From NCBI RefSeq assembly GCF_001888165.1, contig NZ_CP015455.1:558001-622000 (forward strand): 64,000 nucleotides of DNA, in the 5' to 3' direction. Positions 1 to 64,000 of the stretch are shown in pieces (position 1 is the stretch's first letter; each line of letters starts with the position of its first letter). The notes beneath the pieces were generated by a model. That model worked only from the letters and a program-made list of their open reading frames with translations. It did not search any database and was not told where the DNA came from. The position numbers were made by a program, and so were the translations under genes. This DNA is from Syntrophotalea acetylenica. Lineage in GTDB: Bacteria > Desulfobacterota > Desulfuromonadia > Desulfuromonadales > Syntrophotaleaceae.

Positions 1-1
1 C

Positions 2-850
2 ATCCTCGCCGTGGCGCGGCAGGCCATCGAAGACTCGAAGGTCAAGCCGCTGCTGGTTCAGCACGTTGTCCGCCAGGTTGCGGATGCCGTCATTCAGGAA
101 CGGGGCGAATCGCCCGAATTCGATATCTATGCCGAGGTCAAACAACGCTCAAACGCGCTGTCCCTGGCTCACGTCCCGATGTTTCAGAAAATGCTGGCCT
201 GTAGCCCGGAACCGATCGAGATGGGATTGCATCTCGCCGCGGCCGGCAACATCATCGATTTTGGCGTCAAGCCCCATGACGACATCGATCTGGAGCATGA
301 AATCCGCAATCTGGATCAGACCAGCTTTGCCCGTTATGACATCCGGCCTTTCCGGCAGGCATTGCACAAGGCCTCGAACCTTCTCTATATCTGTGATAAC
401 AGCGGAGAGATTGTCTTCGACAGGCTGTTTCTGGAAGAACTCATGCGCCAGTTTCCCCGTCTGCGCATAACGGCGGCGCTTCGCGCCCGGCCGATCATCA
501 ACGACGCTACCCTGGAGGATGCCAGGGCCGTGGGGCTGGACCGTCTGGTCCGGACTATTTCCAGTGGCAGTGTTTACCCGGGGACCATCCTTGATGAAAC
601 AACCACGGAATTCCAGACATTGTTCGCAGAGGCCGATGTGATCCTGTCCAAGGGACAGGGCAATTTCGAGACGTTGCATCCGCTGGCTGACGAAAGGTTG
701 TTTTTCCTGCTGCGCATCAAATGCGATTACATGGCCAACCTGGCAAGCGTGGTGAAAGGCGGCCTGGTGCTGATACAGGGTAGCCCCCTCCCTTCCGGCA
801 GATGCCCGGATTCGTCACGGACCCCGCCGCCACAGCCGACGGTCGATTGA
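2..850 (+). CDS. DUF89 / ARMT1-like damage-control phosphatase, 5' partial
   Basis: The reading frame is already open at the left edge, so the gene starts outside the window; the GTG at 11 is only an in-frame codon. The visible protein has the DUF89 hallmarks: GNIIDFG near residue 80, DNSGEIVFD near residue 130 (the aspartate/asparagine metal site), and a lysine-containing SKGQGNFETL stretch near residue 215. DUF89 proteins are metal-dependent phosphatases thought to clear damaged phosphorylated metabolites. The exact substrate cannot be told. The C-terminus after the LVLIQG strand is a proline-rich tail of about 20 residues that looks atypical for the family. A hairpin terminator follows. 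Confidence 0.8.
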   Translation: MLAVARQAIEDSKVKPLLVQHVVRQVADAVIQERGESPEFDIYAEVKQRSNALSLAHVPMFQKMLACSPEPIEMGLHLAAAGNIIDFGVKPHDDIDLEHEIRNLDQTSFARYDIRPFRQALHKASNLLYICDNSGEIVFDRLFLEELMRQFPRLRITAALRARPIINDATLEDARAVGLDRLVRTISSGSVYPGTILDETTTEFQTLFAEADVILSKGQGNFETLHPLADERLFFLLRIKCDYMANLASVVKGGLVLIQGSPLPSGRCPDSSRTPPPQPTVD

Positions 851-879
851 CGGGCGGTTTCACCTGGCCGGTGGATAAC

Positions 880-920
880 AAAAAAGGGTTACGCCTTTGA
901 CGTAACCCTTTGTTTTTTAT
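880..920. terminator. Bidirectional intrinsic terminator
   Basis: An 11-bp stem (883-893 pairs with 901-911) encloses a 7-nt loop. A T-run follows on the plus strand and an A-run precedes it, giving T's on the minus strand. It separates the DUF89 gene from the convergent tRNA-Arg gene and can end transcription from both sides. Confidence 0.85.
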
Positions 921-922
921 TA

Positions 923-999
<77 letters not shown>

Positions 1000-1129
1000 G
1001 CGGACTCAACTATATAACTCATCCTTCGAGGAAATGCAACGTCAATTTGCAGCCTTTTTGTCCGCCAGGCGCAGGAGTGTGTGTTTTACTCCCTGCGAAG
1101 CAGTGGTTTGCAGGGTGCTCGCCTGTTGG

Positions 1130-1828
1130 TCAGGGCGTCCGTTCGCGTCCGACGCCAAACACTGAAATGCGCAGTTTCGGGCTGCGGGGACTGCTTGTCG
1201 AGAGGGTGATGTAGCCGTTTTGGCGGCTTTTTTCGGCAGGCAGTGTCAGGGTTGCCCGGATGCGGGCCGAAGCGCCGGGTGCCAGCCTGGTCTGGCTGAG
1301 ACTTGCCGATAACGAAGCGGGCATGGTGGCAAGGTTGGACAGAAAAATGGTGCGTTCGCCGTTGTTGGTAAGGGTGATGTCTGCCTGGCGTTTTTCGCCG
1401 GGTCGCATGTTGGTAAGCTGCAACCGGTCGGGTTGTATGTCGATTTCGGGTTTGACCAACCCCGCAATCCGCAGTGCCGCTTTCGGGGTGGCGGGATCGT
1501 TGCTGTAGATGTACACCCATTTGGTAATCGGGCCCCGCATGCCGTTGGAATTGAAAGTGATTCTTACCTCTCCCGATTTTCCGGGGAGGATTTCCCTGCT
1601 GGACAGCAATGTGCCGGTGCATCCGCACGTTGATCGCACGCGTTCAATGGACAGGGTCTGGTCGCCGCGGTTGGCAAAAGTAAAAACATGCTCCAATCTG
1701 TCGCCTTCGGCGATCGTTCCGAACTGGAAAGCGGGGTCGGAGATGAAGATCTGCGGAGCGGCCAGTGCCGGCGCCGGGAGAAGAGCCAGACAAAAAATGG
1801 CCAGAAAAAACGTGTGCGGTGTTTTCAT
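1130..1828 (-). CDS. Exported DUF1573 protein
   Basis: A 232-aa protein with a clear signal peptide: charged MKTPH start, hydrophobic stretch, and ALAA-type cleavage near residue 23. The mature part is a DUF1573 Ig-like/ASPM-type beta domain. It has the expected FxFGTIxEG beginning, the RSTCGCTG motif near residue 68 and KSGEVRITFNS. A second Ig-like repeat fills the C-terminal half. Such proteins sit in the periplasm or at the surface and their biochemical role is unknown. The gene is monocistronic and divergent from hpt. Confidence 0.8.
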   Translation of the reverse strand: MKTPHTFFLAIFCLALLPAPALAAPQIFISDPAFQFGTIAEGDRLEHVFTFANRGDQTLSIERVRSTCGCTGTLLSSREILPGKSGEVRITFNSNGMRGPITKWVYIYSNDPATPKAALRIAGLVKPEIDIQPDRLQLTNMRPGEKRQADITLTNNGERTIFLSNLATMPASLSASLSQTRLAPGASARIRATLTLPAEKSRQNGYITLSTSSPRSPKLRISVFGVGRERTP

Positions 1829-1978
1829 AAAAAATCTCCTGAGCAGATTTGAAAGTTCCAGCCGGCCCCAAGATGCGGTTGGCGCCGACTGTTCTTTATA
1901 GCACTATTTGAAGTTTCAAACCAGCCCCCTCCACGGGGGATACTGGTTTGCAGGCGCTTGCCGGCGGTTGCATTGGGA

Positions 1979-2007
1979 TTGACAGCCCCTTTGAGTGTTG
2001 CTATAAC
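1979..2007 (+). promoter_or_regulatory. Sigma-70 type promoter of hpt
   Basis: TTGACA at 1979-1984 and TATAAC at 2002-2007 are separated by exactly 17 bp. The predicted start lies about 35 nt upstream of the hpt ATG. Confidence 0.75.
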
Positions 2008-2049
2008 ATGCGGACTTGAAAAGGGTTTTCAACTCATTGGGAATAGTTC

Positions 2050-2601
2050 ATGCGTAAAAACTTTAAAACTCTCTACACCCGGGACCAGATCGCCGAGCAG
2101 GTGTGCAGGCTTGGGGGAGAGATCGACCGGGATTACCAGAATCGGGAAATTCTGCTGGTTTGCGTTCTGAAAGGCTCTTTTCTGTTTTTTGCCGATCTGG
2201 TGCGTGCCATTTCCTGCCCGCTGCTGGTCGATTTCGTGCGCATGGCCAGTTATGGCTGCGAAACGGTTTCATCCGGCATTGTCGAGATGCGCAAGGATCT
2301 GGAGTTTTCCGTAACCGATCGTGAGGTCCTTATTGTCGAGGATATCATCGATACGGGATATACCCTGCAGTCGCTGTTTCATCGCCTGCTGGAGCGTCAG
2401 CCGCGCTCCCTGAAGGTTTGTACGTTGCTGGACAAGCGCATCGATCGAAAAGTCCCCATTGAAGCGGATTATGTCGGCATGACGTTGGAGGAGGGGTTTG
2501 TGGTCGGTTACGGGCTCGATTATCAGGAGCGCTATCGCGAACTGCCTGAACTGTATATTTTTGAAGATCCGTCATCTGCGGGTGAGGGGAGGCCGTTATG
2601 A
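2050..2601 (+). CDS. hpt: Hypoxanthine phosphoribosyltransferase
   Basis: A 183-aa type I phosphoribosyltransferase that salvages hypoxanthine or guanine with PRPP to make IMP or GMP in the cytoplasm. The PRPP-binding loop VLIVEDIIDTGYTL is at about residues 96-110, preceded by an LLVCVLKGSFLFFADL strand-helix and the flexible-loop SYG motif. Length matches the family. A strong promoter lies just upstream. The stop codon overlaps the ATG of the next gene (ATGA), so the two are probably translationally coupled. Confidence 0.93.
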   Translation: MRKNFKTLYTRDQIAEQVCRLGGEIDRDYQNREILLVCVLKGSFLFFADLVRAISCPLLVDFVRMASYGCETVSSGIVEMRKDLEFSVTDREVLIVEDIIDTGYTLQSLFHRLLERQPRSLKVCTLLDKRIDRKVPIEADYVGMTLEEGFVVGYGLDYQERYRELPELYIFEDPSSAGEGRPL

Positions 2602-3827
2602 TTGTGGAGTGTCCCGAATGTGTCAGCCGTTTTCGGCTGGCGGATGACAAATTGAAACCTTCCGGCACCAAAGTCCGCTGTTCCAGGTGTCAGAAGGTTT
2701 TTACGGTTATGCCCGAGTTGGACGAAACCTCGGCTGCCGCCACCGGGCCTGGTGATGTCGCCATGCCTTCCGCCGCTTCCGCGGACAAAGAATGGGACCA
2801 GGCGCTTTCTGAAACGGGCGGCTCTGCCTTTCATGAATTCGACTTTGGCGAATCCTGGGACGATGTCAGCTCCCTGTCCGGAGATCCGACCTTGGAGAAC
2901 GAGTTTTCGGAGGATTCAGCCTTCGATTTTGCTGCTTTCGACGAGGACGGTGAATTGAAGTCCGATGCGCTGTTCGAAACGGCAGCAGATGAAGGGGAGG
3001 CATTTTCTTTTGAGGACGGTAGTTTTCCCCTGGACGAGGAAGGTGGCGACTCGCAGGATTATTTTGCAGAACCCACCAAGGCGCCGGTTGAGGATCCGTC
3101 TTCTGAATTATCACCGGATTCCGTTGCTGCGGGAGGGGCTGCAAGGTCGCCTTTGGCCGGGCTCCATGCGGGGGCGGCGGATCATGAGGTGGAAGACGGT
3201 GACGCCGGGCTGTTCGCTCCTCCTGCAAGCTCGGAGGGCAAACCCTCGCTGCCACCTCCCGCCAGGGTTCCGGTCCGGCGAAAATCAAAAGGCACAGGGT
3301 TGTCCCTGCTTTTTTTATTGTTGTTGGTCGGGGGGGCAGCCGGCGGCTACTTTGCCTGGAAGAAGGATCTGCTCGGTTCTTTGATGCGGCTGGAGCGGCT
3401 GCATGCCCTGATGCGATCACAGCCGGAGGCAACGGAAAGCGGCCAGATCCGCACGCTGGGATTGAATGGCGGTTTTTTGCAGAACCGGCGGGCTGGGCGG
3501 CTGTTCGTGATTCAGGGCGAGGCGGTTAACGATTATCGGGAATCACGCTCGGCAATCGCCGTCAAGGGGGTTCTGTTCGATGCCAAGGGGGCACCGCTGC
3601 AGCAGCAGACGGTGTTCTGTGGCAATCCCATCGATGCCGGCGAGCTGGAAACTTTGCCGTTTGACAGGATTGCCGAGCGGATGAACAATCAGTTCGGGGA
3701 TTCTCTGAGCAACCTTAATGTTCCCGCCGGCAAGGCCGTTCCCTTCACCATCGTGTTCCGCAACCTGCCGGAAGGGCTGAGTGAGTTTTCGGTGGAGGTC
3801 ATCGATTCCAAACCGGCTTCCCGGTAG
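2598..3827 (+). CDS. MJ0042-type zinc-ribbon membrane protein (DUF3426-like)
   Basis: A 409-aa protein. The N-terminus is a zinc ribbon with two CxxC pairs (C5/C8 and C29/C32) in the MJ0042/zinc_ribbon_5 style. A long acidic, low-complexity linker (about residues 40-220) follows. One transmembrane helix is at about residues 234-253, and the C-terminal domain resembles DUF3426. The likely topology is zinc ribbon in the cytoplasm and DUF3426 part outside. Families of this build are common in Desulfuromonadales and poorly understood. It is coupled to hpt by a 4-nt overlap. Confidence 0.75.
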   Translation: MIVECPECVSRFRLADDKLKPSGTKVRCSRCQKVFTVMPELDETSAAATGPGDVAMPSAASADKEWDQALSETGGSAFHEFDFGESWDDVSSLSGDPTLENEFSEDSAFDFAAFDEDGELKSDALFETAADEGEAFSFEDGSFPLDEEGGDSQDYFAEPTKAPVEDPSSELSPDSVAAGGAARSPLAGLHAGAADHEVEDGDAGLFAPPASSEGKPSLPPPARVPVRRKSKGTGLSLLFLLLLVGGAAGGYFAWKKDLLGSLMRLERLHALMRSQPEATESGQIRTLGLNGGFLQNRRAGRLFVIQGEAVNDYRESRSAIAVKGVLFDAKGAPLQQQTVFCGNPIDAGELETLPFDRIAERMNNQFGDSLSNLNVPAGKAVPFTIVFRNLPEGLSEFSVEVIDSKPASR

Positions 3828-3884
3828 GGGCCGGCCTGGCGGGCGCGATCCCTGTCTTGCCGAATTCAGGCAGCCGGGGCTTTT

Positions 3885-4076
3885 TCAATGCCGATCTTCC
3901 GGGGGGAGATTGTCGGTGTGGTCGTTGTCAGGGTCGTCGTCGGGGGTGCCGCGCAGGCTTTTCTGGAAGGCGGTAAGCCCTTTTCCCAGGCTGGCACCTA
4001 TCTCCGGCAACTTGCGTGCGCCGAACAACAGCACAATGATGATCAGGATCAGGGTCAGTTCCCAGAAACCGGGCAT
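3885..4076 (-). CDS. tatA: Sec-independent translocase subunit TatA
   Basis: A 63-aa protein starting MPGFWELTLIL, with one N-terminal hydrophobic helix, the hinge FGARKLPEIGASLGKG and an amphipathic helix, then an acidic tail. This is the standard TatA/E layout for export of folded proteins. The ATG at 4076 is chosen because a GGGA-type ribosome site lies about 8 nt upstream; a longer in-frame extension to 4124 has no such support. tatB and tatC are not in the window. Confidence 0.87.
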   Translation of the reverse strand: MPGFWELTLILIIIVLLFGARKLPEIGASLGKGLTAFQKSLRGTPDDDPDNDHTDNLPPEDRH

Positions 4077-4180
4077 AGTGCCGTCCCTTTCTTGTCTCGG
4101 GATGACGGGTGCGGGAAGGTACAAGAAAGGCGGGAGCTTCCTGTTGTCCGGATGCTCCCGCCCGTCATGTTTTTGACTGC

Positions 4181-4351
4181 TTAGTCGGCCTTGATGGCGT
4201 CAACGGGGCATGCGTCGACACAGGCGCCACAGTCGGTGCAGGCGTCAGCGTCGATAACGCGTTTGTCGCCTTTTTCTTCGATAGCGCCGATGGGGCAGCT
4301 GTCGTCACAAGCACCGCAGTTAATGCAATCGTCAGTGATGGTATGAGCCAA
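4181..4351 (-). CDS. 2[4Fe-4S] ferredoxin with TTG start
   Basis: A 56-aa ferredoxin of clostridial type. It has two CxxCxxCxxxCP motifs (C9, C12, C15, C19 and C38, C41, C44, C48), enough for two 4Fe-4S clusters. The start is a TTG at 4349-4351, set by the excellent GGAGGTG ribosome site 7 nt upstream; no ATG or GTG fits. It is a low-potential electron carrier, a natural partner for the ferredoxin-dependent AOR and NfnAB elsewhere in the window (inference). It is divergent from ackA. Confidence 0.93.
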   Translation of the reverse strand: MAHTITDDCINCGACDDSCPIGAIEEKGDKRVIDADACTDCGACVDACPVDAIKAD

Positions 4352-4477
4352 GGTATTCACCTCCTTTGCTTTAGAATCACTTGCTGCTTTTATTCTCGAT
4401 ACTTCGGGCGGATTCTACAACACCTTTTTACTGGTTGTCCACCCTAAATGATGCAAAAGACGTCGCCGACAAAGACC

Positions 4478-4506
4478 TTGCATTTGCAATTGCCATCTTA
4501 TAGTAT
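4478..4506 (+). promoter_or_regulatory. Sigma-70 type promoter of ackA
   Basis: TTGCAT at 4478-4483 and TAGTAT at 4501-4506 with 17-bp spacing, in the divergent space between the ferredoxin gene and ackA. This predicts a leader of about 80 nt before the ackA ATG. Confidence 0.6.
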
Positions 4507-4591
4507 TTATCCGTTTGTCCAGTCCATCCGATGGGCGGAAAGGTGCCGGCTTTTCCGCCCGTAACACTTTAATAGGAGGTAAGCAGGTTCT

Positions 4592-5857
4592 ATGGATATC
4601 CTCGCACTCAATTGCGGCAGTTCATCGGTAAAATACCAGCTCTACAACTGGAACAAGAAGGAGATTATCGCCAAGGGCGTCGTCGAACGGGTCGGTATCG
4701 GCGATTCCTTTATCTCGCACGAGGTTCCCGGTCGGGAGGATTACAAGAGCGAACACGATTGCCCCAACCACACCGTCGCTATCGAGCTGATCATCAAGAC
4801 CCTGACCGGTGATAAGACTGGCGTGGTTAAATCGATGAGCGAAATATCCGCCGTGGGTCATCGCGTCGTGCATGGCGGCGAAAAATTCGCCAGTTCGGTA
4901 CTTATCGACGAAGAGGTTCTCCAGGGGATCAAGGATGTTCAGCACCTTGCTCCGCTGCACAATCCGCCCAACATCATGGGCATTGTGGCCGCCCAAAAAG
5001 TTTTGCCCGAGGTTCCGCACGTGGCGATTTTCGATACGGCCTTTCACCAGACCATGCCACAGGAAGCCTATATCTACCCGCTGCCCTATGAGTGGTATGA
5101 AAAACACAGCGTGCGCCGCTACGGTTTCCACGGCACGTCCCATCTGTATGTATCCAAACGGGCTGCCGTGCTGCTCGGGAAAGATGCCAAGGACTGCAAC
5201 ATCATTACCCTGCACATCGGCAACGGCGCTTCCCACGCTGCGATTCGCGGTGGCGTCTGCGTCGATACCAGCATGGGCCTTACACCTCTCGAAGGCGCTG
5301 TCATGGGTACCCGTTGCGGCGATATCGATCCCGCCATCCCTACCTTCATCATGGAGCGCGAGGGCTACACCGCCAAGGAGATGGACAGCATTCTGAACAA
5401 AAAGTCCGGCTTGCTCGGCATTACCGGCAAGTATACCGATCGCCGCGATATCGGCGAAGGGATCAAGGCTGGAGACAAGCGCTGCAAACTGGCGCACGAT
5501 ATCGAAGCTTATCGCATTAAAAAATATGTCGGTTCCTACATGGCAGTGCTCGGCAAGGTCGATGCCATTGTCTTTACTGCCGGTGTCGGCGAGATGGGAG
5601 CCGAAATCCGCCAGCAGGCGCTGGAAGGCCTCGAGGCGCTGGGGGTCAAGATCGACAAGGAAAAGAACCTCAAGACCCGCACCAAAAAAGCCGAAGTGGA
5701 AATCTCCACTTCCGACTCGCCGGTCAAGGTGTTCGTCATACCTACCGATGAAGAACTTGTTTTTACCGAAGACGTGGTCGGTATTCTGGAAAACACCTAC
5801 AGCGATCACATGAGCTTCGATTACACCTTCAAATCCAGGGATTACGTGCGCAAGTAA
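4592..5857 (+). CDS. ackA: Acetate kinase
   Basis: A 421-aa protein converting acetyl phosphate plus ADP to acetate plus ATP, the substrate-level ATP step of fermentation. It shows the ASKHA-fold signatures: LALNCGSSSVKYQL at the N-terminus, GHRVVHGGE, the FDTAFHQTMP region, RRYGFHGTSH and HIGNGAS. Near the C-terminus is FTAGVGE. The ribosome site AGGAGG precedes the ATG. The gene is convergent with pta instead of being in one operon with it, and the two share a terminator. Confidence 0.97.
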   Translation: MDILALNCGSSSVKYQLYNWNKKEIIAKGVVERVGIGDSFISHEVPGREDYKSEHDCPNHTVAIELIIKTLTGDKTGVVKSMSEISAVGHRVVHGGEKFASSVLIDEEVLQGIKDVQHLAPLHNPPNIMGIVAAQKVLPEVPHVAIFDTAFHQTMPQEAYIYPLPYEWYEKHSVRRYGFHGTSHLYVSKRAAVLLGKDAKDCNIITLHIGNGASHAAIRGGVCVDTSMGLTPLEGAVMGTRCGDIDPAIPTFIMEREGYTAKEMDSILNKKSGLLGITGKYTDRRDIGEGIKAGDKRCKLAHDIEAYRIKKYVGSYMAVLGKVDAIVFTAGVGEMGAEIRQQALEGLEALGVKIDKEKNLKTRTKKAEVEISTSDSPVKVFVIPTDEELVFTEDVVGILENTYSDHMSFDYTFKSRDYVRK

Positions 5858-5880
5858 TCTGTGCTTGAAGGATGCGGACA

Positions 5881-5917
5881 AAAAAAGGCCGGCGGATTGA
5901 TTCGCCGGCCTTTTTTT
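5881..5917. terminator. Bidirectional terminator between ackA and pta
   Basis: A GC-rich stem (GGCCGGCG/CGCCGGCC) flanked by an A-run on the left and a T-run on the right serves both convergent genes. Confidence 0.9.
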
Positions 5918-5938
5918 ATGCGCGATGTTCGTCGATGC

Positions 5939-6940
5939 TCAGCCCTGGGCCTGCACGGCGGTGATGGCGGTGACGCTGATGATGTCATCCACCGAGCAGC
6001 CGCGTGACAGGTCGTTGACCGGCTTGGCCAGTCCCTGGATAATGGGACCCACGGCTTCGGCGCCGGCCAGGCGCTGAACCAGCTTGTAGCCGATGTTGCC
6101 GGCGTCGAGGTCGGGGAAGACAAGGGTGTTAGCCTTGCCGGCGACGGTGGAGCCGGGGGCTTTGCTGGCTCCGACTTTGGGCACCAGGGCGGCGTCGGCC
6201 TGCAGTTCCCCATCAATCTGCAGTTCCGGCGCCATTTCCCTGGCAATGGCCAGCGCTTCGATGACTTTGTCCGGGTCTTCATGTTTGGCGCTGCCTTTGG
6301 TGGAGAAGGACAGCATGGCCACCCGGGCATCGACGCCAAGAAAGCTTTTGCAGCTGCGTGCCGTGGCGACGGCGATTTCGGCCAGTGCGCGTGCGTCGGG
6401 GTTGGGATTGACGGCACAGTCAGCAAAGATCAGGGAACCGTTTTCGCCAAACTCGGGGGTTTTGGTGACCATGATGAAACAGGAAGAAACGGTTTTCATG
6501 CCAGGTGCGGGACCGATGACCTGAAATGCGGCGCGCAAAACGTTGCCGGTGGTATTGAAGGCGCCGGCAACGCAGCCGCCGGCATCGCCTTTGCGTACCA
6601 TCATGGCGCCAAAGAAAAGATTGTCATCGGCGGTCATAAGTTTAAGAGCCTCTTCTCGGGTCAGGCCTTTTTTCTTGCGCAATTCTACCAGTTCATCGAC
6701 ATAGGCGTCGAGCTGGGGGGCATTTTTCGGGTCGAGCAGGGTAACGCCTTCCAGGGAAGCGCCGAGTTCGGCCGCTTTGGCCTGCAGCCCGCCGGGGTCG
6801 CCAAGCAGAACGACATCAGCCAGGTTGTCTTTTACGATCGGGCCGGCCGCCTGAATCATGCGGTCGTCGTAACCTTCGGGCAGAACCACCACCTGGCGGT
6901 TCTGGCGGGCCGTAGCTTTGATCTGATCAACTAAGTGCAT
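5939..6940 (-). CDS. pta: Phosphate acetyltransferase
   Basis: A 333-aa short-form Pta that interconverts acetyl-CoA and acetyl phosphate. The PTA_PTB fold is visible from [15 protein letters not shown] at the N-terminus through the [11 protein letters not shown] motif to the [20 protein letters not shown]-like and [13 protein letters not shown] motifs near the C-terminus. The length fits the form that lacks the DRTGG N-terminal domain. An AGGAGGA ribosome site precedes the ATG. With ackA it turns acetyl-CoA from alcohol or aldehyde oxidation into acetate and ATP. Confidence 0.96.
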
Positions 6941-6979
6941 AGGGTTCCTCCTTCGAATGTAGAAGTTACGAGCGCCTCA

Positions 6980-7008
6980 TTTATACTTGATGCCCCCTGG
7001 GGGGTCAA
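6980..7008 (-). promoter_or_regulatory. Sigma-70 type promoter of pta
   Basis: On the minus strand, TTGACC (7003-7008) and TATAAA (6980-6985) are separated by 17 bp, about 40 nt upstream of the pta start codon. Confidence 0.65.
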
Positions 7009-7144
7009 CCTCTTTTAAGGACTGCGCAGGGCCCTTGCGCGGTGTCTCGTGCCGGGATTCTCGGCTGGTCAAAGGGTGGGCGATTCATGTATAATGCCCG
7101 GCAAAACACAACTTTCCCACCGGCGCGTGGGGAAAATAAAGGCG

Positions 7145-7963
7145 ATGATGCGTTCCTCTTCCCGTCACGATCTCCTTCTGGCCGTTTTCATTATCCTGTC
7201 TCTGCTGCTGCATCTGCTGCTGCTGTATGTCGTGCCGGCCGACAGGCTGGTGAGGGTGTCAGCCCCCCGGAAACCCGTTGTGGTCGAGGTGCGCCCGCCG
7301 CAACCAAGCCTGCGTGAACTCGATGTCCCGCCGGCGGCGCCTGCCGAACCCCGCCAAAAACCGGCGCAAAGACAGGCGCCGGTGGATCGGGTGGCGCCAA
7401 GGGAGACGGCCCCGCGGGGAGATGCCCCGGAAGATCGCCGGCCTGTGCCTCCCGCCGATTCCCGGCCCGCCGCCACGCCGGCGCAGCGTCCGGTCGGTGA
7501 CGCGGGGCCGGCCCCGAGTCCCGAGGCTCTGGATCTGGGCCTTTCCAAAACCACGCAGGAACGCTTGCAGAAAGGGTGGGCCAACAAATATCGCAAGGAT
7601 GTACAGGAAGGCGAGGCTGTCTGGCTCGATACGGAAAAGGATCTGCTGGCGTCCTTCTTCAAACGGTTCCGCGACAACATTTACCAGGTCTGGAACTACC
7701 CGCGCCAGGCGGCCGAACGCGGGGAGTCGGGGGTTTGCCTGCTACGCATCGTCATCAACAGGGATGGCAGCGTCGAAACGGCGGATGTGCTGGAAAGTTC
7801 CGGATATCCGACCCTCGATCGTGAAGCGGTGGCCGCCGTATATCGCGGTGCGTCCTATGGCAATCTGCCTTCATCCTTCCCCAAGGACCAACTCACCATT
7901 ATGGCCTATTTTCAGTACCGCCTCTCCCGGGGCGAAATGGGCCGCGACATTTTCGGGCGCTGA
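7145..7963 (+). CDS. tonB: TonB-family energy transducer
   Basis: A 272-aa protein with a short cytoplasmic start, one hydrophobic helix at about residues 10-30, a long proline/arginine-rich periplasmic spacer (about residues 38-150) and a C-terminal TonB domain. That domain contains LLRIVINRDGSVETADVLES and the conserved SGYPTLDREAV stretch. TonB couples the proton gradient to outer-membrane receptors. The ATG at 7145 is preferred because it places the helix correctly and has an AAAGG ribosome site; an upstream ATG at 7049 would add an unlikely polar leader. exbBD are not adjacent. Confidence 0.8.
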   Translation: MMRSSSRHDLLLAVFIILSLLLHLLLLYVVPADRLVRVSAPRKPVVVEVRPPQPSLRELDVPPAAPAEPRQKPAQRQAPVDRVAPRETAPRGDAPEDRRPVPPADSRPAATPAQRPVGDAGPAPSPEALDLGLSKTTQERLQKGWANKYRKDVQEGEAVWLDTEKDLLASFFKRFRDNIYQVWNYPRQAAERGESGVCLLRIVINRDGSVETADVLESSGYPTLDREAVAAVYRGASYGNLPSSFPKDQLTIMAYFQYRLSRGEMGRDIFGR

Positions 7964-8015
7964 TGCAGGAATCCGGGCGCATGTCCCCGCCGGTGGAGAA
8001 CAGCGGAAAACCGGC

Positions 8016-8402
8016 TCAGTTCTCCCCCTGGACAAACTCGGTATAATTGTCGGCGTCCATCAGGTCTTCCAGTTCATCTGCCTCCACCAGCTTCAGGCGC
8101 ACGATCCAGCCATCCTCATAAGGAGAAGAACTGAGCCAGTCAGGGGAATCGGTGAGGTCCTGGTTGGCCTCCAGCACTTCGCCGGACAGTGGCGAATAGA
8201 TTTCCAGCGTGCCCTGCCGCAGTTCGATGGTGGCGAGGGTGTCACCCATCTCAAGTTCGGTGCCCACCTCGGGCAATTCGATGGAGAGGGCTTCAGCCAG
8301 CTCGTCCTGCAGATATTCGGTGACGCCGATGGTTGCCTGTCCGCCGTCTTCCTCAATCCAGACGTGGTCTTCGTTGTAATACAATTCCTCGGGAAAAAGC
8401 AT
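8016..8402 (-). CDS. GcvH-like protein lacking the lipoyl-lysine
   Basis: A 128-aa protein that aligns over its full length, without gaps in the core, with glycine cleavage H proteins: EDHVWIEEDGGQATIGVTEY, LPEVGTELEMGD, YSPLSGEVLEAN, SPYEDGWIV. In H proteins the lipoylated lysine sits in ESVKAASD; here the matching segment is ELRQGTLE, with glutamine 63 in the lysine position. It therefore cannot carry lipoate at the usual site. No other gcv genes are nearby. The ATG at 8402 is chosen for its AAGGGAG ribosome site; an in-frame ATG lies 15 nt upstream. Confidence 0.8.
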   Translation of the reverse strand: MLFPEELYYNEDHVWIEEDGGQATIGVTEYLQDELAEALSIELPEVGTELEMGDTLATIELRQGTLEIYSPLSGEVLEANQDLTDSPDWLSSSPYEDGWIVRLKLVEADELEDLMDADNYTEFVQGEN

Positions 8403-8781
8403 GGGATCTCCCTTCATAACCCTGATCCGGAACAGAGGCATTCCGCTTATGGTGATTTTTATCTGTGGTATTGTCGATTCAAAGATACACAAGCCTGTGC
8501 CGGCCTTCAACCGGGATTCTGGCTGATTTCGTGCGAAAATATACGGAAAAGGGCAGGCGATGTAAAGGCAAGAACCGCGGCGGGCAATCGTTTTTCGGAC
8601 CTGCTTCGGCAGCTGTTTGATCGGGAGGGTGGATTGGCGTGTCCGTTGACCGCTTGCGGGAGGGCAAAGGACCACGGTTTGCCACTGCTATGGATGGCCC
8701 GTATCACAAGCAAGCCCGCGGATTGGCGCCGCCACGGCGGAAAAGGGCCGTTTCCGGATGAAAACCAGGTGGCCGGCCGAT
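8403..8781. other. Intergenic stretch without a supported gene
   Basis: About 380 bases between the GcvH-like gene and the terminator of the FmdB-type gene. Open frames here lack ribosome sites and family features. It should contain the promoter of the GcvH-like gene, but I see no convincing -35/-10 pair. Confidence 0.5.
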
Positions 8782-8811
8782 AAAAAATGGCCCCCGTAAG
8801 GATCGGGGGCC
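8782..8811 (-). terminator. Terminator of the FmdB-type gene
   Basis: An 8-bp GC stem (GGCCCCCG/CGGGGGCC, 8789-8796 with 8804-8811) is followed on the minus strand by six T's. Confidence 0.85.
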
Positions 8812-8820
8812 GCGGGATTA

Positions 8821-9078
8821 TCAGGCATTGCTGGCGGCTTTGGGGCAGCCGGCGCAGCTTGCTTCCGTACCCCCTGCACTGCAGGCGGCGGGCTTGCCGG
8901 AGGATGAGTAGCCCTGGTTGTACCAGCCGCCGCCCTTGAGGGCGAAGGCCGATTGGGAGATGAGCTTGTGCACGGGCCCCTTGCACTCGGGGCATTGACT
9001 GAGCGGTGCATCGGAAAATTTCTGGCGCGCCTCGAAGACCAGACCGCAGGCGTCGCAGCGATATTCGTACATGGGCAT
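8821..9078 (-). CDS. FmdB-type zinc-ribbon protein
   Basis: An 85-aa protein beginning MPMYEYRCDACG, with two cysteine pairs (CDAC at 8-11 and CPEC at about 29-32). This is the FmdB/CxxC_CxxC_SSSS putative regulatory zinc-ribbon family. A glycine-rich tail ends with three further cysteines (ACSAGGTEASCAGC), possibly a second metal site. A GGAGGT ribosome site precedes the ATG. Function is unknown beyond the family's proposed regulatory role. Confidence 0.82.
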   Translation of the reverse strand: MPMYEYRCDACGLVFEARQKFSDAPLSQCPECKGPVHKLISQSAFALKGGGWYNQGYSSSGKPAACSAGGTEASCAGCPKAASNA

Positions 9079-9196
9079 AGCGAAAAGACCTCCATAGATC
9101 AGAATTCGCGCTCAATTTAGTCACTCGCGTCCCCGTTTGTCAAGGGGCGGATCGTATTTCGCCGGAGCGGCTTTGCCCACGGCCTGTGGTTTCGGC

Positions 9197-9988
9197 TCAG
9201 GAGCAGACCGGGGTGCGCAGGGCTTCCAGTGCCACGCGTATGGCATTTTTCTGCGCCATGTCCTTCCGACCAGGGACGATGGATTCGCCGGCGACGCGAT
9301 CGGCGAGCACGCCGCAGACACAACCGGCCGAAAAACCGTAAACCCCGGCCATTTTGAACAGGGTGCCGGCCTCCATTTCGTAATTGAGGATGTTAAGTCG
9401 GCGGTATTCTTCGGTGATGCCCTGCAGACGTCGCAGCAGGTGTGGGTTGGCCGAGGTGTTGCAGCGTTCCTGCCCTTCGTAAAAGGTGTCCACGGAGGCG
9501 GTCAGGCCCAGATGATGGTCAAGTCCGAGCCTGCGCGCCGCCGTGACCAGTTCCACGGTAAGGAAAGGATCCGCGGTCGCCGGGTATTCCGGCGGCGCGA
9601 TGTCGTCGGCGGCGCCCTGCCGGCAAAGCGCGGCCTGAGAAATAACGATGCTGCCCGTCTTGACATGGTCCTGGATGGATCCGCAGGTGCCGACCCGAAT
9701 TATGCGTCGCACGCCGAGAGCGAACAGTTCGTTGACGACGATGCTCAGGGACGGCGCGCCCATGCCGCTGGTGGCGACCAGCAGGGGCAGGCGCTTGTCG
9801 AGGGTGGCCAGATAGCTGTGCAGGCCGCGATTTTCCGACAACGGCTTGATGCAGAAAACGCCGTCGGTTGCCAGGGCGATCTGTCTGGCACGCTCCGGGG
9901 CGCCGCATAGCAGGGCGGTGGTCGGTGGCGCGGTGCCGAGATCCGCGAGGCCAAAACCGAGATGGTAGCAGGTCAAAGAAGCAGGCAT
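9197..9988 (-). CDS. udp: Uridine phosphorylase-type nucleoside phosphorylase
   Basis: A 263-aa NP-I family phosphorylase that cleaves a nucleoside with phosphate to base and ribose-1-phosphate. Features are the SGMGAPSLSIVVNEL phosphate-site region, RVGTCGSIQ, and the purine/pyrimidine site NYEMEAGTLFKMAG near residue 205, which favours uridine phosphorylase. It is followed upstream on the same strand by cdd, so the pair would turn cytidine into uridine and then uracil. The ribosome site is distant (AGGGAGA about 11 nt before the ATG), so the start is moderately sure. Confidence 0.82.
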   Translation of the reverse strand: MPASLTCYHLGFGLADLGTAPPTTALLCGAPERARQIALATDGVFCIKPLSENRGLHSYLATLDKRLPLLVATSGMGAPSLSIVVNELFALGVRRIIRVGTCGSIQDHVKTGSIVISQAALCRQGAADDIAPPEYPATADPFLTVELVTAARRLGLDHHLGLTASVDTFYEGQERCNTSANPHLLRRLQGITEEYRRLNILNYEMEAGTLFKMAGVYGFSAGCVCGVLADRVAGESIVPGRKDMAQKNAIRVALEALRTPVCS

Positions 9989-9996
9989 GACGTGTT

Positions 9997-10434
9997 TTAT
10001 CTCCCTTGAGAAGATGGCTGTGGCCAGGGTCCCTTCGATGACACGAAAGCGTGCGGCAAGAAGTCGGGCAGGGACCCGACAAGCCTTGTTCCGCCATCGC
10101 ACAGGGCGGTGATGCGCAGTTGCGGCGCGAACTCCGCAAGCATCTGCAGGCAGGCGCCGCAAGGCGGAACCGGCGTCATCGTGGGGGTAAACAGCAGCAG
10201 TTCGGTGAAATGGCGGTGCCCGTCCGCCACCGCTCGCGCCAGGGCGACCCGCTCGGCGCAAAGAGTCAGCCCGTAGGAGGCGTTTTCGATGTTACAACCG
10301 GTGACAATAAGGCCTTGCCCGGTGAGCAGTGCGGCCCCTACGGCGAAACCGCTATAGGGGCAGTAGCTATTCTGCACGGCCAGGCGCGCGGCCTGCTCGA
10401 GTTCGTAACAGGAAGGCAAACGGTCCGATGGCAT
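9997..10434 (-). CDS. cdd: Cytidine deaminase
   Basis: A 145-aa zinc enzyme converting cytidine to uridine. It has NSYCPYSGFAVGAALL, the zinc ligand and catalytic glutamate in TLCAERVAL, and the PCGACLQML second zinc motif. Length is typical for the homotetrameric form. A GGGAGA ribosome site supports ATG 10434. It lies 8 nt upstream of udp in the same operon. Confidence 0.93.
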   Translation of the reverse strand: MPSDRLPSCYELEQAARLAVQNSYCPYSGFAVGAALLTGQGLIVTGCNIENASYGLTLCAERVALARAVADGHRHFTELLLFTPTMTPVPPCGACLQMLAEFAPQLRITALCDGGTRLVGSLPDFLPHAFVSSKGPWPQPSSQGR

Positions 10435-10588
10435 GATGTGATATCTCCCGAGAGCCACAGCAATTGTGAATAACTTGTGGAATAAAGGTGCCGTTTGTGG
10501 ATAACCTCCGAGATCCAATACGGGTTTATCGGGTTCGGCGGTACGGTAACGGGCGACGGAGGCTGGCGCAGGCTTCCAGCCGGCCCAG

Positions 10589-11092
10589 TCAGCGTTTCTT
10601 GCGGCGGAACAGGTCGGTTTTCAGGCTTGTGACGCGGTCGAGAAACAACAGGCCGTCGAGGTGGTCGATTTCATGCTGCAACGCCGTGGCTTCAAAGCCG
10701 TTGGCCCGGATGGCGCGTCCGTGCCCATCGCGATCACGATACTGCACCACCACGCTTTCGGCACGTTCAACGTTGCCGGTATAATCGGGCACGCTCATGC
10801 AACCCTCCCTGGAAGAGCGGAGGCCTTCTGTTTCGAGAATTTCGGGGTTGATCATTGTCAGCAGGCCGTGGCTGTCGTTTTTTCCGAGCTTGCTGCGGGA
10901 TACGTCGACAACCAGCACGCGTCGCGTGACGCCGATCTGTGGCGCGGCCACGCCGACCGAGTGGCCGGCGGCCATCATGGTATCGATGAGATCCTGGATC
11001 AGGATATCGACCGACGTATCCCTGTGCTCCACGGGGGTGCAGATGGTTTTGAGCAAAGGGTGGGGATAGACAAGAATATCCTTGACCGCCAT
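10589..11092 (-). CDS. def: Peptide deformylase
   Basis: A 167-aa Fe/Zn metallohydrolase removing N-formyl groups from nascent proteins. All three signature motifs are present: GVAAPQIGV (GxGLAAxQ type, with V for L), EGCMSVPD (EGCLS type) and QHEIDHLDG (HExxH). Its start codon lies 4 nt after the stop of the upstream GcvR-like gene, so they are probably co-transcribed. Confidence 0.95.
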   Translation of the reverse strand: MAVKDILVYPHPLLKTICTPVEHRDTSVDILIQDLIDTMMAAGHSVGVAAPQIGVTRRVLVVDVSRSKLGKNDSHGLLTMINPEILETEGLRSSREGCMSVPDYTGNVERAESVVVQYRDRDGHGRAIRANGFEATALQHEIDHLDGLLFLDRVTSLKTDLFRRKKR

Positions 11093-11096
11093 GGCC

Positions 11097-11635
11097 TCAC
11101 AGCTCCACGGGGGTTATGGATCTCAAGGAAATATCGACCAGCAGCTCTTTCTTCAGTTTGTCGAGCAGCACCGCAAGATCTTCGAAGGAAAACCCGGGTG
11201 GCAGCACCGCCTCGATCATCATGACATACACCGGATTATCCGCCGTACCGATCAGTTTGGTGTTAAGATCGGTGATGTTGATCCGTCGATCCCCCAGGGC
11301 CTTCGCTACGGGAAAGACAATGCCCGGTTTGTCCGATCCGTAAACGGAAATCATGCAAAGCTCCCCTTCGATTCGGGGCGCGGTTTCGCCACCGGGTTGC
11401 AGCTTGCGAACAAATACCGACAACCCCTCTTTTTCAAGACCATCAAAGGCCGCTTCGAAGGCCGGAGGCCCTATCCCTTCAGGGGGGACAGAATCAGGAT
11501 CATGGCGAACTGCCCCCCGAGAATGGTACAGCTCGAATCGGCGATATTGCATCCGAGCCGGAAAAGAATTTCCGTAACACTGGCCACGATGCCGGGGTGA
11601 TCCCGGCCTATAATTGTCAGAGCAAAATGATTCAT
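11097..11635 (-). pseudogene. GcvR-like tandem ACT-domain protein, frameshifted
   Basis: Two overlapping frames together encode one tandem-ACT protein of the glycine cleavage regulator (GcvR) type. The N-terminal frame starts at 11635 (MNHFALTIIGRDHPGIVASV) with an AGGAGG ribosome site and ends at a stop just after ILILSP. The second frame continues with PPEGIGPPAFEAAFDGL and a second ACT domain (CMISVYGSDKPGIV) to 11099. One extra base in the six-base G run at 11482-11487 (C's in the coding strand) would join them. Either the gene is inactive or the sequence is one base short. Confidence 0.8.
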
Positions 11636-11698
11636 TGCGAACGTCCTCCTGTTCGAAAGCGCACGTTGATACATGGGAGAGACATTCCCGGAGGCAAC

Positions 11699-12022
11699 AT
11701 GTCCCTGCACAAGCATGACCTGGAAATCACGTATTACAAGGCCGGCGGTCCGGGCGGGCAGCACAGGAACAAGACCGAGACGGCGGTGCGCATCCATCAC
11801 CGGCCCAGCGGCATAACCGTTACCGCCTCCGAACAGCGTTCCCGACAGGCCAATCTGGAAAAGGCCCTGCAACGGATGGCAGCAAGACTGGCGGCTCTGC
11901 AGCGAAAAGCGCCTCGCCGTATCGCCACCAGGCCCGGCAAGGCGGCAAAAGAGAGGCGTTTGCAAGCCAAGCGGCAACATTCCGAACGCAAGCGGCAGCG
12001 CCGGTCATTGCCCGATGCGTAA
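11699..12022 (+). CDS. Release-factor-like GGQ protein
   Basis: A 107-aa protein that is essentially a lone RF-1 catalytic domain: KAGGPGGQHRNKTETAVRI near residue 18 holds the GGQ that triggers peptidyl-tRNA hydrolysis. A very basic tail rich in R and K follows, as in ArfB/C12orf65-type ribosome rescue factors. No codon-recognition domain is present. A GGAGG site 5 nt before the ATG at 11699 sets the start. A role in rescue of stalled ribosomes is inference. The gene is divergent from the GcvR-like gene. Confidence 0.8.
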   Translation: MSLHKHDLEITYYKAGGPGGQHRNKTETAVRIHHRPSGITVTASEQRSRQANLEKALQRMAARLAALQRKAPRRIATRPGKAAKERRLQAKRQHSERKRQRRSLPDA

Positions 12023-12043
12023 TCTCTCAGTCGATTGGCAGCT

Positions 12044-12874
12044 TCACACGCTGCGCACCACCGCATTTGCCTCGGGCACAAAAGGATTGGCGCGCACTGC
12101 CAGCGAATACAGAAACGGGTAATGGATCAGCAGTCGCTGCGCGTAATCGAGCCATTGCGCGGCAGCCAGCCGGTAGTAACGGCAAACGTCGCCTGCCAGG
12201 TGCTGCAGGTCGCTGTCCGGCAGATCCTCAAAGTGCTGGCGATGCTGCAGTTCCTCTTTGAGGTGCAGGGTGGCGATGAGCAGATCGGTGAACCTTTCAT
12301 GTTCCAGCAGGTAGGGGCTTTCCAGCAGCCGCACCAGCAGCGGGCCCTGCGCCTGGAGCAGGGTCCGCAGGGAAGGCAGATCGAGGCGCTCGTGCAAGAT
12401 TTCGAAGACGTGGTCCGAAAGTCCCCGATGCGCCTGCTCGAAATCCCGTGCTGCCCAGGAGCCACTGATCGCCAGGCTCTGGGCCAGCCCTGCGCCATGT
12501 TTGTCGGCTTTGGCGCAATGGCGCAACAACTCGCATCCCACTTCGCTGAAAAACAGGCCCATCACCATCTGCAGTTTGCGTTGCCGCAGTTGATGGTCGC
12601 GGCGACTGAGAAAAACCTCGGTGGCGGCGGCCAGGGTGCTGAGGAACGTCCCTACCCCGGTGATGATCAGCAGCACGGCAAGGGTTTTGCCAAGGGGCGT
12701 TACGGGAGAAATATCACCGTAGCCGACCGTGGCGATGGTCACGATGGTGAAATAGATCGCATCGACGGCCGACAGGTGCTCGGCAAGCATGAAGCCGATG
12801 GTACCTGAAACCAGGACAAAAACGAAAATAGCCAGGTAAATGCGCAGGCGCATGCGCTCCTTGGCTGCGTGCAT
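12044..12874 (-). CDS. Two-TM potassium channel
   Basis: A 276-aa protein. Two hydrophobic helices (about residues 11-30 and 65-88) flank a pore loop with the K+ selectivity filter TVGYGD near residue 50. The rest (about residues 95-276) is a cytoplasmic, helical, arginine/leucine-rich domain that does not resemble the usual RCK/TrkA gating domain; I do not recognise it. It likely assembles as a tetrameric inner-membrane K+ channel. The gene stands alone. Confidence 0.8.
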   Translation of the reverse strand: MHAAKERMRLRIYLAIFVFVLVSGTIGFMLAEHLSAVDAIYFTIVTIATVGYGDISPVTPLGKTLAVLLIITGVGTFLSTLAAATEVFLSRRDHQLRQRKLQMVMGLFFSEVGCELLRHCAKADKHGAGLAQSLAISGSWAARDFEQAHRGLSDHVFEILHERLDLPSLRTLLQAQGPLLVRLLESPYLLEHERFTDLLIATLHLKEELQHRQHFEDLPDSDLQHLAGDVCRYYRLAAAQWLDYAQRLLIHYPFLYSLAVRANPFVPEANAVVRSV

Positions 12875-13145
12875 GATGGCGGTTCCTCTCCGGATTTTGT
12901 GATCTTATCCCAGACTCTGCGGCAAGGGAGCTTGGTGGCGCCGCGCTGCTATAAAAAGCGCGTGGAACCTCAACGGTTAATCCAACCATCCCACACGCCG
13001 CCGATGTTGTCGACGTCGTGAAGGCAACATCAGGATAGCGGTCCGCGGCGCCAAAGTCCATATCAGAATAAATGGCGCATGCCGGCGGTTGCGTCGCCAC
13101 CTCCCGTCATAAGGCGTATTGCTTCATGGCGGGGGTTTTGCTAGC

Positions 13146-13370
13146 ATGATCCGCATGAATGAAACCTTTTTGAACCGCCTGGCGGAATTGGAAGAGCGCA
13201 TGATCGGGTTGGAAATTCGTTTTACCCATCAGGCGCGTCAGATCGACGAGCTGAACGAGGTGTTGACCGAAAGCGCCGCTACCATCGCTGTGCTGCGCAA
13301 GCAGAACGACATGTTCCGGCAGATGCTCAGAGCCCTTTCGCCCGAACTTCCCGAGTCTCCCGATGAATAA
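13146..13370 (+). CDS. slyX: SlyX-family protein
   Basis: A 74-aa coiled-coil protein. RLAELEERMIGLEIRFTHQA and the following heptads, then a short PELPESPDE tail, match SlyX. Function is unknown. The ATG at 13146 or 13155 could be used; neither has a strong ribosome site. The end overlaps the start of the rhodanese gene, suggesting an operon with the next two genes. Confidence 0.75.
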   Translation: MIRMNETFLNRLAELEERMIGLEIRFTHQARQIDELNEVLTESAATIAVLRKQNDMFRQMLRALSPELPESPDE

Positions 13371-13869
13371 TCCCTCGCGTGAAAATCTGGCGCAATGGTT
13401 GCGTGATGCCGCGCTGATCGTGGCTACCGGTGTCCTGGTCGGCATGGCGGTCAACGGCCGGTTGCTCTGGCATGTATGGTTCGGGCAACCACCTGCCGCC
13501 GTTTCCGCGCGTTCCCTGCCGGATCAGGAGCTGCTGCCGATGCCGATAGCCCTCGGGGAATTGCGGGAATTGGATGTCGATACGGTGCTGCTGATTGATG
13601 CGCGCAACGTCGATCTTTATCTGCAGGGGCGTCTTCCGGGGGCGCGCAGTTTGCCCTGGGGGGAAATCAATGCGCGGCTTGAAGCCTTCCTCGGGGAACA
13701 GCCTTTCGATCGTCCGCTGGTTGCCTATTGCAGCGGCTACAGCTGTGAGGATTCTTTTCTGCTGGCCCAGCGCCTGATGGCGGCCGGTTACCGGGACGTG
13801 CGGGTGTACGAGGGGGGGCTGCCCGAGTGGCAGGATGCCGGCCTGCCGGTGGAAAAGGGACAACCATGA
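13363..13869 (+). CDS. Membrane-anchored rhodanese-domain protein
   Basis: A 168-aa protein with one N-terminal hydrophobic segment (about residues 15-32) and a rhodanese fold. The active-site loop is YCSGYSCED with cysteine at about residue 123, then the GYRDVRVYEGGLPEWQ ending typical of the family. The domain may transfer sulfur or sense redox state outside the membrane. The stop overlaps the next ATG by 4 nt, so coupling to the MauE-like protein is likely. Confidence 0.83.
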   Translation: MNNPSRENLAQWLRDAALIVATGVLVGMAVNGRLLWHVWFGQPPAAVSARSLPDQELLPMPIALGELRELDVDTVLLIDARNVDLYLQGRLPGARSLPWGEINARLEAFLGEQPFDRPLVAYCSGYSCEDSFLLAQRLMAAGYRDVRVYEGGLPEWQDAGLPVEKGQP

Positions 13870-14288
13870 ATTATCGCAGGCCGATTCTGTATCATTTCTG
13901 CCGGCTGCTGCTTGGCGGCTTGTTTCTATACGCCGGCGTGGTCAAGGCCCTCGATCCGGCTGGATTTGCCGGCGAAATCGCCAACTATAAAATCCTGCCG
14001 TATCGGCTGAATTTTCTGGTAGCGTCCACCTTGCCATACGTGGAAATGCTGGCCGGCCTGTTGCTGGTGGTGCAGCACAAACTCCGGCCCGCGACCCTGG
14101 TGATCGGGGGGTTGAACCTGGTTTTCATGGTGGCCCTGACATCCCTGCTGGTGCGCGGCCTCGATATCGATTGCGGCTGCTTTCGGCCCGGTGCTCAGAC
14201 TTCCGTTCAGGCGGCCCTGTGGCGCGACGCCGGCCTGATGGTGCTGGCCGCCGTGACCTTTTTCGGCCGGGGATGGCGGCGCGTCTGA
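13866..14288 (+). CDS. MauE/DoxX-family membrane protein
   Basis: A 140-aa protein with four hydrophobic helices. It has the LGGLFLYAGVVKALDP beginning and a DCGC pair (DIDCGCFRPG) near residue 103, both as in MauE/DoxX. MauE-like proteins are linked with disulfide formation or electron transfer in the periplasm, which fits the adjacent rhodanese. Start codon overlaps the rhodanese stop. Confidence 0.78.
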   Translation: MNYRRPILYHFCRLLLGGLFLYAGVVKALDPAGFAGEIANYKILPYRLNFLVASTLPYVEMLAGLLLVVQHKLRPATLVIGGLNLVFMVALTSLLVRGLDIDCGCFRPGAQTSVQAALWRDAGLMVLAAVTFFGRGWRRV

Positions 14289-14291
14289 GCC

Positions 14292-15871
14292 ATGTCCCTG
14301 CTGCTCATTCATCCTCCCGCAGCCAAGGCTGGCGAGCCGCCGCTGGGTGTGGCGGTCCTGCAGGCCTACCTGCGCGCCCGGGGCATAACGGTTGGGGTTT
14401 TTGACGCCAATCGCGATGCTTACCATTACCTGCTGCATCCGCGCACCCTGGCCACTGTCGTCAGCCGGGATCTTTCGACGCGTCTTCAACGGGCGTTGCG
14501 CCATGCCGACGGAGCATTGCAACTGCTTGGTTCTCCGGATGCCGTCGCCAGTCCCGCGCGTTATGCCACCGCGGTCCGCTATCTCAACGATGCCCTGAGC
14601 CTGTATGGCGGATCTGCCGGCGATGAACGTCTCACCCTGGGTGATTACCGTCACGGGCAGCTGTCCGAATTTTCCCTGCCGGATCTGGAAACACTGGCGA
14701 GCGGACAGGCCCGCACCTTGTTTCACGATTATTTCCGCGACAGCCTGCTGGTGGCTCTGGCGCGGCATAAGCCGTCTTTGCTGGCGCTGTCCATCAACTA
14801 TCGTCACCAGGTGTTGCCGGCTTTCGAGCTGGCCGGCCTGTTGCGAAAGCGTTTTCCAGGCGTGCCGCTGGTGGCCGGTGGCGGCATGATCAGTTCCTGG
14901 GGGGGGCCTTAAGAGACAATGACCTGCAACTCCCGGGGTTCGATCACCTGGTGACCGGCCCCGGCGAACAGCCCTTGTGCGATCTGTTTGAGAATCCGGC
15001 GGGCCAGCCCTATGTCGTTTCGAATCCGGCGCAACTGGCGCTTGCTCCCGATTTCGACGGACTCGATCCCGCGGGATATATGTCCCCGCATCCGGTGCTG
15101 CCAATCAGTGCGTCGCGCGGCTGCTACTGGGCGCACTGCCTGTTTTGTCCCGAAGCCGCCAGCCCGACTCATCCTTTCCGGTCCTTTTCGGGACAGGCCC
15201 TGCCTCAACTGCTGCTCGAACTTGCCGAACGATGGAAGGTGCGGCATTTTCATCTGACGGACGATGCCATCCCTCCGGCAGCACTGCAGGCGATGGCCGT
15301 TCAGGCGGAGCAATTGCAGGATCTGTCATGGCACGGTTTTGTGCGCTTTGAGCCGGCGCTGCTGCAGGGCGACCTCATCGACCGACTCGCCCTGGGCGGT
15401 TGCCGCTTGCTGCAGCTGGGTCTGGAAAGCGGCAGCCAGGCGGTGCTCGACCGGCTGCGCAAGGGAACCCGCGTCGCGACGGCTTCCGCAATACTTCGAA
15501 AACTCAGGCAGGCGGGCATCGCCACCTATGTCTATGTGTTGCTGGGAACACCCGGCGAAACGCGGGAGGATGCCAGGCTTACCAGAGATTTTCTGGAAAG
15601 CCACGCCGACTGTATCGATTTTCTCAATCTGGCCATCATGAACATGCCGCGGCATTCGGCCCTCGCCGGCGCGACGGAAAACATTCCGCCGTTGGACCTT
15701 TATCTGCCCGTTGATGAAAACGCCACGGTGCGTAGGGCGGCCCGGCGGTTTTTGCAGCAGGAGCTGCTGGCATCGCCGGCCATCAAGGCCATCGTCAACC
15801 GGACGCCGCCCCTGTTTACCTCCAATCACGCGTTTTTCTTCCGCCCGCAACCGCCATTCCACAGGTTTTAG
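14292..15871 (+). pseudogene. B12-binding-type radical SAM protein, frameshifted
   Basis: The first frame (14292-14912) has a cobalamin-binding-like N-terminus (LLIHPPAAKAGEPPLGVAVLQAYL) and runs to VVAGGGMISSWGGP before a stop. The second continues with LRDNDLQLPGFDHLVTGPGE and then the radical SAM motif CYWAHCLFC (CxxxCxxC, cysteines at about 15122, 15134 and 15143). It ends at 15871 after a TIM-barrel core (LQLGLESGSQAVLDRLRKG). Adding one G to the run of eight at 14899-14906 restores a single protein of about 526 aa. The substrate is unknown. It is either a recent frameshift or a sequence error. Confidence 0.8.
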
Positions 15872-16007
15872 GTTGCTGTCCATCCGGAAACGGCGGATGG
15901 ATACCGGGTTAAGGCGAGAAGGCGTGAGGTTTCCGGCTCGGGGTTTGGCGCATGGACATGCTGTGCGCCCTGTGGTAAATCTGCGCCGGTGGAGGCGTTT
16001 GGCATAT

Positions 16008-17051
16008 ATGGACATCTGGCAAAAACAATTGATCGAAAGCTTGACCGTGCCCGCTGTTTTAAGGGATCGCTTTGGTGTGGAGCACGGCGCGCTTGATGAA
16101 GTGGCGCAGCGCTATCCCATGCGCATCACTCCTTATTATCTGGGGCTGATCGCCCATCCGGGAGACGCCATCTGGTTGCAGTGTATTCCCGACCGGCGGG
16201 AGCTGCTGCCCTGCCTGGACGATCCCGATCCACTGCACGAGGAGCGGCTGTCTCCGGTGCCGCTGGTGGTGCACCGCTACCCGGACCGGGTATTGCTGCT
16301 GGCCTGCGGCCAGTGCGCCGTATACTGCCGCTTCTGTACCCGCAAGCGCAAGGTCGGTTGCGCTGCCATGACGGTAACGGACGAAGCTCTCGATGTGGCG
16401 CTTGAATACATCGCCCGTACCCCTGCCATCCGTGACGTGATTCTGTCCGGCGGCGACCCTTTGCTGCTGGAAGATGACCGGCTGGAAAGGCTGTTGCGGC
16501 GGTTGCGCGCCATCCCCCATGTGGAGATCATCCGCATCGGCAGTCGGGTACCCGTAACGTTGCCGCAGCGAATTACCGAAGGGCTGTGCAATATGCTGCG
16601 CCGCTACCATCCCTTGTATTTCAACACCCATTTCAATCATCCGCGCGAATTGACGGCATTGTCGGCGGAAGCCTGCCGGCGGCTGGCCGATGCCGGCGTG
16701 CCCCTGGGCAACCAGACGGTCTTGCTGCGGGGGGTCAACGATCGTCCGGAGATCATGCGCGATCTGGTCGCGGGACTGCTTAAAATAAGGGTGCGCCCCT
16801 ACTATCTGCATCATATGGACCTTGCGGCGGGCACCGGGCACTTTCGTACCCGTATCGAGACTGGCCTGAATATCGTGGCGGCATTGCGCGGGCCGGTGTC
16901 GGGACTCGCTGTGCCCCATTATGTCATTGATGCGCCGGGCGGCAAGGGCAAGATTCCCCTGCTGCCGGAGTATCTGGTGCGGCTGGGCGATAGTGCCGTA
17001 CTGCGAACCCCCTCCGGAGAAATCATCAGGTTTCCCAATCGCGAGGGGTGA
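16008..17051 (+). CDS. KamA/EpmB-family lysine aminomutase
   Basis: A 347-aa radical SAM, PLP-dependent aminomutase. It has the SAM cluster motif CAVYCRFCTRKR, the SGGDPL motif, IIRIGSRVPVTLP, PYYLHHMD, and DAPGGKGKIPLLPEY. It lacks the long C-terminal multimerisation part of classical lysine 2,3-aminomutases, so its length resembles EpmB. epmA and efp are also in the window at 36.8-38.3 kb, so a role making beta-lysine for EF-P is plausible. The motif FCTRKR is more KamA-like than EpmB-like, leaving a metabolic role open. The start is uncertain: GGAGG is 12 nt away. Confidence 0.8.
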   Translation: MDIWQKQLIESLTVPAVLRDRFGVEHGALDEVAQRYPMRITPYYLGLIAHPGDAIWLQCIPDRRELLPCLDDPDPLHEERLSPVPLVVHRYPDRVLLLACGQCAVYCRFCTRKRKVGCAAMTVTDEALDVALEYIARTPAIRDVILSGGDPLLLEDDRLERLLRRLRAIPHVEIIRIGSRVPVTLPQRITEGLCNMLRRYHPLYFNTHFNHPRELTALSAEACRRLADAGVPLGNQTVLLRGVNDRPEIMRDLVAGLLKIRVRPYYLHHMDLAAGTGHFRTRIETGLNIVAALRGPVSGLAVPHYVIDAPGGKGKIPLLPEYLVRLGDSAVLRTPSGEIIRFPNREG

Positions 17052-17057
17052 AAGCGC

Positions 17058-17957
17058 TTAGAAATCGACCTTGACCCCCGAGCGTTTTTCCGCCAGTTGC
17101 CAGAAGGCTCTTACCACCGGGCGTTGCAGGTTGCGGCGGGTGGAGCACAATCCCACCACATAGGGAGACAGCTGTGGTGCCGTTTCGAGGATGCGCACTT
17201 CGTCGCGGAACGGGCTGCGCGCCAGCACCAGCTCCGGCACGATGCCGATGCCGCAGCCAAGACGCACCATGGCGATGAGGGCCTCGTTGCCGGACACTTC
17301 CGACGTGATGTTGGGCAGGATGCGCCGCGTCCTGAGCCATTGGTCGAGGCGCCGTCGCGACAAGCCTTTCTGGGGCACCACCAGTGGCGTGCGGCGCAGG
17401 TCGAGTTGACCGTCGCGCAGCGGCAGCGGCAGTCCTTCCTTCTGCCTGGGGGCGATAAACAGCAGTGGCGTGCTGATGATGGGCAGAAATTCGAGATGTG
17501 CCTGCTGACGATCGGGCAGGGCGGCGACGGCCAGGTCGATCTCGCCGTTTTGCACTTGCGCCACGGCCCGCTCGGCGGCGCCGGTGCTCAGTTCCAGCTG
17601 CACATCGCGGTGAGCGCTGCGGAACGCTTCGAGCAGCCGCGGCAGCAGGCTGTAGACGGCGGTGACGGAAGCGTAGATAGAGAGGGTGCCGCTGATGGCT
17701 TCCGTGCCCTTGACGGCGCCGCGAAAGGACTTCCATTCCTGTACCGACCGGCGCGCGTAATCACGGAAGCGCTCACCTGCCGGTGTGAGGGCGACACGGC
17801 GGTTGTCACGCACGAACAGGGGCTGTTCGATTTCATCTTCAAGTCGCTGGATGGTGCGTGTCAGGGCGGAGGGACTGAGGTTGCAGGCCTGGCTGGCGCG
17901 CCCAAAATGAAGCAGGTCGGCCACCGTCAGAAAAATTTCCAGTTCACGGATGTCCAT
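17058..17957 (-). CDS. ilvY: LysR-type regulator IlvY
   Basis: A 299-aa LysR protein with HTH in residues 1-60 (FLTVADLLHFGRASQACNLS, then TIQRLEDEIEQPLF) and a substrate-binding domain. Sequence motifs (LSIYASVTAVYSLLP, GCGIGIVPELVL) and divergent placement before ilvC identify it as IlvY, the activator of ilvC responding to acetolactate and acetohydroxybutyrate. The ATG at 17957 has a GGAG site 5 nt upstream; a longer in-frame extension to 17996 would enter the operator. Confidence 0.9.
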   Translation of the reverse strand: MDIRELEIFLTVADLLHFGRASQACNLSPSALTRTIQRLEDEIEQPLFVRDNRRVALTPAGERFRDYARRSVQEWKSFRGAVKGTEAISGTLSIYASVTAVYSLLPRLLEAFRSAHRDVQLELSTGAAERAVAQVQNGEIDLAVAALPDRQQAHLEFLPIISTPLLFIAPRQKEGLPLPLRDGQLDLRRTPLVVPQKGLSRRRLDQWLRTRRILPNITSEVSGNEALIAMVRLGCGIGIVPELVLARSPFRDEVRILETAPQLSPYVVGLCSTRRNLQRPVVRAFWQLAEKRSGVKVDF

Positions 17958-17968
17958 TCTCTCTCCAG

Positions 17969-17985
17969 ATTGCGTGATATGCAAT
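17969..17985. promoter_or_regulatory. Probable IlvY operator
   Basis: The inverted repeat ATTGC-N7-GCAAT lies in the divergent ilvY/ilvC space and fits the LysR T-N11-A rule and the ATTGCAA-type half sites of IlvY. A further half site (TTACGCAAT) is near 18009. Autorepression of ilvY and activation of ilvC are expected from the family. Confidence 0.6.
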
Positions 17986-18093
17986 ACTGTATTCATAACA
18001 AATCAATTTACGCAATAGGCAAAATCAGGTATTTTTCCGTAGACTCTGGCGATTTTGACCTGCATGCAAACCACCGGATAAAGGAGAACAACG

Positions 18094-19566
18094 ATGGGAC
18101 AGAATTATTTCAACTCGCTGCCGCTGCGTCGTCAGCTGCAGGAACTCGGCACCTGCCGTTTCATGGAAGCCTCTGAATTCACTAACGGTTGCGAATACGT
18201 CAAAGGCAAAAAGATCGTCATCGTCGGTTGCGGTGCCCAGGGCCTCAACCAGGGCCTCAACATGCGCGACAGCGGTCTGGATGTCTCCTATGCCCTGCGC
18301 AAAGGCGCCATCGAGCAGAAGCGTCAGTCCTATCTGAACGCCAGCGAAAACGGTTTTGCCGTCGGCACCTACGAAGAAATGCTTCCCACCGCCGACATCG
18401 TCATGAATCTGACCCCCGACAAGCAGCACACCAGCGTGGTCAACACCGTCGTGCCGATGATGAAGCAGGGCGCGGTGTTCAGTTATGCTCACGGTTTCAA
18501 TATAGTTGAGGAAGGGACCCGGATTCGCAAGGACCTGACCGTTATCATGGTCGCTCCCAAATGCCCCGGCACTGAAGTGCGCGAAGAGTACAAACGCGGT
18601 TTTGGCGTGCCGACCCTGATCGCGGTGCACGGCGAGAATGATCCCAACGGCGACGGCCTGGAGATCGCCAAGGCCCTGTGCTCCGCCCAGGGTGGCGATC
18701 GCGCCGGAGTACTGGAATCCTCTTTTGTTGCCGAGGTCAAATCCGACCTGATGGGTGAGCAGACCATCCTTTGCGGCATGCTGCAGGCCGGCAGCCTGCT
18801 GTGCTTCGACAAAATGGTCGCCGAAGGTATCGATGCACCCTACGCCGCCAAACTTATTCAGTATGGCTGGGAAACCGTCACCGAGGCACTCAAGCATGGC
18901 GGCATCACCACCATGATGGACCGGCTCTCCAATCCGGCCAAGCTGGTAGCCTTTGAGCTGGCCGCCGAACTCAAGGACATCATGCGTTCCTTGTTCGAGA
19001 AGCATATGGACGACATCCTGTCCGGTGAGTTTTCCCGCACCATGATGGAGGACTGGGCCAACGACGACGTCAAGCTGCTGACCTGGCGCGAGGAGACCGG
19101 CAAGACCGCCTTCGAGCAGACCGAAGGTGCCGGTGAAATCTCCGAGCAGGAATATTTCGACAAGGGGATCCTGATGGTGGCCATGGTCAAGGCCGGCGTC
19201 GAGCTGGCCTTTGAAACCATGGTCTCTTCCGGCATCGAGCCCGAGTCGGCTTACTACGAGTCGCTGCACGAAACGCCGCTTATCGCCAACACCATTGCCC
19301 GCAAGAAACTTTACGAGATGAACCGCGTCATTTCCGACACTGCCGAATATGGCTGCTACCTTTTCAGCCATGCCTGTGTGCCCCTGCTGCAGGATTTCAT
19401 GGCCAAGGTTGGCACCGATGTTATCGGCAAGGGGCTGTCCGTTAAGGACAACAGCGTCGATAACCGCACCCTGGTGGACGTCAATGCCGAGATCCGTGCT
19501 CATCTCATCGAGGAAGTGGGCGAGGAACTGCGTGCCGCCATGCAGGGCATGAAAGCCATCGTTTAA
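18094..19566 (+). CDS. ilvC: Ketol-acid reductoisomerase, class II
   Basis: A 490-aa long-form (E. coli type) enzyme of branched-chain amino acid synthesis: acetolactate to dihydroxyisovalerate using NADPH and Mg2+. The Rossmann motif [17 protein letters not shown] is near residue 46. The [18 protein letters not shown] motif and two knotted C-terminal repeats follow. A GGAG ribosome site precedes the ATG. It is transcribed divergently from its regulator ilvY and ends at a strong terminator; no other ilv genes are nearby. Confidence 0.97.
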
Positions 19567-19590
19567 ACGGATATTCTCCTGGAATGTCGT

Positions 19591-19632
19591 AAAAAGGGCG
19601 GGCCGCGCATCTGCGCAGCCCGCCCTTTTTTG
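19591..19632. terminator. Terminator after ilvC, bidirectional
   Basis: Long stem AAAAAGGGCGGGC/GCCCGCCCTTTTT with a T-run on both strands, between convergent ilvC and the RNA-binding protein gene. Confidence 0.9.
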
Positions 19633-19653
19633 CAACTGGTGTCTGACAAAAAT

Positions 19654-19977
19654 TTATTTGCGGGGCTTCCCCCGTGGTTTGAACGGAACCTTTTTTTGGG
19701 GGGCGGCTGTATCTTTTTCTGGCGCGGAATTTTGTGCCCTGGCAATACTCACCGAGATCTGGCGGTTGCCGATGCGGGCTTCGTCAAGGCATAAAACAGC
19801 CTCTTTGGCTTCGGTTTCACTGGCCATTTTGATATAGGCATAGACGCGGTCCTGGCCGCTTCGGGTATCCGTTCCCATATGGATATAGGAAACCTTGCCT
19901 GCCACCGAAAACAGTTTACGCAATTCTTCCTCGGTCATTTCGGCGGGTAGGTTTTTGACATACAGATCTTTGCTCAT
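19654..19977 (-). CDS. RRM-type RNA-binding protein
   Basis: A 107-aa protein with one RNA recognition motif: RNP2-like LYVKNLPAEM at residues 5-14 and RNP1-like VYAYIKMAS at about 45-53. A basic, lysine/proline-rich tail ends KPRGKPRK. Such small RRM proteins occur in cyanobacteria and deltaproteobacteria and bind RNA with unknown targets. Confidence 0.87.
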   Translation of the reverse strand: MSKDLYVKNLPAEMTEEELRKLFSVAGKVSYIHMGTDTRSGQDRVYAYIKMASETEAKEAVLCLDEARIGNRQISVSIARAQNSAPEKDTAAPQKKVPFKPRGKPRK

Positions 19978-20099
19978 GATGTGCTTTCCTGAGTAAAAGT
20001 CCTAGATTGCGTGGGTGTTTGTCCCATTGACTACCGGTTTTCATGCCCCTCGCGATTGTTTGAACGCCCGGTGTTGGTTACGGCATGCCGTCCGTCGGT

Positions 20100-20450
20100 T
20101 CATGGCGCGGTGGATGAGGCGATGGCAGCGCGGCAGGCACGGCATCGGAAGATATTGTCCCGATAGCAGGGCATTAGCAGATTCGATTCGATGCGCCCGT
20201 TGCCCATGCAGGTTTCCGGCCCGGCAAGCCCCTGGCATGCTACATCAAACAGCAGCGGACGGATGAATTTATCGAAAGTTACCTGTTGTTTGGCTGTTAA
20301 CAGGTCGATATCGCCATCGTTGTCCAGGAGAAAAGTACCTACTCCGAGGACGGTTCGGGGTAGATAGGTCGTGTCGGCCACGACGGCTTTTATGTAATCT
20401 GTGTCGATGTAAATCAGGTAATGGAGAAGGTCGAGATCGATGTCTTCCAT
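20100..20450 (-). CDS. Hypothetical cysteine-containing protein
   Basis: A 116-aa frame with a plausible GGAG ribosome site about 9 nt upstream and an ordinary composition. The N-terminal half (DLDLLHYLIYIDTDYIKAVV, LLDNDGDIDLLTAKQ) looks globular. The C-terminal half has five cysteines, including C..C and a final CRAC pair that could bind metal. I do not recognise a family. The gene lies between the RRM and thioesterase genes on the same strand. Confidence 0.5.
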   Translation of the reverse strand: MEDIDLDLLHYLIYIDTDYIKAVVADTTYLPRTVLGVGTFLLDNDGDIDLLTAKQQVTFDKFIRPLLFDVACQGLAGPETCMGNGRIESNLLMPCYRDNIFRCRACRAAIASSTAP

Positions 20451-20610
20451 GGTGGTGCGCTCCGGATGGTAAATTTCGATTAGGGCAGTGCTCCCGCGGC
20501 ATCATGAGCCTAAACGCGCCCAAATGCCAGTTTTTTTTGATCTGCGTGGCCTGTCCCTTGCCGCGGAAGCCGATCTCCGGCGGTGCCGCGGGGCATATGC
20601 CGGTGCGTTT

Positions 20611-21081
20611 TTATCGCTTGTCCCGTTTTCGGTGTGCGTAGCGGGCCAGGGCCTCGGCCAGGCGGCGCTCATCTTCCTGCGTCTCTACGATCAGGTCAGG
20701 CACCTTGGTTGGACAACCATTACTGTCCAGCGCCACAAAGGTCAGGTAGGCTGACGCCGTATGCCTTACTTCGCCGGTCATGACATTTTCGGCTTCAACC
20801 CGGACGCCGACTTCCATGGATGTGTTCCCGACCCGGTTCATGCTGGCTTTGAGAACGATCAGATTGCCAACGAACACCGGGCAGTGAAAATCGAGCCTGT
20901 CAATGGATGCCGTGACGATGTTGCGGCGGGTGTGGCGCATGGCAACCACCCCGGCGGCATTGTCGATCAGCTTCATGATCGAGCCGCCATGGACGTTGCC
21001 GGCCGGGTTCGCATCGCCCGGCATGGCGACCTGGGCCAGCACGACGCGTGACTGGGAAACTTTTTTTGGTTGATGAGGCAT
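20611..21081 (-). CDS. Acyl-CoA thioesterase (hotdog, YciA/BFIT type)
   Basis: A 156-aa hotdog-fold protein. VAMPGDANPAGNVHGGSIMKLIDNAAG contains the catalytic aspartate/asparagine of the YciA/Acot family; later DRLDFHCPVFVGNLI and TASAYLTFVALD fit the same fold. It hydrolyses acyl-CoA to free acid plus CoA in the cytoplasm; substrate length cannot be predicted. The ATG at 21081 has an AGGGGG site upstream; a longer in-frame extension has no support. Confidence 0.85.
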   Translation of the reverse strand: MPHQPKKVSQSRVVLAQVAMPGDANPAGNVHGGSIMKLIDNAAGVVAMRHTRRNIVTASIDRLDFHCPVFVGNLIVLKASMNRVGNTSMEVGVRVEAENVMTGEVRHTASAYLTFVALDSNGCPTKVPDLIVETQEDERRLAEALARYAHRKRDKR

Positions 21082-21203
21082 TGTCGACCCCCTGCGTGAA
21101 TAAGGATGCACGAAAGCAGTATACCTCAACCATGAAAAATCCGTGAGGCCGGAACAGGCTGAAATCCATGAGTTCCAGAATAAAAATGCGTTGTGGTTAA
21201 AAA

Positions 21204-21229
21204 AAATAGCCAAATAATATAAAAATTAT
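21204..21229 (+). promoter_or_regulatory. ATAGCCAAAT box 1 (upstream of aor)
   Basis: First of seven copies of a 26-nt AT-rich box with invariant TAGCC followed by AAAT and an A-rich right half. A TTGAAA sits right after it at 21231-21236, but the only clear -10-like hexamer (TATAAG, 21251) is 14 bp away, so the promoter itself is uncertain. Confidence 0.65.
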
Positions 21230-21319
21230 CTTGAAATGTTTTCCGGAATGTATAAGGATCTGATTCAGGACTCCCCCGGTCACTAAACGTTCCCCCTCCC
21301 CTGAAGCTTCATACCGTTA

Positions 21320-21426
21320 TCGGTCTCCGAGCCCGTCACCCTAAAAGGGTGTACCTCAAGGATGGCGGGCCGGCAGGGTTTCGCTGGAAACGGCGGGGCC
21401 TCCCTTGTGGAAAGGAGATGCGTCGA
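21320..21426 (+). promoter_or_regulatory. Candidate molybdenum/tungsten cofactor (Moco/Tuco) riboswitch
   Basis: The aor leader holds a structured stretch: CTCCGAGCCCG, a CACCC/GGGTG hairpin (21337-21351), a GCCCG/CGGGC pairing (21331-21335 with 21366-21370), a further hairpin, and the 3' block GGGGCCTCCC...GGAAAGGAGA. These blocks resemble, from memory, the Moco RNA motif, which precedes molybdenum- or tungsten-cofactor genes. It ends about 40 nt before the aor ATG. No covariance search was possible. Confidence 0.5.
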
Positions 21427-21462
21427 AATTGCGCAAACTCATCGGAGTAAGGGAGAGAAATC

Positions 21463-23349
21463 ATGTTAGGTGGGTACTGGCAGAAAATCGCGGTAATCGA
21501 TTTGACCACGGAAACAGTGGAATATCTCAGGCCCAGTGAAGAAGACCTGAAAAAATTTATTGGCGGCAGCGGACTTGGCGCCAAGCTTCTGTACGAAAAC
21601 ACCAGGGCGGGTATCGATCCGCTGGGACCGGAAAATGTACTGATCTGCATGACCGGGCCGTACAACGGGACCAAGGTGGCTCAGGCGGGACGCTGGGAGC
21701 TGATTACCAAGGGACCCCTGACCGGCATTTACCTCGAATCCGACTGCGGGGGGAAATGGGGCGGCGCCCTTAAAGCCTGCGGCCTTGACGGTCTTATGGT
21801 CAAGGGCAAGGCCAAACAGCCAGTGTATATCACCATCGTCGACGACGATATCCAGATCAAAAAAGCCGACCAGCTGTGGGGTAAAGGCACCTTTGAAACC
21901 GACAGGCTTCTCAAGGAAGAGCTGGGCAAAGGTTCCCAGGCCATTTCCATCGGACAGGCCGGAGAAAAATTGGTCAAGATAGCCTCCATCATGACCGATG
22001 GTCGCGAGGGCCGCACCGCGGGGCGCGGCGGCGGCGGCGCCGTCATGGGTTCCAAAAATCTCAAGGCGATCGCTTGCAAGGGCAGCAAGAATGTCCCCAT
22101 TGCCAGGCCCGAGCCTTATGAAGAAATGATTCAGAAATTCCGCGAAAACTTCAAGGATGTCTACGATGGACCGCTTGGCACCTACGGTACATCCTGCGCC
22201 GTGGAAATTTTCAACGATGTCGGTGACCTGCCGATCAAGAACTGGCTGTGGGGCCATTGGGACAAGGCTGAAAAGGTTTCCGGCCAGCACCTGGCCAAGA
22301 CCATTCTCAAAAAGCGTTACCATTGCGGCAACTGCTTGATTGGTTGCGGCCGTACCGTGGAAATCCCTTCTGGTGCGTTCAAGATGGAGAAGGGGGGCGG
22401 TCCCGAATACGAAACCCTTGGCATGCTCGGTTCCAACTGTCTGATTGATGATGTGGAAGCCATCTCCAAGGGTGCGGAATTCTGCAACGATTATGGCATC
22501 GATACCATCTCCGCCTCCGCTCTCATCAGTTTCCTTATGGAAGCCTGGGAGCATGGCATGATCGACGAGAGCGACACGGATGGCCTGGAGATGACCTGGG
22601 GCAACGGCTTGGCCATGGTCGAGATGATCAGGAAGATCGCCCTGCGCGAAGGCATCGGGGATCCCTGCTCCCAGGGCATCCTGGAAGCCATCAAGCGGGT
22701 TGGCCCCGCCAGTGCGGAATTCGCCGTTCACGTCAAGGGCATGGACTTCCCCGCGCATGACCCCCGCGGCCGCGGCGGTCTCGGCGTTGCCTATGCCACC
22801 TCCAACCGGGGTGCCTGCCACATGCAGGCCTATAACCAGGACTTCGAGGGAGAAGGCTGCCTGAATATCGCGGACCTCGGCTACGACGCCCCGATGCCCC
22901 CCTATACCAATGAAGGAAAGGGCAAGTTCGTTGCCGACATGCAGAATTTCATGAGCATGATGGATTCGCTGAAACTCTGCAAATTCTCCGTGTTCGGCGG
23001 TATGACTGTCGGGCCCATGACGCAGTTTCTCAACCATATCGTCGGCTGGGACCTCACCAACGAGCAATGGATCGAGTGCGGCGAGCGGATTTTCAATATG
23101 AAACGTCTGTTCAACACCCGCGAGGGGGTCAGCCGCAAGGACGACACCCTGCCGCCGCGTATCCTTGCCAGCCCCCGCCAGGGCGGCTCCGGCGATTACG
23201 TGCCCGACCTGGGCTACCAGCTGCGGGATTACTACCGCGCCCGCAACTGGGACGAGTGGGGTATCCCCACTCCGGAAACCCTCAAGCGGCTCGGCCTTGA
23301 CCAGTATGATTACCGCAAGGGCAAGCGCACCACCGAAAATCAGCGCTGA
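21463..23349 (+). CDS. aor: Tungsten-type aldehyde:ferredoxin oxidoreductase
   Basis: A 628-aa AOR-family enzyme oxidising aldehydes to acids with ferredoxin as acceptor (or acids to aldehydes in reverse). It starts with GGYWQKIAVIDLTTE. It has the pterin-binding AGRGGGGAVMGSKNLKAIA motif near residue 190. The 4Fe-4S cysteines are at about 288, 291 and 295 (CGNCLIGC) and at about 506 (LCKFSVFGG). The downstream MoaD-like and ThiF-like genes point to cofactor supply. Upstream lie box 1 and a possible cofactor riboswitch. It is the first gene of the alcohol/aldehyde island. Confidence 0.95.
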   Translation: MLGGYWQKIAVIDLTTETVEYLRPSEEDLKKFIGGSGLGAKLLYENTRAGIDPLGPENVLICMTGPYNGTKVAQAGRWELITKGPLTGIYLESDCGGKWGGALKACGLDGLMVKGKAKQPVYITIVDDDIQIKKADQLWGKGTFETDRLLKEELGKGSQAISIGQAGEKLVKIASIMTDGREGRTAGRGGGGAVMGSKNLKAIACKGSKNVPIARPEPYEEMIQKFRENFKDVYDGPLGTYGTSCAVEIFNDVGDLPIKNWLWGHWDKAEKVSGQHLAKTILKKRYHCGNCLIGCGRTVEIPSGAFKMEKGGGPEYETLGMLGSNCLIDDVEAISKGAEFCNDYGIDTISASALISFLMEAWEHGMIDESDTDGLEMTWGNGLAMVEMIRKIALREGIGDPCSQGILEAIKRVGPASAEFAVHVKGMDFPAHDPRGRGGLGVAYATSNRGACHMQAYNQDFEGEGCLNIADLGYDAPMPPYTNEGKGKFVADMQNFMSMMDSLKLCKFSVFGGMTVGPMTQFLNHIVGWDLTNEQWIECGERIFNMKRLFNTREGVSRKDDTLPPRILASPRQGGSGDYVPDLGYQLRDYYRARNWDEWGIPTPETLKRLGLDQYDYRKGKRTTENQR

Positions 23350-23416
23350 ATCCTGGCGGGCCCCAGGGCGACAGGGCCCCTGGTAAAGATGTCGAGAACC
23401 GGAAAGGAAGAACATC

Positions 23417-23620
23417 ATGTCGATGTTTGTTATCAGCACCGACGCCATCCCTGAAGGGGAAACCATGTCGCTGGTCGCGTTGCTGCGAGCCCATGATCTG
23501 AGTCCCGCGACCGTCATGGTAAGGGTGGATGGGAAGGTGATTCAAAAGCAGCAGCTCGAAACCCTGCAGGTCGCCAGGGGGACAGCCGTCAAAGCATATC
23601 TTTTTGTTGGCGGCGGCTGA
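23417..23620 (+). CDS. MoaD/ThiS-like sulfur carrier
   Basis: A 67-aa beta-grasp protein ending in VGGG, the di-glycine tail needed for adenylation and thiocarboxylate formation. The VMVRVDGKVIQ strand and RGTAVKAYLFVGGG end fit the MoaD/ThiS superfamily. It lies 67 nt behind aor with a GGAAGG-type site, so it is probably co-transcribed. It likely supplies sulfur for the dithiolene of the tungstopterin in AOR (inference from context). The ThiF-like protein at 24066 is the expected activating partner. Confidence 0.8.
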   Translation: MSMFVISTDAIPEGETMSLVALLRAHDLSPATVMVRVDGKVIQKQQLETLQVARGTAVKAYLFVGGG

Positions 23621-23824
23621 TTCAGCGCCAGCGCCGCCATTTTGGCATTGGCGGTGAGAGTTTCTTGGTTTTGAAGCAAGGGGAGGGGATTTGCGAGATT
23701 TCATGCCCCTTGCCTCCTTGGCGAAGGTGTTGCCCCGTGCGCATCTTCGCCACTTTTTTATCAAACGCCTGCAAAACGTACTCTTGTCGAAGCGGCATCA
23801 AGGAGGCGACTTTTTTTATCTGAG
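23621..23824. other. Intergenic stretch with a hairpin, no gene seen
   Basis: An imperfect stem CCGCCA/TGGCGG (23633-23654) followed by a T-rich stretch may end the aor-moaD transcript. Small frames here lack ribosome sites. Together with the promoter and leader that follow, the space between the carrier and ThiF-like genes is 445 nt. Confidence 0.4.
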
Positions 23825-23879
23825 AAATAGCCATATATTTGAAATATTCATTGACACGCGACGCGAGGCCGTTTATGCT
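23825..23879 (+). promoter_or_regulatory. ATAGCC box 2 and promoter of the thiF-like gene
   Basis: The box (23825-23850) starts AAATAGCCATATATTTG and directly abuts a near-ideal promoter: TTGACA at 23851-23856, 17-bp spacer, TATGCT at 23874-23879. The distance from box start to -35 is 26 nt, the same as at adh2. Confidence 0.75.
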
Positions 23880-23917
23880 GTTTTCACAACGGGTAAAAGA
23901 TCTTTCTTTGTGTTGCT

Positions 23918-23949
23918 CCATCATGGCCCGTTGCGGCGGGCTATGATGG
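23918..23949 (+). other. Leader hairpin before the thiF-like gene
   Basis: A 13-bp stem with one G-T wobble (CCATCATGGCCCG at 23918-23930 with CGGGCTATGATGG at 23937-23949) lies about 30 nt into the transcript predicted from the box-2 promoter. It has no T-run, so it looks like a leader structure and not a terminator. Confidence 0.5.
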
Positions 23950-24065
23950 AGATTTGTTGCATGGCGGCAGAGCAGGCACGTTTTGTCTCTGAGGCCGTGC
24001 ATCGGCCAGGAAGGACGTTGTCCCCGGCTGTAGCGCCAAAATAGTGTATTCCCCTTTTTGATGAC

Positions 24066-24716
24066 GTGTCCGGAAAGGTCAGGCTGTTGCATCGGGATCT
24101 TCAGGAAAAAGAATTTTTTTCCAGGCATGCCCTGGGGGTAGTGCCGGTGTTAAAAAAAGCCACCGTCGGGGTTGCCGGCGCCGGCGGGCTGGGATCAAAT
24201 ATCGCCGTTGCCCTGGCCCGCTCAGGAGTCGGCAAGCTGGTGGTCGCCGATTATGACCGGGTTGAACCGCACAATCTCAACCGTCAATATTATTTTCGCG
24301 ATCAGATAGGCATGTACAAGGTTGACGCACTGAAAAGCAACCTGGAGCGCGTCAATCCGTTTTCAGAATATGAAATGCACAACAGGCTCCTCGACAAAGA
24401 GAACATCCCGCGGATTTTCGGTAATGTCGATATCCTGCTGGAAGCTCTGGACAGCGTTGATGCCAAGCTCATGCTTCTGCAGAGCTGGATTGCTGCCTTT
24501 CCGCAGCAACCGCTGGTGATGGGCAGCGGCATGGGAGGGTATGGCGGCAATAACGGTATGGTGTCGAAACGGCTGTTTGACAAGGTTTATGTCTGTGGTG
24601 ATGAAAAAACCGATGTGGCCGTCTTCCCGCCGATGGCGCCGAAAGTCATGATCGTGGCGGCCATGCAGGCCAACATGGCGCTGGAATGGCTGCTCGATGG
24701 CGAGGTGATAGTCTGA
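24066..24716 (+). CDS. ThiF/MoeB/HesA-like adenylyltransferase
   Basis: A 216-aa E1-like enzyme of the small ThiF type. The nucleotide-binding motif GVAGAGGLGSNIAVALARSG is at about residues 35-54, followed by DYDRVEPHNLNRQYYF with the typical D and R/N residues. The zinc-binding cysteine pairs of MoeB are missing, as in many short ThiF proteins. It should adenylate the C-terminal GG of the MoaD/ThiS-like carrier encoded upstream. The GTG at 24066 is the best start but has no strong ribosome site; a TTG at 24087 is an alternative. It has its own box-2 promoter. Confidence 0.83.
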   Translation: MSGKVRLLHRDLQEKEFFSRHALGVVPVLKKATVGVAGAGGLGSNIAVALARSGVGKLVVADYDRVEPHNLNRQYYFRDQIGMYKVDALKSNLERVNPFSEYEMHNRLLDKENIPRIFGNVDILLEALDSVDAKLMLLQSWIAAFPQQPLVMGSGMGGYGGNNGMVSKRLFDKVYVCGDEKTDVAVFPPMAPKVMIVAAMQANMALEWLLDGEVIV

Positions 24717-24778
24717 ATTCGATGCGCAAGGGCAATGGTAGAGAGGGAAGCGCAGGCCGAAAGGCCATGCTTTCTCTC

Positions 24779-24821
24779 CGGCGATGCCACCTTTCCGGGT
24801 AGGTGGCATCGCCGTATTTTT
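24779..24821 (+). terminator. Terminator of the thiF-like gene
   Basis: A perfect 13-bp stem CGGCGATGCCACC/GGTGGCATCGCCG is followed by TATTTTT. Confidence 0.9.
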
Positions 24822-24883
24822 GTCCCTGTGAATGGGTAATTCAAAGGGAAAGAATTACGGATGCGGGAGCCAACCACTCCCTC

Positions 24884-24933
24884 TTCACCCCTTGCACTGT
24901 ACCTCCTAGCAGTGTGAGGGGTGAATTTTTTTC
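24884..24933 (+). terminator. Second intrinsic terminator
   Basis: Stem TTCACCCCTtGCACTG paired with CAGTGtGAGGGGTGAA, followed by a run of seven or more T's, between the thiF-like gene and the convergent porin gene. Confidence 0.8.
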
Positions 24934-24942
24934 TTTGGTTAT

Positions 24943-24976
24943 GCAAAAGCCCCTCTCAGAAAGCAGGGGCTTTTGT
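24943..24976 (-). terminator. Terminator-like hairpin after the porin gene
   Basis: Stem CAAAAGCCCCT/AGGGGCTTTTG located 30 nt beyond the porin stop on the minus strand. The T-tract on that strand is short. Confidence 0.6.
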
Positions 24977-25005
24977 TTTGGCATGTGGTTCAGTGGTGTG
25001 GCGGG

Positions 25006-26247
25006 CTACCAGACGAAAAAGGTGCCGACCGTGAACAGTTCGGTATTCTGATCCTCGTTGTCGAACCAGGAGTTTTCCGTCAGCATGACTTCCGCCATGA
25101 CCTTGAGGTTGGGGTTGATGTCGTGGTAGACGCCAAATACCCACAGGGTCTGTTCTTCAATCTGAACCTCGGTGCCGGCGAGGCGATCCGCCTTGTCCCT
25201 CGAGGTTTCATCCATGTAGTTGCCGCCGTAGCTCACTCCGAATTTGGTTTTGCCGAAACGGTTGTCGAAGCCGTACATCAACTGGGCGATAAAGCCCTGG
25301 CTGTCCCGTTCCTTGCCCGCGGCATCCAGCGCGTCCGTGTCCAGCATGAGAACCGAGCCGATGGCCGTATTGTCGAAGCCTGACAACACCAGATCGAAGC
25401 CCCGATAAAGAATCTGCACTCCGCCGGCAATGCCGCTGGCTTCCACAGTACCGTCAAAGCCGCTGCCGGAGGAAAATTCGGCTTCCTGCCATACGCCGGA
25501 CAGCCAGGCTTTGAATGAACCGCCCTCGAAGGTGCCGGCATAGGACAATTCCCCTTCGAAGCGAGGCAGCTTGGTTTCCTCCGCTTTTGCCGTGGCGCCG
25601 GCAATGACGCTCGGGTCATAAAGTCCCAACGACACCTTGACACCATTATAGGCCGGCGACGTATAGCGGATCTGCGCATTGAATTGCGGATAAACGTAAC
25701 CGTAGCCGATGCGGCCCAGAGGCGTACCGCCTCCGTCGAGCGCGCCCTGGGCGCCATACCCCCAGACGGTCATGTCCGTCAAAAGGTTTTGTCCCTGGAA
25801 TTGGCTGAGGGTTTTTCCGACCAGCATCTGTCCGAAGTTGCCATCGACGGTAAAAAAGATTTCACGCAGATCGATCTGATTGCCGAAAGAGTTTTTCGAC
25901 TTGCCGACGTCCTTGGCATCGTAGGTCGGGTAGAACCCGATGCGAGCCGCCATGTCGAGTCCTCCGATGGTTGGCGCCTTGATGTTGAAAGCGATAATTC
26001 CGGGTACCAGGCCGATACGTTCCCGGTAGCCTTCCTGGTCGTCAACAATGGTGCCGCCTCGGCGGATTCCAGTGCCGAAACCGGGTTTGGCGTCCCCGGT
26101 TTCATAGGCGGCAAACATGTTTACCAGGCCGTCGGTGCTGAAGGACCAGCCATTGTCCGTACCGATGACAACGGCCGCATGAGCGGGTGTGCCGTACAGA
26201 ATAAATCCGGCCACCAGACTGCACAGCAGAAGTGACATTCTTTTCAT
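25006..26247 (-). CDS. Outer-membrane beta-barrel porin
   Basis: A 413-aa exported protein. The signal peptide MKRMSLLLCSLVAGFILYG...AHA is cleaved near residue 24. The rest alternates polar and hydrophobic residues as in a beta barrel and ends with an aromatic residue (GTFFVW), the outer-membrane insertion signal. The start at 26247 has a GGAGGT ribosome site; a longer open frame to 26577 has none. Its place in the alcohol island suggests uptake of small substrates, but it is transcribed towards the thiF-like gene and no box lies directly at its start. Confidence 0.8.
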   Translation of the reverse strand: MKRMSLLLCSLVAGFILYGTPAHAAVVIGTDNGWSFSTDGLVNMFAAYETGDAKPGFGTGIRRGGTIVDDQEGYRERIGLVPGIIAFNIKAPTIGGLDMAARIGFYPTYDAKDVGKSKNSFGNQIDLREIFFTVDGNFGQMLVGKTLSQFQGQNLLTDMTVWGYGAQGALDGGGTPLGRIGYGYVYPQFNAQIRYTSPAYNGVKVSLGLYDPSVIAGATAKAEETKLPRFEGELSYAGTFEGGSFKAWLSGVWQEAEFSSGSGFDGTVEASGIAGGVQILYRGFDLVLSGFDNTAIGSVLMLDTDALDAAGKERDSQGFIAQLMYGFDNRFGKTKFGVSYGGNYMDETSRDKADRLAGTEVQIEEQTLWVFGVYHDINPNLKVMAEVMLTENSWFDNEDQNTELFTVGTFFVW

Positions 26248-26638
26248 TTCCAACCTCCAGAAAGAATCAAAAACAGGGATCAAGACGGGCTTTGCGGGCT
26301 TTCGCCGGGTTGTAACCCAGCGGCCGCAAAAACATTGGAAAGCAGGGAATAGAACGGTGTTGCGCGGGGGTAAGGCAAAGATATCGATTTCAATGGACCC
26401 GGTCAAGAAAAAATCATATATATGGTCAATTATGACGGGTTTCAGGTTTTGGATGTTTCGGTCATGCTGGAGTTCTTTATCCTTGTCATACTGGCGGTCT
26501 GGCCAGGACTGCATGCCTGGCGGGGTGCCCTGCAAAATCCGCGGAAAGGCGCAGTTTCCCTTTAACGGTGATGGCAAACGCCGTTTAAAAATAAAAAAAT
26601 TAGCTTTAAAACCATAACAAAAACAGCGGCTTTTAAAT
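26248..26638. other. AT-rich regulatory region before porin and adh1
   Basis: No supported gene. Contains runs of A/T and the likely promoter region of the minus-strand porin gene; I could not pick a clear -35/-10 pair for it. The boxes of adh1 begin at 26639. Confidence 0.4.
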
Positions 26639-26694
26639 AAATAGCCAAATCATTCAAAAATTTGGTTGAAATAGCGTTTGTCTTATTGTATGTA
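26639..26694 (+). promoter_or_regulatory. ATAGCCAAAT box 3 and promoter of adh1
   Basis: Box 26639-26664 (AAATAGCCAAATCATTCAAA core; CCAAAT...ATTTGG is an inverted repeat) abuts TTGAAA at 26666-26671. A TATGTA -10 follows at 26689-26694 after 17 bp. Confidence 0.7.
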
Positions 26695-26798
26695 TTTGTA
26701 TACGAGACATCGCAAGGGCACCACAGAGGAAAAAGGTGCGTTGCGGCGCATGCATGGGTAGCCGGGTGTTCCGTAAATTGCACTTTTGACGCCAGCAA

Positions 26799-26824
26799 AA
26801 ATAGCCAAATATTCAAAATATTAC
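26799..26824 (+). promoter_or_regulatory. ATAGCCAAAT box 4 (second adh1 box)
   Basis: AAATAGCCAAATATTCAAA core, 160 nt downstream of box 3 and 150 nt before the adh1 ATG. It overlaps the possible -10 of a TTGACG (26786) element instead of lying upstream of a -35, so its effect may differ from that of box 3. Confidence 0.65.
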
Positions 26825-26974
26825 AGGTTTCAGGCGTTCCGGGGAACTTTTCCGGCTTGCGGGGAAGGGGCGTCAATGTTCGGGGGAACATGAGAAAAGC
26901 TTTCCTGGAGCGCATGTGAGGAGGGGCCACCTATGGTTGGTGGCCAGAGACGACAACCAGCGAAGGAGGAAAAA

Positions 26975-28126
26975 ATGGCTGACTTTTTGTGTCCCAGCGT
27001 AAACTTTATTGGTAGGGGTACGGTTGCCGAGGTTGGTCCCAGGGCTGCCATGTTTGGCACCAAGGCACTGATTGTTTGTGATGGTTTTCTTGCAAAGCTC
27101 GAGGGTGGTCCGGTTGCCAAGGTAAAAGACGCCTTGACTTCCTCCGGGATCAAATTTGCTGTTTATGACGGCGTCGAGCCTAACCCCAAAGACACCAATG
27201 TCGCTGCAGGCCTGAAGGTTTACAAGGCTGAGAATTGCGACATGATCGTTACGGTTGGTGGCGGCAGCTCCCATGATTGCGGAAAAGGCATCGGTATTTC
27301 CGCAACACATGACGGAGATCTTTACGAAAACTATGCGGGAATCGAACTGCTGACCAACGAACTGCCTCCCATTATCTCTGTCAATACGACAGCCGGTACG
27401 GCCAGTGAGGTTACACGTCACTGCGTTATTACCAACACGGCCAAGAAGGTCAAGTTTGTTATTGTCAGCTGGCGTAACCTGCCGAAGGTTTCCATCAACG
27501 ATCCTGAGCTGATGGTGGCCAAGCCTGCCGGGCTTACCGCAGCCACCGGCATGGATGCCTTGACCCACGCTGTGGAATGCTACGTGACCAAGGATGCCAA
27601 TCCGGCGACCGATGCCGTTGCAATTCACTCTGTCAAACTTATCGGCAAGTACCTGCGCCGGGCTGTTGCCAATGGTGCGGATATCGAGGCTCGTGAAGGT
27701 ATGGCTTACGGATCGTTGCTGGCCGGCATGGCGTTCAACAATGCCGGCCTCGGTTATGTCCATGCCATGGCGCATCAATTGGGTGGCCTGCTCGACATGC
27801 CTCATGGCATTGCCAATGCCGTACTGTTGCCGCACGTCGAGCGTTACAACCTGATGGTCAATCCCGAGAAATTTGCGGATATCGCTGTGGCGCTCGGGGA
27901 AAATATCGACGGCCTCGGCAAAATGGAAGCCGCCGAAAAAGCGATCGATGCCATTGTGCGCCTGTCCAAGGATGTTGGCATTCCTCAGGGGCTGTCGCAA
28001 CTGGGTGTCAAGGAGTCCGATATCGAGCCGATGGCCAAGCTGGCCATGCAGGACGGTAACGCCGGAACCAATCCGCGTGTCGGCAAATTGGAAGACATCA
28101 TCCAGCTGTTTAAAAACGCCATGTAG
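26975..28126 (+). CDS. adh1: Iron-containing alcohol dehydrogenase 1
   Basis: A 383-aa group III alcohol dehydrogenase (NAD-dependent, Fe-activated). Present are the GGGSSHDCGKGIG nucleotide motif near residue 96, TTAGTASEVTRH, the metal site MDALTHAVECY and HAMAHQLGG...PHGIANA with the Fe-binding histidines. It interconverts alcohols and aldehydes; ethanol or a diol-derived alcohol is likely here. The ATG at 26975 has AGGAGG 5 nt upstream. Two ATAGCCAAAT boxes precede it. A strong terminator follows, yet the membrane, DUF190 and CMD-like genes downstream may be partly read through. Confidence 0.95.
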   Translation: MADFLCPSVNFIGRGTVAEVGPRAAMFGTKALIVCDGFLAKLEGGPVAKVKDALTSSGIKFAVYDGVEPNPKDTNVAAGLKVYKAENCDMIVTVGGGSSHDCGKGIGISATHDGDLYENYAGIELLTNELPPIISVNTTAGTASEVTRHCVITNTAKKVKFVIVSWRNLPKVSINDPELMVAKPAGLTAATGMDALTHAVECYVTKDANPATDAVAIHSVKLIGKYLRRAVANGADIEAREGMAYGSLLAGMAFNNAGLGYVHAMAHQLGGLLDMPHGIANAVLLPHVERYNLMVNPEKFADIAVALGENIDGLGKMEAAEKAIDAIVRLSKDVGIPQGLSQLGVKESDIEPMAKLAMQDGNAGTNPRVGKLEDIIQLFKNAM

Positions 28127-28137
28127 CTTACTGGCTG

Positions 28138-28180
28138 AAAGGCGGCACCTTCCGTTCTGGCGTAGGTGCCGCCTTTTTTT
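28138..28180 (+). terminator. Terminator of adh1
   Basis: Stem AAAGGCGGCACC/GGTGCCGCCTTT followed by seven T's. Confidence 0.9.
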
Positions 28181-28291
28181 ATGCTGCTTCGGAATCCTTC
28201 GCGCCTTCGAGTCCCAATCCGGGGCCTCGGTGGCGCGAATTGCAATAAGGGGTTTCGAAGGCATGCCTGTTTACTGAGGGGAGGATAATAA

Positions 28292-29283
28292 ATGGAAGCC
28301 TGGAGCGTTAATGCGATCTTGCTGGCTTTTGGCGGAGGCATGTTTGGCGCCAGCCTCGGCGCCCTGTGGTCTTTCTGCCTTTGCGGTTTGTTAACCATGC
28401 TGGGCTGTCTGGTCGTGCTGGGCGGAGGCAGTGATTTTCTGTTGCTGCAGGTCGGCCTGGGGCCGATTTTCGGTCCCCACACCGGAGGGTTCGTAGCCGG
28501 GGTGGTCGCTGCAACCTATGCGGCAGCCTTGAGAAAGAACCATCCTTCGGGGGCCGCCAAGGACATTCTGTCGCCTCTGGTCGATACATCCTGGGATGTA
28601 CTGGTTGTCGGGGGCTTTCAGCCGTTTTCGGTCTGCTTATTGTTCCGTTGTTGGGCAGAGTTCCCCTGATTAGGGAATTTGATCTGCTGGCCCTGTCCAT
28701 CTGCATCAACATCTGGCTGGCCCGGCTGTTGTTCCAGAAAGAAATGCCCTGGGGCAACATGGATTCCATACGTCAACACGGCTGGCTGGGAACCGACGGC
28801 TATGCCATTTCATGGGTCGGGTGGATGTCGCCTCCGTCGCGCCTGCTTGCCATAGGCGCCGGGATGGGTTTGCTGTCCGGCGGTGTGGCCATGGGGTTCC
28901 GTGAGTATCTGGCACCGCTGGCCGCACAGGGAATGGTCAGTGAATCGGCGGCGTTTGTGGCGCCACTGATCTTCTGCTGGGGGTTCTCGGCCGTGATGCT
29001 GACCATGCTCAATTTCGGACAGGCCACCATCCAGAAAGCTCCCGTTACGCACTGCATGGCCATCATGGGGGCCTGGGGATACCTGCAGAGCGGCTCGCTG
29101 GTTGTGGCCATGGTTTTTGGCATCGGCGGCGCCTTCATCGAAGAATTGACGGCCCGCATGTTCTACAACCATGGCAGCAACCATCTCGATCCCCCCGCTG
29201 CGGGGATTGCCCTGTCGACATTTGTCATGAATATTTTGTTCAAACCCGAGTTTTTGAATCTTGGCGGATTTTTTAATTTTTAA
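28292..29283 (+). pseudogene. Multi-pass membrane protein, frameshifted
   Basis: Frame one (28292-28669) starts MEAWSVNAILLAFGGGMFG with a GGGGAGGA site and has several hydrophobic helices; it breaks after DVLVVGG. Frame two continues as LSAVFGLLIVPLLGRVPLI and on to 29283 with six or so further helices. One more G in the run of five at 28610-28614 restores a protein of about 330 aa. It looks like a permease-type protein of unknown family. The DUF190 gene follows 56 nt later, suggesting a small-molecule transporter with a PII-like regulator. Confidence 0.75.
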
Positions 29284-29339
29284 GCGGATAACGTCAGGAT
29301 GAATTTTTCAGAAGGAATGCTTGAGAAAGGAGGAGGGAA

Positions 29340-29678
29340 ATGGGCTCCGAAGGCAAAAACCAGCTGTTGCGCATCTATCTTAATGAGACCAGGCGCTATG
29401 GCGATAAACTTCTGTATGATGCCATTGTGGAAACAGCCTATCAGCACGGATTGGCCGGAAGCATGGTATTCAGGGGGATAGAAGGTTCCGGTTTCTGCTG
29501 TAAGGTATGCAGAACCCAGGCTCCGGGTTTGACGCTGTCAAAATGTCAGCCGATGGTGATTGAATTCATCGGCGCTGAAGAGAAGATGAAGGTCCTGATT
29601 CCCCGTCTCAAGGAGATGATCACCGCAGGCGCCATGGTCGTGCTGGATGCTGAGATTGTGCATAATGTCTGCGAATAG
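29340..29678 (+). CDS. DUF190 PII-like protein
   Basis: A 112-aa protein of the DUF190 family, which has the PII/ferredoxin-like fold. LLRIYLNETRRYGDKLLYDAIVE and GLAGSMVFRGIEGSG are the family hallmarks. Unusually, the segment that normally reads like GxxxRIHT here carries cysteines (FCCKVCRTQ), three within five residues, which could bind metal or sense redox state. A GGAGG ribosome site precedes the ATG. It is placed right after the membrane protein. Confidence 0.8.
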   Translation: MGSEGKNQLLRIYLNETRRYGDKLLYDAIVETAYQHGLAGSMVFRGIEGSGFCCKVCRTQAPGLTLSKCQPMVIEFIGAEEKMKVLIPRLKEMITAGAMVVLDAEIVHNVCE

Positions 29679-29946
29679 AACTGCGGAGGGCGGATCCTCT
29701 ATCTCGCCACCAAGGCATGGGGGCAGCGCAGCCTCTGCCGTATCCATCAAGGCGCGTTCCAAACCCTGCGTGCTGAAACACTTCAGGGGGGCACTCGATG
29801 CCGGCGCCACGGTGCAGGAACTGGCATACATTCTGGCTCTGGTCATGCGTGAGGCAGCCGGAGCGGACGATTGCTGGACGCATGATGTTTTGTCGGACTG
29901 GCAGGAAATTGTCGCGGGCAATATGGCCTGCGGATGCCCGGCATAA
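29665..29946 (+). CDS. Carboxymuconolactone decarboxylase/AhpD-like protein
   Basis: A frame of about 93 aa with AVSIKARSKPCVLKHFRGALDAGATVQELAYIL resembling the CMD/AhpD core. Only one cysteine of the usual CxxC is present at this site (KPC), with others at DDCW and the C-terminal CGC. The start is uncertain: the ATG at 29665 lies inside the DUF190 end and has no good ribosome site, and the N-terminal part before ASAVSIKA looks unlike the family. The segment could be slightly out of frame upstream. Confidence 0.55.
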   Translation: MSANRTAEGGSSISPPRHGGSAASAVSIKARSKPCVLKHFRGALDAGATVQELAYILALVMREAAGADDCWTHDVLSDWQEIVAGNMACGCPA

Positions 29947-29964
29947 CCGGTTGCGGCCAGAGCC

Positions 29965-30011
29965 TGGCGGATGGGGAACCTCGCAAGACATTCCCTCATC
30001 CGCCTTTTTTT
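29965..30011 (+). terminator. Terminator after the CMD-like gene
   Basis: Stem GGCGGATG-GGGA with TCCC-CATCCGCC followed by eight T's. Confidence 0.85.
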
Positions 30012-30090
30012 TAAATTCCTTTATCAATTCGGCAAACAAAACCATCTCGCAACTTATCGAAAATACGTAAAAATGTTAGCAACTAAAAAT

Positions 30091-30145
30091 AAATAGCCAA
30101 ATATTTGATTTTTTGATTGACGGCGGACGGGGGATCGGGTAAACA
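30091..30145 (+). promoter_or_regulatory. ATAGCCAAAT box 5 and promoter of adh2
   Basis: Box 30091-30116 (AAATAGCCAAATATTTGATT, with the perfect palindrome CAAATATTTG) abuts TTGACG at 30117-30122; TAAACA follows at 30140-30145 after 17 bp. Box-to-promoter spacing equals that at the thiF-like gene. Confidence 0.75.
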
Positions 30146-30233
30146 ATAAAAGCACAGGGAGTCATTTCCCCCCTGTTTTTTCCAGGACCAAGCCTGCCCG
30201 GTGGACAGGCTACAAATACAAGGAGGCTCGACC

Positions 30234-31397
30234 ATGATTTCCTCTCGACCATTTCGCGTTCCGCCCACCATCCATTTTGGCGAACAAGCCACCGCTCGTA
30301 CCGGTGAAGAAGTCAAGCGGCTCGGAGCCCGCAAAGCCTTGCTCGTTACCGATGCGGTGCTGGCCAAGGTTGGGGCCATCGATCCAATTGTCGACTCGCT
30401 TAAAAACCACGGTGTGGATGTAGTGGTTTTTGATGAGGTAAATTGTGAACCGGTGTTGCGTCATGTCAATGAAGGCCTGGCATTGCTGGAGGAAAAACAG
30501 TGCGATGTGCTGGTTGCCTGCGGCGGCGGCAGTCCGATCGATGCGGCCAAGGCCATTGGCATCATGGCGACCAATCAGGGGCAGATCAAGGATTACATGG
30601 GGCTGGATAAGTTCAAGACCGCCGGCGTACCGGTGATTGCCGTGCCGACGACTGCGGGGACCGGCAGCGAAGCGACCATGTTCAGCATCATCACCGATAC
30701 GGACAACGACGTTAAGATGCTCATCGGCAGCCCTTTGTTGATGCCGAAGGTCGCTATCGTCGATCCGCTCATGACCCTCAAGCTCCCCCGTGGGCTGACC
30801 GCGGCGACCGGTCTGGACGCTCTCACCCATGCCATCGAGGCCTATGTGTCGTTGAAGGCACAGCCGATGACGGATGTGCTGGCCATTTCCGCCATCAAGC
30901 TGATCAGCACCTACCTGCCTCTTGCCTGGGGCAGCCCGGATAATCGCGAGGCCCGCGCCAACACCATGCTGGGCGCCCTGCAGGCAGGGATCGCTTTTTC
31001 CAATGCGTCGGTAGCCCTGGTGCATGGCATGTCACGGCCTATCGGCGCCAATTTCCATATTGCGCACGGCGTGTCCAATGCCGTGCTGCTGGGTATCATT
31101 ATGGATTTTTCTCTGTCGGGTAATCCCGGGCGCTATGCGGATATCGCCAGGGCCATGGGGGTCGGCAACGGCGGCCAGGATGCCATGGGTGTGGCCAAGG
31201 CAGGCGCCGAGAAAGTCAAGGGCCTGATCAAAATGCTTGAAGTGCCGTCTCTTACCGCGCTTGGCGTGACACGGGAGAAGCTTGAGCCGGTGGTGAAAAA
31301 AATGGCGGAAGATGCTCTGGCCAGCGGCAGCCCGGGAAATAATCCGCGGCAGGCGACGGCCGAGGAGATCGTAAATCTGTATTACGCGGCGCTGTGA
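30234..31397 (+). CDS. adh2: Iron-containing alcohol dehydrogenase 2
   Basis: A 387-aa group III alcohol dehydrogenase, clearly different from adh1 in sequence. It has ACGGGSPIDAAKAIG near residue 98, PTTAGTGSEAT, the metal-site LDALTHAIEAY, and VHGMSRPIGANFHIAHGVSNAV. The AGGAGG site before ATG 30234 sets the start; an upstream in-frame codon at 30201 lies in a leader hairpin. It carries its own box and promoter. Having two enzymes with separate copies of the box suggests different substrates or directions under common control. Confidence 0.95.
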   Translation: MISSRPFRVPPTIHFGEQATARTGEEVKRLGARKALLVTDAVLAKVGAIDPIVDSLKNHGVDVVVFDEVNCEPVLRHVNEGLALLEEKQCDVLVACGGGSPIDAAKAIGIMATNQGQIKDYMGLDKFKTAGVPVIAVPTTAGTGSEATMFSIITDTDNDVKMLIGSPLLMPKVAIVDPLMTLKLPRGLTAATGLDALTHAIEAYVSLKAQPMTDVLAISAIKLISTYLPLAWGSPDNREARANTMLGALQAGIAFSNASVALVHGMSRPIGANFHIAHGVSNAVLLGIIMDFSLSGNPGRYADIARAMGVGNGGQDAMGVAKAGAEKVKGLIKMLEVPSLTALGVTREKLEPVVKKMAEDALASGSPGNNPRQATAEEIVNLYYAAL

Positions 31398-31414
31398 CGT
31401 CGCCTGCGGTGCAA

Positions 31415-31440
31415 AAATAGCCAAACATTCAAATATCATA
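31415..31440 (+). promoter_or_regulatory. ATAGCCAAAC box 6 (upstream of aldehyde dehydrogenase)
   Basis: AAATAGCCAAACATTCAAAT core, starting 18 nt after the adh2 stop. A weak -35 (TTTAAA, 31441-31446) follows at the same 26-nt distance as elsewhere; no clear -10 is seen. Confidence 0.65.
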
Positions 31441-31526
31441 TTTAAAAAGCGGCTGAGCTGTTCGAAGATGTTTGTGGAAGGGATTCGCGGCGCAGCGGCA
31501 AAATCACACAATCGAAGGAGACTGTC

Positions 31527-33074
31527 ATGGGTGAAGCAAAAGAACTGGTGCCGGAAATAAAGCGTTTGAAATACTGCATCAACAACGAGTGGGTGACATC
31601 TAAAACCGATAAATACATGGCGGTGATGAACCCCAGCACCGGCGAGCAAATTGCCGAAACGCCCTGCTGTACGGCCGTGGAGGTCGAGGCAGCGGTGCAG
31701 GCCGCCAAGGCGGCTTTCCCGGAGTGGTCAGCGAAGCCGGCCGCTATCCGCACCCAGGTACTCTTTGCGTTCCGCGACCTGGTCAACAGCCACTTCGAGG
31801 AACTGGCGCTGATCCTTGCCACGGAAATGGGCAAGAACCTGAATGAAGCGCGAGGCGATGTGCACAAGGTTGTCGAGGCTTGCGAAGTGGCTGTTGCGGC
31901 GCCCCTGGAAATGCAGGGACATTCGACCATGGAGGTGACCCGCGGCCACGACACGGTGCTGTATCGGGAATCCGTTGGTGTTTTTCTCGGGATTGCCCCT
32001 TACAACTTCCCGGCGATGATCCCCTTTGGATGGTTTATTCCCCTGGCCATTGCAGCCGGCAATACGGTGGTGCTCAAGTCCGCCAGTCTGGTTCCCATGA
32101 CCAGTATGCGCCTGCTGGAGCTGCTGATCGAGGCCGGTCTGCCCAAGGGAGTCGTCAATCTGATCACCTGCAGCCGCAACGAGCTGACGGATTTGCTGTC
32201 GCATCCGGACATTCGCGGAATTTCCTTTGTCGGCAGCACATCTGTTGGCCTGAAGATCTATTCGACAGGGGCTGCTGCCGGTAAGCGGGTGCAGGCCCTG
32301 ACGGAAGCCAAGAACCACTCTCTGATTCTGCGTGACGCGGCTCTGGACTGGTCTGCCCGGAGGCTCATCAATTCGGCATTCGGTTGCGCCGGCCAGCGTT
32401 GCATGGCTCTGCCGGTGGTGGTTGTAGAAGAGTGCATTGCCGATGAGTTTGTTGGCCTGCTGAAAAAATACGCCCAACAGCTGAAGATGGGCCCTGCCTA
32501 CGAAGAGACCACACAGCTTGGCCCCCTGGTCAGTGCCGGGCAGAAAAAATTTGTCATCGACATGATCAACAAAGGGGTCGAAGAAGGCGCCACGCTGGTG
32601 CTTGATGGCCGGGACGCGGTTGTCGAGGGATGCGAAAAGGGCTATTTCGTCGGTCCTACCATCTTCGACCATGTCAAGAAAGATATGGTTATCGGTGATC
32701 AGGAAATCTTCGGACCGGTGGTTTGCGTCAAGCGGGTCAAGGATTTCGAGGAAGGCATAGCGGTCATGAATGCCAATGAGTTTGCCAACGGCTCATCCAT
32801 CTTTACCCGCAGCGGTTATTATTCCAGGGAATTCGCTCGCCGCACCGACGGCGGCATGGTGGGTATCAACGTGGGAATTCCGGTGCCTCTGGCATTCTTC
32901 CCCTTCTCCGGTCACAAGCGTTCCTTTTTTGGCGATTTGCACTGCCTCGGGCGGGACGGGCTCAAATTCTATACCCAGACCAAATCGGTGACCACCAAAT
33001 GGGTATCCCCGGAGGAGGCTGGCGAACAGGATAAGGTTTCGACCTGGGAAGGTACCATCAACCGGGAACTCTAG
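31527..33074 (+). CDS. MmsA-type CoA-acylating aldehyde dehydrogenase
   Basis: A 515-aa member of the aldehyde dehydrogenase superfamily. The catalytic cysteine is in the NSAFGCAGQRCMAL motif near residue 290. The tail GINVGIPVPLAFFPFSGHKRSFFG is diagnostic of the methylmalonate-semialdehyde dehydrogenase (MmsA) branch, which makes acyl-CoA. The usual family glutamate in the ELGGKN motif is replaced (EAKNH), as in MmsA. In this setting it probably converts acetaldehyde or another aldehyde to its CoA ester; no valine-degradation genes are near. A GGAG site precedes the ATG. Confidence 0.88.
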   Translation: MGEAKELVPEIKRLKYCINNEWVTSKTDKYMAVMNPSTGEQIAETPCCTAVEVEAAVQAAKAAFPEWSAKPAAIRTQVLFAFRDLVNSHFEELALILATEMGKNLNEARGDVHKVVEACEVAVAAPLEMQGHSTMEVTRGHDTVLYRESVGVFLGIAPYNFPAMIPFGWFIPLAIAAGNTVVLKSASLVPMTSMRLLELLIEAGLPKGVVNLITCSRNELTDLLSHPDIRGISFVGSTSVGLKIYSTGAAAGKRVQALTEAKNHSLILRDAALDWSARRLINSAFGCAGQRCMALPVVVVEECIADEFVGLLKKYAQQLKMGPAYEETTQLGPLVSAGQKKFVIDMINKGVEEGATLVLDGRDAVVEGCEKGYFVGPTIFDHVKKDMVIGDQEIFGPVVCVKRVKDFEEGIAVMNANEFANGSSIFTRSGYYSREFARRTDGGMVGINVGIPVPLAFFPFSGHKRSFFGDLHCLGRDGLKFYTQTKSVTTKWVSPEEAGEQDKVSTWEGTINREL

Positions 33075-33110
33075 CCTGCTGACGGCTGGACCATATGGCA
33101 GTGAGGATCC

Positions 33111-33144
33111 GTCGGCCCGCTTCTTTTTCAGGAGGCGGGCCGAC
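33111..33144 (+). other. Strong hairpin between aldehyde dehydrogenase and HTH genes
   Basis: A perfect 10-bp stem GTCGGCCCGC/GCGGGCCGAC with a 14-nt loop but no T-run. It may protect the upstream mRNA or attenuate the downstream nfn genes. Confidence 0.6.
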
Positions 33145-33173
33145 GGGCCTGAAACCCGGTAAGGAGCTGCGCG

Positions 33174-33341
33174 ATGATTCCTTGCAGATTGATCGATCCC
33201 CTGACCAAGACCATTATTGTCCTCGAGGGCTTGTCTGGCAGGCCGCTGGCGGAAATATGTGAGGAATACAACATAAGGGAAGAACATTATACGGTCTGGA
33301 GAAAATATTTTTTGGCCAACGCTCCGAAAATCTTCGAATAA
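33174..33341 (+). CDS. Small 55-aa helix-turn-helix-like protein
   Basis: A short gene with a GGAG ribosome site. The protein reads like a homeodomain-type HTH of transposase/IS3-like regulators: LSGRPLAEICEEYNIREEHYTVWRKYFL, that is, helix, turn, recognition helix with W. No transposase partner or inverted repeats are near, so it is probably a stand-alone small DNA-binding protein or a relic. It sits between the aldehyde dehydrogenase and nfnA in the same direction. Confidence 0.65.
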   Translation: MIPCRLIDPLTKTIIVLEGLSGRPLAEICEEYNIREEHYTVWRKYFLANAPKIFE

Positions 33342-33482
33342 ATCGGCAATTCAAGAAATGTATCTGCCGTTGGCTCTGCAAAAACAGGCTTTGCAGAACG
33401 GAATTTTGGCCTAGCCATTCAACGGGTTTTTGCGAAGGCCTCGTTTCTCAAGACCTTGAAACTGAAGGATGCAGGTAACTCT

Positions 33483-34340
33483 ATGTTTGAAGTACTCAGC
33501 AACGATATTCTGGCGCCGAATGTCCATCGCATGGTGATCCGCGCGCCGCGGATCGCCAGGGTTCGGAAACCCGGACAATTCGTGATTGTGCGCGTCGAGG
33601 AAGGCGGAGAGCGGATTCCACTGACCATTGGCGACGCGGACATTGCGAAGGGCACCATTACCCTGTTTATCCAGGCCGTGGGGCTGACGTCCTTAAAGCT
33701 CGTCGGCACGCCGGTTGGCAATCACCTCAGGGATGTGGCCGGGCCTTTGGGACAGCCGACGCATATACGCAAATGGGGACGCGTGGTCTGTATCGGAGGC
33801 GGGCTTGGCACCGCGGTGCTTTATCCCATGGCCAGGGCTTTGCCGGCGGCCGGCAATGAAGTAACCACGATAATCGGCGGTCGCTCCGCGCCCTTCATTA
33901 TCCTGGAACAGGAGCTTTCCGTTTTTTCCAGACAGGTGCTGGTAACCACCGAGGATGGCAGTCTTGGCCGCAAGGGGTTTGTCACCGATGCCCTGCGGGA
34001 ATTGATCGACGATCCGCAGCGGTGCCCGCAGGCGGTGATCGCCATCGGTCCGGTACCGATGATGCGGGCCGTGGCGGAACTGACCCGGCCATACGGCATT
34101 GAGACCATTGTCAGCCTCAACCCGATCATGATCGACGGCACCGGCATGTGCGGCGGCTGCCGGGTCGTGGTCGGAGGGGAAACCCGTTTTGCCTGTGTTG
34201 ATGGCCCCGAATTTGATGGCCATCTGGTGGACTTCGATCTGTTGAGTAATCGGCTGGCCATGTATCGCGAAGATGAATGCAGAATGCTGGAGCAGCTCCC
34301 CGATGAACTGCGTGCCAGGATCGTTCAGGTAAAAAGGTGA
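33483..34340 (+). CDS. nfnA: NfnA/SudB-like FAD-NAD(P) reductase subunit
   Basis: A 285-aa ferredoxin-NADP reductase-like subunit. The FAD domain has KPGQFVIVRVEEGGERIPLTI, the NAD domain has VVCIGGGLGTAVLYP, and the C-terminal [2Fe-2S] motif is MCGGCRVVVGGETRFACVDG. With nfnB it should form the electron-bifurcating NADH-dependent reduced ferredoxin:NADP oxidoreductase. The ATG at 33483 fits the family start; a longer frame begins at 33456. It stands 17 nt before nfnB. Confidence 0.88.
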   Translation: MFEVLSNDILAPNVHRMVIRAPRIARVRKPGQFVIVRVEEGGERIPLTIGDADIAKGTITLFIQAVGLTSLKLVGTPVGNHLRDVAGPLGQPTHIRKWGRVVCIGGGLGTAVLYPMARALPAAGNEVTTIIGGRSAPFIILEQELSVFSRQVLVTTEDGSLGRKGFVTDALRELIDDPQRCPQAVIAIGPVPMMRAVAELTRPYGIETIVSLNPIMIDGTGMCGGCRVVVGGETRFACVDGPEFDGHLVDFDLLSNRLAMYREDECRMLEQLPDELRARIVQVKR

Positions 34341-34357
34341 GGGGGGAGGATATCCGG

Positions 34358-35758
34358 ATGAAGTTTTCCATGGAGCCACAAGTCAAAATGGCGCGGGTGA
34401 GAATGCCCGAGCAGGATCCGCAGGTGCGCAGGTGCAATTTCAAAGAAGTCAATCTGGGGCTTTCCGAGGCTGAGGCGGTGCAGGAGGCGCAACGCTGTCT
34501 TGGCTGTAAAACCAGGCCCTGCGTGGCCGGTTGTCCGGTACGGGTCAGAATCCCGGAATTCATTACCGCCCTGGCTTGCGGCAACGTTGCGCAGGCGGCA
34601 CACATTCTCCTGGCTGACAACTCTTTGCCTGCGGTATGCGGCCGCGTCTGTCCCCAGGAGGAACAGTGCGAGGCCAAATGTGTCCTTGGCAAGAAAGGTG
34701 AACCCGTAGCTATCGGCTATCTGGAGCGTTTTGTGGCCGATTGGGCTATGCGGCATCCGGACTTGCTGGAGCCTGAAACGGCCGTTGCCCCAACCGGAAA
34801 AACCGTTGCCGTGGTCGGCTGCGGCCCAGCCGGCATTACCGTCTCCAAGGAACTGGCATGCAAGGGGCATGACGTTACCATATTCGAGGCTTTGCACGAC
34901 ACCGGCGGTGTTTTGCGCTATGGCATTCCGGAATTCCGTCTGCCGAAGCAGATCGTGGATATCGAAGTGCAGCGTTTGCGGCATATGGGTGTCAGTATCG
35001 AATGCAATGTCATTGTCGGCAAGACCGTAAGTCTCGAAGAATTGCAGACGGGTTACGATGCCGTGTTTATCGGCAACGGCGCGGGGCTGCCGACCATGCT
35101 CGGCATTCCCGGAGAGAATCTTAAAGGCGTCTATTCGGCCAACGAATATCTCACGCGCGTCAATCTGATGGCAGCCTGGCGTGATGATGCGGCCACTCCG
35201 ATCATGCGGGGTAAAAGGGTGATGGTGATAGGCGGCGGGAATACCGCCATGGACGCGGTTCGCACCGGGGCAAGACTTGGCGCGGAACGTTCAATTATCG
35301 TTTACCGCCGCAGTGAAGCGGAAATGCCGGCCCGCGTGGAGGAAATCCACCATGCCAAACAGGAAGGCATCGAATTTATCCTGCTGACAGCACCGCTTGA
35401 AATTATCGGCGACGCATCGGGGTGGGTAAAAGGGGTTCGCTGCCAGAAAATGAAACTTGGCGAGCCGGATGCTTCGGGACGCCGCCGGCCGGTTCCCGTC
35501 GCAGGACAGACCTTCGAACTTGCGGTGGACGTGGTGGTCAACGCGGTCGGCACCCAGGCCAATCCCTTGCTGACGGCGACGGCTTCTCAGCTTGAGCTTA
35601 ACAAATGGGGGAATATAGTCGCAGATGACAGCGGTGCGACCAGCCTGCAGGGCGTGTTTGCCGGCGGCGATATTGTGCGCGGCGGAGCCACTGTGATTCT
35701 GGCGATGGGTGACGGTAAAAGGTCCGCTGCCGCCATCGATGATTATCTCAGGCGTTGA
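34358..35758 (+). CDS. nfnB: NfnB/GltD-like flavoprotein subunit
   Basis: A 466-aa protein of the glutamate synthase small-subunit/NfnB family. It has an N-terminal 2[4Fe-4S] domain (RCLGCKTRPCVAGCPV and CGRVCPQEEQCEAKC). An FAD-binding VAVVGCGPAGITVSKEL follows near residue 150, and an NAD(P) motif VMVIGGGNTAMDAVRTG near residue 290. Together with nfnA this balances reduced ferredoxin from AOR, NADH from alcohol dehydrogenases and NADPH. No glutamate synthase large subunit is nearby, which favours Nfn. GGAGGA precedes the ATG. Confidence 0.9.
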   Translation: MKFSMEPQVKMARVRMPEQDPQVRRCNFKEVNLGLSEAEAVQEAQRCLGCKTRPCVAGCPVRVRIPEFITALACGNVAQAAHILLADNSLPAVCGRVCPQEEQCEAKCVLGKKGEPVAIGYLERFVADWAMRHPDLLEPETAVAPTGKTVAVVGCGPAGITVSKELACKGHDVTIFEALHDTGGVLRYGIPEFRLPKQIVDIEVQRLRHMGVSIECNVIVGKTVSLEELQTGYDAVFIGNGAGLPTMLGIPGENLKGVYSANEYLTRVNLMAAWRDDAATPIMRGKRVMVIGGGNTAMDAVRTGARLGAERSIIVYRRSEAEMPARVEEIHHAKQEGIEFILLTAPLEIIGDASGWVKGVRCQKMKLGEPDASGRRRPVPVAGQTFELAVDVVVNAVGTQANPLLTATASQLELNKWGNIVADDSGATSLQGVFAGGDIVRGGATVILAMGDGKRSAAAIDDYLRR

Positions 35759-35805
35759 TGACCACCGCGGAATTTCCATGGAACCGCGGCACAAAGGCAC
35801 AAACA

Positions 35806-35838
35806 GGAAAGGGCGAAGCCTCAGGCTTCGCCCTTTCT
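35806..35838. terminator. Terminator between nfnB and the GntR gene
   Basis: Stem GAAAGGGCGAAGCC/GGCTTCGCCCTTTC with a 3-nt loop. A second hairpin (CCGCGG...CCGCGG) lies at 35763-35790. It serves both convergent genes. Confidence 0.8.
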
Positions 35839-35857
35839 TTCAGGAATTTTTTTATCG

Positions 35858-36598
35858 TCAGACGGCCTGTTTGATCTTGGCCTGTTTCTCGTCCCTTTCC
35901 CGCAGGGCTTCCAGCTCTCTCTCGACATCGCAGATGTGCGCCAGCATACACTCCTGCGCCTTGTCTCCGTCACCGGCCTTGATGGCTTCGAAGATTTTCT
36001 GATGCGAATCCAGTACGTGCTGCGAAAATTCCATATCCGGCTTGATGTTGGTCTTGAGGTCGGTGAGCATGCTGTTGACAAAATCGAGAACCATCACCAT
36101 GACCGGATTGCGGCTGGCCTGCGCCAGGAAAATGTGAAAATCGATTTCCTCTTTGGCGCCCACGACGCTTTTCTTTTTTTCAAAAATTTTCCGGCATTTC
36201 CGGTCGATTTCCTCCAGTTTTTCAATTTCCTGGGCGCTGAACCGCTCCGCCGCGAGTCGCGCAAGGTATGGCTCCATGATTTTTCGGATTTCCGACAGGT
36301 CCCGCACGGAAACATTCTGAAAATGAAGAAAGTTGGCGATGCTATCGCGGGTCGTTTCCATATCGACCTCGCTGACCACCGGCCCGCCGCCGGCGCCGCG
36401 CTTGATTTCAATGAAGCCCATGGCTTCCAGGCTGCGCAGCGCCTCACGCAGGGTATGCTTGCTGACGCCAAATTGGGTGATCAAGTCCTTTTCAGGCGGC
36501 AGGCTTTGCCCGGGCAGAAGCTGTCCTTTCAGGATGGCTTCCCTGACCTGACGGATGATATGGGTGGACATCTTGTCATGACTTGCGGAATGAAACAT
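35858..36598 (-). CDS. FadR-type GntR transcriptional regulator
   Basis: A 246-aa regulator. The GntR winged HTH (HIIRQVREAILKGQLLPGQS, EKDLITQFGVSKHTLREALRSL) is at residues 12-75 and an all-helical FCD ligand domain is at about 95-225. FCD proteins bind small acids such as lactate, pyruvate or acyl compounds through a metal. It lies at the right end of the alcohol island. An ATAGCCAAAT box is located 25-50 nt upstream of its start, so it probably regulates itself and the box-bearing genes. The GAGGT site 6 nt before ATG 36598 sets the start. Confidence 0.9.
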   Translation of the reverse strand: MFHSASHDKMSTHIIRQVREAILKGQLLPGQSLPPEKDLITQFGVSKHTLREALRSLEAMGFIEIKRGAGGGPVVSEVDMETTRDSIANFLHFQNVSVRDLSEIRKIMEPYLARLAAERFSAQEIEKLEEIDRKCRKIFEKKKSVVGAKEEIDFHIFLAQASRNPVMVMVLDFVNSMLTDLKTNIKPDMEFSQHVLDSHQKIFEAIKAGDGDKAQECMLAHICDVERELEALRERDEKQAKIKQAV

Positions 36599-36622
36599 AC
36601 TGACCTCGACATGGTGACATTT

Positions 36623-36648
36623 ATATAGCCAAATAGTTTAAAGATTCG
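36623..36648. promoter_or_regulatory. ATAGCCAAAT box 7 (upstream of the GntR gene)
   Basis: ATATAGCCAAATAGTTTAAA core, in opposite orientation to the regulator gene and only 25 nt from its start codon. This suits autorepression by blocking its promoter or leader. No clear -35/-10 pair could be chosen here. Confidence 0.65.
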
Positions 36649-36827
36649 TTCTTTTGGTCTAGAATAGCGGATTTTCACAAGATAATCAAGGAGATTAGCA
36701 TGCTTTTTCCATGGATGCGGGTTGCGCCGCCATGCCGGGACGTTACATGGCATAGAATTTGTGCAGAATCGGTCAACACATGGGAATGCAGTCTCCCAAA
36801 AGGGGCGCCTACTGGCGGAGCGGATAA

Positions 36828-37739
36828 TTACAGCAGTTCCGGGGTGAAAGCCACCACATCGTCGATGGTTGCGGCGTCGGTCAGCAGCATCACCAACCGG
36901 TCCAGGCCCAGGGCGATCCCGGCAGCTTCGGGCATGGCGTCGAGTTCCAGGAGGAATGGCTCCGGGGAGGGATAGGGGGGCTTGCCGGACTTGCGACGCA
37001 GCGCTTCTTCGGCGGCAAAACGCTGCCGCTGTTCGACCGGATCGGTCAATTCGGAAAAGGCATTGGCCACCTCCAGCCCGGCGATATAGAGTTCAAATCG
37101 CTCCGCGACACCGGGCCGCTGGGGATGCCTGCGTGCGAGGGCGGCAAGCTCGCTGGGGTATTCGATCAGAAAGGTCGGCCGCTGGATGCCGAGGCGGGGT
37201 TCGATTTCCAGCGAGATGATTTCGTCGAAGCGGTCTTCACGCAGGGCCTGCTGCAGGGAACGGGAACCAAAGCGGTCGAAGGCCTCGGCAACGGTCAACC
37301 GCTCCCAGGGCGAACCCAGGTCGATGGCGCGGCCCTGATAAGTCAGGATCTCCTCGGGAAGCAAGGCGCCCAGCAGCGCTTCACACTGCTGCATGAGCAG
37401 GTGGTAGTCGCAATGGGCAACGTACCATTCGAGCATGGCGAATTCCGGCAGATGCCGGGCACCGCGTTCGGCGGCGCGCCAGCAGCGGCACAGCTGGAAC
37501 AGGCGCGGATAGCCGGCGGCCAGCAGGCGCTTCATACACAGTTCGGGGCTGGTGTGCAGAAACCAGCCGTCGCTCGGCACCGCGTCGATATGCGCTTCGG
37601 GGGCATTGCCGGGAATCCGGTGCGGCGTTTCGACCTCCAGAAAATCCCGCTCAATGAAAAAGGACCGGATCGTCTGGACGATCCGGGCCCTCTGTTCGAG
37701 TCTGGCGCGCTTTTTCGCCAGCGCCCAGTTGCCTTGCAT
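36828..37739 (-). CDS. epmA: EF-P beta-lysine ligase EpmA
   Basis: A 303-aa class II lysyl-tRNA synthetase-like enzyme without the anticodon-binding domain (PoxA/GenX). Core motifs are present: FLEVETPHRIPGNAPEAHI, LHTSPELCMKRLLAAGY, and the C-terminal GIALGLDRLVMLLT. It attaches (beta-)lysine to a lysine of EF-P. The efp gene starts 6 nt upstream on the same strand, an operon that fits the role exactly. Confidence 0.93.
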   Translation of the reverse strand: MQGNWALAKKRARLEQRARIVQTIRSFFIERDFLEVETPHRIPGNAPEAHIDAVPSDGWFLHTSPELCMKRLLAAGYPRLFQLCRCWRAAERGARHLPEFAMLEWYVAHCDYHLLMQQCEALLGALLPEEILTYQGRAIDLGSPWERLTVAEAFDRFGSRSLQQALREDRFDEIISLEIEPRLGIQRPTFLIEYPSELAALARRHPQRPGVAERFELYIAGLEVANAFSELTDPVEQRQRFAAEEALRRKSGKPPYPSPEPFLLELDAMPEAAGIALGLDRLVMLLTDAATIDDVVAFTPELL

Positions 37740-37745
37740 GGTTGT

Positions 37746-38309
37746 CTACTCCTTGACCCGGGTGACGTATTCGCCGGTACGGGTGTCGATCTGAATCAGG
37801 GTGCCTTCTTCGACAAAGGAGGGAACTTGCAGGTTGTAGCCGGTTTCCACGGTCGCCGGCTTGTTATTTCCAGCGGCTGTATCGCCCTTGACCCAGGGCT
37901 CGGCCATGGTCACACGCAAATTGACAAAATTGGGCAGGGTGATGCCGATGGCCCGGGAACCGAACATCAGAATACTGACTTCCATGTTGTCGATCAGAAA
38001 GTACTTCTGATCGCCCAGTGCTTCTTCGGTAAGTGTGGTCTGCTCGTAGTTTTTCTGGTCCATGAATACGTAGCCGGTTTCGTCCTGGTAGAGGTACTGC
38101 ATGTCGCGTTCCTCCAGGGCGGCAGGCTCGAAGGATTCGCCGGAACGGTAGGTGCGGTCGAACAAGGAGCCGGTGATCATGTTGCGCAGCTTGCATTTGT
38201 ATAGCGCCTGGCCTTTGCCGGGCTTGGTGAAATCGAACTGGACGATGACGTGCGGTTCGCCATCGATCATCAGCTTGGTGCCTTTGCGCAGGTCGGAACA
38301 GGTCAGCAT
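37746..38309 (-). CDS. efp: Elongation factor P
   Basis: A 187-aa three-domain EF-P, which relieves ribosome stalling at proline runs. The modification loop reads FTKPGKGQALYK; lysine 32 corresponds to the lysine that is beta-lysylated in other bacteria. The C-terminal domain ends GTLIQIDTRTGEYVTRVKE. The presence of the lysine and of EpmA next door supports the EpmA/EpmB modification route rather than rhamnosylation. A GGAG site precedes the ATG. Confidence 0.96.
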   Translation of the reverse strand: MLTCSDLRKGTKLMIDGEPHVIVQFDFTKPGKGQALYKCKLRNMITGSLFDRTYRSGESFEPAALEERDMQYLYQDETGYVFMDQKNYEQTTLTEEALGDQKYFLIDNMEVSILMFGSRAIGITLPNFVNLRVTMAEPWVKGDTAAGNNKPATVETGYNLQVPSFVEEGTLIQIDTRTGEYVTRVKE

Positions 38310-38694
38310 GGTTTTTTCTCCTCTGAATCTTTAAAATATATAAGCCGTGTCAGCGGCGAATTATCGGAATCTGGCATTAAAGCACAGGAAAACGACCGTT
38401 GTCATGAAAAAAGTGACCGGGATTCCGGGGCGCCCAAGCTGTCCGGGGCGCCGGCAAAACGCAAAGGGAATCTGGATACGCACGGTTTGCCTGGCTTGTG
38501 CGGCGAGTTGCGGGGACTGGAACTGGACATGAGAAAGGATGGCCGGGGCCTGGCATCGGTCCGATGGTTGGAAACAGCAAAATCAACAGGCCCGGGCCGT
38601 GGACGAAGACTTTTGCGGTGTAGATGTGGTAAAAGCCAGGGATGGGGCTTGGCCTTTGCCCCGGGCCCTGGCTTTCATATGCTTGGAAAGGCGT
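38310..38694. other. Intergenic region without a supported gene
   Basis: About 385 bases between efp and mscL, both on the minus strand. It includes the efp promoter region (AT-rich at 38325-38345). Open frames here lack ribosome sites and recognisable features. Confidence 0.5.
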
Positions 38695-39099
38695 TTATTT
38701 CTGCTGTTTGAGCAGGTCCCTGATTTCGCCGAGCAGGGTTTCTTCCTTGCTGGGCGCGGGCGGTTCGGCCGGTTTTGCCTCCTCTTTTTTGCGCAGAGCA
38801 TTGATGGCTTTGACCAGCATGAAAATGGCAAAGGCGATGATCACAAAGTCGAACAGGGCCTGGAGAAACAGGCCGTAGTTGAGGGTCACGGCCGGGGCGG
38901 CGTCGGTGGCGTCTTTCAGTGTGAAGGAGAAATCCTTGAAGTCCATGCCGCCCAGCAGCAGACCCAGGGGTGGCATGATCACCTCGGCCACCAGGGACGA
39001 GACGATTTTGCCGAAGGCTCCGCCGATGATGATGCCGACCGCCATGTCGACCATGTTGCCCTTGACGGCAAAGGTTTTGAACTCCTGCATCATGCCCAT
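38695..39099 (-). CDS. mscL: Large-conductance mechanosensitive channel
   Basis: A 134-aa protein with the MscL signature [28 protein letters not shown], two transmembrane helices (about residues 15-40 and 70-97) and a charged C-terminal helix ([14 protein letters not shown]). It opens under membrane tension on osmotic downshock. The ATG at 39099 has AGGAGGT 6 nt upstream; an in-frame ATG at 39129 has no such support. Confidence 0.95.
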
Positions 39100-39296
39100 G
39101 TGATAACCTCCTGTTCTGATTGCCGGCACAGGGCCGGGCTGTCTGACGACATAAAAATTATTGCGATACAGCGTAGCAGAGTTTTTCCTGTTTGGCGACA
39201 GAAGAACATCTGTTTATTGAAGATATCTTAAACATGAGCCAAGCTGACAGGTGATTTCAAATTCCGTGCGGCCCATTTTTCGAAAGCGCATTGCTG

Positions 39297-41069
39297 ATGA
39301 ACCTTACTCTTGTTTCCATGCACATCGAACCGTCGTCGCGTGCCGTGCCCCTGGCATCGGGGATGCTGGCTGCCGCACTCAGGCAGGCCTTTCCGTTGGG
39401 ATTGACAACTTGTCTCATCGATTTTTTCCTGATGCAGGAGTCTGCCGAGTGCGCAGAGCTGGTTCTGGAGCAAGCCCCCGATGTGGTTGGCCTTTCGGTT
39501 TACACATGGAATCGCGACAAATTGCTGGAACTGGCCGGAGCGCTGAAAACCTTTCAGCCGGGGGTGGTCATTTTCGCCGGCGGGCCCGAGGTGACGGCGG
39601 ATCCATCGGTCATTGCGGGGCACCCGGCGATTGATTTCGTACTGCCGGGGGAAGGTGAGCGGCGGGTCGTGGAGGTCCTTCACCTGCTGCAGCAAGGGGA
39701 AGAGCCTCTTCAGGTCGGCGAATGGCCGGATGCCGGTACGGTGGAGGATCTCGCTTCCCTGCCATCTCCTTTTCTGACCGGAGTTCTGCCGCCGGAGCGA
39801 TACCCCGGCCTGTTGTGGGAGTTGTCGCGAGGCTGTCCATTTCATTGTGATTTCTGTTTTGAATCCCGCGGCAGTGATCGGGTGCGGCGTTTTCCCGAAC
39901 AGCGTCTGCGGGCCGAGCTGGAGCTGTTCGCCACAGCCGGCGTGCAACAGCTTTTCGTCCTCGATCCAACCTTCAACTTCGATGCGCAGCGGGCCAAAAA
40001 CCTGTTGCGCATGATGGCACAGGTCGCTCCGCATATCCATTACACCCTGGAGGTGCGCGCCGAATTTATCGATGAGGAAATGGCTGGCCTGTTCGCTGAC
40101 ATCAACTGCGCATTGCAGATCGGACTGCAAAGCGCTGATCCTGCGGTGCTCGCCAGGGTTCACAGGCACATCGATCCGGCCGATTTTGCCGAGCGCATCC
40201 TGCTGCTGCATGAAGCCGGGGTGGTTTATGGCTTTGATCTGATCTATGGCTTGCCTGGCGACAGTCTGCAGGGGTTTTTGTCCAGCCTCGATTTTGCCCT
40301 TGGTCTGCGTCCCAACCATCTCGATATTTTTCCTCTGGCGGTGCTCCCCGGCACGCGTCTGGCCGATAATGCGCGGAACCTTGGTCTCGAATACCAGACC
40401 TGTCCCCCGTATCGCCTGGTTTCTTCCCCGACCTTCAGCGCCGGGGATATGGCGCGTGCCGGCTATATAGCAGGCGTCTGTGATCTGTTTTACAATCGCG
40501 GCCGGGCAGTGCCATGGTTCGATCTGATACTGGAAAACCTCGAAATCAACGCGGCGCGGTTTTTCGAACGGCTGGCCGACGAGCTTCCCGAAGAGGAACC
40601 CGTCGGCGAGGCGCTCATTGCCTGGCAACAACAGGTTCTGAGAGAGATGTTCCTGTCCCAGGATAAACCGCTCGCTGCCGATCTGGCCGCCGATGTGGTG
40701 GCCTGGTTCGGCTTTGCGGCGGCATTGCAGTGTCAGGAGCTTGTGCCTGGCCCCGTGCCGGATGATCCGGGGCGGCTTTATTTGATCCCCGAAGGCCGCT
40801 TTGTCCGCTTCGGACGGGACCCCGAGGCATTGCTGGAGAAGCTGGAAATGGGGGTGACGGATTTCGATGTGGTGGCCATGCTGGTGCCGGAACAGCCCTG
40901 TGAGGCGTTGCTTTATCTGCATCAGGGGGAGGTGGCCCTGGGGGTATTCACGCCGCGGGAATGCGCATGGTTGCAGAGTCTGGCCGACGGCGGTTGCCGT
41001 CCGCAAGATGATGCGCTGGCGGAGTTTTGCGATGCGGCCCTGGCCGAAGGCGTGGTCCGGAAATCCTGA
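39297..41069 (+). CDS. B12-binding-domain radical SAM protein
   Basis: A 590-aa protein. The N-terminal cobalamin-binding-like Rossmann part (residues 1-130) contains VVGLSVYTWNRDKLLEL and FAGGPEVTADP. The radical SAM core has GCPFHCDFCFESRG (CxxxCxxC) near residue 182 and a DLIYGLPGD stretch. A long C-terminal part of DUF4080 type (from about residue 370) follows. Substrate is unknown. It is the same general class as the broken gene at 14292. No good ribosome site is seen; a TTG lies 6 nt upstream of the chosen ATG. Confidence 0.8.
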   Translation: MNLTLVSMHIEPSSRAVPLASGMLAAALRQAFPLGLTTCLIDFFLMQESAECAELVLEQAPDVVGLSVYTWNRDKLLELAGALKTFQPGVVIFAGGPEVTADPSVIAGHPAIDFVLPGEGERRVVEVLHLLQQGEEPLQVGEWPDAGTVEDLASLPSPFLTGVLPPERYPGLLWELSRGCPFHCDFCFESRGSDRVRRFPEQRLRAELELFATAGVQQLFVLDPTFNFDAQRAKNLLRMMAQVAPHIHYTLEVRAEFIDEEMAGLFADINCALQIGLQSADPAVLARVHRHIDPADFAERILLLHEAGVVYGFDLIYGLPGDSLQGFLSSLDFALGLRPNHLDIFPLAVLPGTRLADNARNLGLEYQTCPPYRLVSSPTFSAGDMARAGYIAGVCDLFYNRGRAVPWFDLILENLEINAARFFERLADELPEEEPVGEALIAWQQQVLREMFLSQDKPLAADLAADVVAWFGFAAALQCQELVPGPVPDDPGRLYLIPEGRFVRFGRDPEALLEKLEMGVTDFDVVAMLVPEQPCEALLYLHQGEVALGVFTPRECAWLQSLADGGCRPQDDALAEFCDAALAEGVVRKS

Positions 41070-41078
41070 AACGGTGGG

Positions 41079-41795
41079 TCAGGCCTGTTTGATCCGCAGC
41101 AGATAGTTGCGGGTTTCCTCGGGCAAGCGTGCCAGTCCATGGCGGTCGACGTTGCCCATGCCCCAGTTGTAGGCGGCCAGAGCATGGTCGAGATCACCGT
41201 TGTATCGGTCGAGTAGTTGCCGCAGGTAACGGGTGCCGGCCATGATGTTCTGTTCCGGGTCGAACGGGTCGGTTACCCCGAGTTCCGCCGCCGTTGCCGG
41301 CATCAACTGCATCAGTCCCCGGGCGCCCGCGGGGGACATGGCCCGCGGGTCGAAGGCACTTTCGGTACGGATTACCGAACGGATCAGATCGGGAGCAAGG
41401 CCATGACGGGCGGCCGCACGCTCGATGAGGTGCTCCATGTCGGTGCGGCTATGGCTGCGATTCGATGGCGGGGCGCCAGATTCTGTCAACGGACCGCCCG
41501 GGGCTGGCGAACTGTCAAAAATCCGCCAATGTCCCGCGCCGGCCGGAAATTCCGCTTTGGGAAATTCCATAGCCGGAAGGACATCCTGGTCGGCGTCCTC
41601 CTCGGCAAAAAGGCTTCGTGCCAGTTTCAGCTGACAGCAGTGTATCTGCAGACTTGCCTCCTGCATCTGCCGGGCTTGTTCGGATTGTTGTTCCAGAAAA
41701 GTCCGCAGCCGGGTTTCGAATGCCCGGGTTGCTTTCCGGTCATTGGCTGGCCGGTGGGGCGTTGCAGTGACAGCGGGCCCAATTTTCAAGCTCAT
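41079..41795 (-). CDS. Lytic transglycosylase (SLT domain)
   Basis: A 238-aa protein with a C-terminal SLT/MltE-like domain. The catalytic glutamate is in IRTESAFDPRAMSPAGARGLMQLMP and the fold ends AAYNWGMGNV. The first 110 residues are a poorly conserved, charged region without an obvious signal peptide, so export or secretion by a special route is possible, as with flagellar or phage-like lytic enzymes. The AGGAGAT site supports ATG 41795. Confidence 0.83.
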   Translation of the reverse strand: MSLKIGPAVTATPHRPANDRKATRAFETRLRTFLEQQSEQARQMQEASLQIHCCQLKLARSLFAEEDADQDVLPAMEFPKAEFPAGAGHWRIFDSSPAPGGPLTESGAPPSNRSHSRTDMEHLIERAAARHGLAPDLIRSVIRTESAFDPRAMSPAGARGLMQLMPATAAELGVTDPFDPEQNIMAGTRYLRQLLDRYNGDLDHALAAYNWGMGNVDRHGLARLPEETRNYLLRIKQA

Positions 41796-41976
41796 GGCGA
41801 TCTCCTGAAGCAAAGGCATGACAGGGTACGGCGGACAGGTTGTCGAAACAAGATCTGCTGCGTTGATGGTTGATCCTGTGCGCAATCTGCCGAAATCCTG
41901 CAGGCAATCCATGCAGCATGCATGCCGGGTTTGCCGCTTGTACTGGACTGGACGGGGCTTTCGCTGCCATCCCGAT

Positions 41977-43104
41977 TCAAGGACGGGCGGCGGGGACGAT
42001 CTCGATCAGGGTGATTTCCGGAGGTGCGCCGATGCGCATGGGAGGCCCCCAGCTTCCGGTGCCGCGACTTGTGTAGAGCAGGCCGCCCCCGGCCAGGCGG
42101 TGCAAGCCGCTCTGCATGGGGTAGACAAGGCCGGTGAGATAGTTGAAGGGGAAGATCTGGCCGCGATGCGCATGCCCTGAGAGTTGCAGATCGAACAGGT
42201 CGGCCGTTGCCGCGGATACAACAGGTCGGTGCTTCAGCAGAATGCCGAATCGCTGCTTGACGGCGGATTCCGGAATGCGCAGCCTGGCGGCGGCCGACCC
42301 CACGGCCGGATCATCCTCGCCGGCCAGCAGCAGACGGTTGCCGATCAGCACAAAACGGTTGCGCAGCAGGGTGAAGCCGCTGCGTTGCAGAAAGTCGAGG
42401 GATTGTTGCAGGCCGGCATAGACTTCGTGGTTGCCGGTCACCGCAAATTTCCCCAGCGGGGGATCGATGGTGCGCCACAGGTCGCTGAGGCCGTCAAGAT
42501 GGTCCATTTGCGCGTCCACCATGTCGCCGGTGACGACCAGCAGATCGGGTTTGAGTTCGTGTAAACGGGCGATGATCGGGCTAAGGGCCTTTTCCCGATG
42601 CATCAACCCCAGGTGCAGGTCGGAAATCTGTGCCAGGCGCACTGGCGGCGTGCCGGGCGGTAGCTTGTCGGACACCAGGGTGACCGGTTCGACGCGCAAA
42701 CCGGCGGCTTCATAAAAACCGTACATGCCTGCGCCGAGGGTGGCCAGCAGGATGATCGCTGCGCTGGTCGGGCTGCGCGGTATCTTATGCCGGCTGGTGC
42801 GTCGCGTGCGGCTCAGGGTCATCCCCGGCAGCCGCCAGCAGAGGAGGGGCAACAACAGACAGCAGGCGATGAACAGCAAGCCCATCCAGCTGTAGGCGAT
42901 CCAGGCCAGGATACGGGCCATGTCGAAATAGCCGGCACGGTCCAGCATACGCACTGCGATCGGCGCGACGAGCATCGGCAGCATCCAGCCGCGCAGCAGC
43001 CAGGCGGTGCCGGGCCTGCGGGACAGCAGCGGTGCCATTCCCCACAAAAACAGTGCGTGCATGGCGCCGTAAATTCCCAGAAAAACCATAATGAACCAGG
43101 ACAT
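41977..43104 (-). CDS. Membrane-bound metallophosphoesterase (YaeI/YkuE type)
   Basis: A 375-aa protein. The N-terminal 140 residues form about four to five transmembrane helices. The C-terminal calcineurin-like domain has the metal motifs QISDLHLGL (DxH), VVTGDMVD (GDxxD), AVTGNHEVY (GNHE) and LSGHAHRGQ (GHxH). These enzymes dephosphorylate membrane-associated substrates such as UDP-diacylglucosamine-type lipids. GGAGGTG precedes ATG 43104. It is the last of three same-strand genes. Confidence 0.88.
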   Translation of the reverse strand: MSWFIMVFLGIYGAMHALFLWGMAPLLSRRPGTAWLLRGWMLPMLVAPIAVRMLDRAGYFDMARILAWIAYSWMGLLFIACCLLLPLLCWRLPGMTLSRTRRTSRHKIPRSPTSAAIILLATLGAGMYGFYEAAGLRVEPVTLVSDKLPPGTPPVRLAQISDLHLGLMHREKALSPIIARLHELKPDLLVVTGDMVDAQMDHLDGLSDLWRTIDPPLGKFAVTGNHEVYAGLQQSLDFLQRSGFTLLRNRFVLIGNRLLLAGEDDPAVGSAAARLRIPESAVKQRFGILLKHRPVVSAATADLFDLQLSGHAHRGQIFPFNYLTGLVYPMQSGLHRLAGGGLLYTSRGTGSWGPPMRIGAPPEITLIEIVPAARP

Positions 43105-43180
43105 GTTCACCTCCGCAACGAACCCTGCTGCCATGCGGCCCTGGTCTTTGCTGCTGCCGAACCGCCGATAGCGCCTGGAG

Positions 43181-43540
43181 CTATTTCTTGAAAAACAGAT
43201 AAATGGCCAGACCGAGAAGCACGCAGGCGAAGATCCGCTTGAAGCTGGCCGTCGATACATGTTCCAGCAGGCGCGCGCCCAGTTGGGCGCCGAGCACCCC
43301 GCCTACGCCAAGCAGAATACCGATCCGATAGTCGACATTGGCCAGTCTGTTGTGCGCCGCCAGGGCCGACAGGGAAATAATCAGGATGGCCAGAAACGAG
43401 GTGCCCACCGCCTTTTGCGCGGGATATCCCAGAAACAGCAGCAGCGGCACCATCAGGAAGCCGCCGCCCAGCCCTGTAAAAGATGCACCGATGCCCACCA
43501 GAACGCCGAGCCCTGCCAGGACAAAATGTTGAGCAGTCAT
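43181..43540 (-). CDS. Half-size TauE/SafE sulfite-exporter-like protein
   Basis: A 119-aa membrane protein with about four helices carrying the TauE/SafE repeat: GLGVLVGIGASFTGLGGGFLMVPLL and FLGYPAQKAVGTSFLAIL. Full-length TauE has two such halves (about 250 aa); this is a single half that ends cleanly with LFFKK. It may function as a dimer. An AAGGAG site supports ATG 43540. It is 10 nt downstream of the 94-aa protein gene. Confidence 0.78.
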   Translation of the reverse strand: MTAQHFVLAGLGVLVGIGASFTGLGGGFLMVPLLLFLGYPAQKAVGTSFLAILIISLSALAAHNRLANVDYRIGILLGVGGVLGAQLGARLLEHVSTASFKRIFACVLLGLAIYLFFKK

Positions 43541-43550
43541 GGCACGCTCC

Positions 43551-43835
43551 TTAATCATGTACCGGGCGAGTTTGCCATTCTTCGTCCACCACGGTCACCC
43601 GGCCGAGAAACCCGTAGCTTACCATGGTCATCTTGACGGTGTCCTTGGTGGCGGAGCCGACGATGAAGTTGGTGTAGTCGAGATCGCCGAAACGCTCCTC
43701 CTGCTGCTCGTCAGTGTAAAAGGCTTGTTCGGGCCACTGGCCGGAGATCGCCTCCCGATGGTCGTTGATATCCGGATTGGTATAGGCGGCATAGCCCAGA
43801 CCAGCAGCCAGCAACAGCAGAATAAGTTTATTCAC
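43551..43835 (-). CDS. Small exported protein, DUF4359-like
   Basis: A 94-aa protein with an N-terminal hydrophobic helix (LILLLLAAGLGYAAYTNP) acting as signal or anchor and a short soluble domain with DLDYTNFIVGSATKDTVKMTMVSYGFLGRV. The TNP after the helix and the overall pattern resemble DUF4359. Function is unknown. It is the first gene of the minus-strand set with the TauE-like and phosphoesterase genes. Confidence 0.6.
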   Translation of the reverse strand: MNKLILLLLAAGLGYAAYTNPDINDHREAISGQWPEQAFYTDEQQEERFGDLDYTNFIVGSATKDTVKMTMVSYGFLGRVTVVDEEWQTRPVHD

Positions 43836-44595
43836 GATTTTTTCCTCCCTTTTCCCGATGCATTTTCAGTGAACATTTTTTGCCGTAGCGGATCGCCAGG
43901 TTTGCAGCCGGTGTGGCCCTGCCTGAAAATCCGCTTCCCCTGAAGCTGGCATATTACATCCTGCTGGCGGAAAAGGTCCATCCCGAACAAAGGGATGACA
44001 CATGGAATGGCTCAAAGGATATATTCCGGTGACAATGCTTCCACTGGCCGGGACCTACCCCGTGCCGGGCAAGCAGGTCAGTGGCGCTTGGCGGGCCGGT
44101 GAGGTGACAGGCATCAGGGGCAAGCTGCCATGCGCCGCGGCCAGCCCCCCCTTTCCCTCTCTTTCGAGATAAAACTCTGTTATACTGTTGTGGTTCCCTG
44201 GCTCGTATCCATCCGGAAACCATGGATGGACGCAAGCTGCTGTCAACATGTTGAAAGCACGGTGCAATTCAGTCCGGTTTGTTTCTTGCGGCATCACAGG
44301 GTGATCACCCATCCCTCGAAAAAGCCCCCTATGAGGGATGCCAAAGGCCCCCTTTGAGCGATTTTCATCGCATAAAAGCTTTGTTACAAATAACCTGCGC
44401 GCAAAAAAAACAGATTTTTGGCATCCGAAATGAAACATTTGTTTATTTGCCGTCGCCAAGCCCCCTTTGAGGCGGCCGTGGTGCTGGCGGTTCCAACACA
44501 GAATGGCCGCTTTCCTGTAAAACCCGGCGTCCAAACGGGGCGCAAAATGCACGTGGCGTTGTCCGTCCGATCTCTTTTTGTCAAAGGAGAAAGTC
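43836..44595. other. Long control region before the glycyl-radical enzyme
   Basis: About 760 bases with no supported gene. It contains the palindrome GGGTGATCACCC (44299-44310), a stem CATCCCTC/GAGGGATG (44310-44317 with 44333-44340), and three copies of GCCCCC-T-A/T-T-GAG. A TATACT -10-like element is at 44181-44186 with a poor -35. Its size and repeats fit a tightly controlled promoter for the enzyme that follows. Confidence 0.55.
44324..44471 (+). repeat. Three GCCCCCTWTGAG direct repeats
   Basis: Copies at 44324-44335 (GCCCCCTATGAG), 44347-44358 and 44460-44471 (both GCCCCCTTTGAG), all in the same orientation within 275 nt of the glycyl-radical enzyme ATG. Spacing between starts is 23 and 113 nt. 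They are candidate binding sites for an activator such as the NarL-type regulator at 48866. Confidence 0.6.
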
Positions 44596-46998
44596 ATGTC
44601 CCAAAAGCAAACTGTTCAGATCAATTCCGCCGTGGCCGAACATGGGCCGTCAAACCGTGTGGAGCAGGTCAAGGCCCGCTTCCTTACCCAAACTCCTGAA
44701 ATCTGCCCCGAACGAGCCCGTTTGATTACCCAATCCTACAAGGAAACCGAGGCCCTGCCGATGCATCTGCGTCGTGCCAAGGCTCTGGAAAAGATTCTGG
44801 CCGGCATGTCGATTTTTATTGAAGACGATGAGCTGATCGTCGGCAATCAGTGCAGCAAGCCTCGTTCGACCCCGATTTTCCCGGAATTTTCCTGTAAGTG
44901 GCTGGAAGACGAACTCGATCGTCTGGCCAAACGCAAGGCGGATGTCTTCCTGATCAGCGAAGATACCAAGGCCGTCCTGCGGGATGAGATTTTTCCCTAC
45001 TGGGCCGGTAAAACCAACCAGGAATACGCCACGTCCCTGATGACTGCCGAGGCGCTTGCCGCCCAGACCGCCGGGGTGTTCACCGTGGGCAACTATTATT
45101 TCAACGGCGTCGGCCACATCTCCGTCGATTATAAAAAGGTTCTCCACAACGGCCTCAACGAGATTATCGCCGAAGCCGAAGCGGCCAAGGCGAAGCTTGA
45201 TTTTGCCGATCCGGAAGATATGAAAAAAGGGCAGTTTCTCGATGCCGTGATTATCAGCAACAAAGCGGTCATTGCCTTTGCCAACCGGTTTGCCGCCGAG
45301 GCCGAGCGCCTGGCCGCCGGTGCCGATGCCGCCCGCAAGGCCGAGTTGCTTGAAATTGCCCGGATCTGCCGCAAGGTTCCGGCGCAGCCGGCGGAAAGCT
45401 TCTACGAAGCTCTGCAGTCCTTCTGGTTTATCCAGCTGGTGATCCAGATCGAGAGTAACGGCCACTCCATTTCGCCGATGCGTATGGACCAGTACCTCTA
45501 TCCCTTCTATGCCGCCGATAAGGCAAACCTCGGCGCCGAAAAGGTTCAGGAACTGGTCGACCTGCTGTGGATCAAGATGGCCGGTATCAACAAGGTGCGC
45601 GACGAAGGTTCCACTCAGGCCTTCGGCGGGTATCCCATGTTCCAGAACATCATCGTCGGCGGTGTCAATCGTCACGGCGAGGATGCCACCAACGAGCTGT
45701 CCCTCATTATGATGCAGGCAACCGCCAACACCGCTCTGTATGGCCCTTCGCTTTCGGTACGAATTCATGAAGGGACGCCGACGCTGTTCTGGAAAAAAGC
45801 CGCCGAGGTGTCACGCCTGGGTCTCGGCATGCCCGCCTGGTATAACGACCGGGTCGTCATTCCCGGTTTGCTGTCCCGCGGCCTCACCCTTGAGGATGCT
45901 CGCGATTATGGCATCATCGGTTGTGTCGAGCCGCAGGTCGGCGGCAAAACCGAAGGTTGGCACGATGCCGCGTTTTTCAGCATGGCCAAGGTTCTGGAGC
46001 TGGCCCTGAACAACGGTTACGATCCCATGGGCAAGGTACAGTTGGGTCCGCAAACCGGTTCGATCCAGGATTTCAAGAGCTTTGACGATGTGGTCGGCGC
46101 CTACAAGAAGCAGATGGCCTATTTCGTCAAACTGCTGTGCCATTCCGATAACGCCGTCGATCTGGCCCACGGTAAAAACGTACCCCTGCCATTCCTCTCC
46201 GGGATGGTAGAGGATTGCATCGGCCGCGGCAAAGCGGTTCAGGAAGGCGGCGCCATCTACAATTTCACCGGTCCCCAGGGGGTCGGCGTGGCCAACGTCG
46301 GCGATTCCCTGGCCGCGATCAAAAAGTTCTGTTTCGATGAGCAGATCATTTCTCTGCCTGAACTCAAGGCGGCCATGGACAAGGATTTCGAAGGCGCCGA
46401 AGAACTGCGCCAGATGCTGGTGAACCGCGCACCGAAATACGGCAACGATGACGACTATGCCGACGAAATTGCGGTCATGGCTACTGATGTCTACTGCGCC
46501 GAAGTACAGAAATACCGCAATCCGCGCAACGGCATTTTCCAGCCGGGTCTTTATCCGGTATCGGCGAACGTGCCTCTGGGCGCGGTGGTTGCGGCCACGC
46601 CCGACGGACGCAAATGTGGCCATCCGCTGGCTGATGGTGTTTCGCCACAGGGCGGTTTCGACATCTCCGGTCCGACGGCCACCGTGTGCTCCGTGGCCAA
46701 GCTGGACCATATCGTGGCATCCAACGGCACGCTGCTGAATCAGAAATTCTCCCCCGATTCACTGGCCGGCGACGACGGTCTGCAAAAACTGATCGCCGTT
46801 ACCGACACTTTCTTCAAACGGGGCGGATTCCACGTACAGTACAATGTCGTGTCGCGCCAGGTGCTGGAGGATGCGCAGGCCAATCCCGAAAATTATCGCG
46901 GACTGGTGGTGCGTGTCGCCGGCTACAGCGCCTTCTTCACGGTTCTGGACAAGTCGATCCAGAATGACATCATCAGTCGTACCGAGCAGGTAGCCTGA
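44596..46998 (+). CDS. B12-independent glycyl-radical glycerol/diol dehydratase
   Basis: An 800-aa glycyl radical enzyme. The catalytic cysteine is at about 443 in IIGCVEPQ and the radical glycine at about 776 in VRVAGYSAFF. The residues used by glycerol and propanediol dehydratases are present: H174 (GVGH), H290 and S291 (GHSIS), E445, and D457 (EGWHD). It should dehydrate a vicinal diol or glycerol to an aldehyde; ethylene glycol, 1,2-propanediol or glycerol are candidates. No shell (microcompartment) genes are near. Its activase follows; GGAG precedes the ATG. Confidence 0.9.
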   Translation: MSQKQTVQINSAVAEHGPSNRVEQVKARFLTQTPEICPERARLITQSYKETEALPMHLRRAKALEKILAGMSIFIEDDELIVGNQCSKPRSTPIFPEFSCKWLEDELDRLAKRKADVFLISEDTKAVLRDEIFPYWAGKTNQEYATSLMTAEALAAQTAGVFTVGNYYFNGVGHISVDYKKVLHNGLNEIIAEAEAAKAKLDFADPEDMKKGQFLDAVIISNKAVIAFANRFAAEAERLAAGADAARKAELLEIARICRKVPAQPAESFYEALQSFWFIQLVIQIESNGHSISPMRMDQYLYPFYAADKANLGAEKVQELVDLLWIKMAGINKVRDEGSTQAFGGYPMFQNIIVGGVNRHGEDATNELSLIMMQATANTALYGPSLSVRIHEGTPTLFWKKAAEVSRLGLGMPAWYNDRVVIPGLLSRGLTLEDARDYGIIGCVEPQVGGKTEGWHDAAFFSMAKVLELALNNGYDPMGKVQLGPQTGSIQDFKSFDDVVGAYKKQMAYFVKLLCHSDNAVDLAHGKNVPLPFLSGMVEDCIGRGKAVQEGGAIYNFTGPQGVGVANVGDSLAAIKKFCFDEQIISLPELKAAMDKDFEGAEELRQMLVNRAPKYGNDDDYADEIAVMATDVYCAEVQKYRNPRNGIFQPGLYPVSANVPLGAVVAATPDGRKCGHPLADGVSPQGGFDISGPTATVCSVAKLDHIVASNGTLLNQKFSPDSLAGDDGLQKLIAVTDTFFKRGGFHVQYNVVSRQVLEDAQANPENYRGLVVRVAGYSAFFTVLDKSIQNDIISRTEQVA

Positions 46999-47146
46999 TG
47001 CCCGAAAACCGCGGGGAGGGTTACCCTCCCCGCAATCTCTTGATTTCTTTGCCACAACGAAAAATAGCTCGTTTTCCATATGAAAATTACGCTGGATCCA
47101 TCTGGAGTTTCCGGATGGGGACTATTAGCGGAAAGATGGTCAGACT

Positions 47147-48118
47147 ATGAACTGGACAGACAAACTGTACGATTTCGATGCATTGCAGGAACCCGGATGG
47201 GAGCCCCGCGGACTGGTTTTCGACGTGCAACGGTTCGCTATCCATGACGGGGGAGGCATTCGCACGAATGTGTTCATGAAAGGCTGTCCCCTGCATTGCC
47301 TGTGGTGTCAGAATCCGGAATCGATCCGCTGGGAACAGGACATCAGCTTTATTGAAACCCATTGCATCCAATGTCGGAAGTGCATCGAGGTCTGCCCGGT
47401 ATCGGCCATCAAGACCGATGAAACGGGGCAACGTGTCACGGGCATCGATACCGGGAAATGCACACTCTGCGGGGCCTGCTTCAAAACCTGCTACGCCGGG
47501 GCCATCAACATCATCGGCCGATGGGTCAGCGTCGACGACCTGGTGGCGATGGTGAGCAGGGACCGGGATTTTTACATCGCTTCCGGCGGTGGCGTGACCT
47601 TCAGCGGCGGCGAACCGACAGGGCAACCCAAGTTTCTTCTGGCGGCTTTGCAAGCCATGCAGCAGCTCGGATTGCACACGGCGGTGGAGACCTGCCTGCA
47701 TGTGGCCCCGGAACAACTGGAGCCGATTTTATCCCATGTGGATCTGTTGCTGACCGATATCAAGCACATGGATGCGGATGTTCACCGGGAATTGACCGGC
47801 ATGCCCAACGATCTTGTTCTGAAGAATTTCAGGCACATCTCACAGTTGAATATCCCGGTTCGGGTACGCATTCCCCTGATCAGTGGCCTTAACGATAGCT
47901 TGGAGAGTCTGCAGCAGACGGCTGATCTGATCGCCTCCTGCAAAAATGTTCTGGGAGTGGATGTCCTTCCTTACAACAGGCTTGGCATAAGCAAATGTCG
48001 GCAGCTCGGCTGTGAATATCAGCTGGCGGACCTGGCGCCACCGCGACGGGAAACGGTCGAGAAAGTCGCCGGGTTTTTCCGCAGCGTGATCGATGATGTT
48101 ACCATCGGGGGTATGTAG
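47147..48118 (+). CDS. Glycyl-radical enzyme activating protein
   Basis: A 323-aa radical SAM activase. The SAM cluster motif is KGCPLHCLWCQNPES near residue 49. Two extra 4Fe-4S motifs (CIQCRKCIEVC and CTLCGACFKTC) lie in the inserted ferredoxin domain at about residues 76-120, as in activases of glycerol/diol dehydratase and related enzymes. It abstracts H from the glycine of the upstream enzyme. The 148-nt gap before it has no terminator, so co-transcription is likely. Confidence 0.93.
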   Translation: MNWTDKLYDFDALQEPGWEPRGLVFDVQRFAIHDGGGIRTNVFMKGCPLHCLWCQNPESIRWEQDISFIETHCIQCRKCIEVCPVSAIKTDETGQRVTGIDTGKCTLCGACFKTCYAGAINIIGRWVSVDDLVAMVSRDRDFYIASGGGVTFSGGEPTGQPKFLLAALQAMQQLGLHTAVETCLHVAPEQLEPILSHVDLLLTDIKHMDADVHRELTGMPNDLVLKNFRHISQLNIPVRVRIPLISGLNDSLESLQQTADLIASCKNVLGVDVLPYNRLGISKCRQLGCEYQLADLAPPRRETVEKVAGFFRSVIDDVTIGGM

Positions 48119-48566
48119 GAAAATATTGCCCTTCGCAAAACGCCAAGGCGTCCGCCTGCGAAAGGACAAAACGGTGTCCAGGGGGCAGATCGGACGCTAT
48201 TTGGATAGCACCTCTTTAAATCAGGGTTAGGGCGCGGCAAGCTTTGGCGTATGGCCGCTTTCAGTTGAACTGAGTTTATTTCAGGGTTTCAGTTGCCGTT
48301 TTGGGCTTGCGGGTTCGCAGGCCTTTTTTTTTATGCGCGGGAAAAGCTGCATGGAAAATCTGGCACATATCCCTTTCTTCCCCGTTTGTGCCCGTGCATG
48401 ACGGGAAACGGATTTGGAAAAAAAGTATAAATTCAGCTATATAGGAAAACAAACAGTCTCCCGAACGGCATGCCCTGGCGCAAACACAGTGTGTTTTGAG
48501 CGCGGCTTGTTCTGCCGTCGGGTGTGGCAATGGAAGCTGGCGGACTGCGGCGTCGGAGTGGCGGGC
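48119..48566. other. Intergenic region after the activase gene
   Basis: No supported gene; a minus-strand open frame here lacks family features. Contains an intrinsic terminator at 48304-48332. Confidence 0.5.
48304..48332 (+). terminator. Terminator of the dehydratase/activase operon
   Basis: A short stem GCTTGCG/CGCAGGC (one G-T pair) with a 5-nt loop followed by nine T's, about 190 nt after the activase stop. Confidence 0.7.
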
Positions 48567-48595
48567 TTGAGCCTTGAGAGAAAATACTTTATAGT
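48567..48595 (+). promoter_or_regulatory. Sigma-70 type promoter before the signalling genes
   Basis: TTGAGC at 48567-48572 and TATAGT at 48590-48595, spacer 17 bp. It would give a leader of about 260 nt before the response regulator gene, long enough to hold further control. Confidence 0.55.
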
Positions 48596-48865
48596 GGTGT
48601 ATACGCGGTAAGCAGGCAGGCAAGGGCAGGTTTTTTTGAGGCTGCAAACGGATGAGGCAATTTTTCGGAATTGACATTGTAATCTCGTTTCTCTGCGCCG
48701 GAAGTTCCGCGTTTTTTGATCTTGGCCCTGATTTTATTTGCATGGTTAAATATTACTGAAGAGGCAAGGTCACGATAGTGGCCTTTTTTATTTTGTCGTA
48801 CTCCTGTCGTGAACGCTGCGGAACATCCTTCCATTCGTACAATTGTTTTTTGCCGGGGAGTTCAT

Positions 48866-49513
48866 ATGAAATCGGCTGTGCATGAGCCCGTAAAGGTATT
48901 TTTGGTGGACGATCATCCTCTGCTGCGCACAGGGTTGCGGTTTACCCTTGATGGCATGCAGGATCTCGATCTGATCGGGGAAGCTTCCGACGGATTTGAA
49001 GGGGTTGAAAAGATTCTGAAGGATCCACCGGACATCGCGTTGATCGATATTGACCTGCCGGGCATTTCCGGGATTACCGTAATCGAAATGGTTAAAAAAA
49101 AGCTTCGCAATATCAAGATCATCGCGCTTTCTTCATACTCGGAAAAAAGCTACGTGAGCGGTGCCATGGAGGCGGGAGCCGATGGATACATGCTCAAGGC
49201 CATCAGCATCACGGCGCTGGTCGATTTTCTCAGGGAATTTGCGCGGGGGGAAAACCCCGTTTCGCCCTATTTGCTCGATATGGCGGGGTCCGCCGGTGTC
49301 GAGGAGGAATCGGAACCGGTTCATATAACCCCGAGGGAAGAGCAGATTCTCAACCTCATTGCCGGAGGGAAAAGCAACAAGCAAATTTCCAGCGAGCTTT
49401 TTTTGAGCATTGAGACGGTCAAAACCCATATCAAAAAGATATTCACCAAGCTGGAGGTTAAAAGCCGACTGGAGGCCGTGGCCGTGGCCCGGAACCTTAA
49501 AATCATTGAGTAA
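48866..49513 (+). CDS. NarL/FixJ-type response regulator
   Basis: A 215-aa two-domain regulator. The receiver has acidic DD near the start, phospho-acceptor D61 in LIDIDLPG, and a lysine in YMLKAI. The C-terminal LuxR-type HTH (TPREEQILNLIAGGKSNKQISSELFLSIETVKTHI) is at about residues 148-205. The ATG at 48866 is preferred over an upstream codon. With the adjacent PocR-domain kinase it probably controls the diol dehydratase genes (inference). Confidence 0.92.
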   Translation: MKSAVHEPVKVFLVDDHPLLRTGLRFTLDGMQDLDLIGEASDGFEGVEKILKDPPDIALIDIDLPGISGITVIEMVKKKLRNIKIIALSSYSEKSYVSGAMEAGADGYMLKAISITALVDFLREFARGENPVSPYLLDMAGSAGVEEESEPVHITPREEQILNLIAGGKSNKQISSELFLSIETVKTHIKKIFTKLEVKSRLEAVAVARNLKIIE

Positions 49514-49640
49514 ATCACCAAACCAGCGGGCGACCCTTTTTGGGGGATCATGATCGTGGATATTTTGGGCGTTCGTGTGGTTGATTCAAAAAGTCGCGTT
49601 TGATGGGTGCTTTGGGCCGGCAGTGTCGGAAAGGATGTGT

Positions 49641-50063
49641 ATGGCTGAGACAAGGATAAGGGTTTTTCTGGCCGATGATCACCCTTTGATTCGCACCGGT
49701 TTGTCGTTGGCTTTTGAGGATGATCACAAGGTTGCCATCATCGGGACCGCCGATAACGGCTGCGATGCCGTGGCAAAAATCGAAAAACTGCGGCCGGATA
49801 TCGTTCTGATGGACATCGATATGCCAGGCATATCGGGCATATCGGCCATAAAAGCCTTGCGGGAAAAGTTCCCTGCCATGCTGTTTCTGATTCTTTCAAC
49901 CTATAATGATCGCAGCTACCTGGAGGACTCCCTGGACGCGGGGGCCAATGGATATCTTTTAAAAACCATCGGGATAGAATCGTTGGCGAATCTGATTGTC
50001 GACATTTCGGATAACAAGGAAGTGAGCTCGCCGTACCTTCTTTATCTGAACAGAGACAGATAA
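49641..50063 (+). CDS. Stand-alone receiver-domain protein
   Basis: A 140-aa protein consisting of one receiver domain: VFLADDHPLIRTGLSLAFED at the N-terminus, phospho-acceptor D58 in VLMDIDMPG, lysine in YLLKTI. It is close in sequence to the receiver of the preceding regulator, but it stops after about 15 residues beyond the domain and has no DNA-binding part. It could act as a phosphate sink or partner of the kinase. The ATG at 49641 follows an AAGGA site. No frameshifted HTH is visible downstream. Confidence 0.85.
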   Translation: MAETRIRVFLADDHPLIRTGLSLAFEDDHKVAIIGTADNGCDAVAKIEKLRPDIVLMDIDMPGISGISAIKALREKFPAMLFLILSTYNDRSYLEDSLDAGANGYLLKTIGIESLANLIVDISDNKEVSSPYLLYLNRDR

Positions 50064-50159
50064 TCGATGGAATGACGAATGAAACTAAATTTGATTTTTT
50101 TATTGTTTGCAACTCAGTGTCGTTAAAACACAGGAAAAGATCGTTTTGCAGAGGATCGG

Positions 50160-51836
50160 ATGAAAAAAACCCTTAACCTTCTCGATTTGGTGGATAAAGA
50201 GACGCTGGACGAAATTCTCGATGCCTTTAACGAGGTCTGTGGTATCGGTTCGGTAATCGCCGATGTCGAAGGGCGGCCCTTGTCGGGGGAACAGAATTTT
50301 ACAAGGTTCTGTGCTAAATATTGCCGCGGTACGGAAGATGGCCGCAAAAAGTGCTATGCCAGCGACGCTTTCGGTGGCGAGATGTCCCTTAAGCAACAGG
50401 AGCCGTACGTTTATAATTGCCTTAATTCGGGGCTGGTCGATTGTGCAACGCCGATTATTGTAGAAGGCTACCACCTCGCCAACCTGAACGGCGGCCAGGT
50501 ACTGGAAGAGCCGATACCGAAGGAGGTCGCCATCGCGCGAGCCAAGGCCATCGGCATCGAGGACATCGACGGCTATCTGGAGGAATTGGACAGGATCCCT
50601 TTTGTTACCAAACCCAAGTTGCAGAAAATCGTAAAATTCATGGCCGTTATCACGCGTACCCTGAGCGATATGGCCATGCAGAAATATCTGCTGGCCAAAC
50701 AGTCCAAGGAATACCTCAATAAACTGGTCGACAGCGTCTCCGACTGTATTTTTGCCATCGATGTCAATTTCCGCATCACCATGGTCAACAAGATTTGTCA
50801 CGATGCCTTCGGTTTTGAAGACGGGCGGCTTTACGGCAAAAACTTCTGTGATCTTCTGGACCCGCCGGAAAAGATTCTGGAATGCAAAAGCAAACTGGAT
50901 CAGGGTGAAGAAGATAATTTCCGTGTGGAGATGGAAGGCGTCAGTGGTGACGGCAGCAAGTTTCCCGCTCAGGTCTCGATCTCCCGGATCAATGATGAAG
51001 GTGGTGAGGTTGCCGGCTACGTGGCCATTCTGCGCAATATTACCGAAGAGAAACGGCATGAAAAAATGAAGCAGGATTTGGTGGCCATGCTCAGCCATGA
51101 CATGCGCAACCCCATCTCTGCCATCAACAAAACCCTTGAACTGCTTTCCACGGAACGCATCGGCACGATTAACCATAAACAGGAACATGTGATTCGTCTG
51201 GCCTCCAATACCAACGACCAGCTGTGCAGTATGGTGAACTCTTTTCTGGATATCTTTCGGGAAGAAAACACCAATTTTCAACTCAACAGGACCGAGTTCG
51301 ATCTGAATGCCGTCATCAACGACTGTATCGAAGAACAATCCCTGTTGCTGGCCGATAAGCAGCTCAAGGTGCGCCACGCGACCGACCGGGAATGCCTGCC
51401 TGCATCCCTCGACCTGATTCGCATGAAGCGGACCATTACCAATCTCCTTTCCAATGCCATCAATTACAGTGTCACCGGCGGTCTGATCAGCGTCAGGAGC
51501 AGGAAGGTGTTAGGCAGGAATCGGGATCTTTGCAGGATCCTGAAGCCCAGCGTGGTGGATCGCGTTTCGGCCAATCACAAATATCTCTGGATAATGGTGA
51601 AGGACCAGGGATATGGTGTGCCTGAAGAATTTCAGGATGCGATTTTTGAAAAGTTTTTTACCGTGGAAAGCAAGGAAGGGTTGGGGCGGCGTGGAATCGG
51701 CCTGGGGCTGGCCTTTTGCAAACTGGTTACCGAATCTCATGGTGGCGTAATTTTTTCCCGGACTCCTACAAGCAAACCCTTGACCCAGAAAACGCCCGGT
51801 TGCGAATTTCATCTGGTGTTGCCGGCATCGGCTTAG
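50160..51836 (+). CDS. Sensor histidine kinase with PocR input domain
   Basis: A 558-aa soluble kinase with no transmembrane helix. A PocR sensory domain (residues 5-150, with cysteines in FCAKYCRGTEDGRKKC and the final NGGQVL) is followed by a PAS domain (about 185-300). Then come a HisKA region with H313 in LSHDMRNP and an HATPase domain (about 410-555, with DQGYGVP and GIGLGLAFCKL). PocR domains are named after the regulator of propanediol utilisation and are thought to bind diols or similar small molecules. It lies just after the two response regulator genes. Confidence 0.9.
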   Translation: MKKTLNLLDLVDKETLDEILDAFNEVCGIGSVIADVEGRPLSGEQNFTRFCAKYCRGTEDGRKKCYASDAFGGEMSLKQQEPYVYNCLNSGLVDCATPIIVEGYHLANLNGGQVLEEPIPKEVAIARAKAIGIEDIDGYLEELDRIPFVTKPKLQKIVKFMAVITRTLSDMAMQKYLLAKQSKEYLNKLVDSVSDCIFAIDVNFRITMVNKICHDAFGFEDGRLYGKNFCDLLDPPEKILECKSKLDQGEEDNFRVEMEGVSGDGSKFPAQVSISRINDEGGEVAGYVAILRNITEEKRHEKMKQDLVAMLSHDMRNPISAINKTLELLSTERIGTINHKQEHVIRLASNTNDQLCSMVNSFLDIFREENTNFQLNRTEFDLNAVINDCIEEQSLLLADKQLKVRHATDRECLPASLDLIRMKRTITNLLSNAINYSVTGGLISVRSRKVLGRNRDLCRILKPSVVDRVSANHKYLWIMVKDQGYGVPEEFQDAIFEKFFTVESKEGLGRRGIGLGLAFCKLVTESHGGVIFSRTPTSKPLTQKTPGCEFHLVLPASA

Positions 51837-51954
51837 AAAAGACCGCAACACCGGCTTTGATTTTGTGTATGGAGTCGGGCTTTGTCGCGCGTTGCAGGTG
51901 ACAAAGGCCTTTTTCAGTCGGAGGCCTGGCGGGCTGTTTTCGGAGCCGGAAGAA

Positions 51955-52548
51955 TCAATTCATGGAGGGCAGGCTTTTGACAATATGCTTGGATATGGAT
52001 GGTTTCAAGATGTTGTAGGCGGGGTCCGGAGCCACCAGCCCGACAATGAAATATTCATTATTCTGAACCGGTGTGATGAAACCGACCAGTCGACGTTGGT
52101 TGAAATCGAGATCGATCCATAAAAGCTTGCCCGCCTCCGGATCGATGCGTTCCAGTTGATCCATGGTGAAGACCAGTTCGGCGCCGGTGCATTCGAAACC
52201 GTGACTGGGAATCCTTCCGCGGGTGGCGATAATGAAACCCTGGGAATCGACCACGAAGGCGGCTTCGGCGCTGGTGATGCCGATGCACCAGGCGATGCAG
52301 CTTTCCCAGTCGGGAAAATTTTCCGATGGCTCGGTAAGCGCCGGTCGGGTCTTTTCGGCCGAAACGGTTTCGGTCGGCCTGGTTGCTTGCTCGCCATTTC
52401 CGGGTTTCTGAACCGGCATCAGCCGCACGTAAGGTCGGGTGTCGGTTGGCTGGTCTATTTTGGAAGCCGGCTTTCTGGTCGGCGCCATGGCGTCGAGCAG
52501 TTGCCGGGCGTAGGACAGATTATATGAGTTCACGTTGCGGTCTTTCAT
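51955..52548 (-). CDS. Roadblock-like protein, last gene of the signalling operon
   Basis: A 197-aa protein: a variable, proline-rich first 85 residues, then a domain reading CIAWCIGITSAEAAFVVDSQGFIIATRG that resembles the roadblock/LC7 fold found in partners of small GTPases and ParA-like ATPases. The start at 52548 (GGGAG site) lies 29 nt inside the end of the parA-like gene, so translation is coupled. Function in a switch complex is inferred only from neighbours. Confidence 0.6.
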   Translation of the reverse strand: MKDRNVNSYNLSYARQLLDAMAPTRKPASKIDQPTDTRPYVRLMPVQKPGNGEQATRPTETVSAEKTRPALTEPSENFPDWESCIAWCIGITSAEAAFVVDSQGFIIATRGRIPSHGFECTGAELVFTMDQLERIDPEAGKLLWIDLDFNQRRLVGFITPVQNNEYFIVGLVAPDPAYNILKPSISKHIVKSLPSMN

Positions 52549-53335
52549 CGTCGGCTCCCATATCGCCACCCAGGTTCTGGATGATGGTTTTGATTTCCGT
52601 GGCCAGCATCTCGAATCTTTTGGCTTCCGGAGGGCAGCGCCCCTGCAGGAATGCCACGGGCAGGCCTTTTTCGCTGGCAAGATGAAAAATATCGGTTCGC
52701 GGTATGTAGGTTTCCAGAACCCCGTGCAGGGATGACCATGCCGTGCTCATGATGTTGAAGGAAACGTCCTTCTGCAGCTGAACCATGACTGCCAGGATGC
52801 CGATCAGGTGCAGTCTCCGGTTTTCGTTTTCCCTGATGTGCTGAAGGACATGCAACGTCTGGGAGATGGCACGCAATGCCAGAGGCTCCGCCTGCAACGG
52901 GAGCAGCGCATGTGTGCTTGATGCCAATGCGGCGCGCGTGACGGACCCAAGGCCGGACGGTGTGTCGACGATGATGTAGCGGAATTCCGCATCCACTTCG
53001 GCGATAATGTTCTGCAAGGCATCGGAGCAGCGCAGGACATTTTCGTAAATATCGATGTCCAGGGGATCCAGCCGGCCTCTTGGCAGAATCGACAGCTGCG
53101 GCAGCCGGGTTTGAAGCATGACCTCGTTCAGTGGCGCTTCATCCACGATATGTTCCGCCAGCCCGCGCCAGTCGGTATCGTTGCGTGCCAGGGAAAAGCC
53201 GATGGCGCCCAGGGGATCAAGGTCCAACAGCAGGGTGCGCTCCCCCGATTCCGCCAGGGCAACGGCCAGGTTCAAGGCGACCGTGGTCTTGCCTGTGCCG
53301 CCTTTGGAGCTGACGATGGAAATCGTATTTGCCAT
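52520..53335 (-). CDS. ParA/MinD-family ATPase
   Basis: A 271-aa ATPase with the deviant Walker A motif SSKGGTGKTT (signature K11, K16), LLLDLDPLGAIGFSLA and the Walker B-like YIIVDTPSGLG. It is a chromosomal, non-partitioning relative: no parB and no parS-like repeats are nearby. Such proteins position or switch protein assemblies on the membrane or nucleoid. It is the fifth gene of the six-gene operon and overlaps the roadblock-like gene. Confidence 0.87.
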   Translation of the reverse strand: MANTISIVSSKGGTGKTTVALNLAVALAESGERTLLLDLDPLGAIGFSLARNDTDWRGLAEHIVDEAPLNEVMLQTRLPQLSILPRGRLDPLDIDIYENVLRCSDALQNIIAEVDAEFRYIIVDTPSGLGSVTRAALASSTHALLPLQAEPLALRAISQTLHVLQHIRENENRRLHLIGILAVMVQLQKDVSFNIMSTAWSSLHGVLETYIPRTDIFHLASEKGLPVAFLQGRCPPEAKRFEMLATEIKTIIQNLGGDMGADDERPQRELI

Positions 53336-53374
53336 TTTTTCACCACATGTCCGCCGGATCGGGCCGGCCGGTTG

Positions 53375-53953
53375 TTATTTCCTGGTGACGATGAATTCTC
53401 CGAAGGAATCGCCCGCTTCCAGGCCCTTGGTCTGCTTGCAGACAAAGGTATTCATGCCGTCAGGGTACGGATCGGCGTAGGCCAGTTCGAAAAATGCCTG
53501 GTTCAGTCCGCGCAGCATGTAGGCGCGCAATCCTGCCCCCGGACTGTCCGCTTCGTAATAATCGAAAGCCCGGACAATCATCCGCTGACCTTCCTTAAGT
53601 TGCACTATACCCGACTTGGCCCATCCCCAGGCGGTGAAAGCGGCAAACGCCCCTCGCAGGATATCTTTTTCTCCTTCGGTGACCATCGGCATCACCACTT
53701 CGCTGAAAATCTCCGAGGTGATGATTCCGCAACCTGTGTGATAGCCGCATTCGTAGGCAGCCCTGACCAGTCCCGCTTCGACTTCTTCCTTGCGTTCCGG
53801 GGCGGCGGCGAGCAATCTTTCCGTCAGGCTGTTCAGCAATGCCACCGGCAACAGGTTGACCAGGACTTCGTATTCGGGGATCAGACCCTGTTCGTTGCTC
53901 TGCACGTTAACCTTGGCCAAAGCCTTGACCACATCGTTTCGCATGACCGTCAT
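53375..53953 (-). CDS. V4R-like protein A
   Basis: A 192-aa protein. The C-terminal half (GIVQLKEGQRMIVRAFDYYEAD ... LEAGDSFGEFIVTR) resembles the V4R (4-vinyl reductase) small-molecule binding fold, whose end usually carries a C/D-x-G-x-C/F-type turn. The first half is helical. It resembles the neighbouring V4R-like protein B in general layout, suggesting a duplicated pair. The ATG at 53953 has an AGGAG site about 10 nt away. Confidence 0.55.
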   Translation of the reverse strand: MTVMRNDVVKALAKVNVQSNEQGLIPEYEVLVNLLPVALLNSLTERLLAAAPERKEEVEAGLVRAAYECGYHTGCGIITSEIFSEVVMPMVTEGEKDILRGAFAAFTAWGWAKSGIVQLKEGQRMIVRAFDYYEADSPGAGLRAYMLRGLNQAFFELAYADPYPDGMNTFVCKQTKGLEAGDSFGEFIVTRK

Positions 53954-53972
53954 AATAATGGATTCTCCTTGT

Positions 53973-54488
53973 TCAGGCCGCCTCAACGGTGAAGACGCTT
54001 TGCTGTTCGCCGGTAACCATGCCCTGGAGTTCGGTGACCTTGTAACCGCGGGCGGGACGTTCGAAAAGGGCACCAAACACGGCTGCGACATACCCACGGG
54101 TGAAATGATTTATCGGCTTATGGTATTCGCCCCACTTCATGAGCCATCCTTCGTCTATGTGGGATCGGAGCAGACATGCTTCTCCGGATTGCGCGGTGCC
54201 GCTGATGGTTATTTTGCCCAGGCCGAAAGCGGAAAAGTAACCGGTGCATATCTCCTGCTTTTCCTGGATGTCGGAGATGCCGTTTTTCTGGAAATAGTCA
54301 TCGAACATGACGCGCATGGCATCCTCCACCGCATCGGCCAGGATCTGCGGGCCACCGACATCGTCCAGATCCTCGGCCAGCTTGGTGACCAGGGTAAGGT
54401 AATGGTGGCTGTGCATGACAACCGGGTGGCCGTTGAGAGAGTGGCGGTAGGTATCTGGAGCAAGGGTGAAATCGAGCTTGAGCGGCAT
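53973..54488 (-). CDS. V4R-like protein B
   Basis: A 171-aa protein that ends HFTRGYVAAVFGALFERP ... LQGMVTGEQQSVFTVE, the pattern of a V4R domain: helix with GYV, then a strand pair. The central part GLGKITISGTAQSGEACLLRSH could be the binding face. It follows the DUF4388-roadblock gene by 9 nt. I assign the fold from pattern only; the ligand is unknown. Confidence 0.55.
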   Translation of the reverse strand: MPLKLDFTLAPDTYRHSLNGHPVVMHSHHYLTLVTKLAEDLDDVGGPQILADAVEDAMRVMFDDYFQKNGISDIQEKQEICTGYFSAFGLGKITISGTAQSGEACLLRSHIDEGWLMKWGEYHKPINHFTRGYVAAVFGALFERPARGYKVTELQGMVTGEQQSVFTVEAA

Positions 54489-54497
54489 GGGTCCCTC

Positions 54498-55274
54498 CTA
54501 GAATGACAATCCGAGTTCCTGGAACAGCTTTTTGGTTTTGTGGCGGATGATGCCCAGACTGGAAGCATCCGGAGTGACTATCGCGGCGACGGCATCGCCG
54601 ACCGGTCTGCACATGATGACAGCACGGCCATATTCGATGAACATGTCCTGATAGCAACTGATGTTGAGTTCGCTCCCCATTTCCTCGATGCCATTGATGG
54701 CATGTGCGAGGGAAGCGCCAAGCTCGTCGATATTGATGCGCGCGCTGCTGCCCGCCGATTCGATGACAAAACCGTCGCGGCCCACGACAACCACGGCATC
54801 GATGCCGGGAATCGTCAGCAGATCGTTCATGACATCCGTCGATTCTCTCGTTGTTTGTTCCATGGATGTACTCCCTTCTTCAGACGCGGATGCGTAGTTG
54901 TGCACGGAATCGCCGCCACGGTTATCCAGACGCACAATGGCTTCGAGGATAGCGTGCTGAACGGGCAGGCCGATGGTCGTTTCCAGGGGGGCGATTCCAG
55001 GCAGGTAATAAAAGGTTCCCCGTTTCCAGTCGAGCAGGGCGGCGATGCCGTCGAGCCCGGTTTTTTCTCCGGCCCGCGCCGAAAGGATTTCCCCTTTGGC
55101 GAAATAGATCATCCCCTCGTCATTTTCCGGATCGCGCATGACGCGAATCGCACCGCTTCTGGAGCTTGCCGCCAGAAACTGCAACAGGTCGGATATCGTG
55201 GTTACCGAAAGGTCGCCGTGCAGGCTCTTGTCATCGGAACCTCCGGCAAGAGTCAAGCTATCGGAAGCTGTCAT
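54498..55274 (-). CDS. DUF4388 plus roadblock/LC7 protein
   Basis: A 258-aa two-domain protein. Residues 18-115 match DUF4388/PatA N-terminal (LHGDLSVTTISDLLQFLAASSRSGAIRV, MIYFAKGEILSARAG, WKRGTFYYLPG). Residues 145-255 are a roadblock/LC7 domain (LLTIPGIDAVVVVGRDGFVIESAG). In other bacteria such proteins regulate small GTPases of the MglA type or other switches. No GTPase gene is in the window; the ParA-like ATPase may be the partner (inference). Confidence 0.8.
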   Translation of the reverse strand: MTASDSLTLAGGSDDKSLHGDLSVTTISDLLQFLAASSRSGAIRVMRDPENDEGMIYFAKGEILSARAGEKTGLDGIAALLDWKRGTFYYLPGIAPLETTIGLPVQHAILEAIVRLDNRGGDSVHNYASASEEGSTSMEQTTRESTDVMNDLLTIPGIDAVVVVGRDGFVIESAGSSARINIDELGASLAHAINGIEEMGSELNISCYQDMFIEYGRAVIMCRPVGDAVAAIVTPDASSLGIIRHKTKKLFQELGLSF

Positions 55275-55339
55275 GGAAAATCCCTCCTTGCTATAAGGGA
55301 AGCATCGGTACTGGCTTTGGCAAAAACCGGCTCCGGATA

Positions 55340-56683
55340 TTATCCGAATACCAGCATGGTCGCTGTCTGATTGATATGTCCGATGTATTGCTCGCCATAG
55401 GTGCTGAAACCGGCAGTCGGGATGCCTTCAAACAGTTTGCCGTAGGCGTCGGTCAGGTTCTGCTGGCGCAGATCGAGGGTGCGGAGGATGCAGTCGAAGT
55501 CGAGGATCCCGGAAATGCGGCCAAGTTTTTGGCGGGCTTCGGCAATGGCCCGCGCGGTGTCCCCGAGCATGTCGGCGGATTCCAGCAGGGACAGTTCCAT
55601 GTCTTCCTTGATGCTGCAATAAAAGTACATGGAGTCGCCCTGGATGCGTTGCGGGCTGCGTACGAACGGCTCGCCTTGAACGATGAGACCGACCGGATGG
55701 CGCATGAAGCATTGACTGATCCTGTCGCTGGATACCCCGACTGCTTCGGCGTAAGCCTCGATTGCCGGCCGGTCGTTGAACTGCAGGACTTCTCGGCGCG
55801 ATTCGTTGGCTTTGGAGACCCTGAGGGTTTTTCCCAGAAGACGGAAACTCTGGGTTTTGACAAAGGAAAAATCAACGCTTGGTTTGAGCAGGGCCAGCAG
55901 CGCGGCATTTTTGTAGGCATGACCGTTGGCGTAGACGTAGGTTCCGGAAAATTGCAGATCGTCGCCCGCCGATCCGCCGATAAAGGGGACATTGGTCAAA
56001 TCGCCGAGAGTTTCCATCAGGGTTTCTTCCATGCCTGTCAGACCGTCGATCAGCAGAATGCCGACATGGCGCGCCGGGTCCATCGCTGAAAGCGGTTGCC
56101 CGAAGTGGGCATCGAAGCAGGCCACGGCCTGTTGAATGGCATTTGGGTCGCCGAGATTCCTGACAACCTCGATTTTGAAATCCTGAAGCATGTCGGTGGA
56201 GAAGGCCATCGCCACGATCGCGTCCGAAAGCATTTGGCCGCTGGTGATTTCGCCGGCGGTGGAACAACCGAAGACCTGCGCGCCGGGAAACGCCTCCTGC
56301 ATATAAAGCGACACGGTTTCCGGCGCATGTTTCATTGCGGCGAAGAAAATCACCAGGCGGGGGGATGCCGGCGCGAGCTGTTTTCGTAGGTCCCGCACGC
56401 AATCGGCGGTGTCCGGGTGGGTGGAAAACCCGGTACGTATCTTCCCGTTGGCGGATGCCGGCCGGATCGCACCGGTTTGCGGGGGGCCGGCCGGAGCGAA
56501 GGATCTCATCATGCTTTCGAGTTTGGCGATGATCGCGGGATCGTCCGGTGAATCGGCGGAGAACCTGGCCGGATTGATGCCTTTGAGGATCATTTTGGTT
56601 TTGATCACGCGTGCGAGCATGGGATTGTTGCTTGCGTTTTGCTCAAGAATGGAATGGATCATTTTTTGAATTTTTCCTGCCAT
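55340..56683 (-). CDS. FIST-domain sensory protein
   Basis: A 447-aa soluble protein with FIST N (about residues 100-290: LVIFFAAMKHAPETVSLY, VFGCSTAGEITSG, IGGSAGDDLQF) and FIST C (about 300-440: GVSSDRISQCFMRHPVG, FEGIPTAGFSTYGEQYIG). FIST domains are predicted to bind small ligands, possibly amino acids. The first 95 residues are a helical region of unknown role. It is the first gene of the operon and likely its input sensor. Confidence 0.87.
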   Translation of the reverse strand: MAGKIQKMIHSILEQNASNNPMLARVIKTKMILKGINPARFSADSPDDPAIIAKLESMMRSFAPAGPPQTGAIRPASANGKIRTGFSTHPDTADCVRDLRKQLAPASPRLVIFFAAMKHAPETVSLYMQEAFPGAQVFGCSTAGEITSGQMLSDAIVAMAFSTDMLQDFKIEVVRNLGDPNAIQQAVACFDAHFGQPLSAMDPARHVGILLIDGLTGMEETLMETLGDLTNVPFIGGSAGDDLQFSGTYVYANGHAYKNAALLALLKPSVDFSFVKTQSFRLLGKTLRVSKANESRREVLQFNDRPAIEAYAEAVGVSSDRISQCFMRHPVGLIVQGEPFVRSPQRIQGDSMYFYCSIKEDMELSLLESADMLGDTARAIAEARQKLGRISGILDFDCILRTLDLRQQNLTDAYGKLFEGIPTAGFSTYGEQYIGHINQTATMLVFG

Positions 56684-56920
56684 GAAACGCCTCCTTATAA
56701 AGGTATGCTTTTCATAAAGCCTTGTTAAACAAGTATGTTGCGGCGCTGACGAAAAAACGCAGGGCTGGTCCTTTTGAACGGTGCAGGGAAACGCTGCGGA
56801 AACTGCCGCATGCTGATTTTAAGACAATGTTTTATCGTTAATATATTAAATTAAAGGTTTGTGTCAATAGATTAAATAGTTTTCTAAATAAAAACTATGA
56901 ATTAGGGTGTTCCGCTGGAC

Positions 56921-57520
56921 TCAGTGTAAAATGCCAGGATGGGAGATTGGGACGGGATGAAAAAACAGTTGCGTTTCCATCATGAAGGCGGAGAAATCGG
57001 CTTCGAGCCCCTGTCGATGGCGCATCAGCTGCTTGGTGCCATCGGCCAGCAGATTGGCGCGGCTCAGGCGACGGGAGAGGCGTTGCAGGATGATTTCAAT
57101 GTGGTCGAGATGGCGTAACGACACCAGCCAGTTTGCGGCCAGCATGCGTGGCAGCTGCCTGCGCAGGGCGTTCGGCAGGAGGTTGGGGTTGTCCTTTACC
57201 AGGCGGTAAATGGATGCGGCAAACTGTTCAAGGGGCTGGGGGTGATAGATTCGCCAGTTTTGTGCCAGGAAATGATCGTAGGCAATGTCGACCAGAATGC
57301 CGCGGCAAAGCCCGAGGTCCGGGTTCAATCGCTGCTTGCTGCGCCGAAAGGCGGCAGAAGTCTGAGCAAAACTGTCGAGTCTGCGATGGTGGATGATGCC
57401 CTGAAGGACGCCCGCCGGCAGATTCCGGTCGAGGCGTCCCTTGATGTAGTCACCGATCAGGGCCCCCAGGCGCGCGTCGGGAAGCGGATCAACCAGGTAA
57501 AGGTGCAAAAGATGGTTCAC
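56921..57520 (-). CDS. acpH: Acyl-carrier-protein phosphodiesterase
   Basis: A 199-aa HD-type metal enzyme removing phosphopantetheine from ACP. MNHLLHLYLVDPLPDARLGALIGDYIKGR, IIHHRRLDSFAQTSAAF (HxxxD) and GILVDIAYDHFLAQNW (DxxxDH) are the AcpH hallmarks. It lies upstream of the peptidase gene on the same strand but is separated by 47 nt from it. Confidence 0.9.
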   Translation of the reverse strand: MNHLLHLYLVDPLPDARLGALIGDYIKGRLDRNLPAGVLQGIIHHRRLDSFAQTSAAFRRSKQRLNPDLGLCRGILVDIAYDHFLAQNWRIYHPQPLEQFAASIYRLVKDNPNLLPNALRRQLPRMLAANWLVSLRHLDHIEIILQRLSRRLSRANLLADGTKQLMRHRQGLEADFSAFMMETQLFFHPVPISHPGILH

Positions 57521-57567
57521 GCTGTCTTTCCGTTTTATTCATGCATTTCCGAGGACAGCAGCAGGCT

Positions 57568-58907
57568 TTAATTGGTACGCAGCAAATCTGCTTCGAGGCC
57601 GGAGTGGTGATTACCGACCAGCGCAGCGGTTTGTACCGGCTGACTGCCTTCCAGGCGGGCGGTCAACTGTGCGACGGTCCGTTTGAAGTCCGGCAGGTGC
57701 TGAGCCGATACCGGTGCCGATGGCGGTGTTTTGATCTTGAGCGGATTCAGCGCCACGCCGTTTTTATACATGCGGAAGTCAAGGTGCGGACCGGTGGAAA
57801 GGCCGGTCGTGCCGACATAGCCGATCACTTGTCCCTGCCTGACTTTTACCCCTCTTTTGATGCCGCGGCCGAAGCGGCTCATATGGTTGTACATGGTCTC
57901 CCATCCGCCAGGGTGGCGAACCTTGACACAATTGCCGTTGTAGCGTTTGAAGGCGGCAAAGGTTACCGTGCCGTCTCCCACGGTTTTTATGGGGGTGCCG
58001 GTCGGCGCCGCATAGTCGATGGCCGGGTGGGGGCGTACTTTTTTGGTGATCGGGTGCCGCCGACGCATGTTGAATCCTGAGGAGATGCGGGAGAACGACA
58101 GCGGTGCCTTCAAAAAGGCTTTGCGCAGGCTGCGCCCGTTTTCGTCGTAATAGGCCGCCGGTTGATTTCCGTCCTTGAAAAGGTAGGCGCTGTAGGGTTG
58201 CCCCTGATTGGTGAACCGGGCCGCGAGAATGCGGCCGTAGCCGGCCGGAGTGCCTTCGCGGAAGCGTTTTTCCACCAGAGCCTCAAACGCGTCGCCTGGC
58301 TGGATGTCGCGGATGAAGTCGATGTCCCAGGCAAAGATGTCGGCCAGGGATATGGCGAGAACCTCATTCTCGCCGCTTTGAACGATCGATCCGAAAAGGC
58401 TCGAGTCGATGACGCCGGTGACCAGGTCGGTGATAACCTCGTATTCGATGGGTATCTTCCGGGCTACGAAACTGCCGCCCTCCCGGCAAACCACAAGCTG
58501 ATCCTCGCGGTCGATATCGTAAGTGAAACTTATGAATTTGCCGTCGGCAAGGCGCAGCGCGTAGGATTGTCCGGCGGTCAGTCGGGACAAGGGAAAAACC
58601 GGCTTGGTTGCCTGGTTGAGTATGTGAATCTGCTGCGGAGTGAAGATGTCGGCAAGCAGCGACGTGATGGTGTCCCCGGGCTGGATGACGCCCTTGACGG
58701 TTTTTTGCGCAATGACCCGAGTCTGCTCGTTCGCGGTCCTGGCAGCCTGCTCCCCGTTGCTGGTCTGCCGGTTAGAACCGGTTGCGCCGAACCAGAGGCC
58801 GCCGAGAAGGCCGGCAACGACCCCCCCCACAGGAGCGCTTTTTTAGTTGTGAAACGGTTGGTTTTCAGTTTCGGGAAACGTCGTGGTGGTTGAATATCAT
58901 GCAACAT
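57568..58907 (-). pseudogene. M23-family peptidase, frameshifted near the N-terminus
   Basis: The main frame (57568-58830) encodes a LysM/OapA-like region and an M23 lysostaphin-type endopeptidase: HPAIDYAAPTGTPI (HxxxD), YNHMSRFG and GPHLDFRMYKNG (HxD). It is a cell-wall amidase/endopeptidase like MepM. The N-terminal anchor helix begins in another frame, MLHDIQPPRRFPKLKTNRF at 58907, and joins after ALLWGG. One more base in the run of eight at 58821-58828 fuses them. The break is either a recent mutation or a base-call error. Confidence 0.82.
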
Positions 58908-59173
58908 GTCACTCTCTTTGGTTTTGTTTTGCTCGGGATGGTGGAGGGGCCGCCGATGCAGTGCATCCATGGCCCGGCCAGAATCACATGGCATGCTAAC
59001 AGGTTCTGCACATCGTTGTCCAGAAATTCGACAGCAAGCAGGAAGAAGTGCAAGGCCGTTGCCAAAATTTGGCCAATGGTCTATTTATGTAAACGGGCGA
59101 TTTGCAGGCTGCCGGGAGAGTTTCCTGTCCGGCCTGCGCGGTTGCTGACTCCATCGAAGGCAGGGACATGGTC

Positions 59174-60310
59174 ATGGTGAATGTGGAACGTTTGAAAAAG
59201 GAATTTGCGCGGCAGGCCGGCATTGCCAGTCCGTCTTTTCGGGAAGGGGAGATTTCCAGGTATCTGGTCGAACGCTTTCGCAGCCTGGGAATGTCGGTTG
59301 TCATGGACGATGCCGGAAGCGCCATCGGCAGTGAGAGCGGCAATATTATCGCCAGGTTGCCGGCCAGCGGCAAGGATTGTGAACCATTGCTGCTGTCGGC
59401 GCACATGGATACGGTGGTGCCGGCCGACGGGGTGCGCCCGGTATTGGTCGACGGCATTTTCCGAAGCGCCGGCGATACTGTTCTCGGTGCGGACGACAAG
59501 GCCGGTCTGGCCGAGATCGTCGAGGCTCTGGAAATCGTGAAGGAGCAGGGCGTCCCTCATGGCATCATCGAGGTCGTTGTAACCGTGTGTGAGGAAAAAG
59601 GGTTGCTCGGCGCCAAGCATCTTGACTACTCCAAGGTCGTCTCGCGGCGCGGACTGGCTCTCGACACTTCCGGGACCGACAGGGTCATCAACACCGCTCC
59701 GGCTGCCAACAAAATGCGTTTTGTTATCACCGGGCGCGAATCCCATGCCGGCATTGATCCGGAAAAGGGAGTGTCGGCGATTGTTGCCGCCGCCACAGGG
59801 ATTGCGGCGATGCGCCTGGGGCGCATCGATTATGAAACCACCGCCAATATCGGCACCATCCAGGGTGGGTCGGCGACTAATATCATTCCACGGCAAGTTG
59901 TTCTCGAAGGCGAGGCGCGCAGCCACGACCCCGCCAAACTTCAGACCCAGACGGAGCATATGCTGGCATGCTTGCGGGATGCGGCACAGGCGTCCGCGCG
60001 CAGTATCGGCGGGGAGCAGGTTTCCGTGTCTGTCGAGACGCAGATCGTGAGCGATTATCCCTGTATGGCGGTGTCGCCGGATGCGGACATTCTACAACTT
60101 GTGGAAAGGGCGGCCAGACAGCTGGATCGCGTGGTGGCGTTGTGCGATGGCGGTGGGGGCAGCGATGCCAATATCTTCAACGCACATGGCATCGAGACGG
60201 TCATTATCGGCACCGGTATGACCGATGTGCATACCGTCGCCGAATCGGTGCATGTAGCCGACATGGTAAGGGTGACCGAATTGCTGGTCGAAATTATTCG
60301 TCTGGCATGA
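59174..60310 (+). CDS. M20-family metallopeptidase (PepT-like)
   Basis: A 378-aa dizinc peptidase. Motifs: LLLSAHMDTVVPADG (HxD), VLGADDKAGLAEIVEAL (DD), VVTVCEEKGLLGAKHLD (catalytic EE), LALDTSG, and HTVAESVHVADM at the C-terminus. The lid domain contains NKMRFVITGRESHAG. It probably cleaves small peptides or an N-acyl amino acid. ATG 59174 is preferred over 59168 for spacing to AGGGA. Confidence 0.85.
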   Translation: MVNVERLKKEFARQAGIASPSFREGEISRYLVERFRSLGMSVVMDDAGSAIGSESGNIIARLPASGKDCEPLLLSAHMDTVVPADGVRPVLVDGIFRSAGDTVLGADDKAGLAEIVEALEIVKEQGVPHGIIEVVVTVCEEKGLLGAKHLDYSKVVSRRGLALDTSGTDRVINTAPAANKMRFVITGRESHAGIDPEKGVSAIVAAATGIAAMRLGRIDYETTANIGTIQGGSATNIIPRQVVLEGEARSHDPAKLQTQTEHMLACLRDAAQASARSIGGEQVSVSVETQIVSDYPCMAVSPDADILQLVERAARQLDRVVALCDGGGGSDANIFNAHGIETVIIGTGMTDVHTVAESVHVADMVRVTELLVEIIRLA

Positions 60311-60428
60311 TGACCGGCAATTGCGACAACAGACCGGCAGCAGCCTTTCCGGTTTCTTTTCGGCAGAAAAGCCCGCCTTGTGTAAAACCGTTGTTTCACC
60401 TGTTCATTGCGCATAATCCTCATCTGCT

Positions 60429-62957
60429 ATGAATGCAAATCGTCGTTTATTGCCTATCGACAGTGTTGTCGATGAATTGCGAAAGGCCCTTCAAAAAGCG
60501 CCCGCAGTGGTTCTGCAGGCCGAACCGGGGGCCGGAAAAACCACCCGCGTGCCTCTGGCGCTGCTGGATGAGCCCTGGCTGCAAAACAAGCGGATTCTCA
60601 TGCTGGAACCCCGGCGCCTGGCCGCCAGCAACGCCGCCCGTTATATGGCGGCGTGCCTGGGCGAAGCGGTTGGCAACACGGTCGGCTATGCCATTCGCTT
60701 CGACCGGCGTGTTTCGGCCGCCACGCGCATCGAAGTTGTTACCGAAGGTATTCTTACCCGTCGGTTGCAGTCCGATCCGACGCTGGATGGCGTAGGGCTG
60801 GTGATCTTTGACGAATTTCACGAACGGAATCTGCATGCCGATCTGGCGCTGGCCCTGTGTCGGGATGCGCAATTGGGGCTGCGTGACGATCTGAAGCTGC
60901 TGATCATGTCGGCGACCCTTGATGTCGATCCGGTTTCCCGTCTACTGGGCAACGCGCCGGTGCTGCGATGCCCCGGGCGTTGCCATCCGGTCGAAATCTG
61001 TTACATGCCCAGGGACCCCGCAGGGCCTCTGCCGGAGGTAGTGGCGCGGGCGGTGCGGCGGGCCTTGGGGGAAATCGAAGGCGACATCCTGGTGTTTCTG
61101 CCGGGGGCCGGCGAAATTCGCCGCTGCCAGGAAATACTCCGGAAGGAGCCGGCTGCTGGCGAATTGCTGGTCCTGCCTCTGTACGGCGAATTGCCCTTTG
61201 CCGAACAGGAAAGAGCGTTGCTGCCGGGAAGGCAGCGCAAAGTGGTGCTGGCAACCAACATTGCCGAGACAAGCCTGACCATCGAAGGTGTGCGGGGGGT
61301 TGTCGACAGTGGCTTCATGCGGCAGGCCCGGTTCCATGCAGGATCCGGTCTGCCACGCCTGACCACTGTGCGTATCGCCGCCGCCAATGCCGATCAGCGC
61401 GCCGGACGCGCCGGCCGTCTGGGGCCGGGGCGGTGTTACCGTCTCTGGAGCGAAGCGACGCAAGGGGCCATGCTGCCGTTCATGCCTGCGGAAATTCGCA
61501 CGGCCGATCTGGCGCCGCTGGCATTGGAGCTGGCCTGCTGGGGTGTGACGCAGGCCGCCAGTCTGTGCTGGCTGGATGCACCGCCGGCCGGGGCGCTGGG
61601 CAATGCCAGGGATTTGCTGAGGCTGCTTGGCGCACTTGACAAAAAACATCGCCTGACCGCCAGAGGCGAAGCCATGGCGAGGCTTCCTGCCCATCCCCGC
61701 ATCGCCGCGCTACTGTTGCGCGGTATGGAAATCGCCAGCCTGCCTCTGGCCTGTGATCTTGCGGCTCTTCTCGAAGAGCGGGATTTGCTGAAGGGGCTGT
61801 CACCCGCCGCGCAGGTCGTGGACAGCGATCTGCAGCCCCGGCTGGATGCGCTGTACGCTTTTCGCGCCGGTCAACCCCTGGAAAACGGCGTCGATAAGGC
61901 AACCTGTCGCGTTGTGGATCGCACCGCCAGGGCCTGGCGGCAGCGCCTGCGGACAGACTGCGATGCGCTGCAGGGCGACAGTGATACGCTGGCGATCCTG
62001 TTGCTGGCGGCTTATCCGGATCGTGTGGCGCGGCGTCGTCCGGCCGATTGCCGACGCTATCTGATGGTCAACGGGCAGGGCGGCTGCCTGTCTCCGCGCA
62101 GCGGGGTGGGGGATGCGGAATTCATCGTGGCGGTCGATGTGGGGGGAGGGCGTGGCGCAGACGCCATGATCCGCCTGGCCAGTACCGTTACGCGCTCCCG
62201 CCTTGAAACGGAATGCGCGGGACACCTGGTCTGGAGGCAGCGGGTTTTCTGGGATGCCGGGCAGAACAAGGTGGTGGCTCGTAAAGAATATGGATTCGGT
62301 GCGTTACTGCTTGACGAACGTCCTGCTCAGGCCGACCCTGCGCAGGTGTCGGCCGCGCTGCTTGACGGCCTGCGTCAGCTTGGTCTGGCGGCGCTTCCCT
62401 GGAGTCCCGCCGCTGTCCAATTACGCTGGCGGGTGATGACCCTGGCGCGGATTTTTCCAGAGTTGCCCTGGCCGGACTGGTCCGAAGGGGCCCTGCTTGC
62501 CGAACTGGACGATTGGCTCGCTCCCTGGCTGGACGGGATGCGCTGTCTGGAGGATGTTTCCCGACTGAATCTTTCGACGGTTCTGCTGGCCCGCCTCGAT
62601 TGGCGCCTGCAGCAAGCGCTCGAAAAGGAGGCTCCGACCCAGTTGGCGGTCCCGAGCGGCCATCGGGTGGCCCTGGAGTACCGATCGGAAGGCCCGCCGG
62701 TGCTGGCGGTCAAATTGCAGGAATTATTCGGTCTGGCAGAAACGCCGTGCGTGGCGGGCGGGCGTCTGGCGGTACAATTGCAGCTCTTGTCCCCGGCGCG
62801 ACGACCGGTTGCCGTTACCCAGGATCTGCGCAGTTTCTGGGAGGAGGGCTACCCCGAGGTCAAGCGGGAACTGGCGGGGCGCTACCCGAAGCATCCCTGG
62901 CCCGCGGATCCCTGGAAGGCTGTGCCGACCCGTTCTACAAAAAAAGCCATGCCCTGA
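60429..62957 (+). CDS. hrpB: ATP-dependent helicase HrpB
   Basis: An 842-aa DEAH helicase. QAEPGAGKTTRVPLALL (Walker A), DEFHERNLHADLAL (DEFH box), MSATLD (motif III), LATNIAETSLTIEGV and QRAGRAGRLGPGRCYRLW (motif VI) are all present. The C-terminal HrpB-specific region ends with WPADPWKAVPTRSTKKA, typical of the family. Its cellular role is not well defined. It is monocistronic; the stop codon lies inside the terminator hairpin of the convergent mscS gene. Confidence 0.95.
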   Translation: MNANRRLLPIDSVVDELRKALQKAPAVVLQAEPGAGKTTRVPLALLDEPWLQNKRILMLEPRRLAASNAARYMAACLGEAVGNTVGYAIRFDRRVSAATRIEVVTEGILTRRLQSDPTLDGVGLVIFDEFHERNLHADLALALCRDAQLGLRDDLKLLIMSATLDVDPVSRLLGNAPVLRCPGRCHPVEICYMPRDPAGPLPEVVARAVRRALGEIEGDILVFLPGAGEIRRCQEILRKEPAAGELLVLPLYGELPFAEQERALLPGRQRKVVLATNIAETSLTIEGVRGVVDSGFMRQARFHAGSGLPRLTTVRIAAANADQRAGRAGRLGPGRCYRLWSEATQGAMLPFMPAEIRTADLAPLALELACWGVTQAASLCWLDAPPAGALGNARDLLRLLGALDKKHRLTARGEAMARLPAHPRIAALLLRGMEIASLPLACDLAALLEERDLLKGLSPAAQVVDSDLQPRLDALYAFRAGQPLENGVDKATCRVVDRTARAWRQRLRTDCDALQGDSDTLAILLLAAYPDRVARRRPADCRRYLMVNGQGGCLSPRSGVGDAEFIVAVDVGGGRGADAMIRLASTVTRSRLETECAGHLVWRQRVFWDAGQNKVVARKEYGFGALLLDERPAQADPAQVSAALLDGLRQLGLAALPWSPAAVQLRWRVMTLARIFPELPWPDWSEGALLAELDDWLAPWLDGMRCLEDVSRLNLSTVLLARLDWRLQQALEKEAPTQLAVPSGHRVALEYRSEGPPVLAVKLQELFGLAETPCVAGGRLAVQLQLLSPARRPVAVTQDLRSFWEEGYPEVKRELAGRYPKHPWPADPWKAVPTRSTKKAMP

Positions 62958-62982
62958 AAAGCCAGGCTTTCCAGGGCATGGG
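62941..62982 (-). terminator. Terminator of the mscS-type gene
   Basis: Long stem CCATGCCCTGAAAAGCC/GGCTTTCCAGGGCATGG with one mismatch; on the minus strand it is followed by TTTTTT. It overlaps the hrpB stop. Confidence 0.85.
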
Positions 62983-63005
62983 CGATGGGTGGTCCGACCG
63001 GATTT

Positions 63006-63824
63006 TCAGGCGGCATTTTCCGTCGATGCAGCGGATTGGACAAGATGTACATCCTGCTGCGGAAAGGGGATGGAAATGCCGTTTTCGTCAAAGCGCAGCT
63101 TGATCTTTTCCATGGTATCGAAGTAGGCCGGCCAGTAATCGGCAGTGCCGATCCACGGACGCATGACAAAGTTCAGGCTGCTGTCGGCGAATTCATTCAG
63201 CGCCACGACAGGCTGCGGTTCCTTGAGGAACCGGCTGTCCTCGGTGATGATATCCTGCAGGATCTGTTTGACTTTGTGGATATCGTCATCGTAGCTGACG
63301 CCGATGACAAGATCCATGCGTCTTGTGCCGCGCTCGGTGTAGTTGATAATGTTGTCGTTAAGCAGTTTGGCATTGGGGATGACAATGGTCCGGTTGTCCG
63401 GGGTCTGCAGGCGGGTATTGAAAATATGCACCAGTTCCACCGTGCCCATGACGCCGGCTCCTTCGATAAAATCTCCGGCCCGGAAGGGCCGCAGCAGGAT
63501 CATCATGATGCCGGCGGCGAAATTGGACAGCGAGTTCTGCAGGGCCAGGCCGACAGCCAGGCCGGCGGCCCCGATTACCGCGATCAGAGAGGTCGTCTGG
63601 ACGCCGATACGGTTCAACGCGGCAATAGCGACGAAGCTGACCAGCGCGACGTAAACCAGGGTGCTGATAAAGGACACCAGGGTCGGGTCGACATTTCGGC
63701 TGGTCATCATTTTGCGCACGATCCTGGACAGTAATTTGCTCAGCCAAAGACCGACGGCCAGAATCAGCAGGGCTCCCAGCAGGTTGAGGCCGTAAACAGT
63801 CAGCCAGGGTTTAATCTGTTGCAT
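63006..63824 (-). CDS. mscS: Small mechanosensitive channel (MscS type)
   Basis: A 272-aa MscS-type channel with three N-terminal helices. The pore helix TM3 reads GAAGLAVGLALQNSLSNFAAGIMMILLRPFRAGDFI, and the beta domain has GTVELVHIFNTRLQTPDNRTIVIPN. The C-terminus has the FPQQDVHL motif. The GGAGGA site supports ATG 63824; a longer frame to 63989 has no support. It opens on osmotic downshock, complementing mscL in this window. Confidence 0.93.
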   Translation of the reverse strand: MQQIKPWLTVYGLNLLGALLILAVGLWLSKLLSRIVRKMMTSRNVDPTLVSFISTLVYVALVSFVAIAALNRIGVQTTSLIAVIGAAGLAVGLALQNSLSNFAAGIMMILLRPFRAGDFIEGAGVMGTVELVHIFNTRLQTPDNRTIVIPNAKLLNDNIINYTERGTRRMDLVIGVSYDDDIHKVKQILQDIITEDSRFLKEPQPVVALNEFADSSLNFVMRPWIGTADYWPAYFDTMEKIKLRFDENGISIPFPQQDVHLVQSAASTENAA

Positions 63825-64000
63825 GTCTCCTCCTTTACGATGTTGACGGTTCCGGGTGAAATATCGATGCTGCAAAATAATCATCGGGAAACGGCTCTTT
63901 CCCGACGTGGCGTCGTCAATCCGCAGGCTTGCGCTTGTGACTCGGGCCTTCCCTGCCCCTCGCCCTTCGGGCAGCCGGAGGCTGTGCACTTTGCTATGCT

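Follow-up and report, generated by a model that had tools for sequence, protein, structure and literature searches.

A conserved A+T-rich box as the probable operator of a 1,3-propanediol oxidation regulon in Syntrophotalea acetylenica

A recurrent box with the 24-nt core AAATAGCCAAAYATTTNAAAWATT was found before most genes of one cluster in the window, that is, the whole 64,000-nucleotide stretch of S. acetylenica DNA analysed here. This box is likely to be the operator of a single-cluster 1,3-propanediol oxidation regulon, with the cluster's own GntR/FCD protein as its binder; this protein would activate its targets and repress its own gene.

Distribution of the box in the source genome and its relatives

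All seven copies located by the initial annotation were recovered, each on the + strand, at 21204..21229, 23825..23850, 26639..26664, 26799..26824, 30091..30116, 31415..31440 and 36623..36648 (boxes 1 to 7). The window holds seven exact copies of the 12-mer AWATAGCCAWAY, whereas 500 dinucleotide shuffles yielded 0.024 on average and never more than 1; a looser scan (10-mer, at most two mismatches) gave 36 matches versus 46.8 expected and was thus not above chance. In the source genome, this 12-mer is present 11 times (7 inside the window) versus 4 for the reversed-pattern control. The four copies outside the window lack the A+T-rich remainder of the box; two are internal to ORFs, one falls at the 3' end of an infC-like gene and one precedes an HTH-type ORF (gene names assigned by eye). 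All six source-genome matches to the 24-nt pattern with up to three mismatches fall inside the cluster, the pattern missing the copy at 31415. The scattering over unrelated sites that would have spoken against a dedicated operator was therefore not encountered. A matrix trained on 46 sites from other genomes placed the seven boxes at ranks 1–7 and, at rank 8, a degenerate copy on the − strand (box 8, 26406..26431) upstream of a porin-like gene, with a score of 23.3 against a maximum of 17.6 in 30 random windows. The earlier statement that the window holds no further clear copy thus holds for the seven as the best sites and has to be amended by box 8.

Seven further genomes of the family carry the box in their homologous cluster (eight box genomes in all: G000, G004, G005, G006, G008, G009, G011 and G012), and the other 128 of the 136 genomes searched in the order gave no box match. 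Altogether, 57 sites were collected from nine genomes, with the regulator site of G006 (score 15.5) lying below the collection threshold and outside this set; ATAGACATACAATAAAAACAT in G013 and the three-mismatch matches in G002, G003 and G006:C60 were set aside as chance. The motif had been described as 26 nt long; its recurrence stands, and its length was reduced to 24 nt, because the last two positions carry almost no information in the collected sites (0.08 and 0.02 bits). Its CCA core is nearly invariant among these matrix-chosen sites (C7 56/57, C8 57/57, A9 57/57), and conservation of the box reaches 0.84, a value inflated by the choice of sites with the matrix, against 0.31–0.40 for the upstream flanks.

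Gene content of the cluster and the pathway that it appears to encode

Box 1 precedes the aldehyde:ferredoxin oxidoreductase (AOR) gene (21463..23349, +), of the tungsten type by homology, with a Moco/tungsten riboswitch aptamer, RF01055, lying between the two (21313..21431, +; 74.9 bits, gathering threshold 36). This riboswitch was detected in all seven aor leaders examined, one per genome, the six further leaders scoring 64.7–77.5 bits, and the aor transcript would thus be gated a second time by the Moco/tungsten cofactor. Next to aor lies a gene for a small MoaD/ThiS-like protein (23417..23620, +), which was named by inspection, has no Pfam match and is conserved beside AOR, followed by box 2 and a ThiF-type adenylyltransferase gene assigned by a family model (24066..24716, +). 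The porin-like gene (25006..26247, −), divergent from adh1 and preceded by box 8, has no match in Pfam or NCBIfam and is named after the outer-membrane protein Pcar_2512, published for the corresponding position. Boxes 3 (distal) and 4 (proximal) precede adh1 (26975..28126, +), encoding a 383-aa 1,3-propanediol dehydrogenase-like Fe-ADH whose best PDB match is 3bfj, 1,3-propanediol oxidoreductase. Downstream of adh1 are a frameshifted multi-transmembrane channel-like gene (28292..29283, +; a single 329-aa frame in relatives), the genes for a DUF190 protein (family match; 29340..29678, +) and a CMD/AhpD-like small protein (29647..29946, +; its ortholog in L037 matches PF02627), box 5 and adh2 (30234..31397, +), a second Fe-ADH gene; the channel role and that of ADH2 as a candidate 3-hydroxypropionate dehydrogenase are taken from PMC3543383. 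Box 6 lies between adh2 and an MmsA-type gene (31527..33074, +), the product of which passes the family model for CoA-acylating (methyl)malonate-semialdehyde dehydrogenase (MMSDH). Family models assign NAD(P)/ferredoxin electron transfer to the two genes that follow (33456..35758, +; 33456-34340 and 34337-35758), which we take to be of the Nfn/Sud type, and the cluster ends with the GntR/FCD regulator gene (35858..36598, −) and box 7.

The gene order of G004, taken to be Pelobacter carbinolicus, is that of the published P. carbinolicus glycerol/1,3-propanediol oxidation cluster, Pcar_2502-Pcar_2515 (PMC3543383), with the same kinds of genes: hydrogenase, SfrB-like, MMSDH, ADH2, DUF190, channel, 1,3-propanediol dehydrogenase, divergent porin and radical SAM. 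In the window, the Nfn-type genes replace the hydrogenase and SfrB-like genes, and the channel frame is broken. The cluster therefore appears, judged from homology, to degrade 1,3-propanediol. The initial annotation had proposed an alcohol/aldehyde regulon; a single regulon is upheld, and a generic alcohol gene set is rejected in view of ADH1, MMSDH and the gene order, which make "1,3-propanediol/3-hydroxypropionate regulon" the more fitting name. The route would lead from 1,3-propanediol to acetyl-CoA by way of 3-hydroxypropionate and malonate semialdehyde, and glycerol-derived 3-hydroxypropanal probably enters the same route. A search with ADH1 yielded six further Fe-ADH paralogs in the source genome, up to 56% identical and all located outside the box cluster; genomes lacking the box have similar ones too. 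Two other candidate targets were rejected: the glycerol dehydratase gene (44578-46998) lacks a box upstream, the nearest matrix match scoring 8.7, and the ORF at 36700-36975 (+) overlies an opposite-strand gene, has no family match and looks spurious.

In the consulted portion of the P. carbinolicus genome paper, conversion of 3-hydroxypropanal to 3-hydroxypropionate is left to nonspecific acetaldehyde dehydrogenase, phosphate acetyltransferase and acetate kinase isozymes, and no regulator or box is named there for Pcar_2502-Pcar_2515 (PMC3543383). A shared operator would group AOR, its MoaD/ThiF-like neighbours and, for three relatives (G005, G006 and G008), a second aldehyde dehydrogenase equipped with a separate box in one regulon, making them testable candidates for this step. 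The box could also serve as a ready marker of the pathway in uncultured relatives. A literature search by words, not by sequence, found no paper naming the box; it may nevertheless be among the multicopy sequences tabulated with PMC3543383 (Table S1, Figure S1), so that the box is not claimed as unpublished.

Position of the box relative to promoter elements

Four of the seven window copies, namely boxes 1 (TTGAAA, at 27 nt), 2 (TTGACA), 3 (TTGAAA) and 5 (TTGACG), are followed by a TTGACA-like hexamer (at least 5/6) that begins 26–27 nt from the box start. Five such sites had been counted previously; the fifth, box 6, offers only a weak TTTAAA/TTAAAA. Box 8 has TTGACC at 25 nt, and no −35 element follows box 4, nor its counterparts in the orthologs compared. 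The −10 hexamers reported after 17 bp at three sites are present (TATGCT at box 2, TATGTA at box 3 and TAAACA at box 5), though they match TATAAT at 4/6, 3/6 and 3/6 and can hardly be called good. Among 50 non-regulator sites, 29 have a −35 of at least 5/6 to TTGACA at an offset of 25–27 nt, whereas each other offset has 0.31 such sites on average. Note that this spacing played no part in site selection, and that seven of the 57 sites (six regulator sites and one scoring under 20) were omitted from this test.

The suggestion that the box is positioned for an activator agrees with these data: at most target promoters it adjoins the −35 element, and the regulator would occupy about −62 to −38, against the TTGACA-like hexamer, and activate sigma-70 RNA polymerase from there. 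UP elements are A+T-rich and lie around −62 to −38, so the box could in principle stimulate RNA polymerase in the same manner with no dedicated protein. Such an explanation seems highly improbable, since an UP element does not need the nearly invariant CCA core (seen in matrix-chosen sites), and in the source genome the box occurs in a single cluster only; it is found away from −35 elements too.

At the same time, activation from a standard promoter cannot account for every copy, because 16 of the 50 sites have no −35 of 4/6 or better, including all six proximal adh1 boxes and four of five mmsA boxes. Characterised GntR proteins are mostly repressors, and a regulator that binds the box and represses all targets until relieved by substrate would fit these 16 sites as well as the box that follows the regulator promoter; many of the −35 hexamers are moreover good (TTGACA, TTGACC, TTGACT) and show no obvious need for activation. 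We nevertheless consider general repression rather unlikely: the 29 sites lie upstream of the −35 and not over it, the fixed distance of 25–27 nt is the usual place of an activator, and this is also where CitO, another member of the family, acts as an activator (PMC4746285). Activation at the targets thus remains the preferred reading.

The regulator's own gene is arranged differently. Its predicted promoter (36661..36689, −; TTGATT-N17-TATTCT) has the same architecture in G004 and G005, the three (G000, G004 and G005) conforming to TTG[A/C]TT-N17-TAT[T/C][C/T]T and the box following closely in each, and box 7 points away from the gene. This location, immediately past the −10 and the predicted start, suits the autorepression proposed earlier, and bound protein would here repress. 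The sites at the regulator genes of G006, G008 and G010 are weak and run in the opposite orientation, G008 and G010 contributing a single identical upstream sequence.

The candidate regulator and comparison with known systems

The N-terminal part of the putative box-binding protein is a GntR winged helix-turn-helix (PF00392, 65.3 bits, cut-off 27) and its C-terminal part an FCD domain (PF07729, 89.5 bits, cut-off 24.3), the C-terminal half being helical in the structure model. The PDB matches listed are GntR-superfamily proteins, mostly of the FCD/FadR type. It had been called a FadR-type regulator, which is correct as to the GntR/FCD family and not as to FadR itself: it reaches 36.6 and 36.5 bits with FadR equivalog models that have cut-offs of 189 and 249.2, and it scores below the cut-offs of the NanR, PdhR and LldR models. 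The structure model (mean pLDDT 79.8; TM by query length 0.37–0.51 and rmsd 8–15 Å over the 50 matches listed) adds little past the family and was used as family support alone. By sequence and model, LldR/CGL2915 (2di3), NanR (6on4) and PdhR share its domains and fold. Residues E151/H155/H199/H221 of the FCD pocket align by phmmer with D/H/H/H of 2di3, the His residues matching and Glu replacing Asp, which predicts a metal site; three His are metal ligands in LldR (PMC4746285). All six full-length orthologs in the alignment have the recognition segment VSKHTLREALR unchanged, and it differs from that of paralogs with 31–33% identity (SKHTLREALR versus SRPSVREAI).

If this protein binds the box, its operator differs from the palindromic TGGT-N-ACCA-like site that is usual, though not strictly defining, for the family, as had been noted, for the consensus is free of that pattern and mostly asymmetric. 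The usual targets of GntR dimers are palindromes. A clean palindrome was sought with centres from 8 to 20.5, and mean complementarity over the inner pairs was at best 0.53 (centre 17, 8 pairs), followed by 0.49 (16.5), 0.45 (8.5) and 0.44 (12.5), which is not convincing. The most palindrome-like copies are exceptions, CCATATATTTGG (G006 regulator and G006 adh2) and CCAAATATTTGG (G008 adh2).

AraC-type sites can be asymmetric, and the box may alternatively serve another transcription factor that is not linked to the cluster, perhaps of the AraC or LysR type, with the GntR/FCD gene as one more target, for which a box before the regulator gene fits too. Known 3-hydroxypropionate-responsive activators of mmsA, such as MmsR of Pseudomonas denitrificans, which activates the methylmalonate-semialdehyde dehydrogenase gene with 3-hydroxypropionate, are indeed LysR-type (PMC6441110, PMC4617489), whereas here a GntR/FCD protein is found in relatives of the anaerobic Pelobacter. 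An unlinked factor is nonetheless judged unlikely. The GntR/FCD gene is the sole transcription-regulator gene recognised among those ORFs of the conserved clusters that were annotated, a point on the other side being a diguanylate-cyclase-like gene, identified by eye, next to the regulator in G004, and a box downstream of the regulator promoter is in a place for autorepression and not for third-party activation. Moreover, regulator presence follows box presence. The regulator was found in G000, G004, G005, G006, G008, G009 (partial, at a contig end), G010 and G011, again among the 136 genomes, and so in seven of the eight box genomes; both mismatches are incomplete assemblies, G012 (box without regulator, 67% complete) and G010 (89%). 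A search for boxes kept without this regulator accordingly gave no clear case. AOR orthologs of at least 78% identity occur in exactly the seven genomes with both, so that this co-occurrence is inseparable from inheritance of the whole cluster.

For the GntR/FCD protein as the preferred binder, the closest parallel is CitO of Enterococcus faecalis, a citrate activator of the same superfamily and FCD family, likewise encoded with catabolic genes, which protects −41 to −65 and −51 to −74 upstream of its promoters and carries metal in the FCD pocket (PMC4746285). The box shares this position upstream of and beside the −35 at 29/50 sites, with 16/50 below 4/6. Pathway and organism differ, and CitO has its site O1 ahead of its own operon, whereas box 7 follows the regulator promoter. 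The inducer is probably a pathway metabolite; our guess would be a hydroxycarboxylate, for example 3-hydroxypropionate, held in the metal-containing FCD pocket. A sensor of 3-hydroxypropionate would be of a type unlike the LysR ones described for that platform chemical. A broader reading, to our mind less likely than not, is that a GntR/FCD activator runs the whole anaerobic 1,3-propanediol pathway through an asymmetric operator of a new class, sensing 3-hydroxypropionate or another intermediate. Expression of the tungsten AOR would then be an AND-gate, with substrate needed for transcription to begin and the Moco/tungsten riboswitch governing whether it proceeds, and AOR would act as a 3-hydroxypropanal:ferredoxin oxidoreductase giving low-potential electrons for hydrogen or formate release.

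Occurrence of the box in the window and the source genome

All seven copies of the AT-rich box (24-nt core) that the initial annotation had described for a putative alcohol/aldehyde regulon were found on the plus strand, beginning, as it had them, at 21204, 23825, 26639, 26799, 30091, 31415 and 36623. Exact matches to AWATAGCCAWAY numbered seven across the 64-kb window, whereas 500 dinucleotide shuffles of it averaged 0.024 and never gave more than 1. When the 10-mer was scanned through the window with two mismatches, 36 matches were obtained against 46.8 expected, with no excess over chance, so the significance of the box rests on the exact core together with its tail. The whole 3.2-Mb genome contained 11 exact copies of AWATAGCCAWAY versus 4 of the reversed-pattern control; of the four copies beyond the window, two were within ORFs, one was at the 3' terminus of an infC-like gene and one preceded an HTH-type ORF (genes named by eye), and the A+T-rich remainder of the box was absent from all of them. 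With the 24-nt pattern at up to three mismatches, which misses the 31415 copy, all six matches in the source genome fell within the cluster.

A weight matrix built from 46 sites of other genomes placed the seven copies at ranks 1–7 of the window. Rank 8 (23.3 bits; maximum of 30 random windows, 17.6) corresponded to an eighth box, located at 26406–26431 on the minus strand before the divergent porin gene, with TTGACC starting 25 nt from the box start. Five relatives carry boxes at the equivalent place in front of their porin genes (G004, G005, G006, G008 and G009; G000 denotes the source genome and the other G numbers genomes of the same order).

Distribution of the box in related genomes

At up to two mismatches, the 24-nt pattern was found in 8 of 136 genomes of the order (G000, G004, G005 (Pelobacter sp. 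UBA6812), G006 (Desulfuromonas sp. CSMB_57), G008 (Desulfuromonadaceae bacterium CSSed165cm_319), G009, G011 (Desulfuromonadales bacterium 42485_Bin_1) and G012), all belonging to one family of 14 genomes, and there were no matches at this threshold among the remaining 128; the reversed-pattern control gave one match over the 136 genomes, in G065. The mapped boxes were within the same gene cluster in each of the eight genomes. Matches obtained solely at three mismatches (one each in G002, G003 and contig C60 of G006) and one match in G013 look like chance. In the collection of 57 sites from nine genomes, regulator sites included, columns 7–9 and 11 (C, C, A and A) were invariant or nearly so.

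Position of the box relative to promoters

The sites were chosen without using the spacing to the −35 region. Of 50 sites, 14 had a match of at least 5/6 to TTGACA at 26 nt from the box start, 10 had one at 27 nt and 5 at 25 nt, against a mean of 0.31 sites at other offsets; seven sites were excluded from this test, six of them at regulator genes and the seventh weak. For 21 of the 29 sites with a good −35, at least 4/6 of TATAAT followed at the best of 16–18 bp downstream, by a hand count made without a control. If the predicted −35 is correct, the 24-nt box would span about −62 to −38; for comparison, the regions protected by CitO are −41 to −65 and −51 to −74 (PMC4746285). That an UP element alone explains an AT-rich box in this position is unlikely, because the CCA core of the box is invariant.

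A −35 match below 4/6 was found in 16 of the 50 sites, including all six proximal adh1 boxes (26799 in the window) and four of five mmsA boxes (31415). At both of these places the box was conserved and the −35 region was not (0.34 and 0.31 identity, respectively; five genomes each), and the distance from the mmsA box start to the start codon was 112–117 nt in five genomes. The promoters concerned may be activator-dependent with a poor −35, or the boxes may be sites of another use. A short inverted repeat, e.g., TGCCGACA...TTGTCGGCA in G005, was seen by eye after the mmsA box in some relatives (compare window 31440–31527 with 10617–10706 of the related locus L037); it may serve as a terminator between the cistrons or as a processing site.

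The GntR/FCD regulator and the proposed mechanism

The GntR/FCD gene (35858–36598) was the sole transcription-regulator gene recognised among the annotated genes of the cluster, in which some ORFs are unannotated. Orthologs with at least 69% identity were found at E 1e-50 in G000, G004, G005, G006, G008, G009 (partial, at a contig end), G010 and G011, and none in the rest of the 136 genomes; the next-closest matches, in a 58-genome set, were 32–34% identical. Box and regulator occurred together in seven genomes. In the fragmented G010 assembly (89% complete), the regulator was present with no box by pattern and a weak box-like site (16.3) at the regulator gene, and in the fragmented G012 assembly (67% complete), boxes were present and the regulator was not found. 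Since an AOR ortholog (at least 78% identity) was found in exactly the seven genomes having both, what this co-occurrence establishes is a shared distribution of box, regulator and cluster rather than binding of the box by the protein. Assignment of the operator to an unlinked third regulator is a less likely alternative.

The predicted regulator promoters of G000, G004 and G005 carry the −35 hexamers TTGATT, TTGCTT and TTGATT, followed 17 nt on by the −10 hexamers TATTCT, TATTCT and TATCTT. In the window, the regulator box begins 13 nt past this −10 (36661–36666 to 36648); such a location, downstream of the predicted −10, is a repressor's place. A weaker site (15.5–16.3) in the opposite orientation was located at or just past the −10 region of the regulator gene in G006, G008 and G010, and the G011 contig stops short of this promoter. 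The best reading of the arrangement would be a CitO-like FCD activator that also represses its own gene; a purely repressing GntR protein is less likely.

All six full-length orthologs in the alignment have the same recognition segment, VSKHTLREALR, and paralogs carry VSRPSVREAIM at this place, a pattern that would fit a private operator. The asymmetry of the box, whose best complementarity was 0.53, is the strongest argument against a simple GntR dimer site. Residues E151, H155, H199 and H221 of the FCD pocket align with D/H/H/H of 2di3, which makes a metal-bound carboxylate a plausible ligand of the regulator.

The enzyme cluster has been published, and activation by FCD proteins from upstream of the −35 is also known. 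As far as word-based literature searches show, the novelty lies in the operator and its regulon and in the likely regulator, and the repeat may be among the sequences of the multicopy-sequence supplement of PMC3543383.

Genes of the proposed regulon

The G004 assembly consists of one contig of 3,665,893 bases, with the order hydrogenase, SfrB-like, MMSDH, ADH2, CMD, DUF190, channel, ADH1, divergent porin, ThiF, MoaD-like, AOR and radical SAM. This order agrees with the Pelobacter carbinolicus genes named between Pcar_2502 and Pcar_2515 in PMC3543383, and we infer that G004 is this organism. The same paper proposes Pcar_2510 as 1,3-propanediol dehydrogenase, Pcar_2506 as 3-hydroxypropanoate dehydrogenase and Pcar_2505 as 3-oxopropanoate dehydrogenase. 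ADH1 had its best match in the 1,3-propanediol oxidoreductase 3bfj (E 8e-168), and the aldehyde dehydrogenase of the window passed the CoA-acylating MMSDH model (520.8 bits; cut-off, 448.5). A box of its own also precedes the gene of a radical SAM-like protein of G004 (L034 9071–10522, minus strand; named by eye), which stands where Pcar_2515 does; the window lacks such a gene at the corresponding place.

A Moco/tungsten riboswitch was detected in the aor leader of all seven genomes examined (window 21313–21431, and loci L034, L035, L038, L042, L116 and L118), with the box upstream of it in the six whose contig was long enough; the G011 contig ends 85 nt past the riboswitch, and this stretch holds no box. 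Riboswitches are predicted for three other aor genes in PMC3543383.

The electron-transfer genes beside the regulator are of the Nfn/Sud type in G000 and G006, versus SfrB-like plus [FeFe]-hydrogenase in G004, G005, G008 and G011 (window 33456–35758 compared with L033 11360–15266); the electron outlet is thus swapped inside one conserved regulon. In G011 (L118 1–900), just a 98-residue match at the contig end corresponds to the relatives' second aldehyde dehydrogenase; this is inconsistent with a whole gene there, yet two boxes lie upstream. The channel-like membrane protein of the window (28292–29283) is split by a one-base difference beside a G run and forms one 329-aa frame in relatives; it would be a pseudogene or a site of frameshifting, or else the split reflects an error in the assembly.

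The glycerol dehydratase-like locus

A glycerol-dehydratase-like glycyl radical enzyme (44578–46998; TIGR01774, 874 bits; best PDB match, 1r8w) is located 8 kb from the regulator, enzyme and activase together spanning 44578–48118. The matrix scan of the window found no box before it. The source genome contains four matches to this family, three of them above the cut-off. A NarL-type response regulator and a histidine kinase (48809–51836) adjoin the glycerol dehydratase genes, and separate control of the glycerol dehydratase step by this pair is possible.
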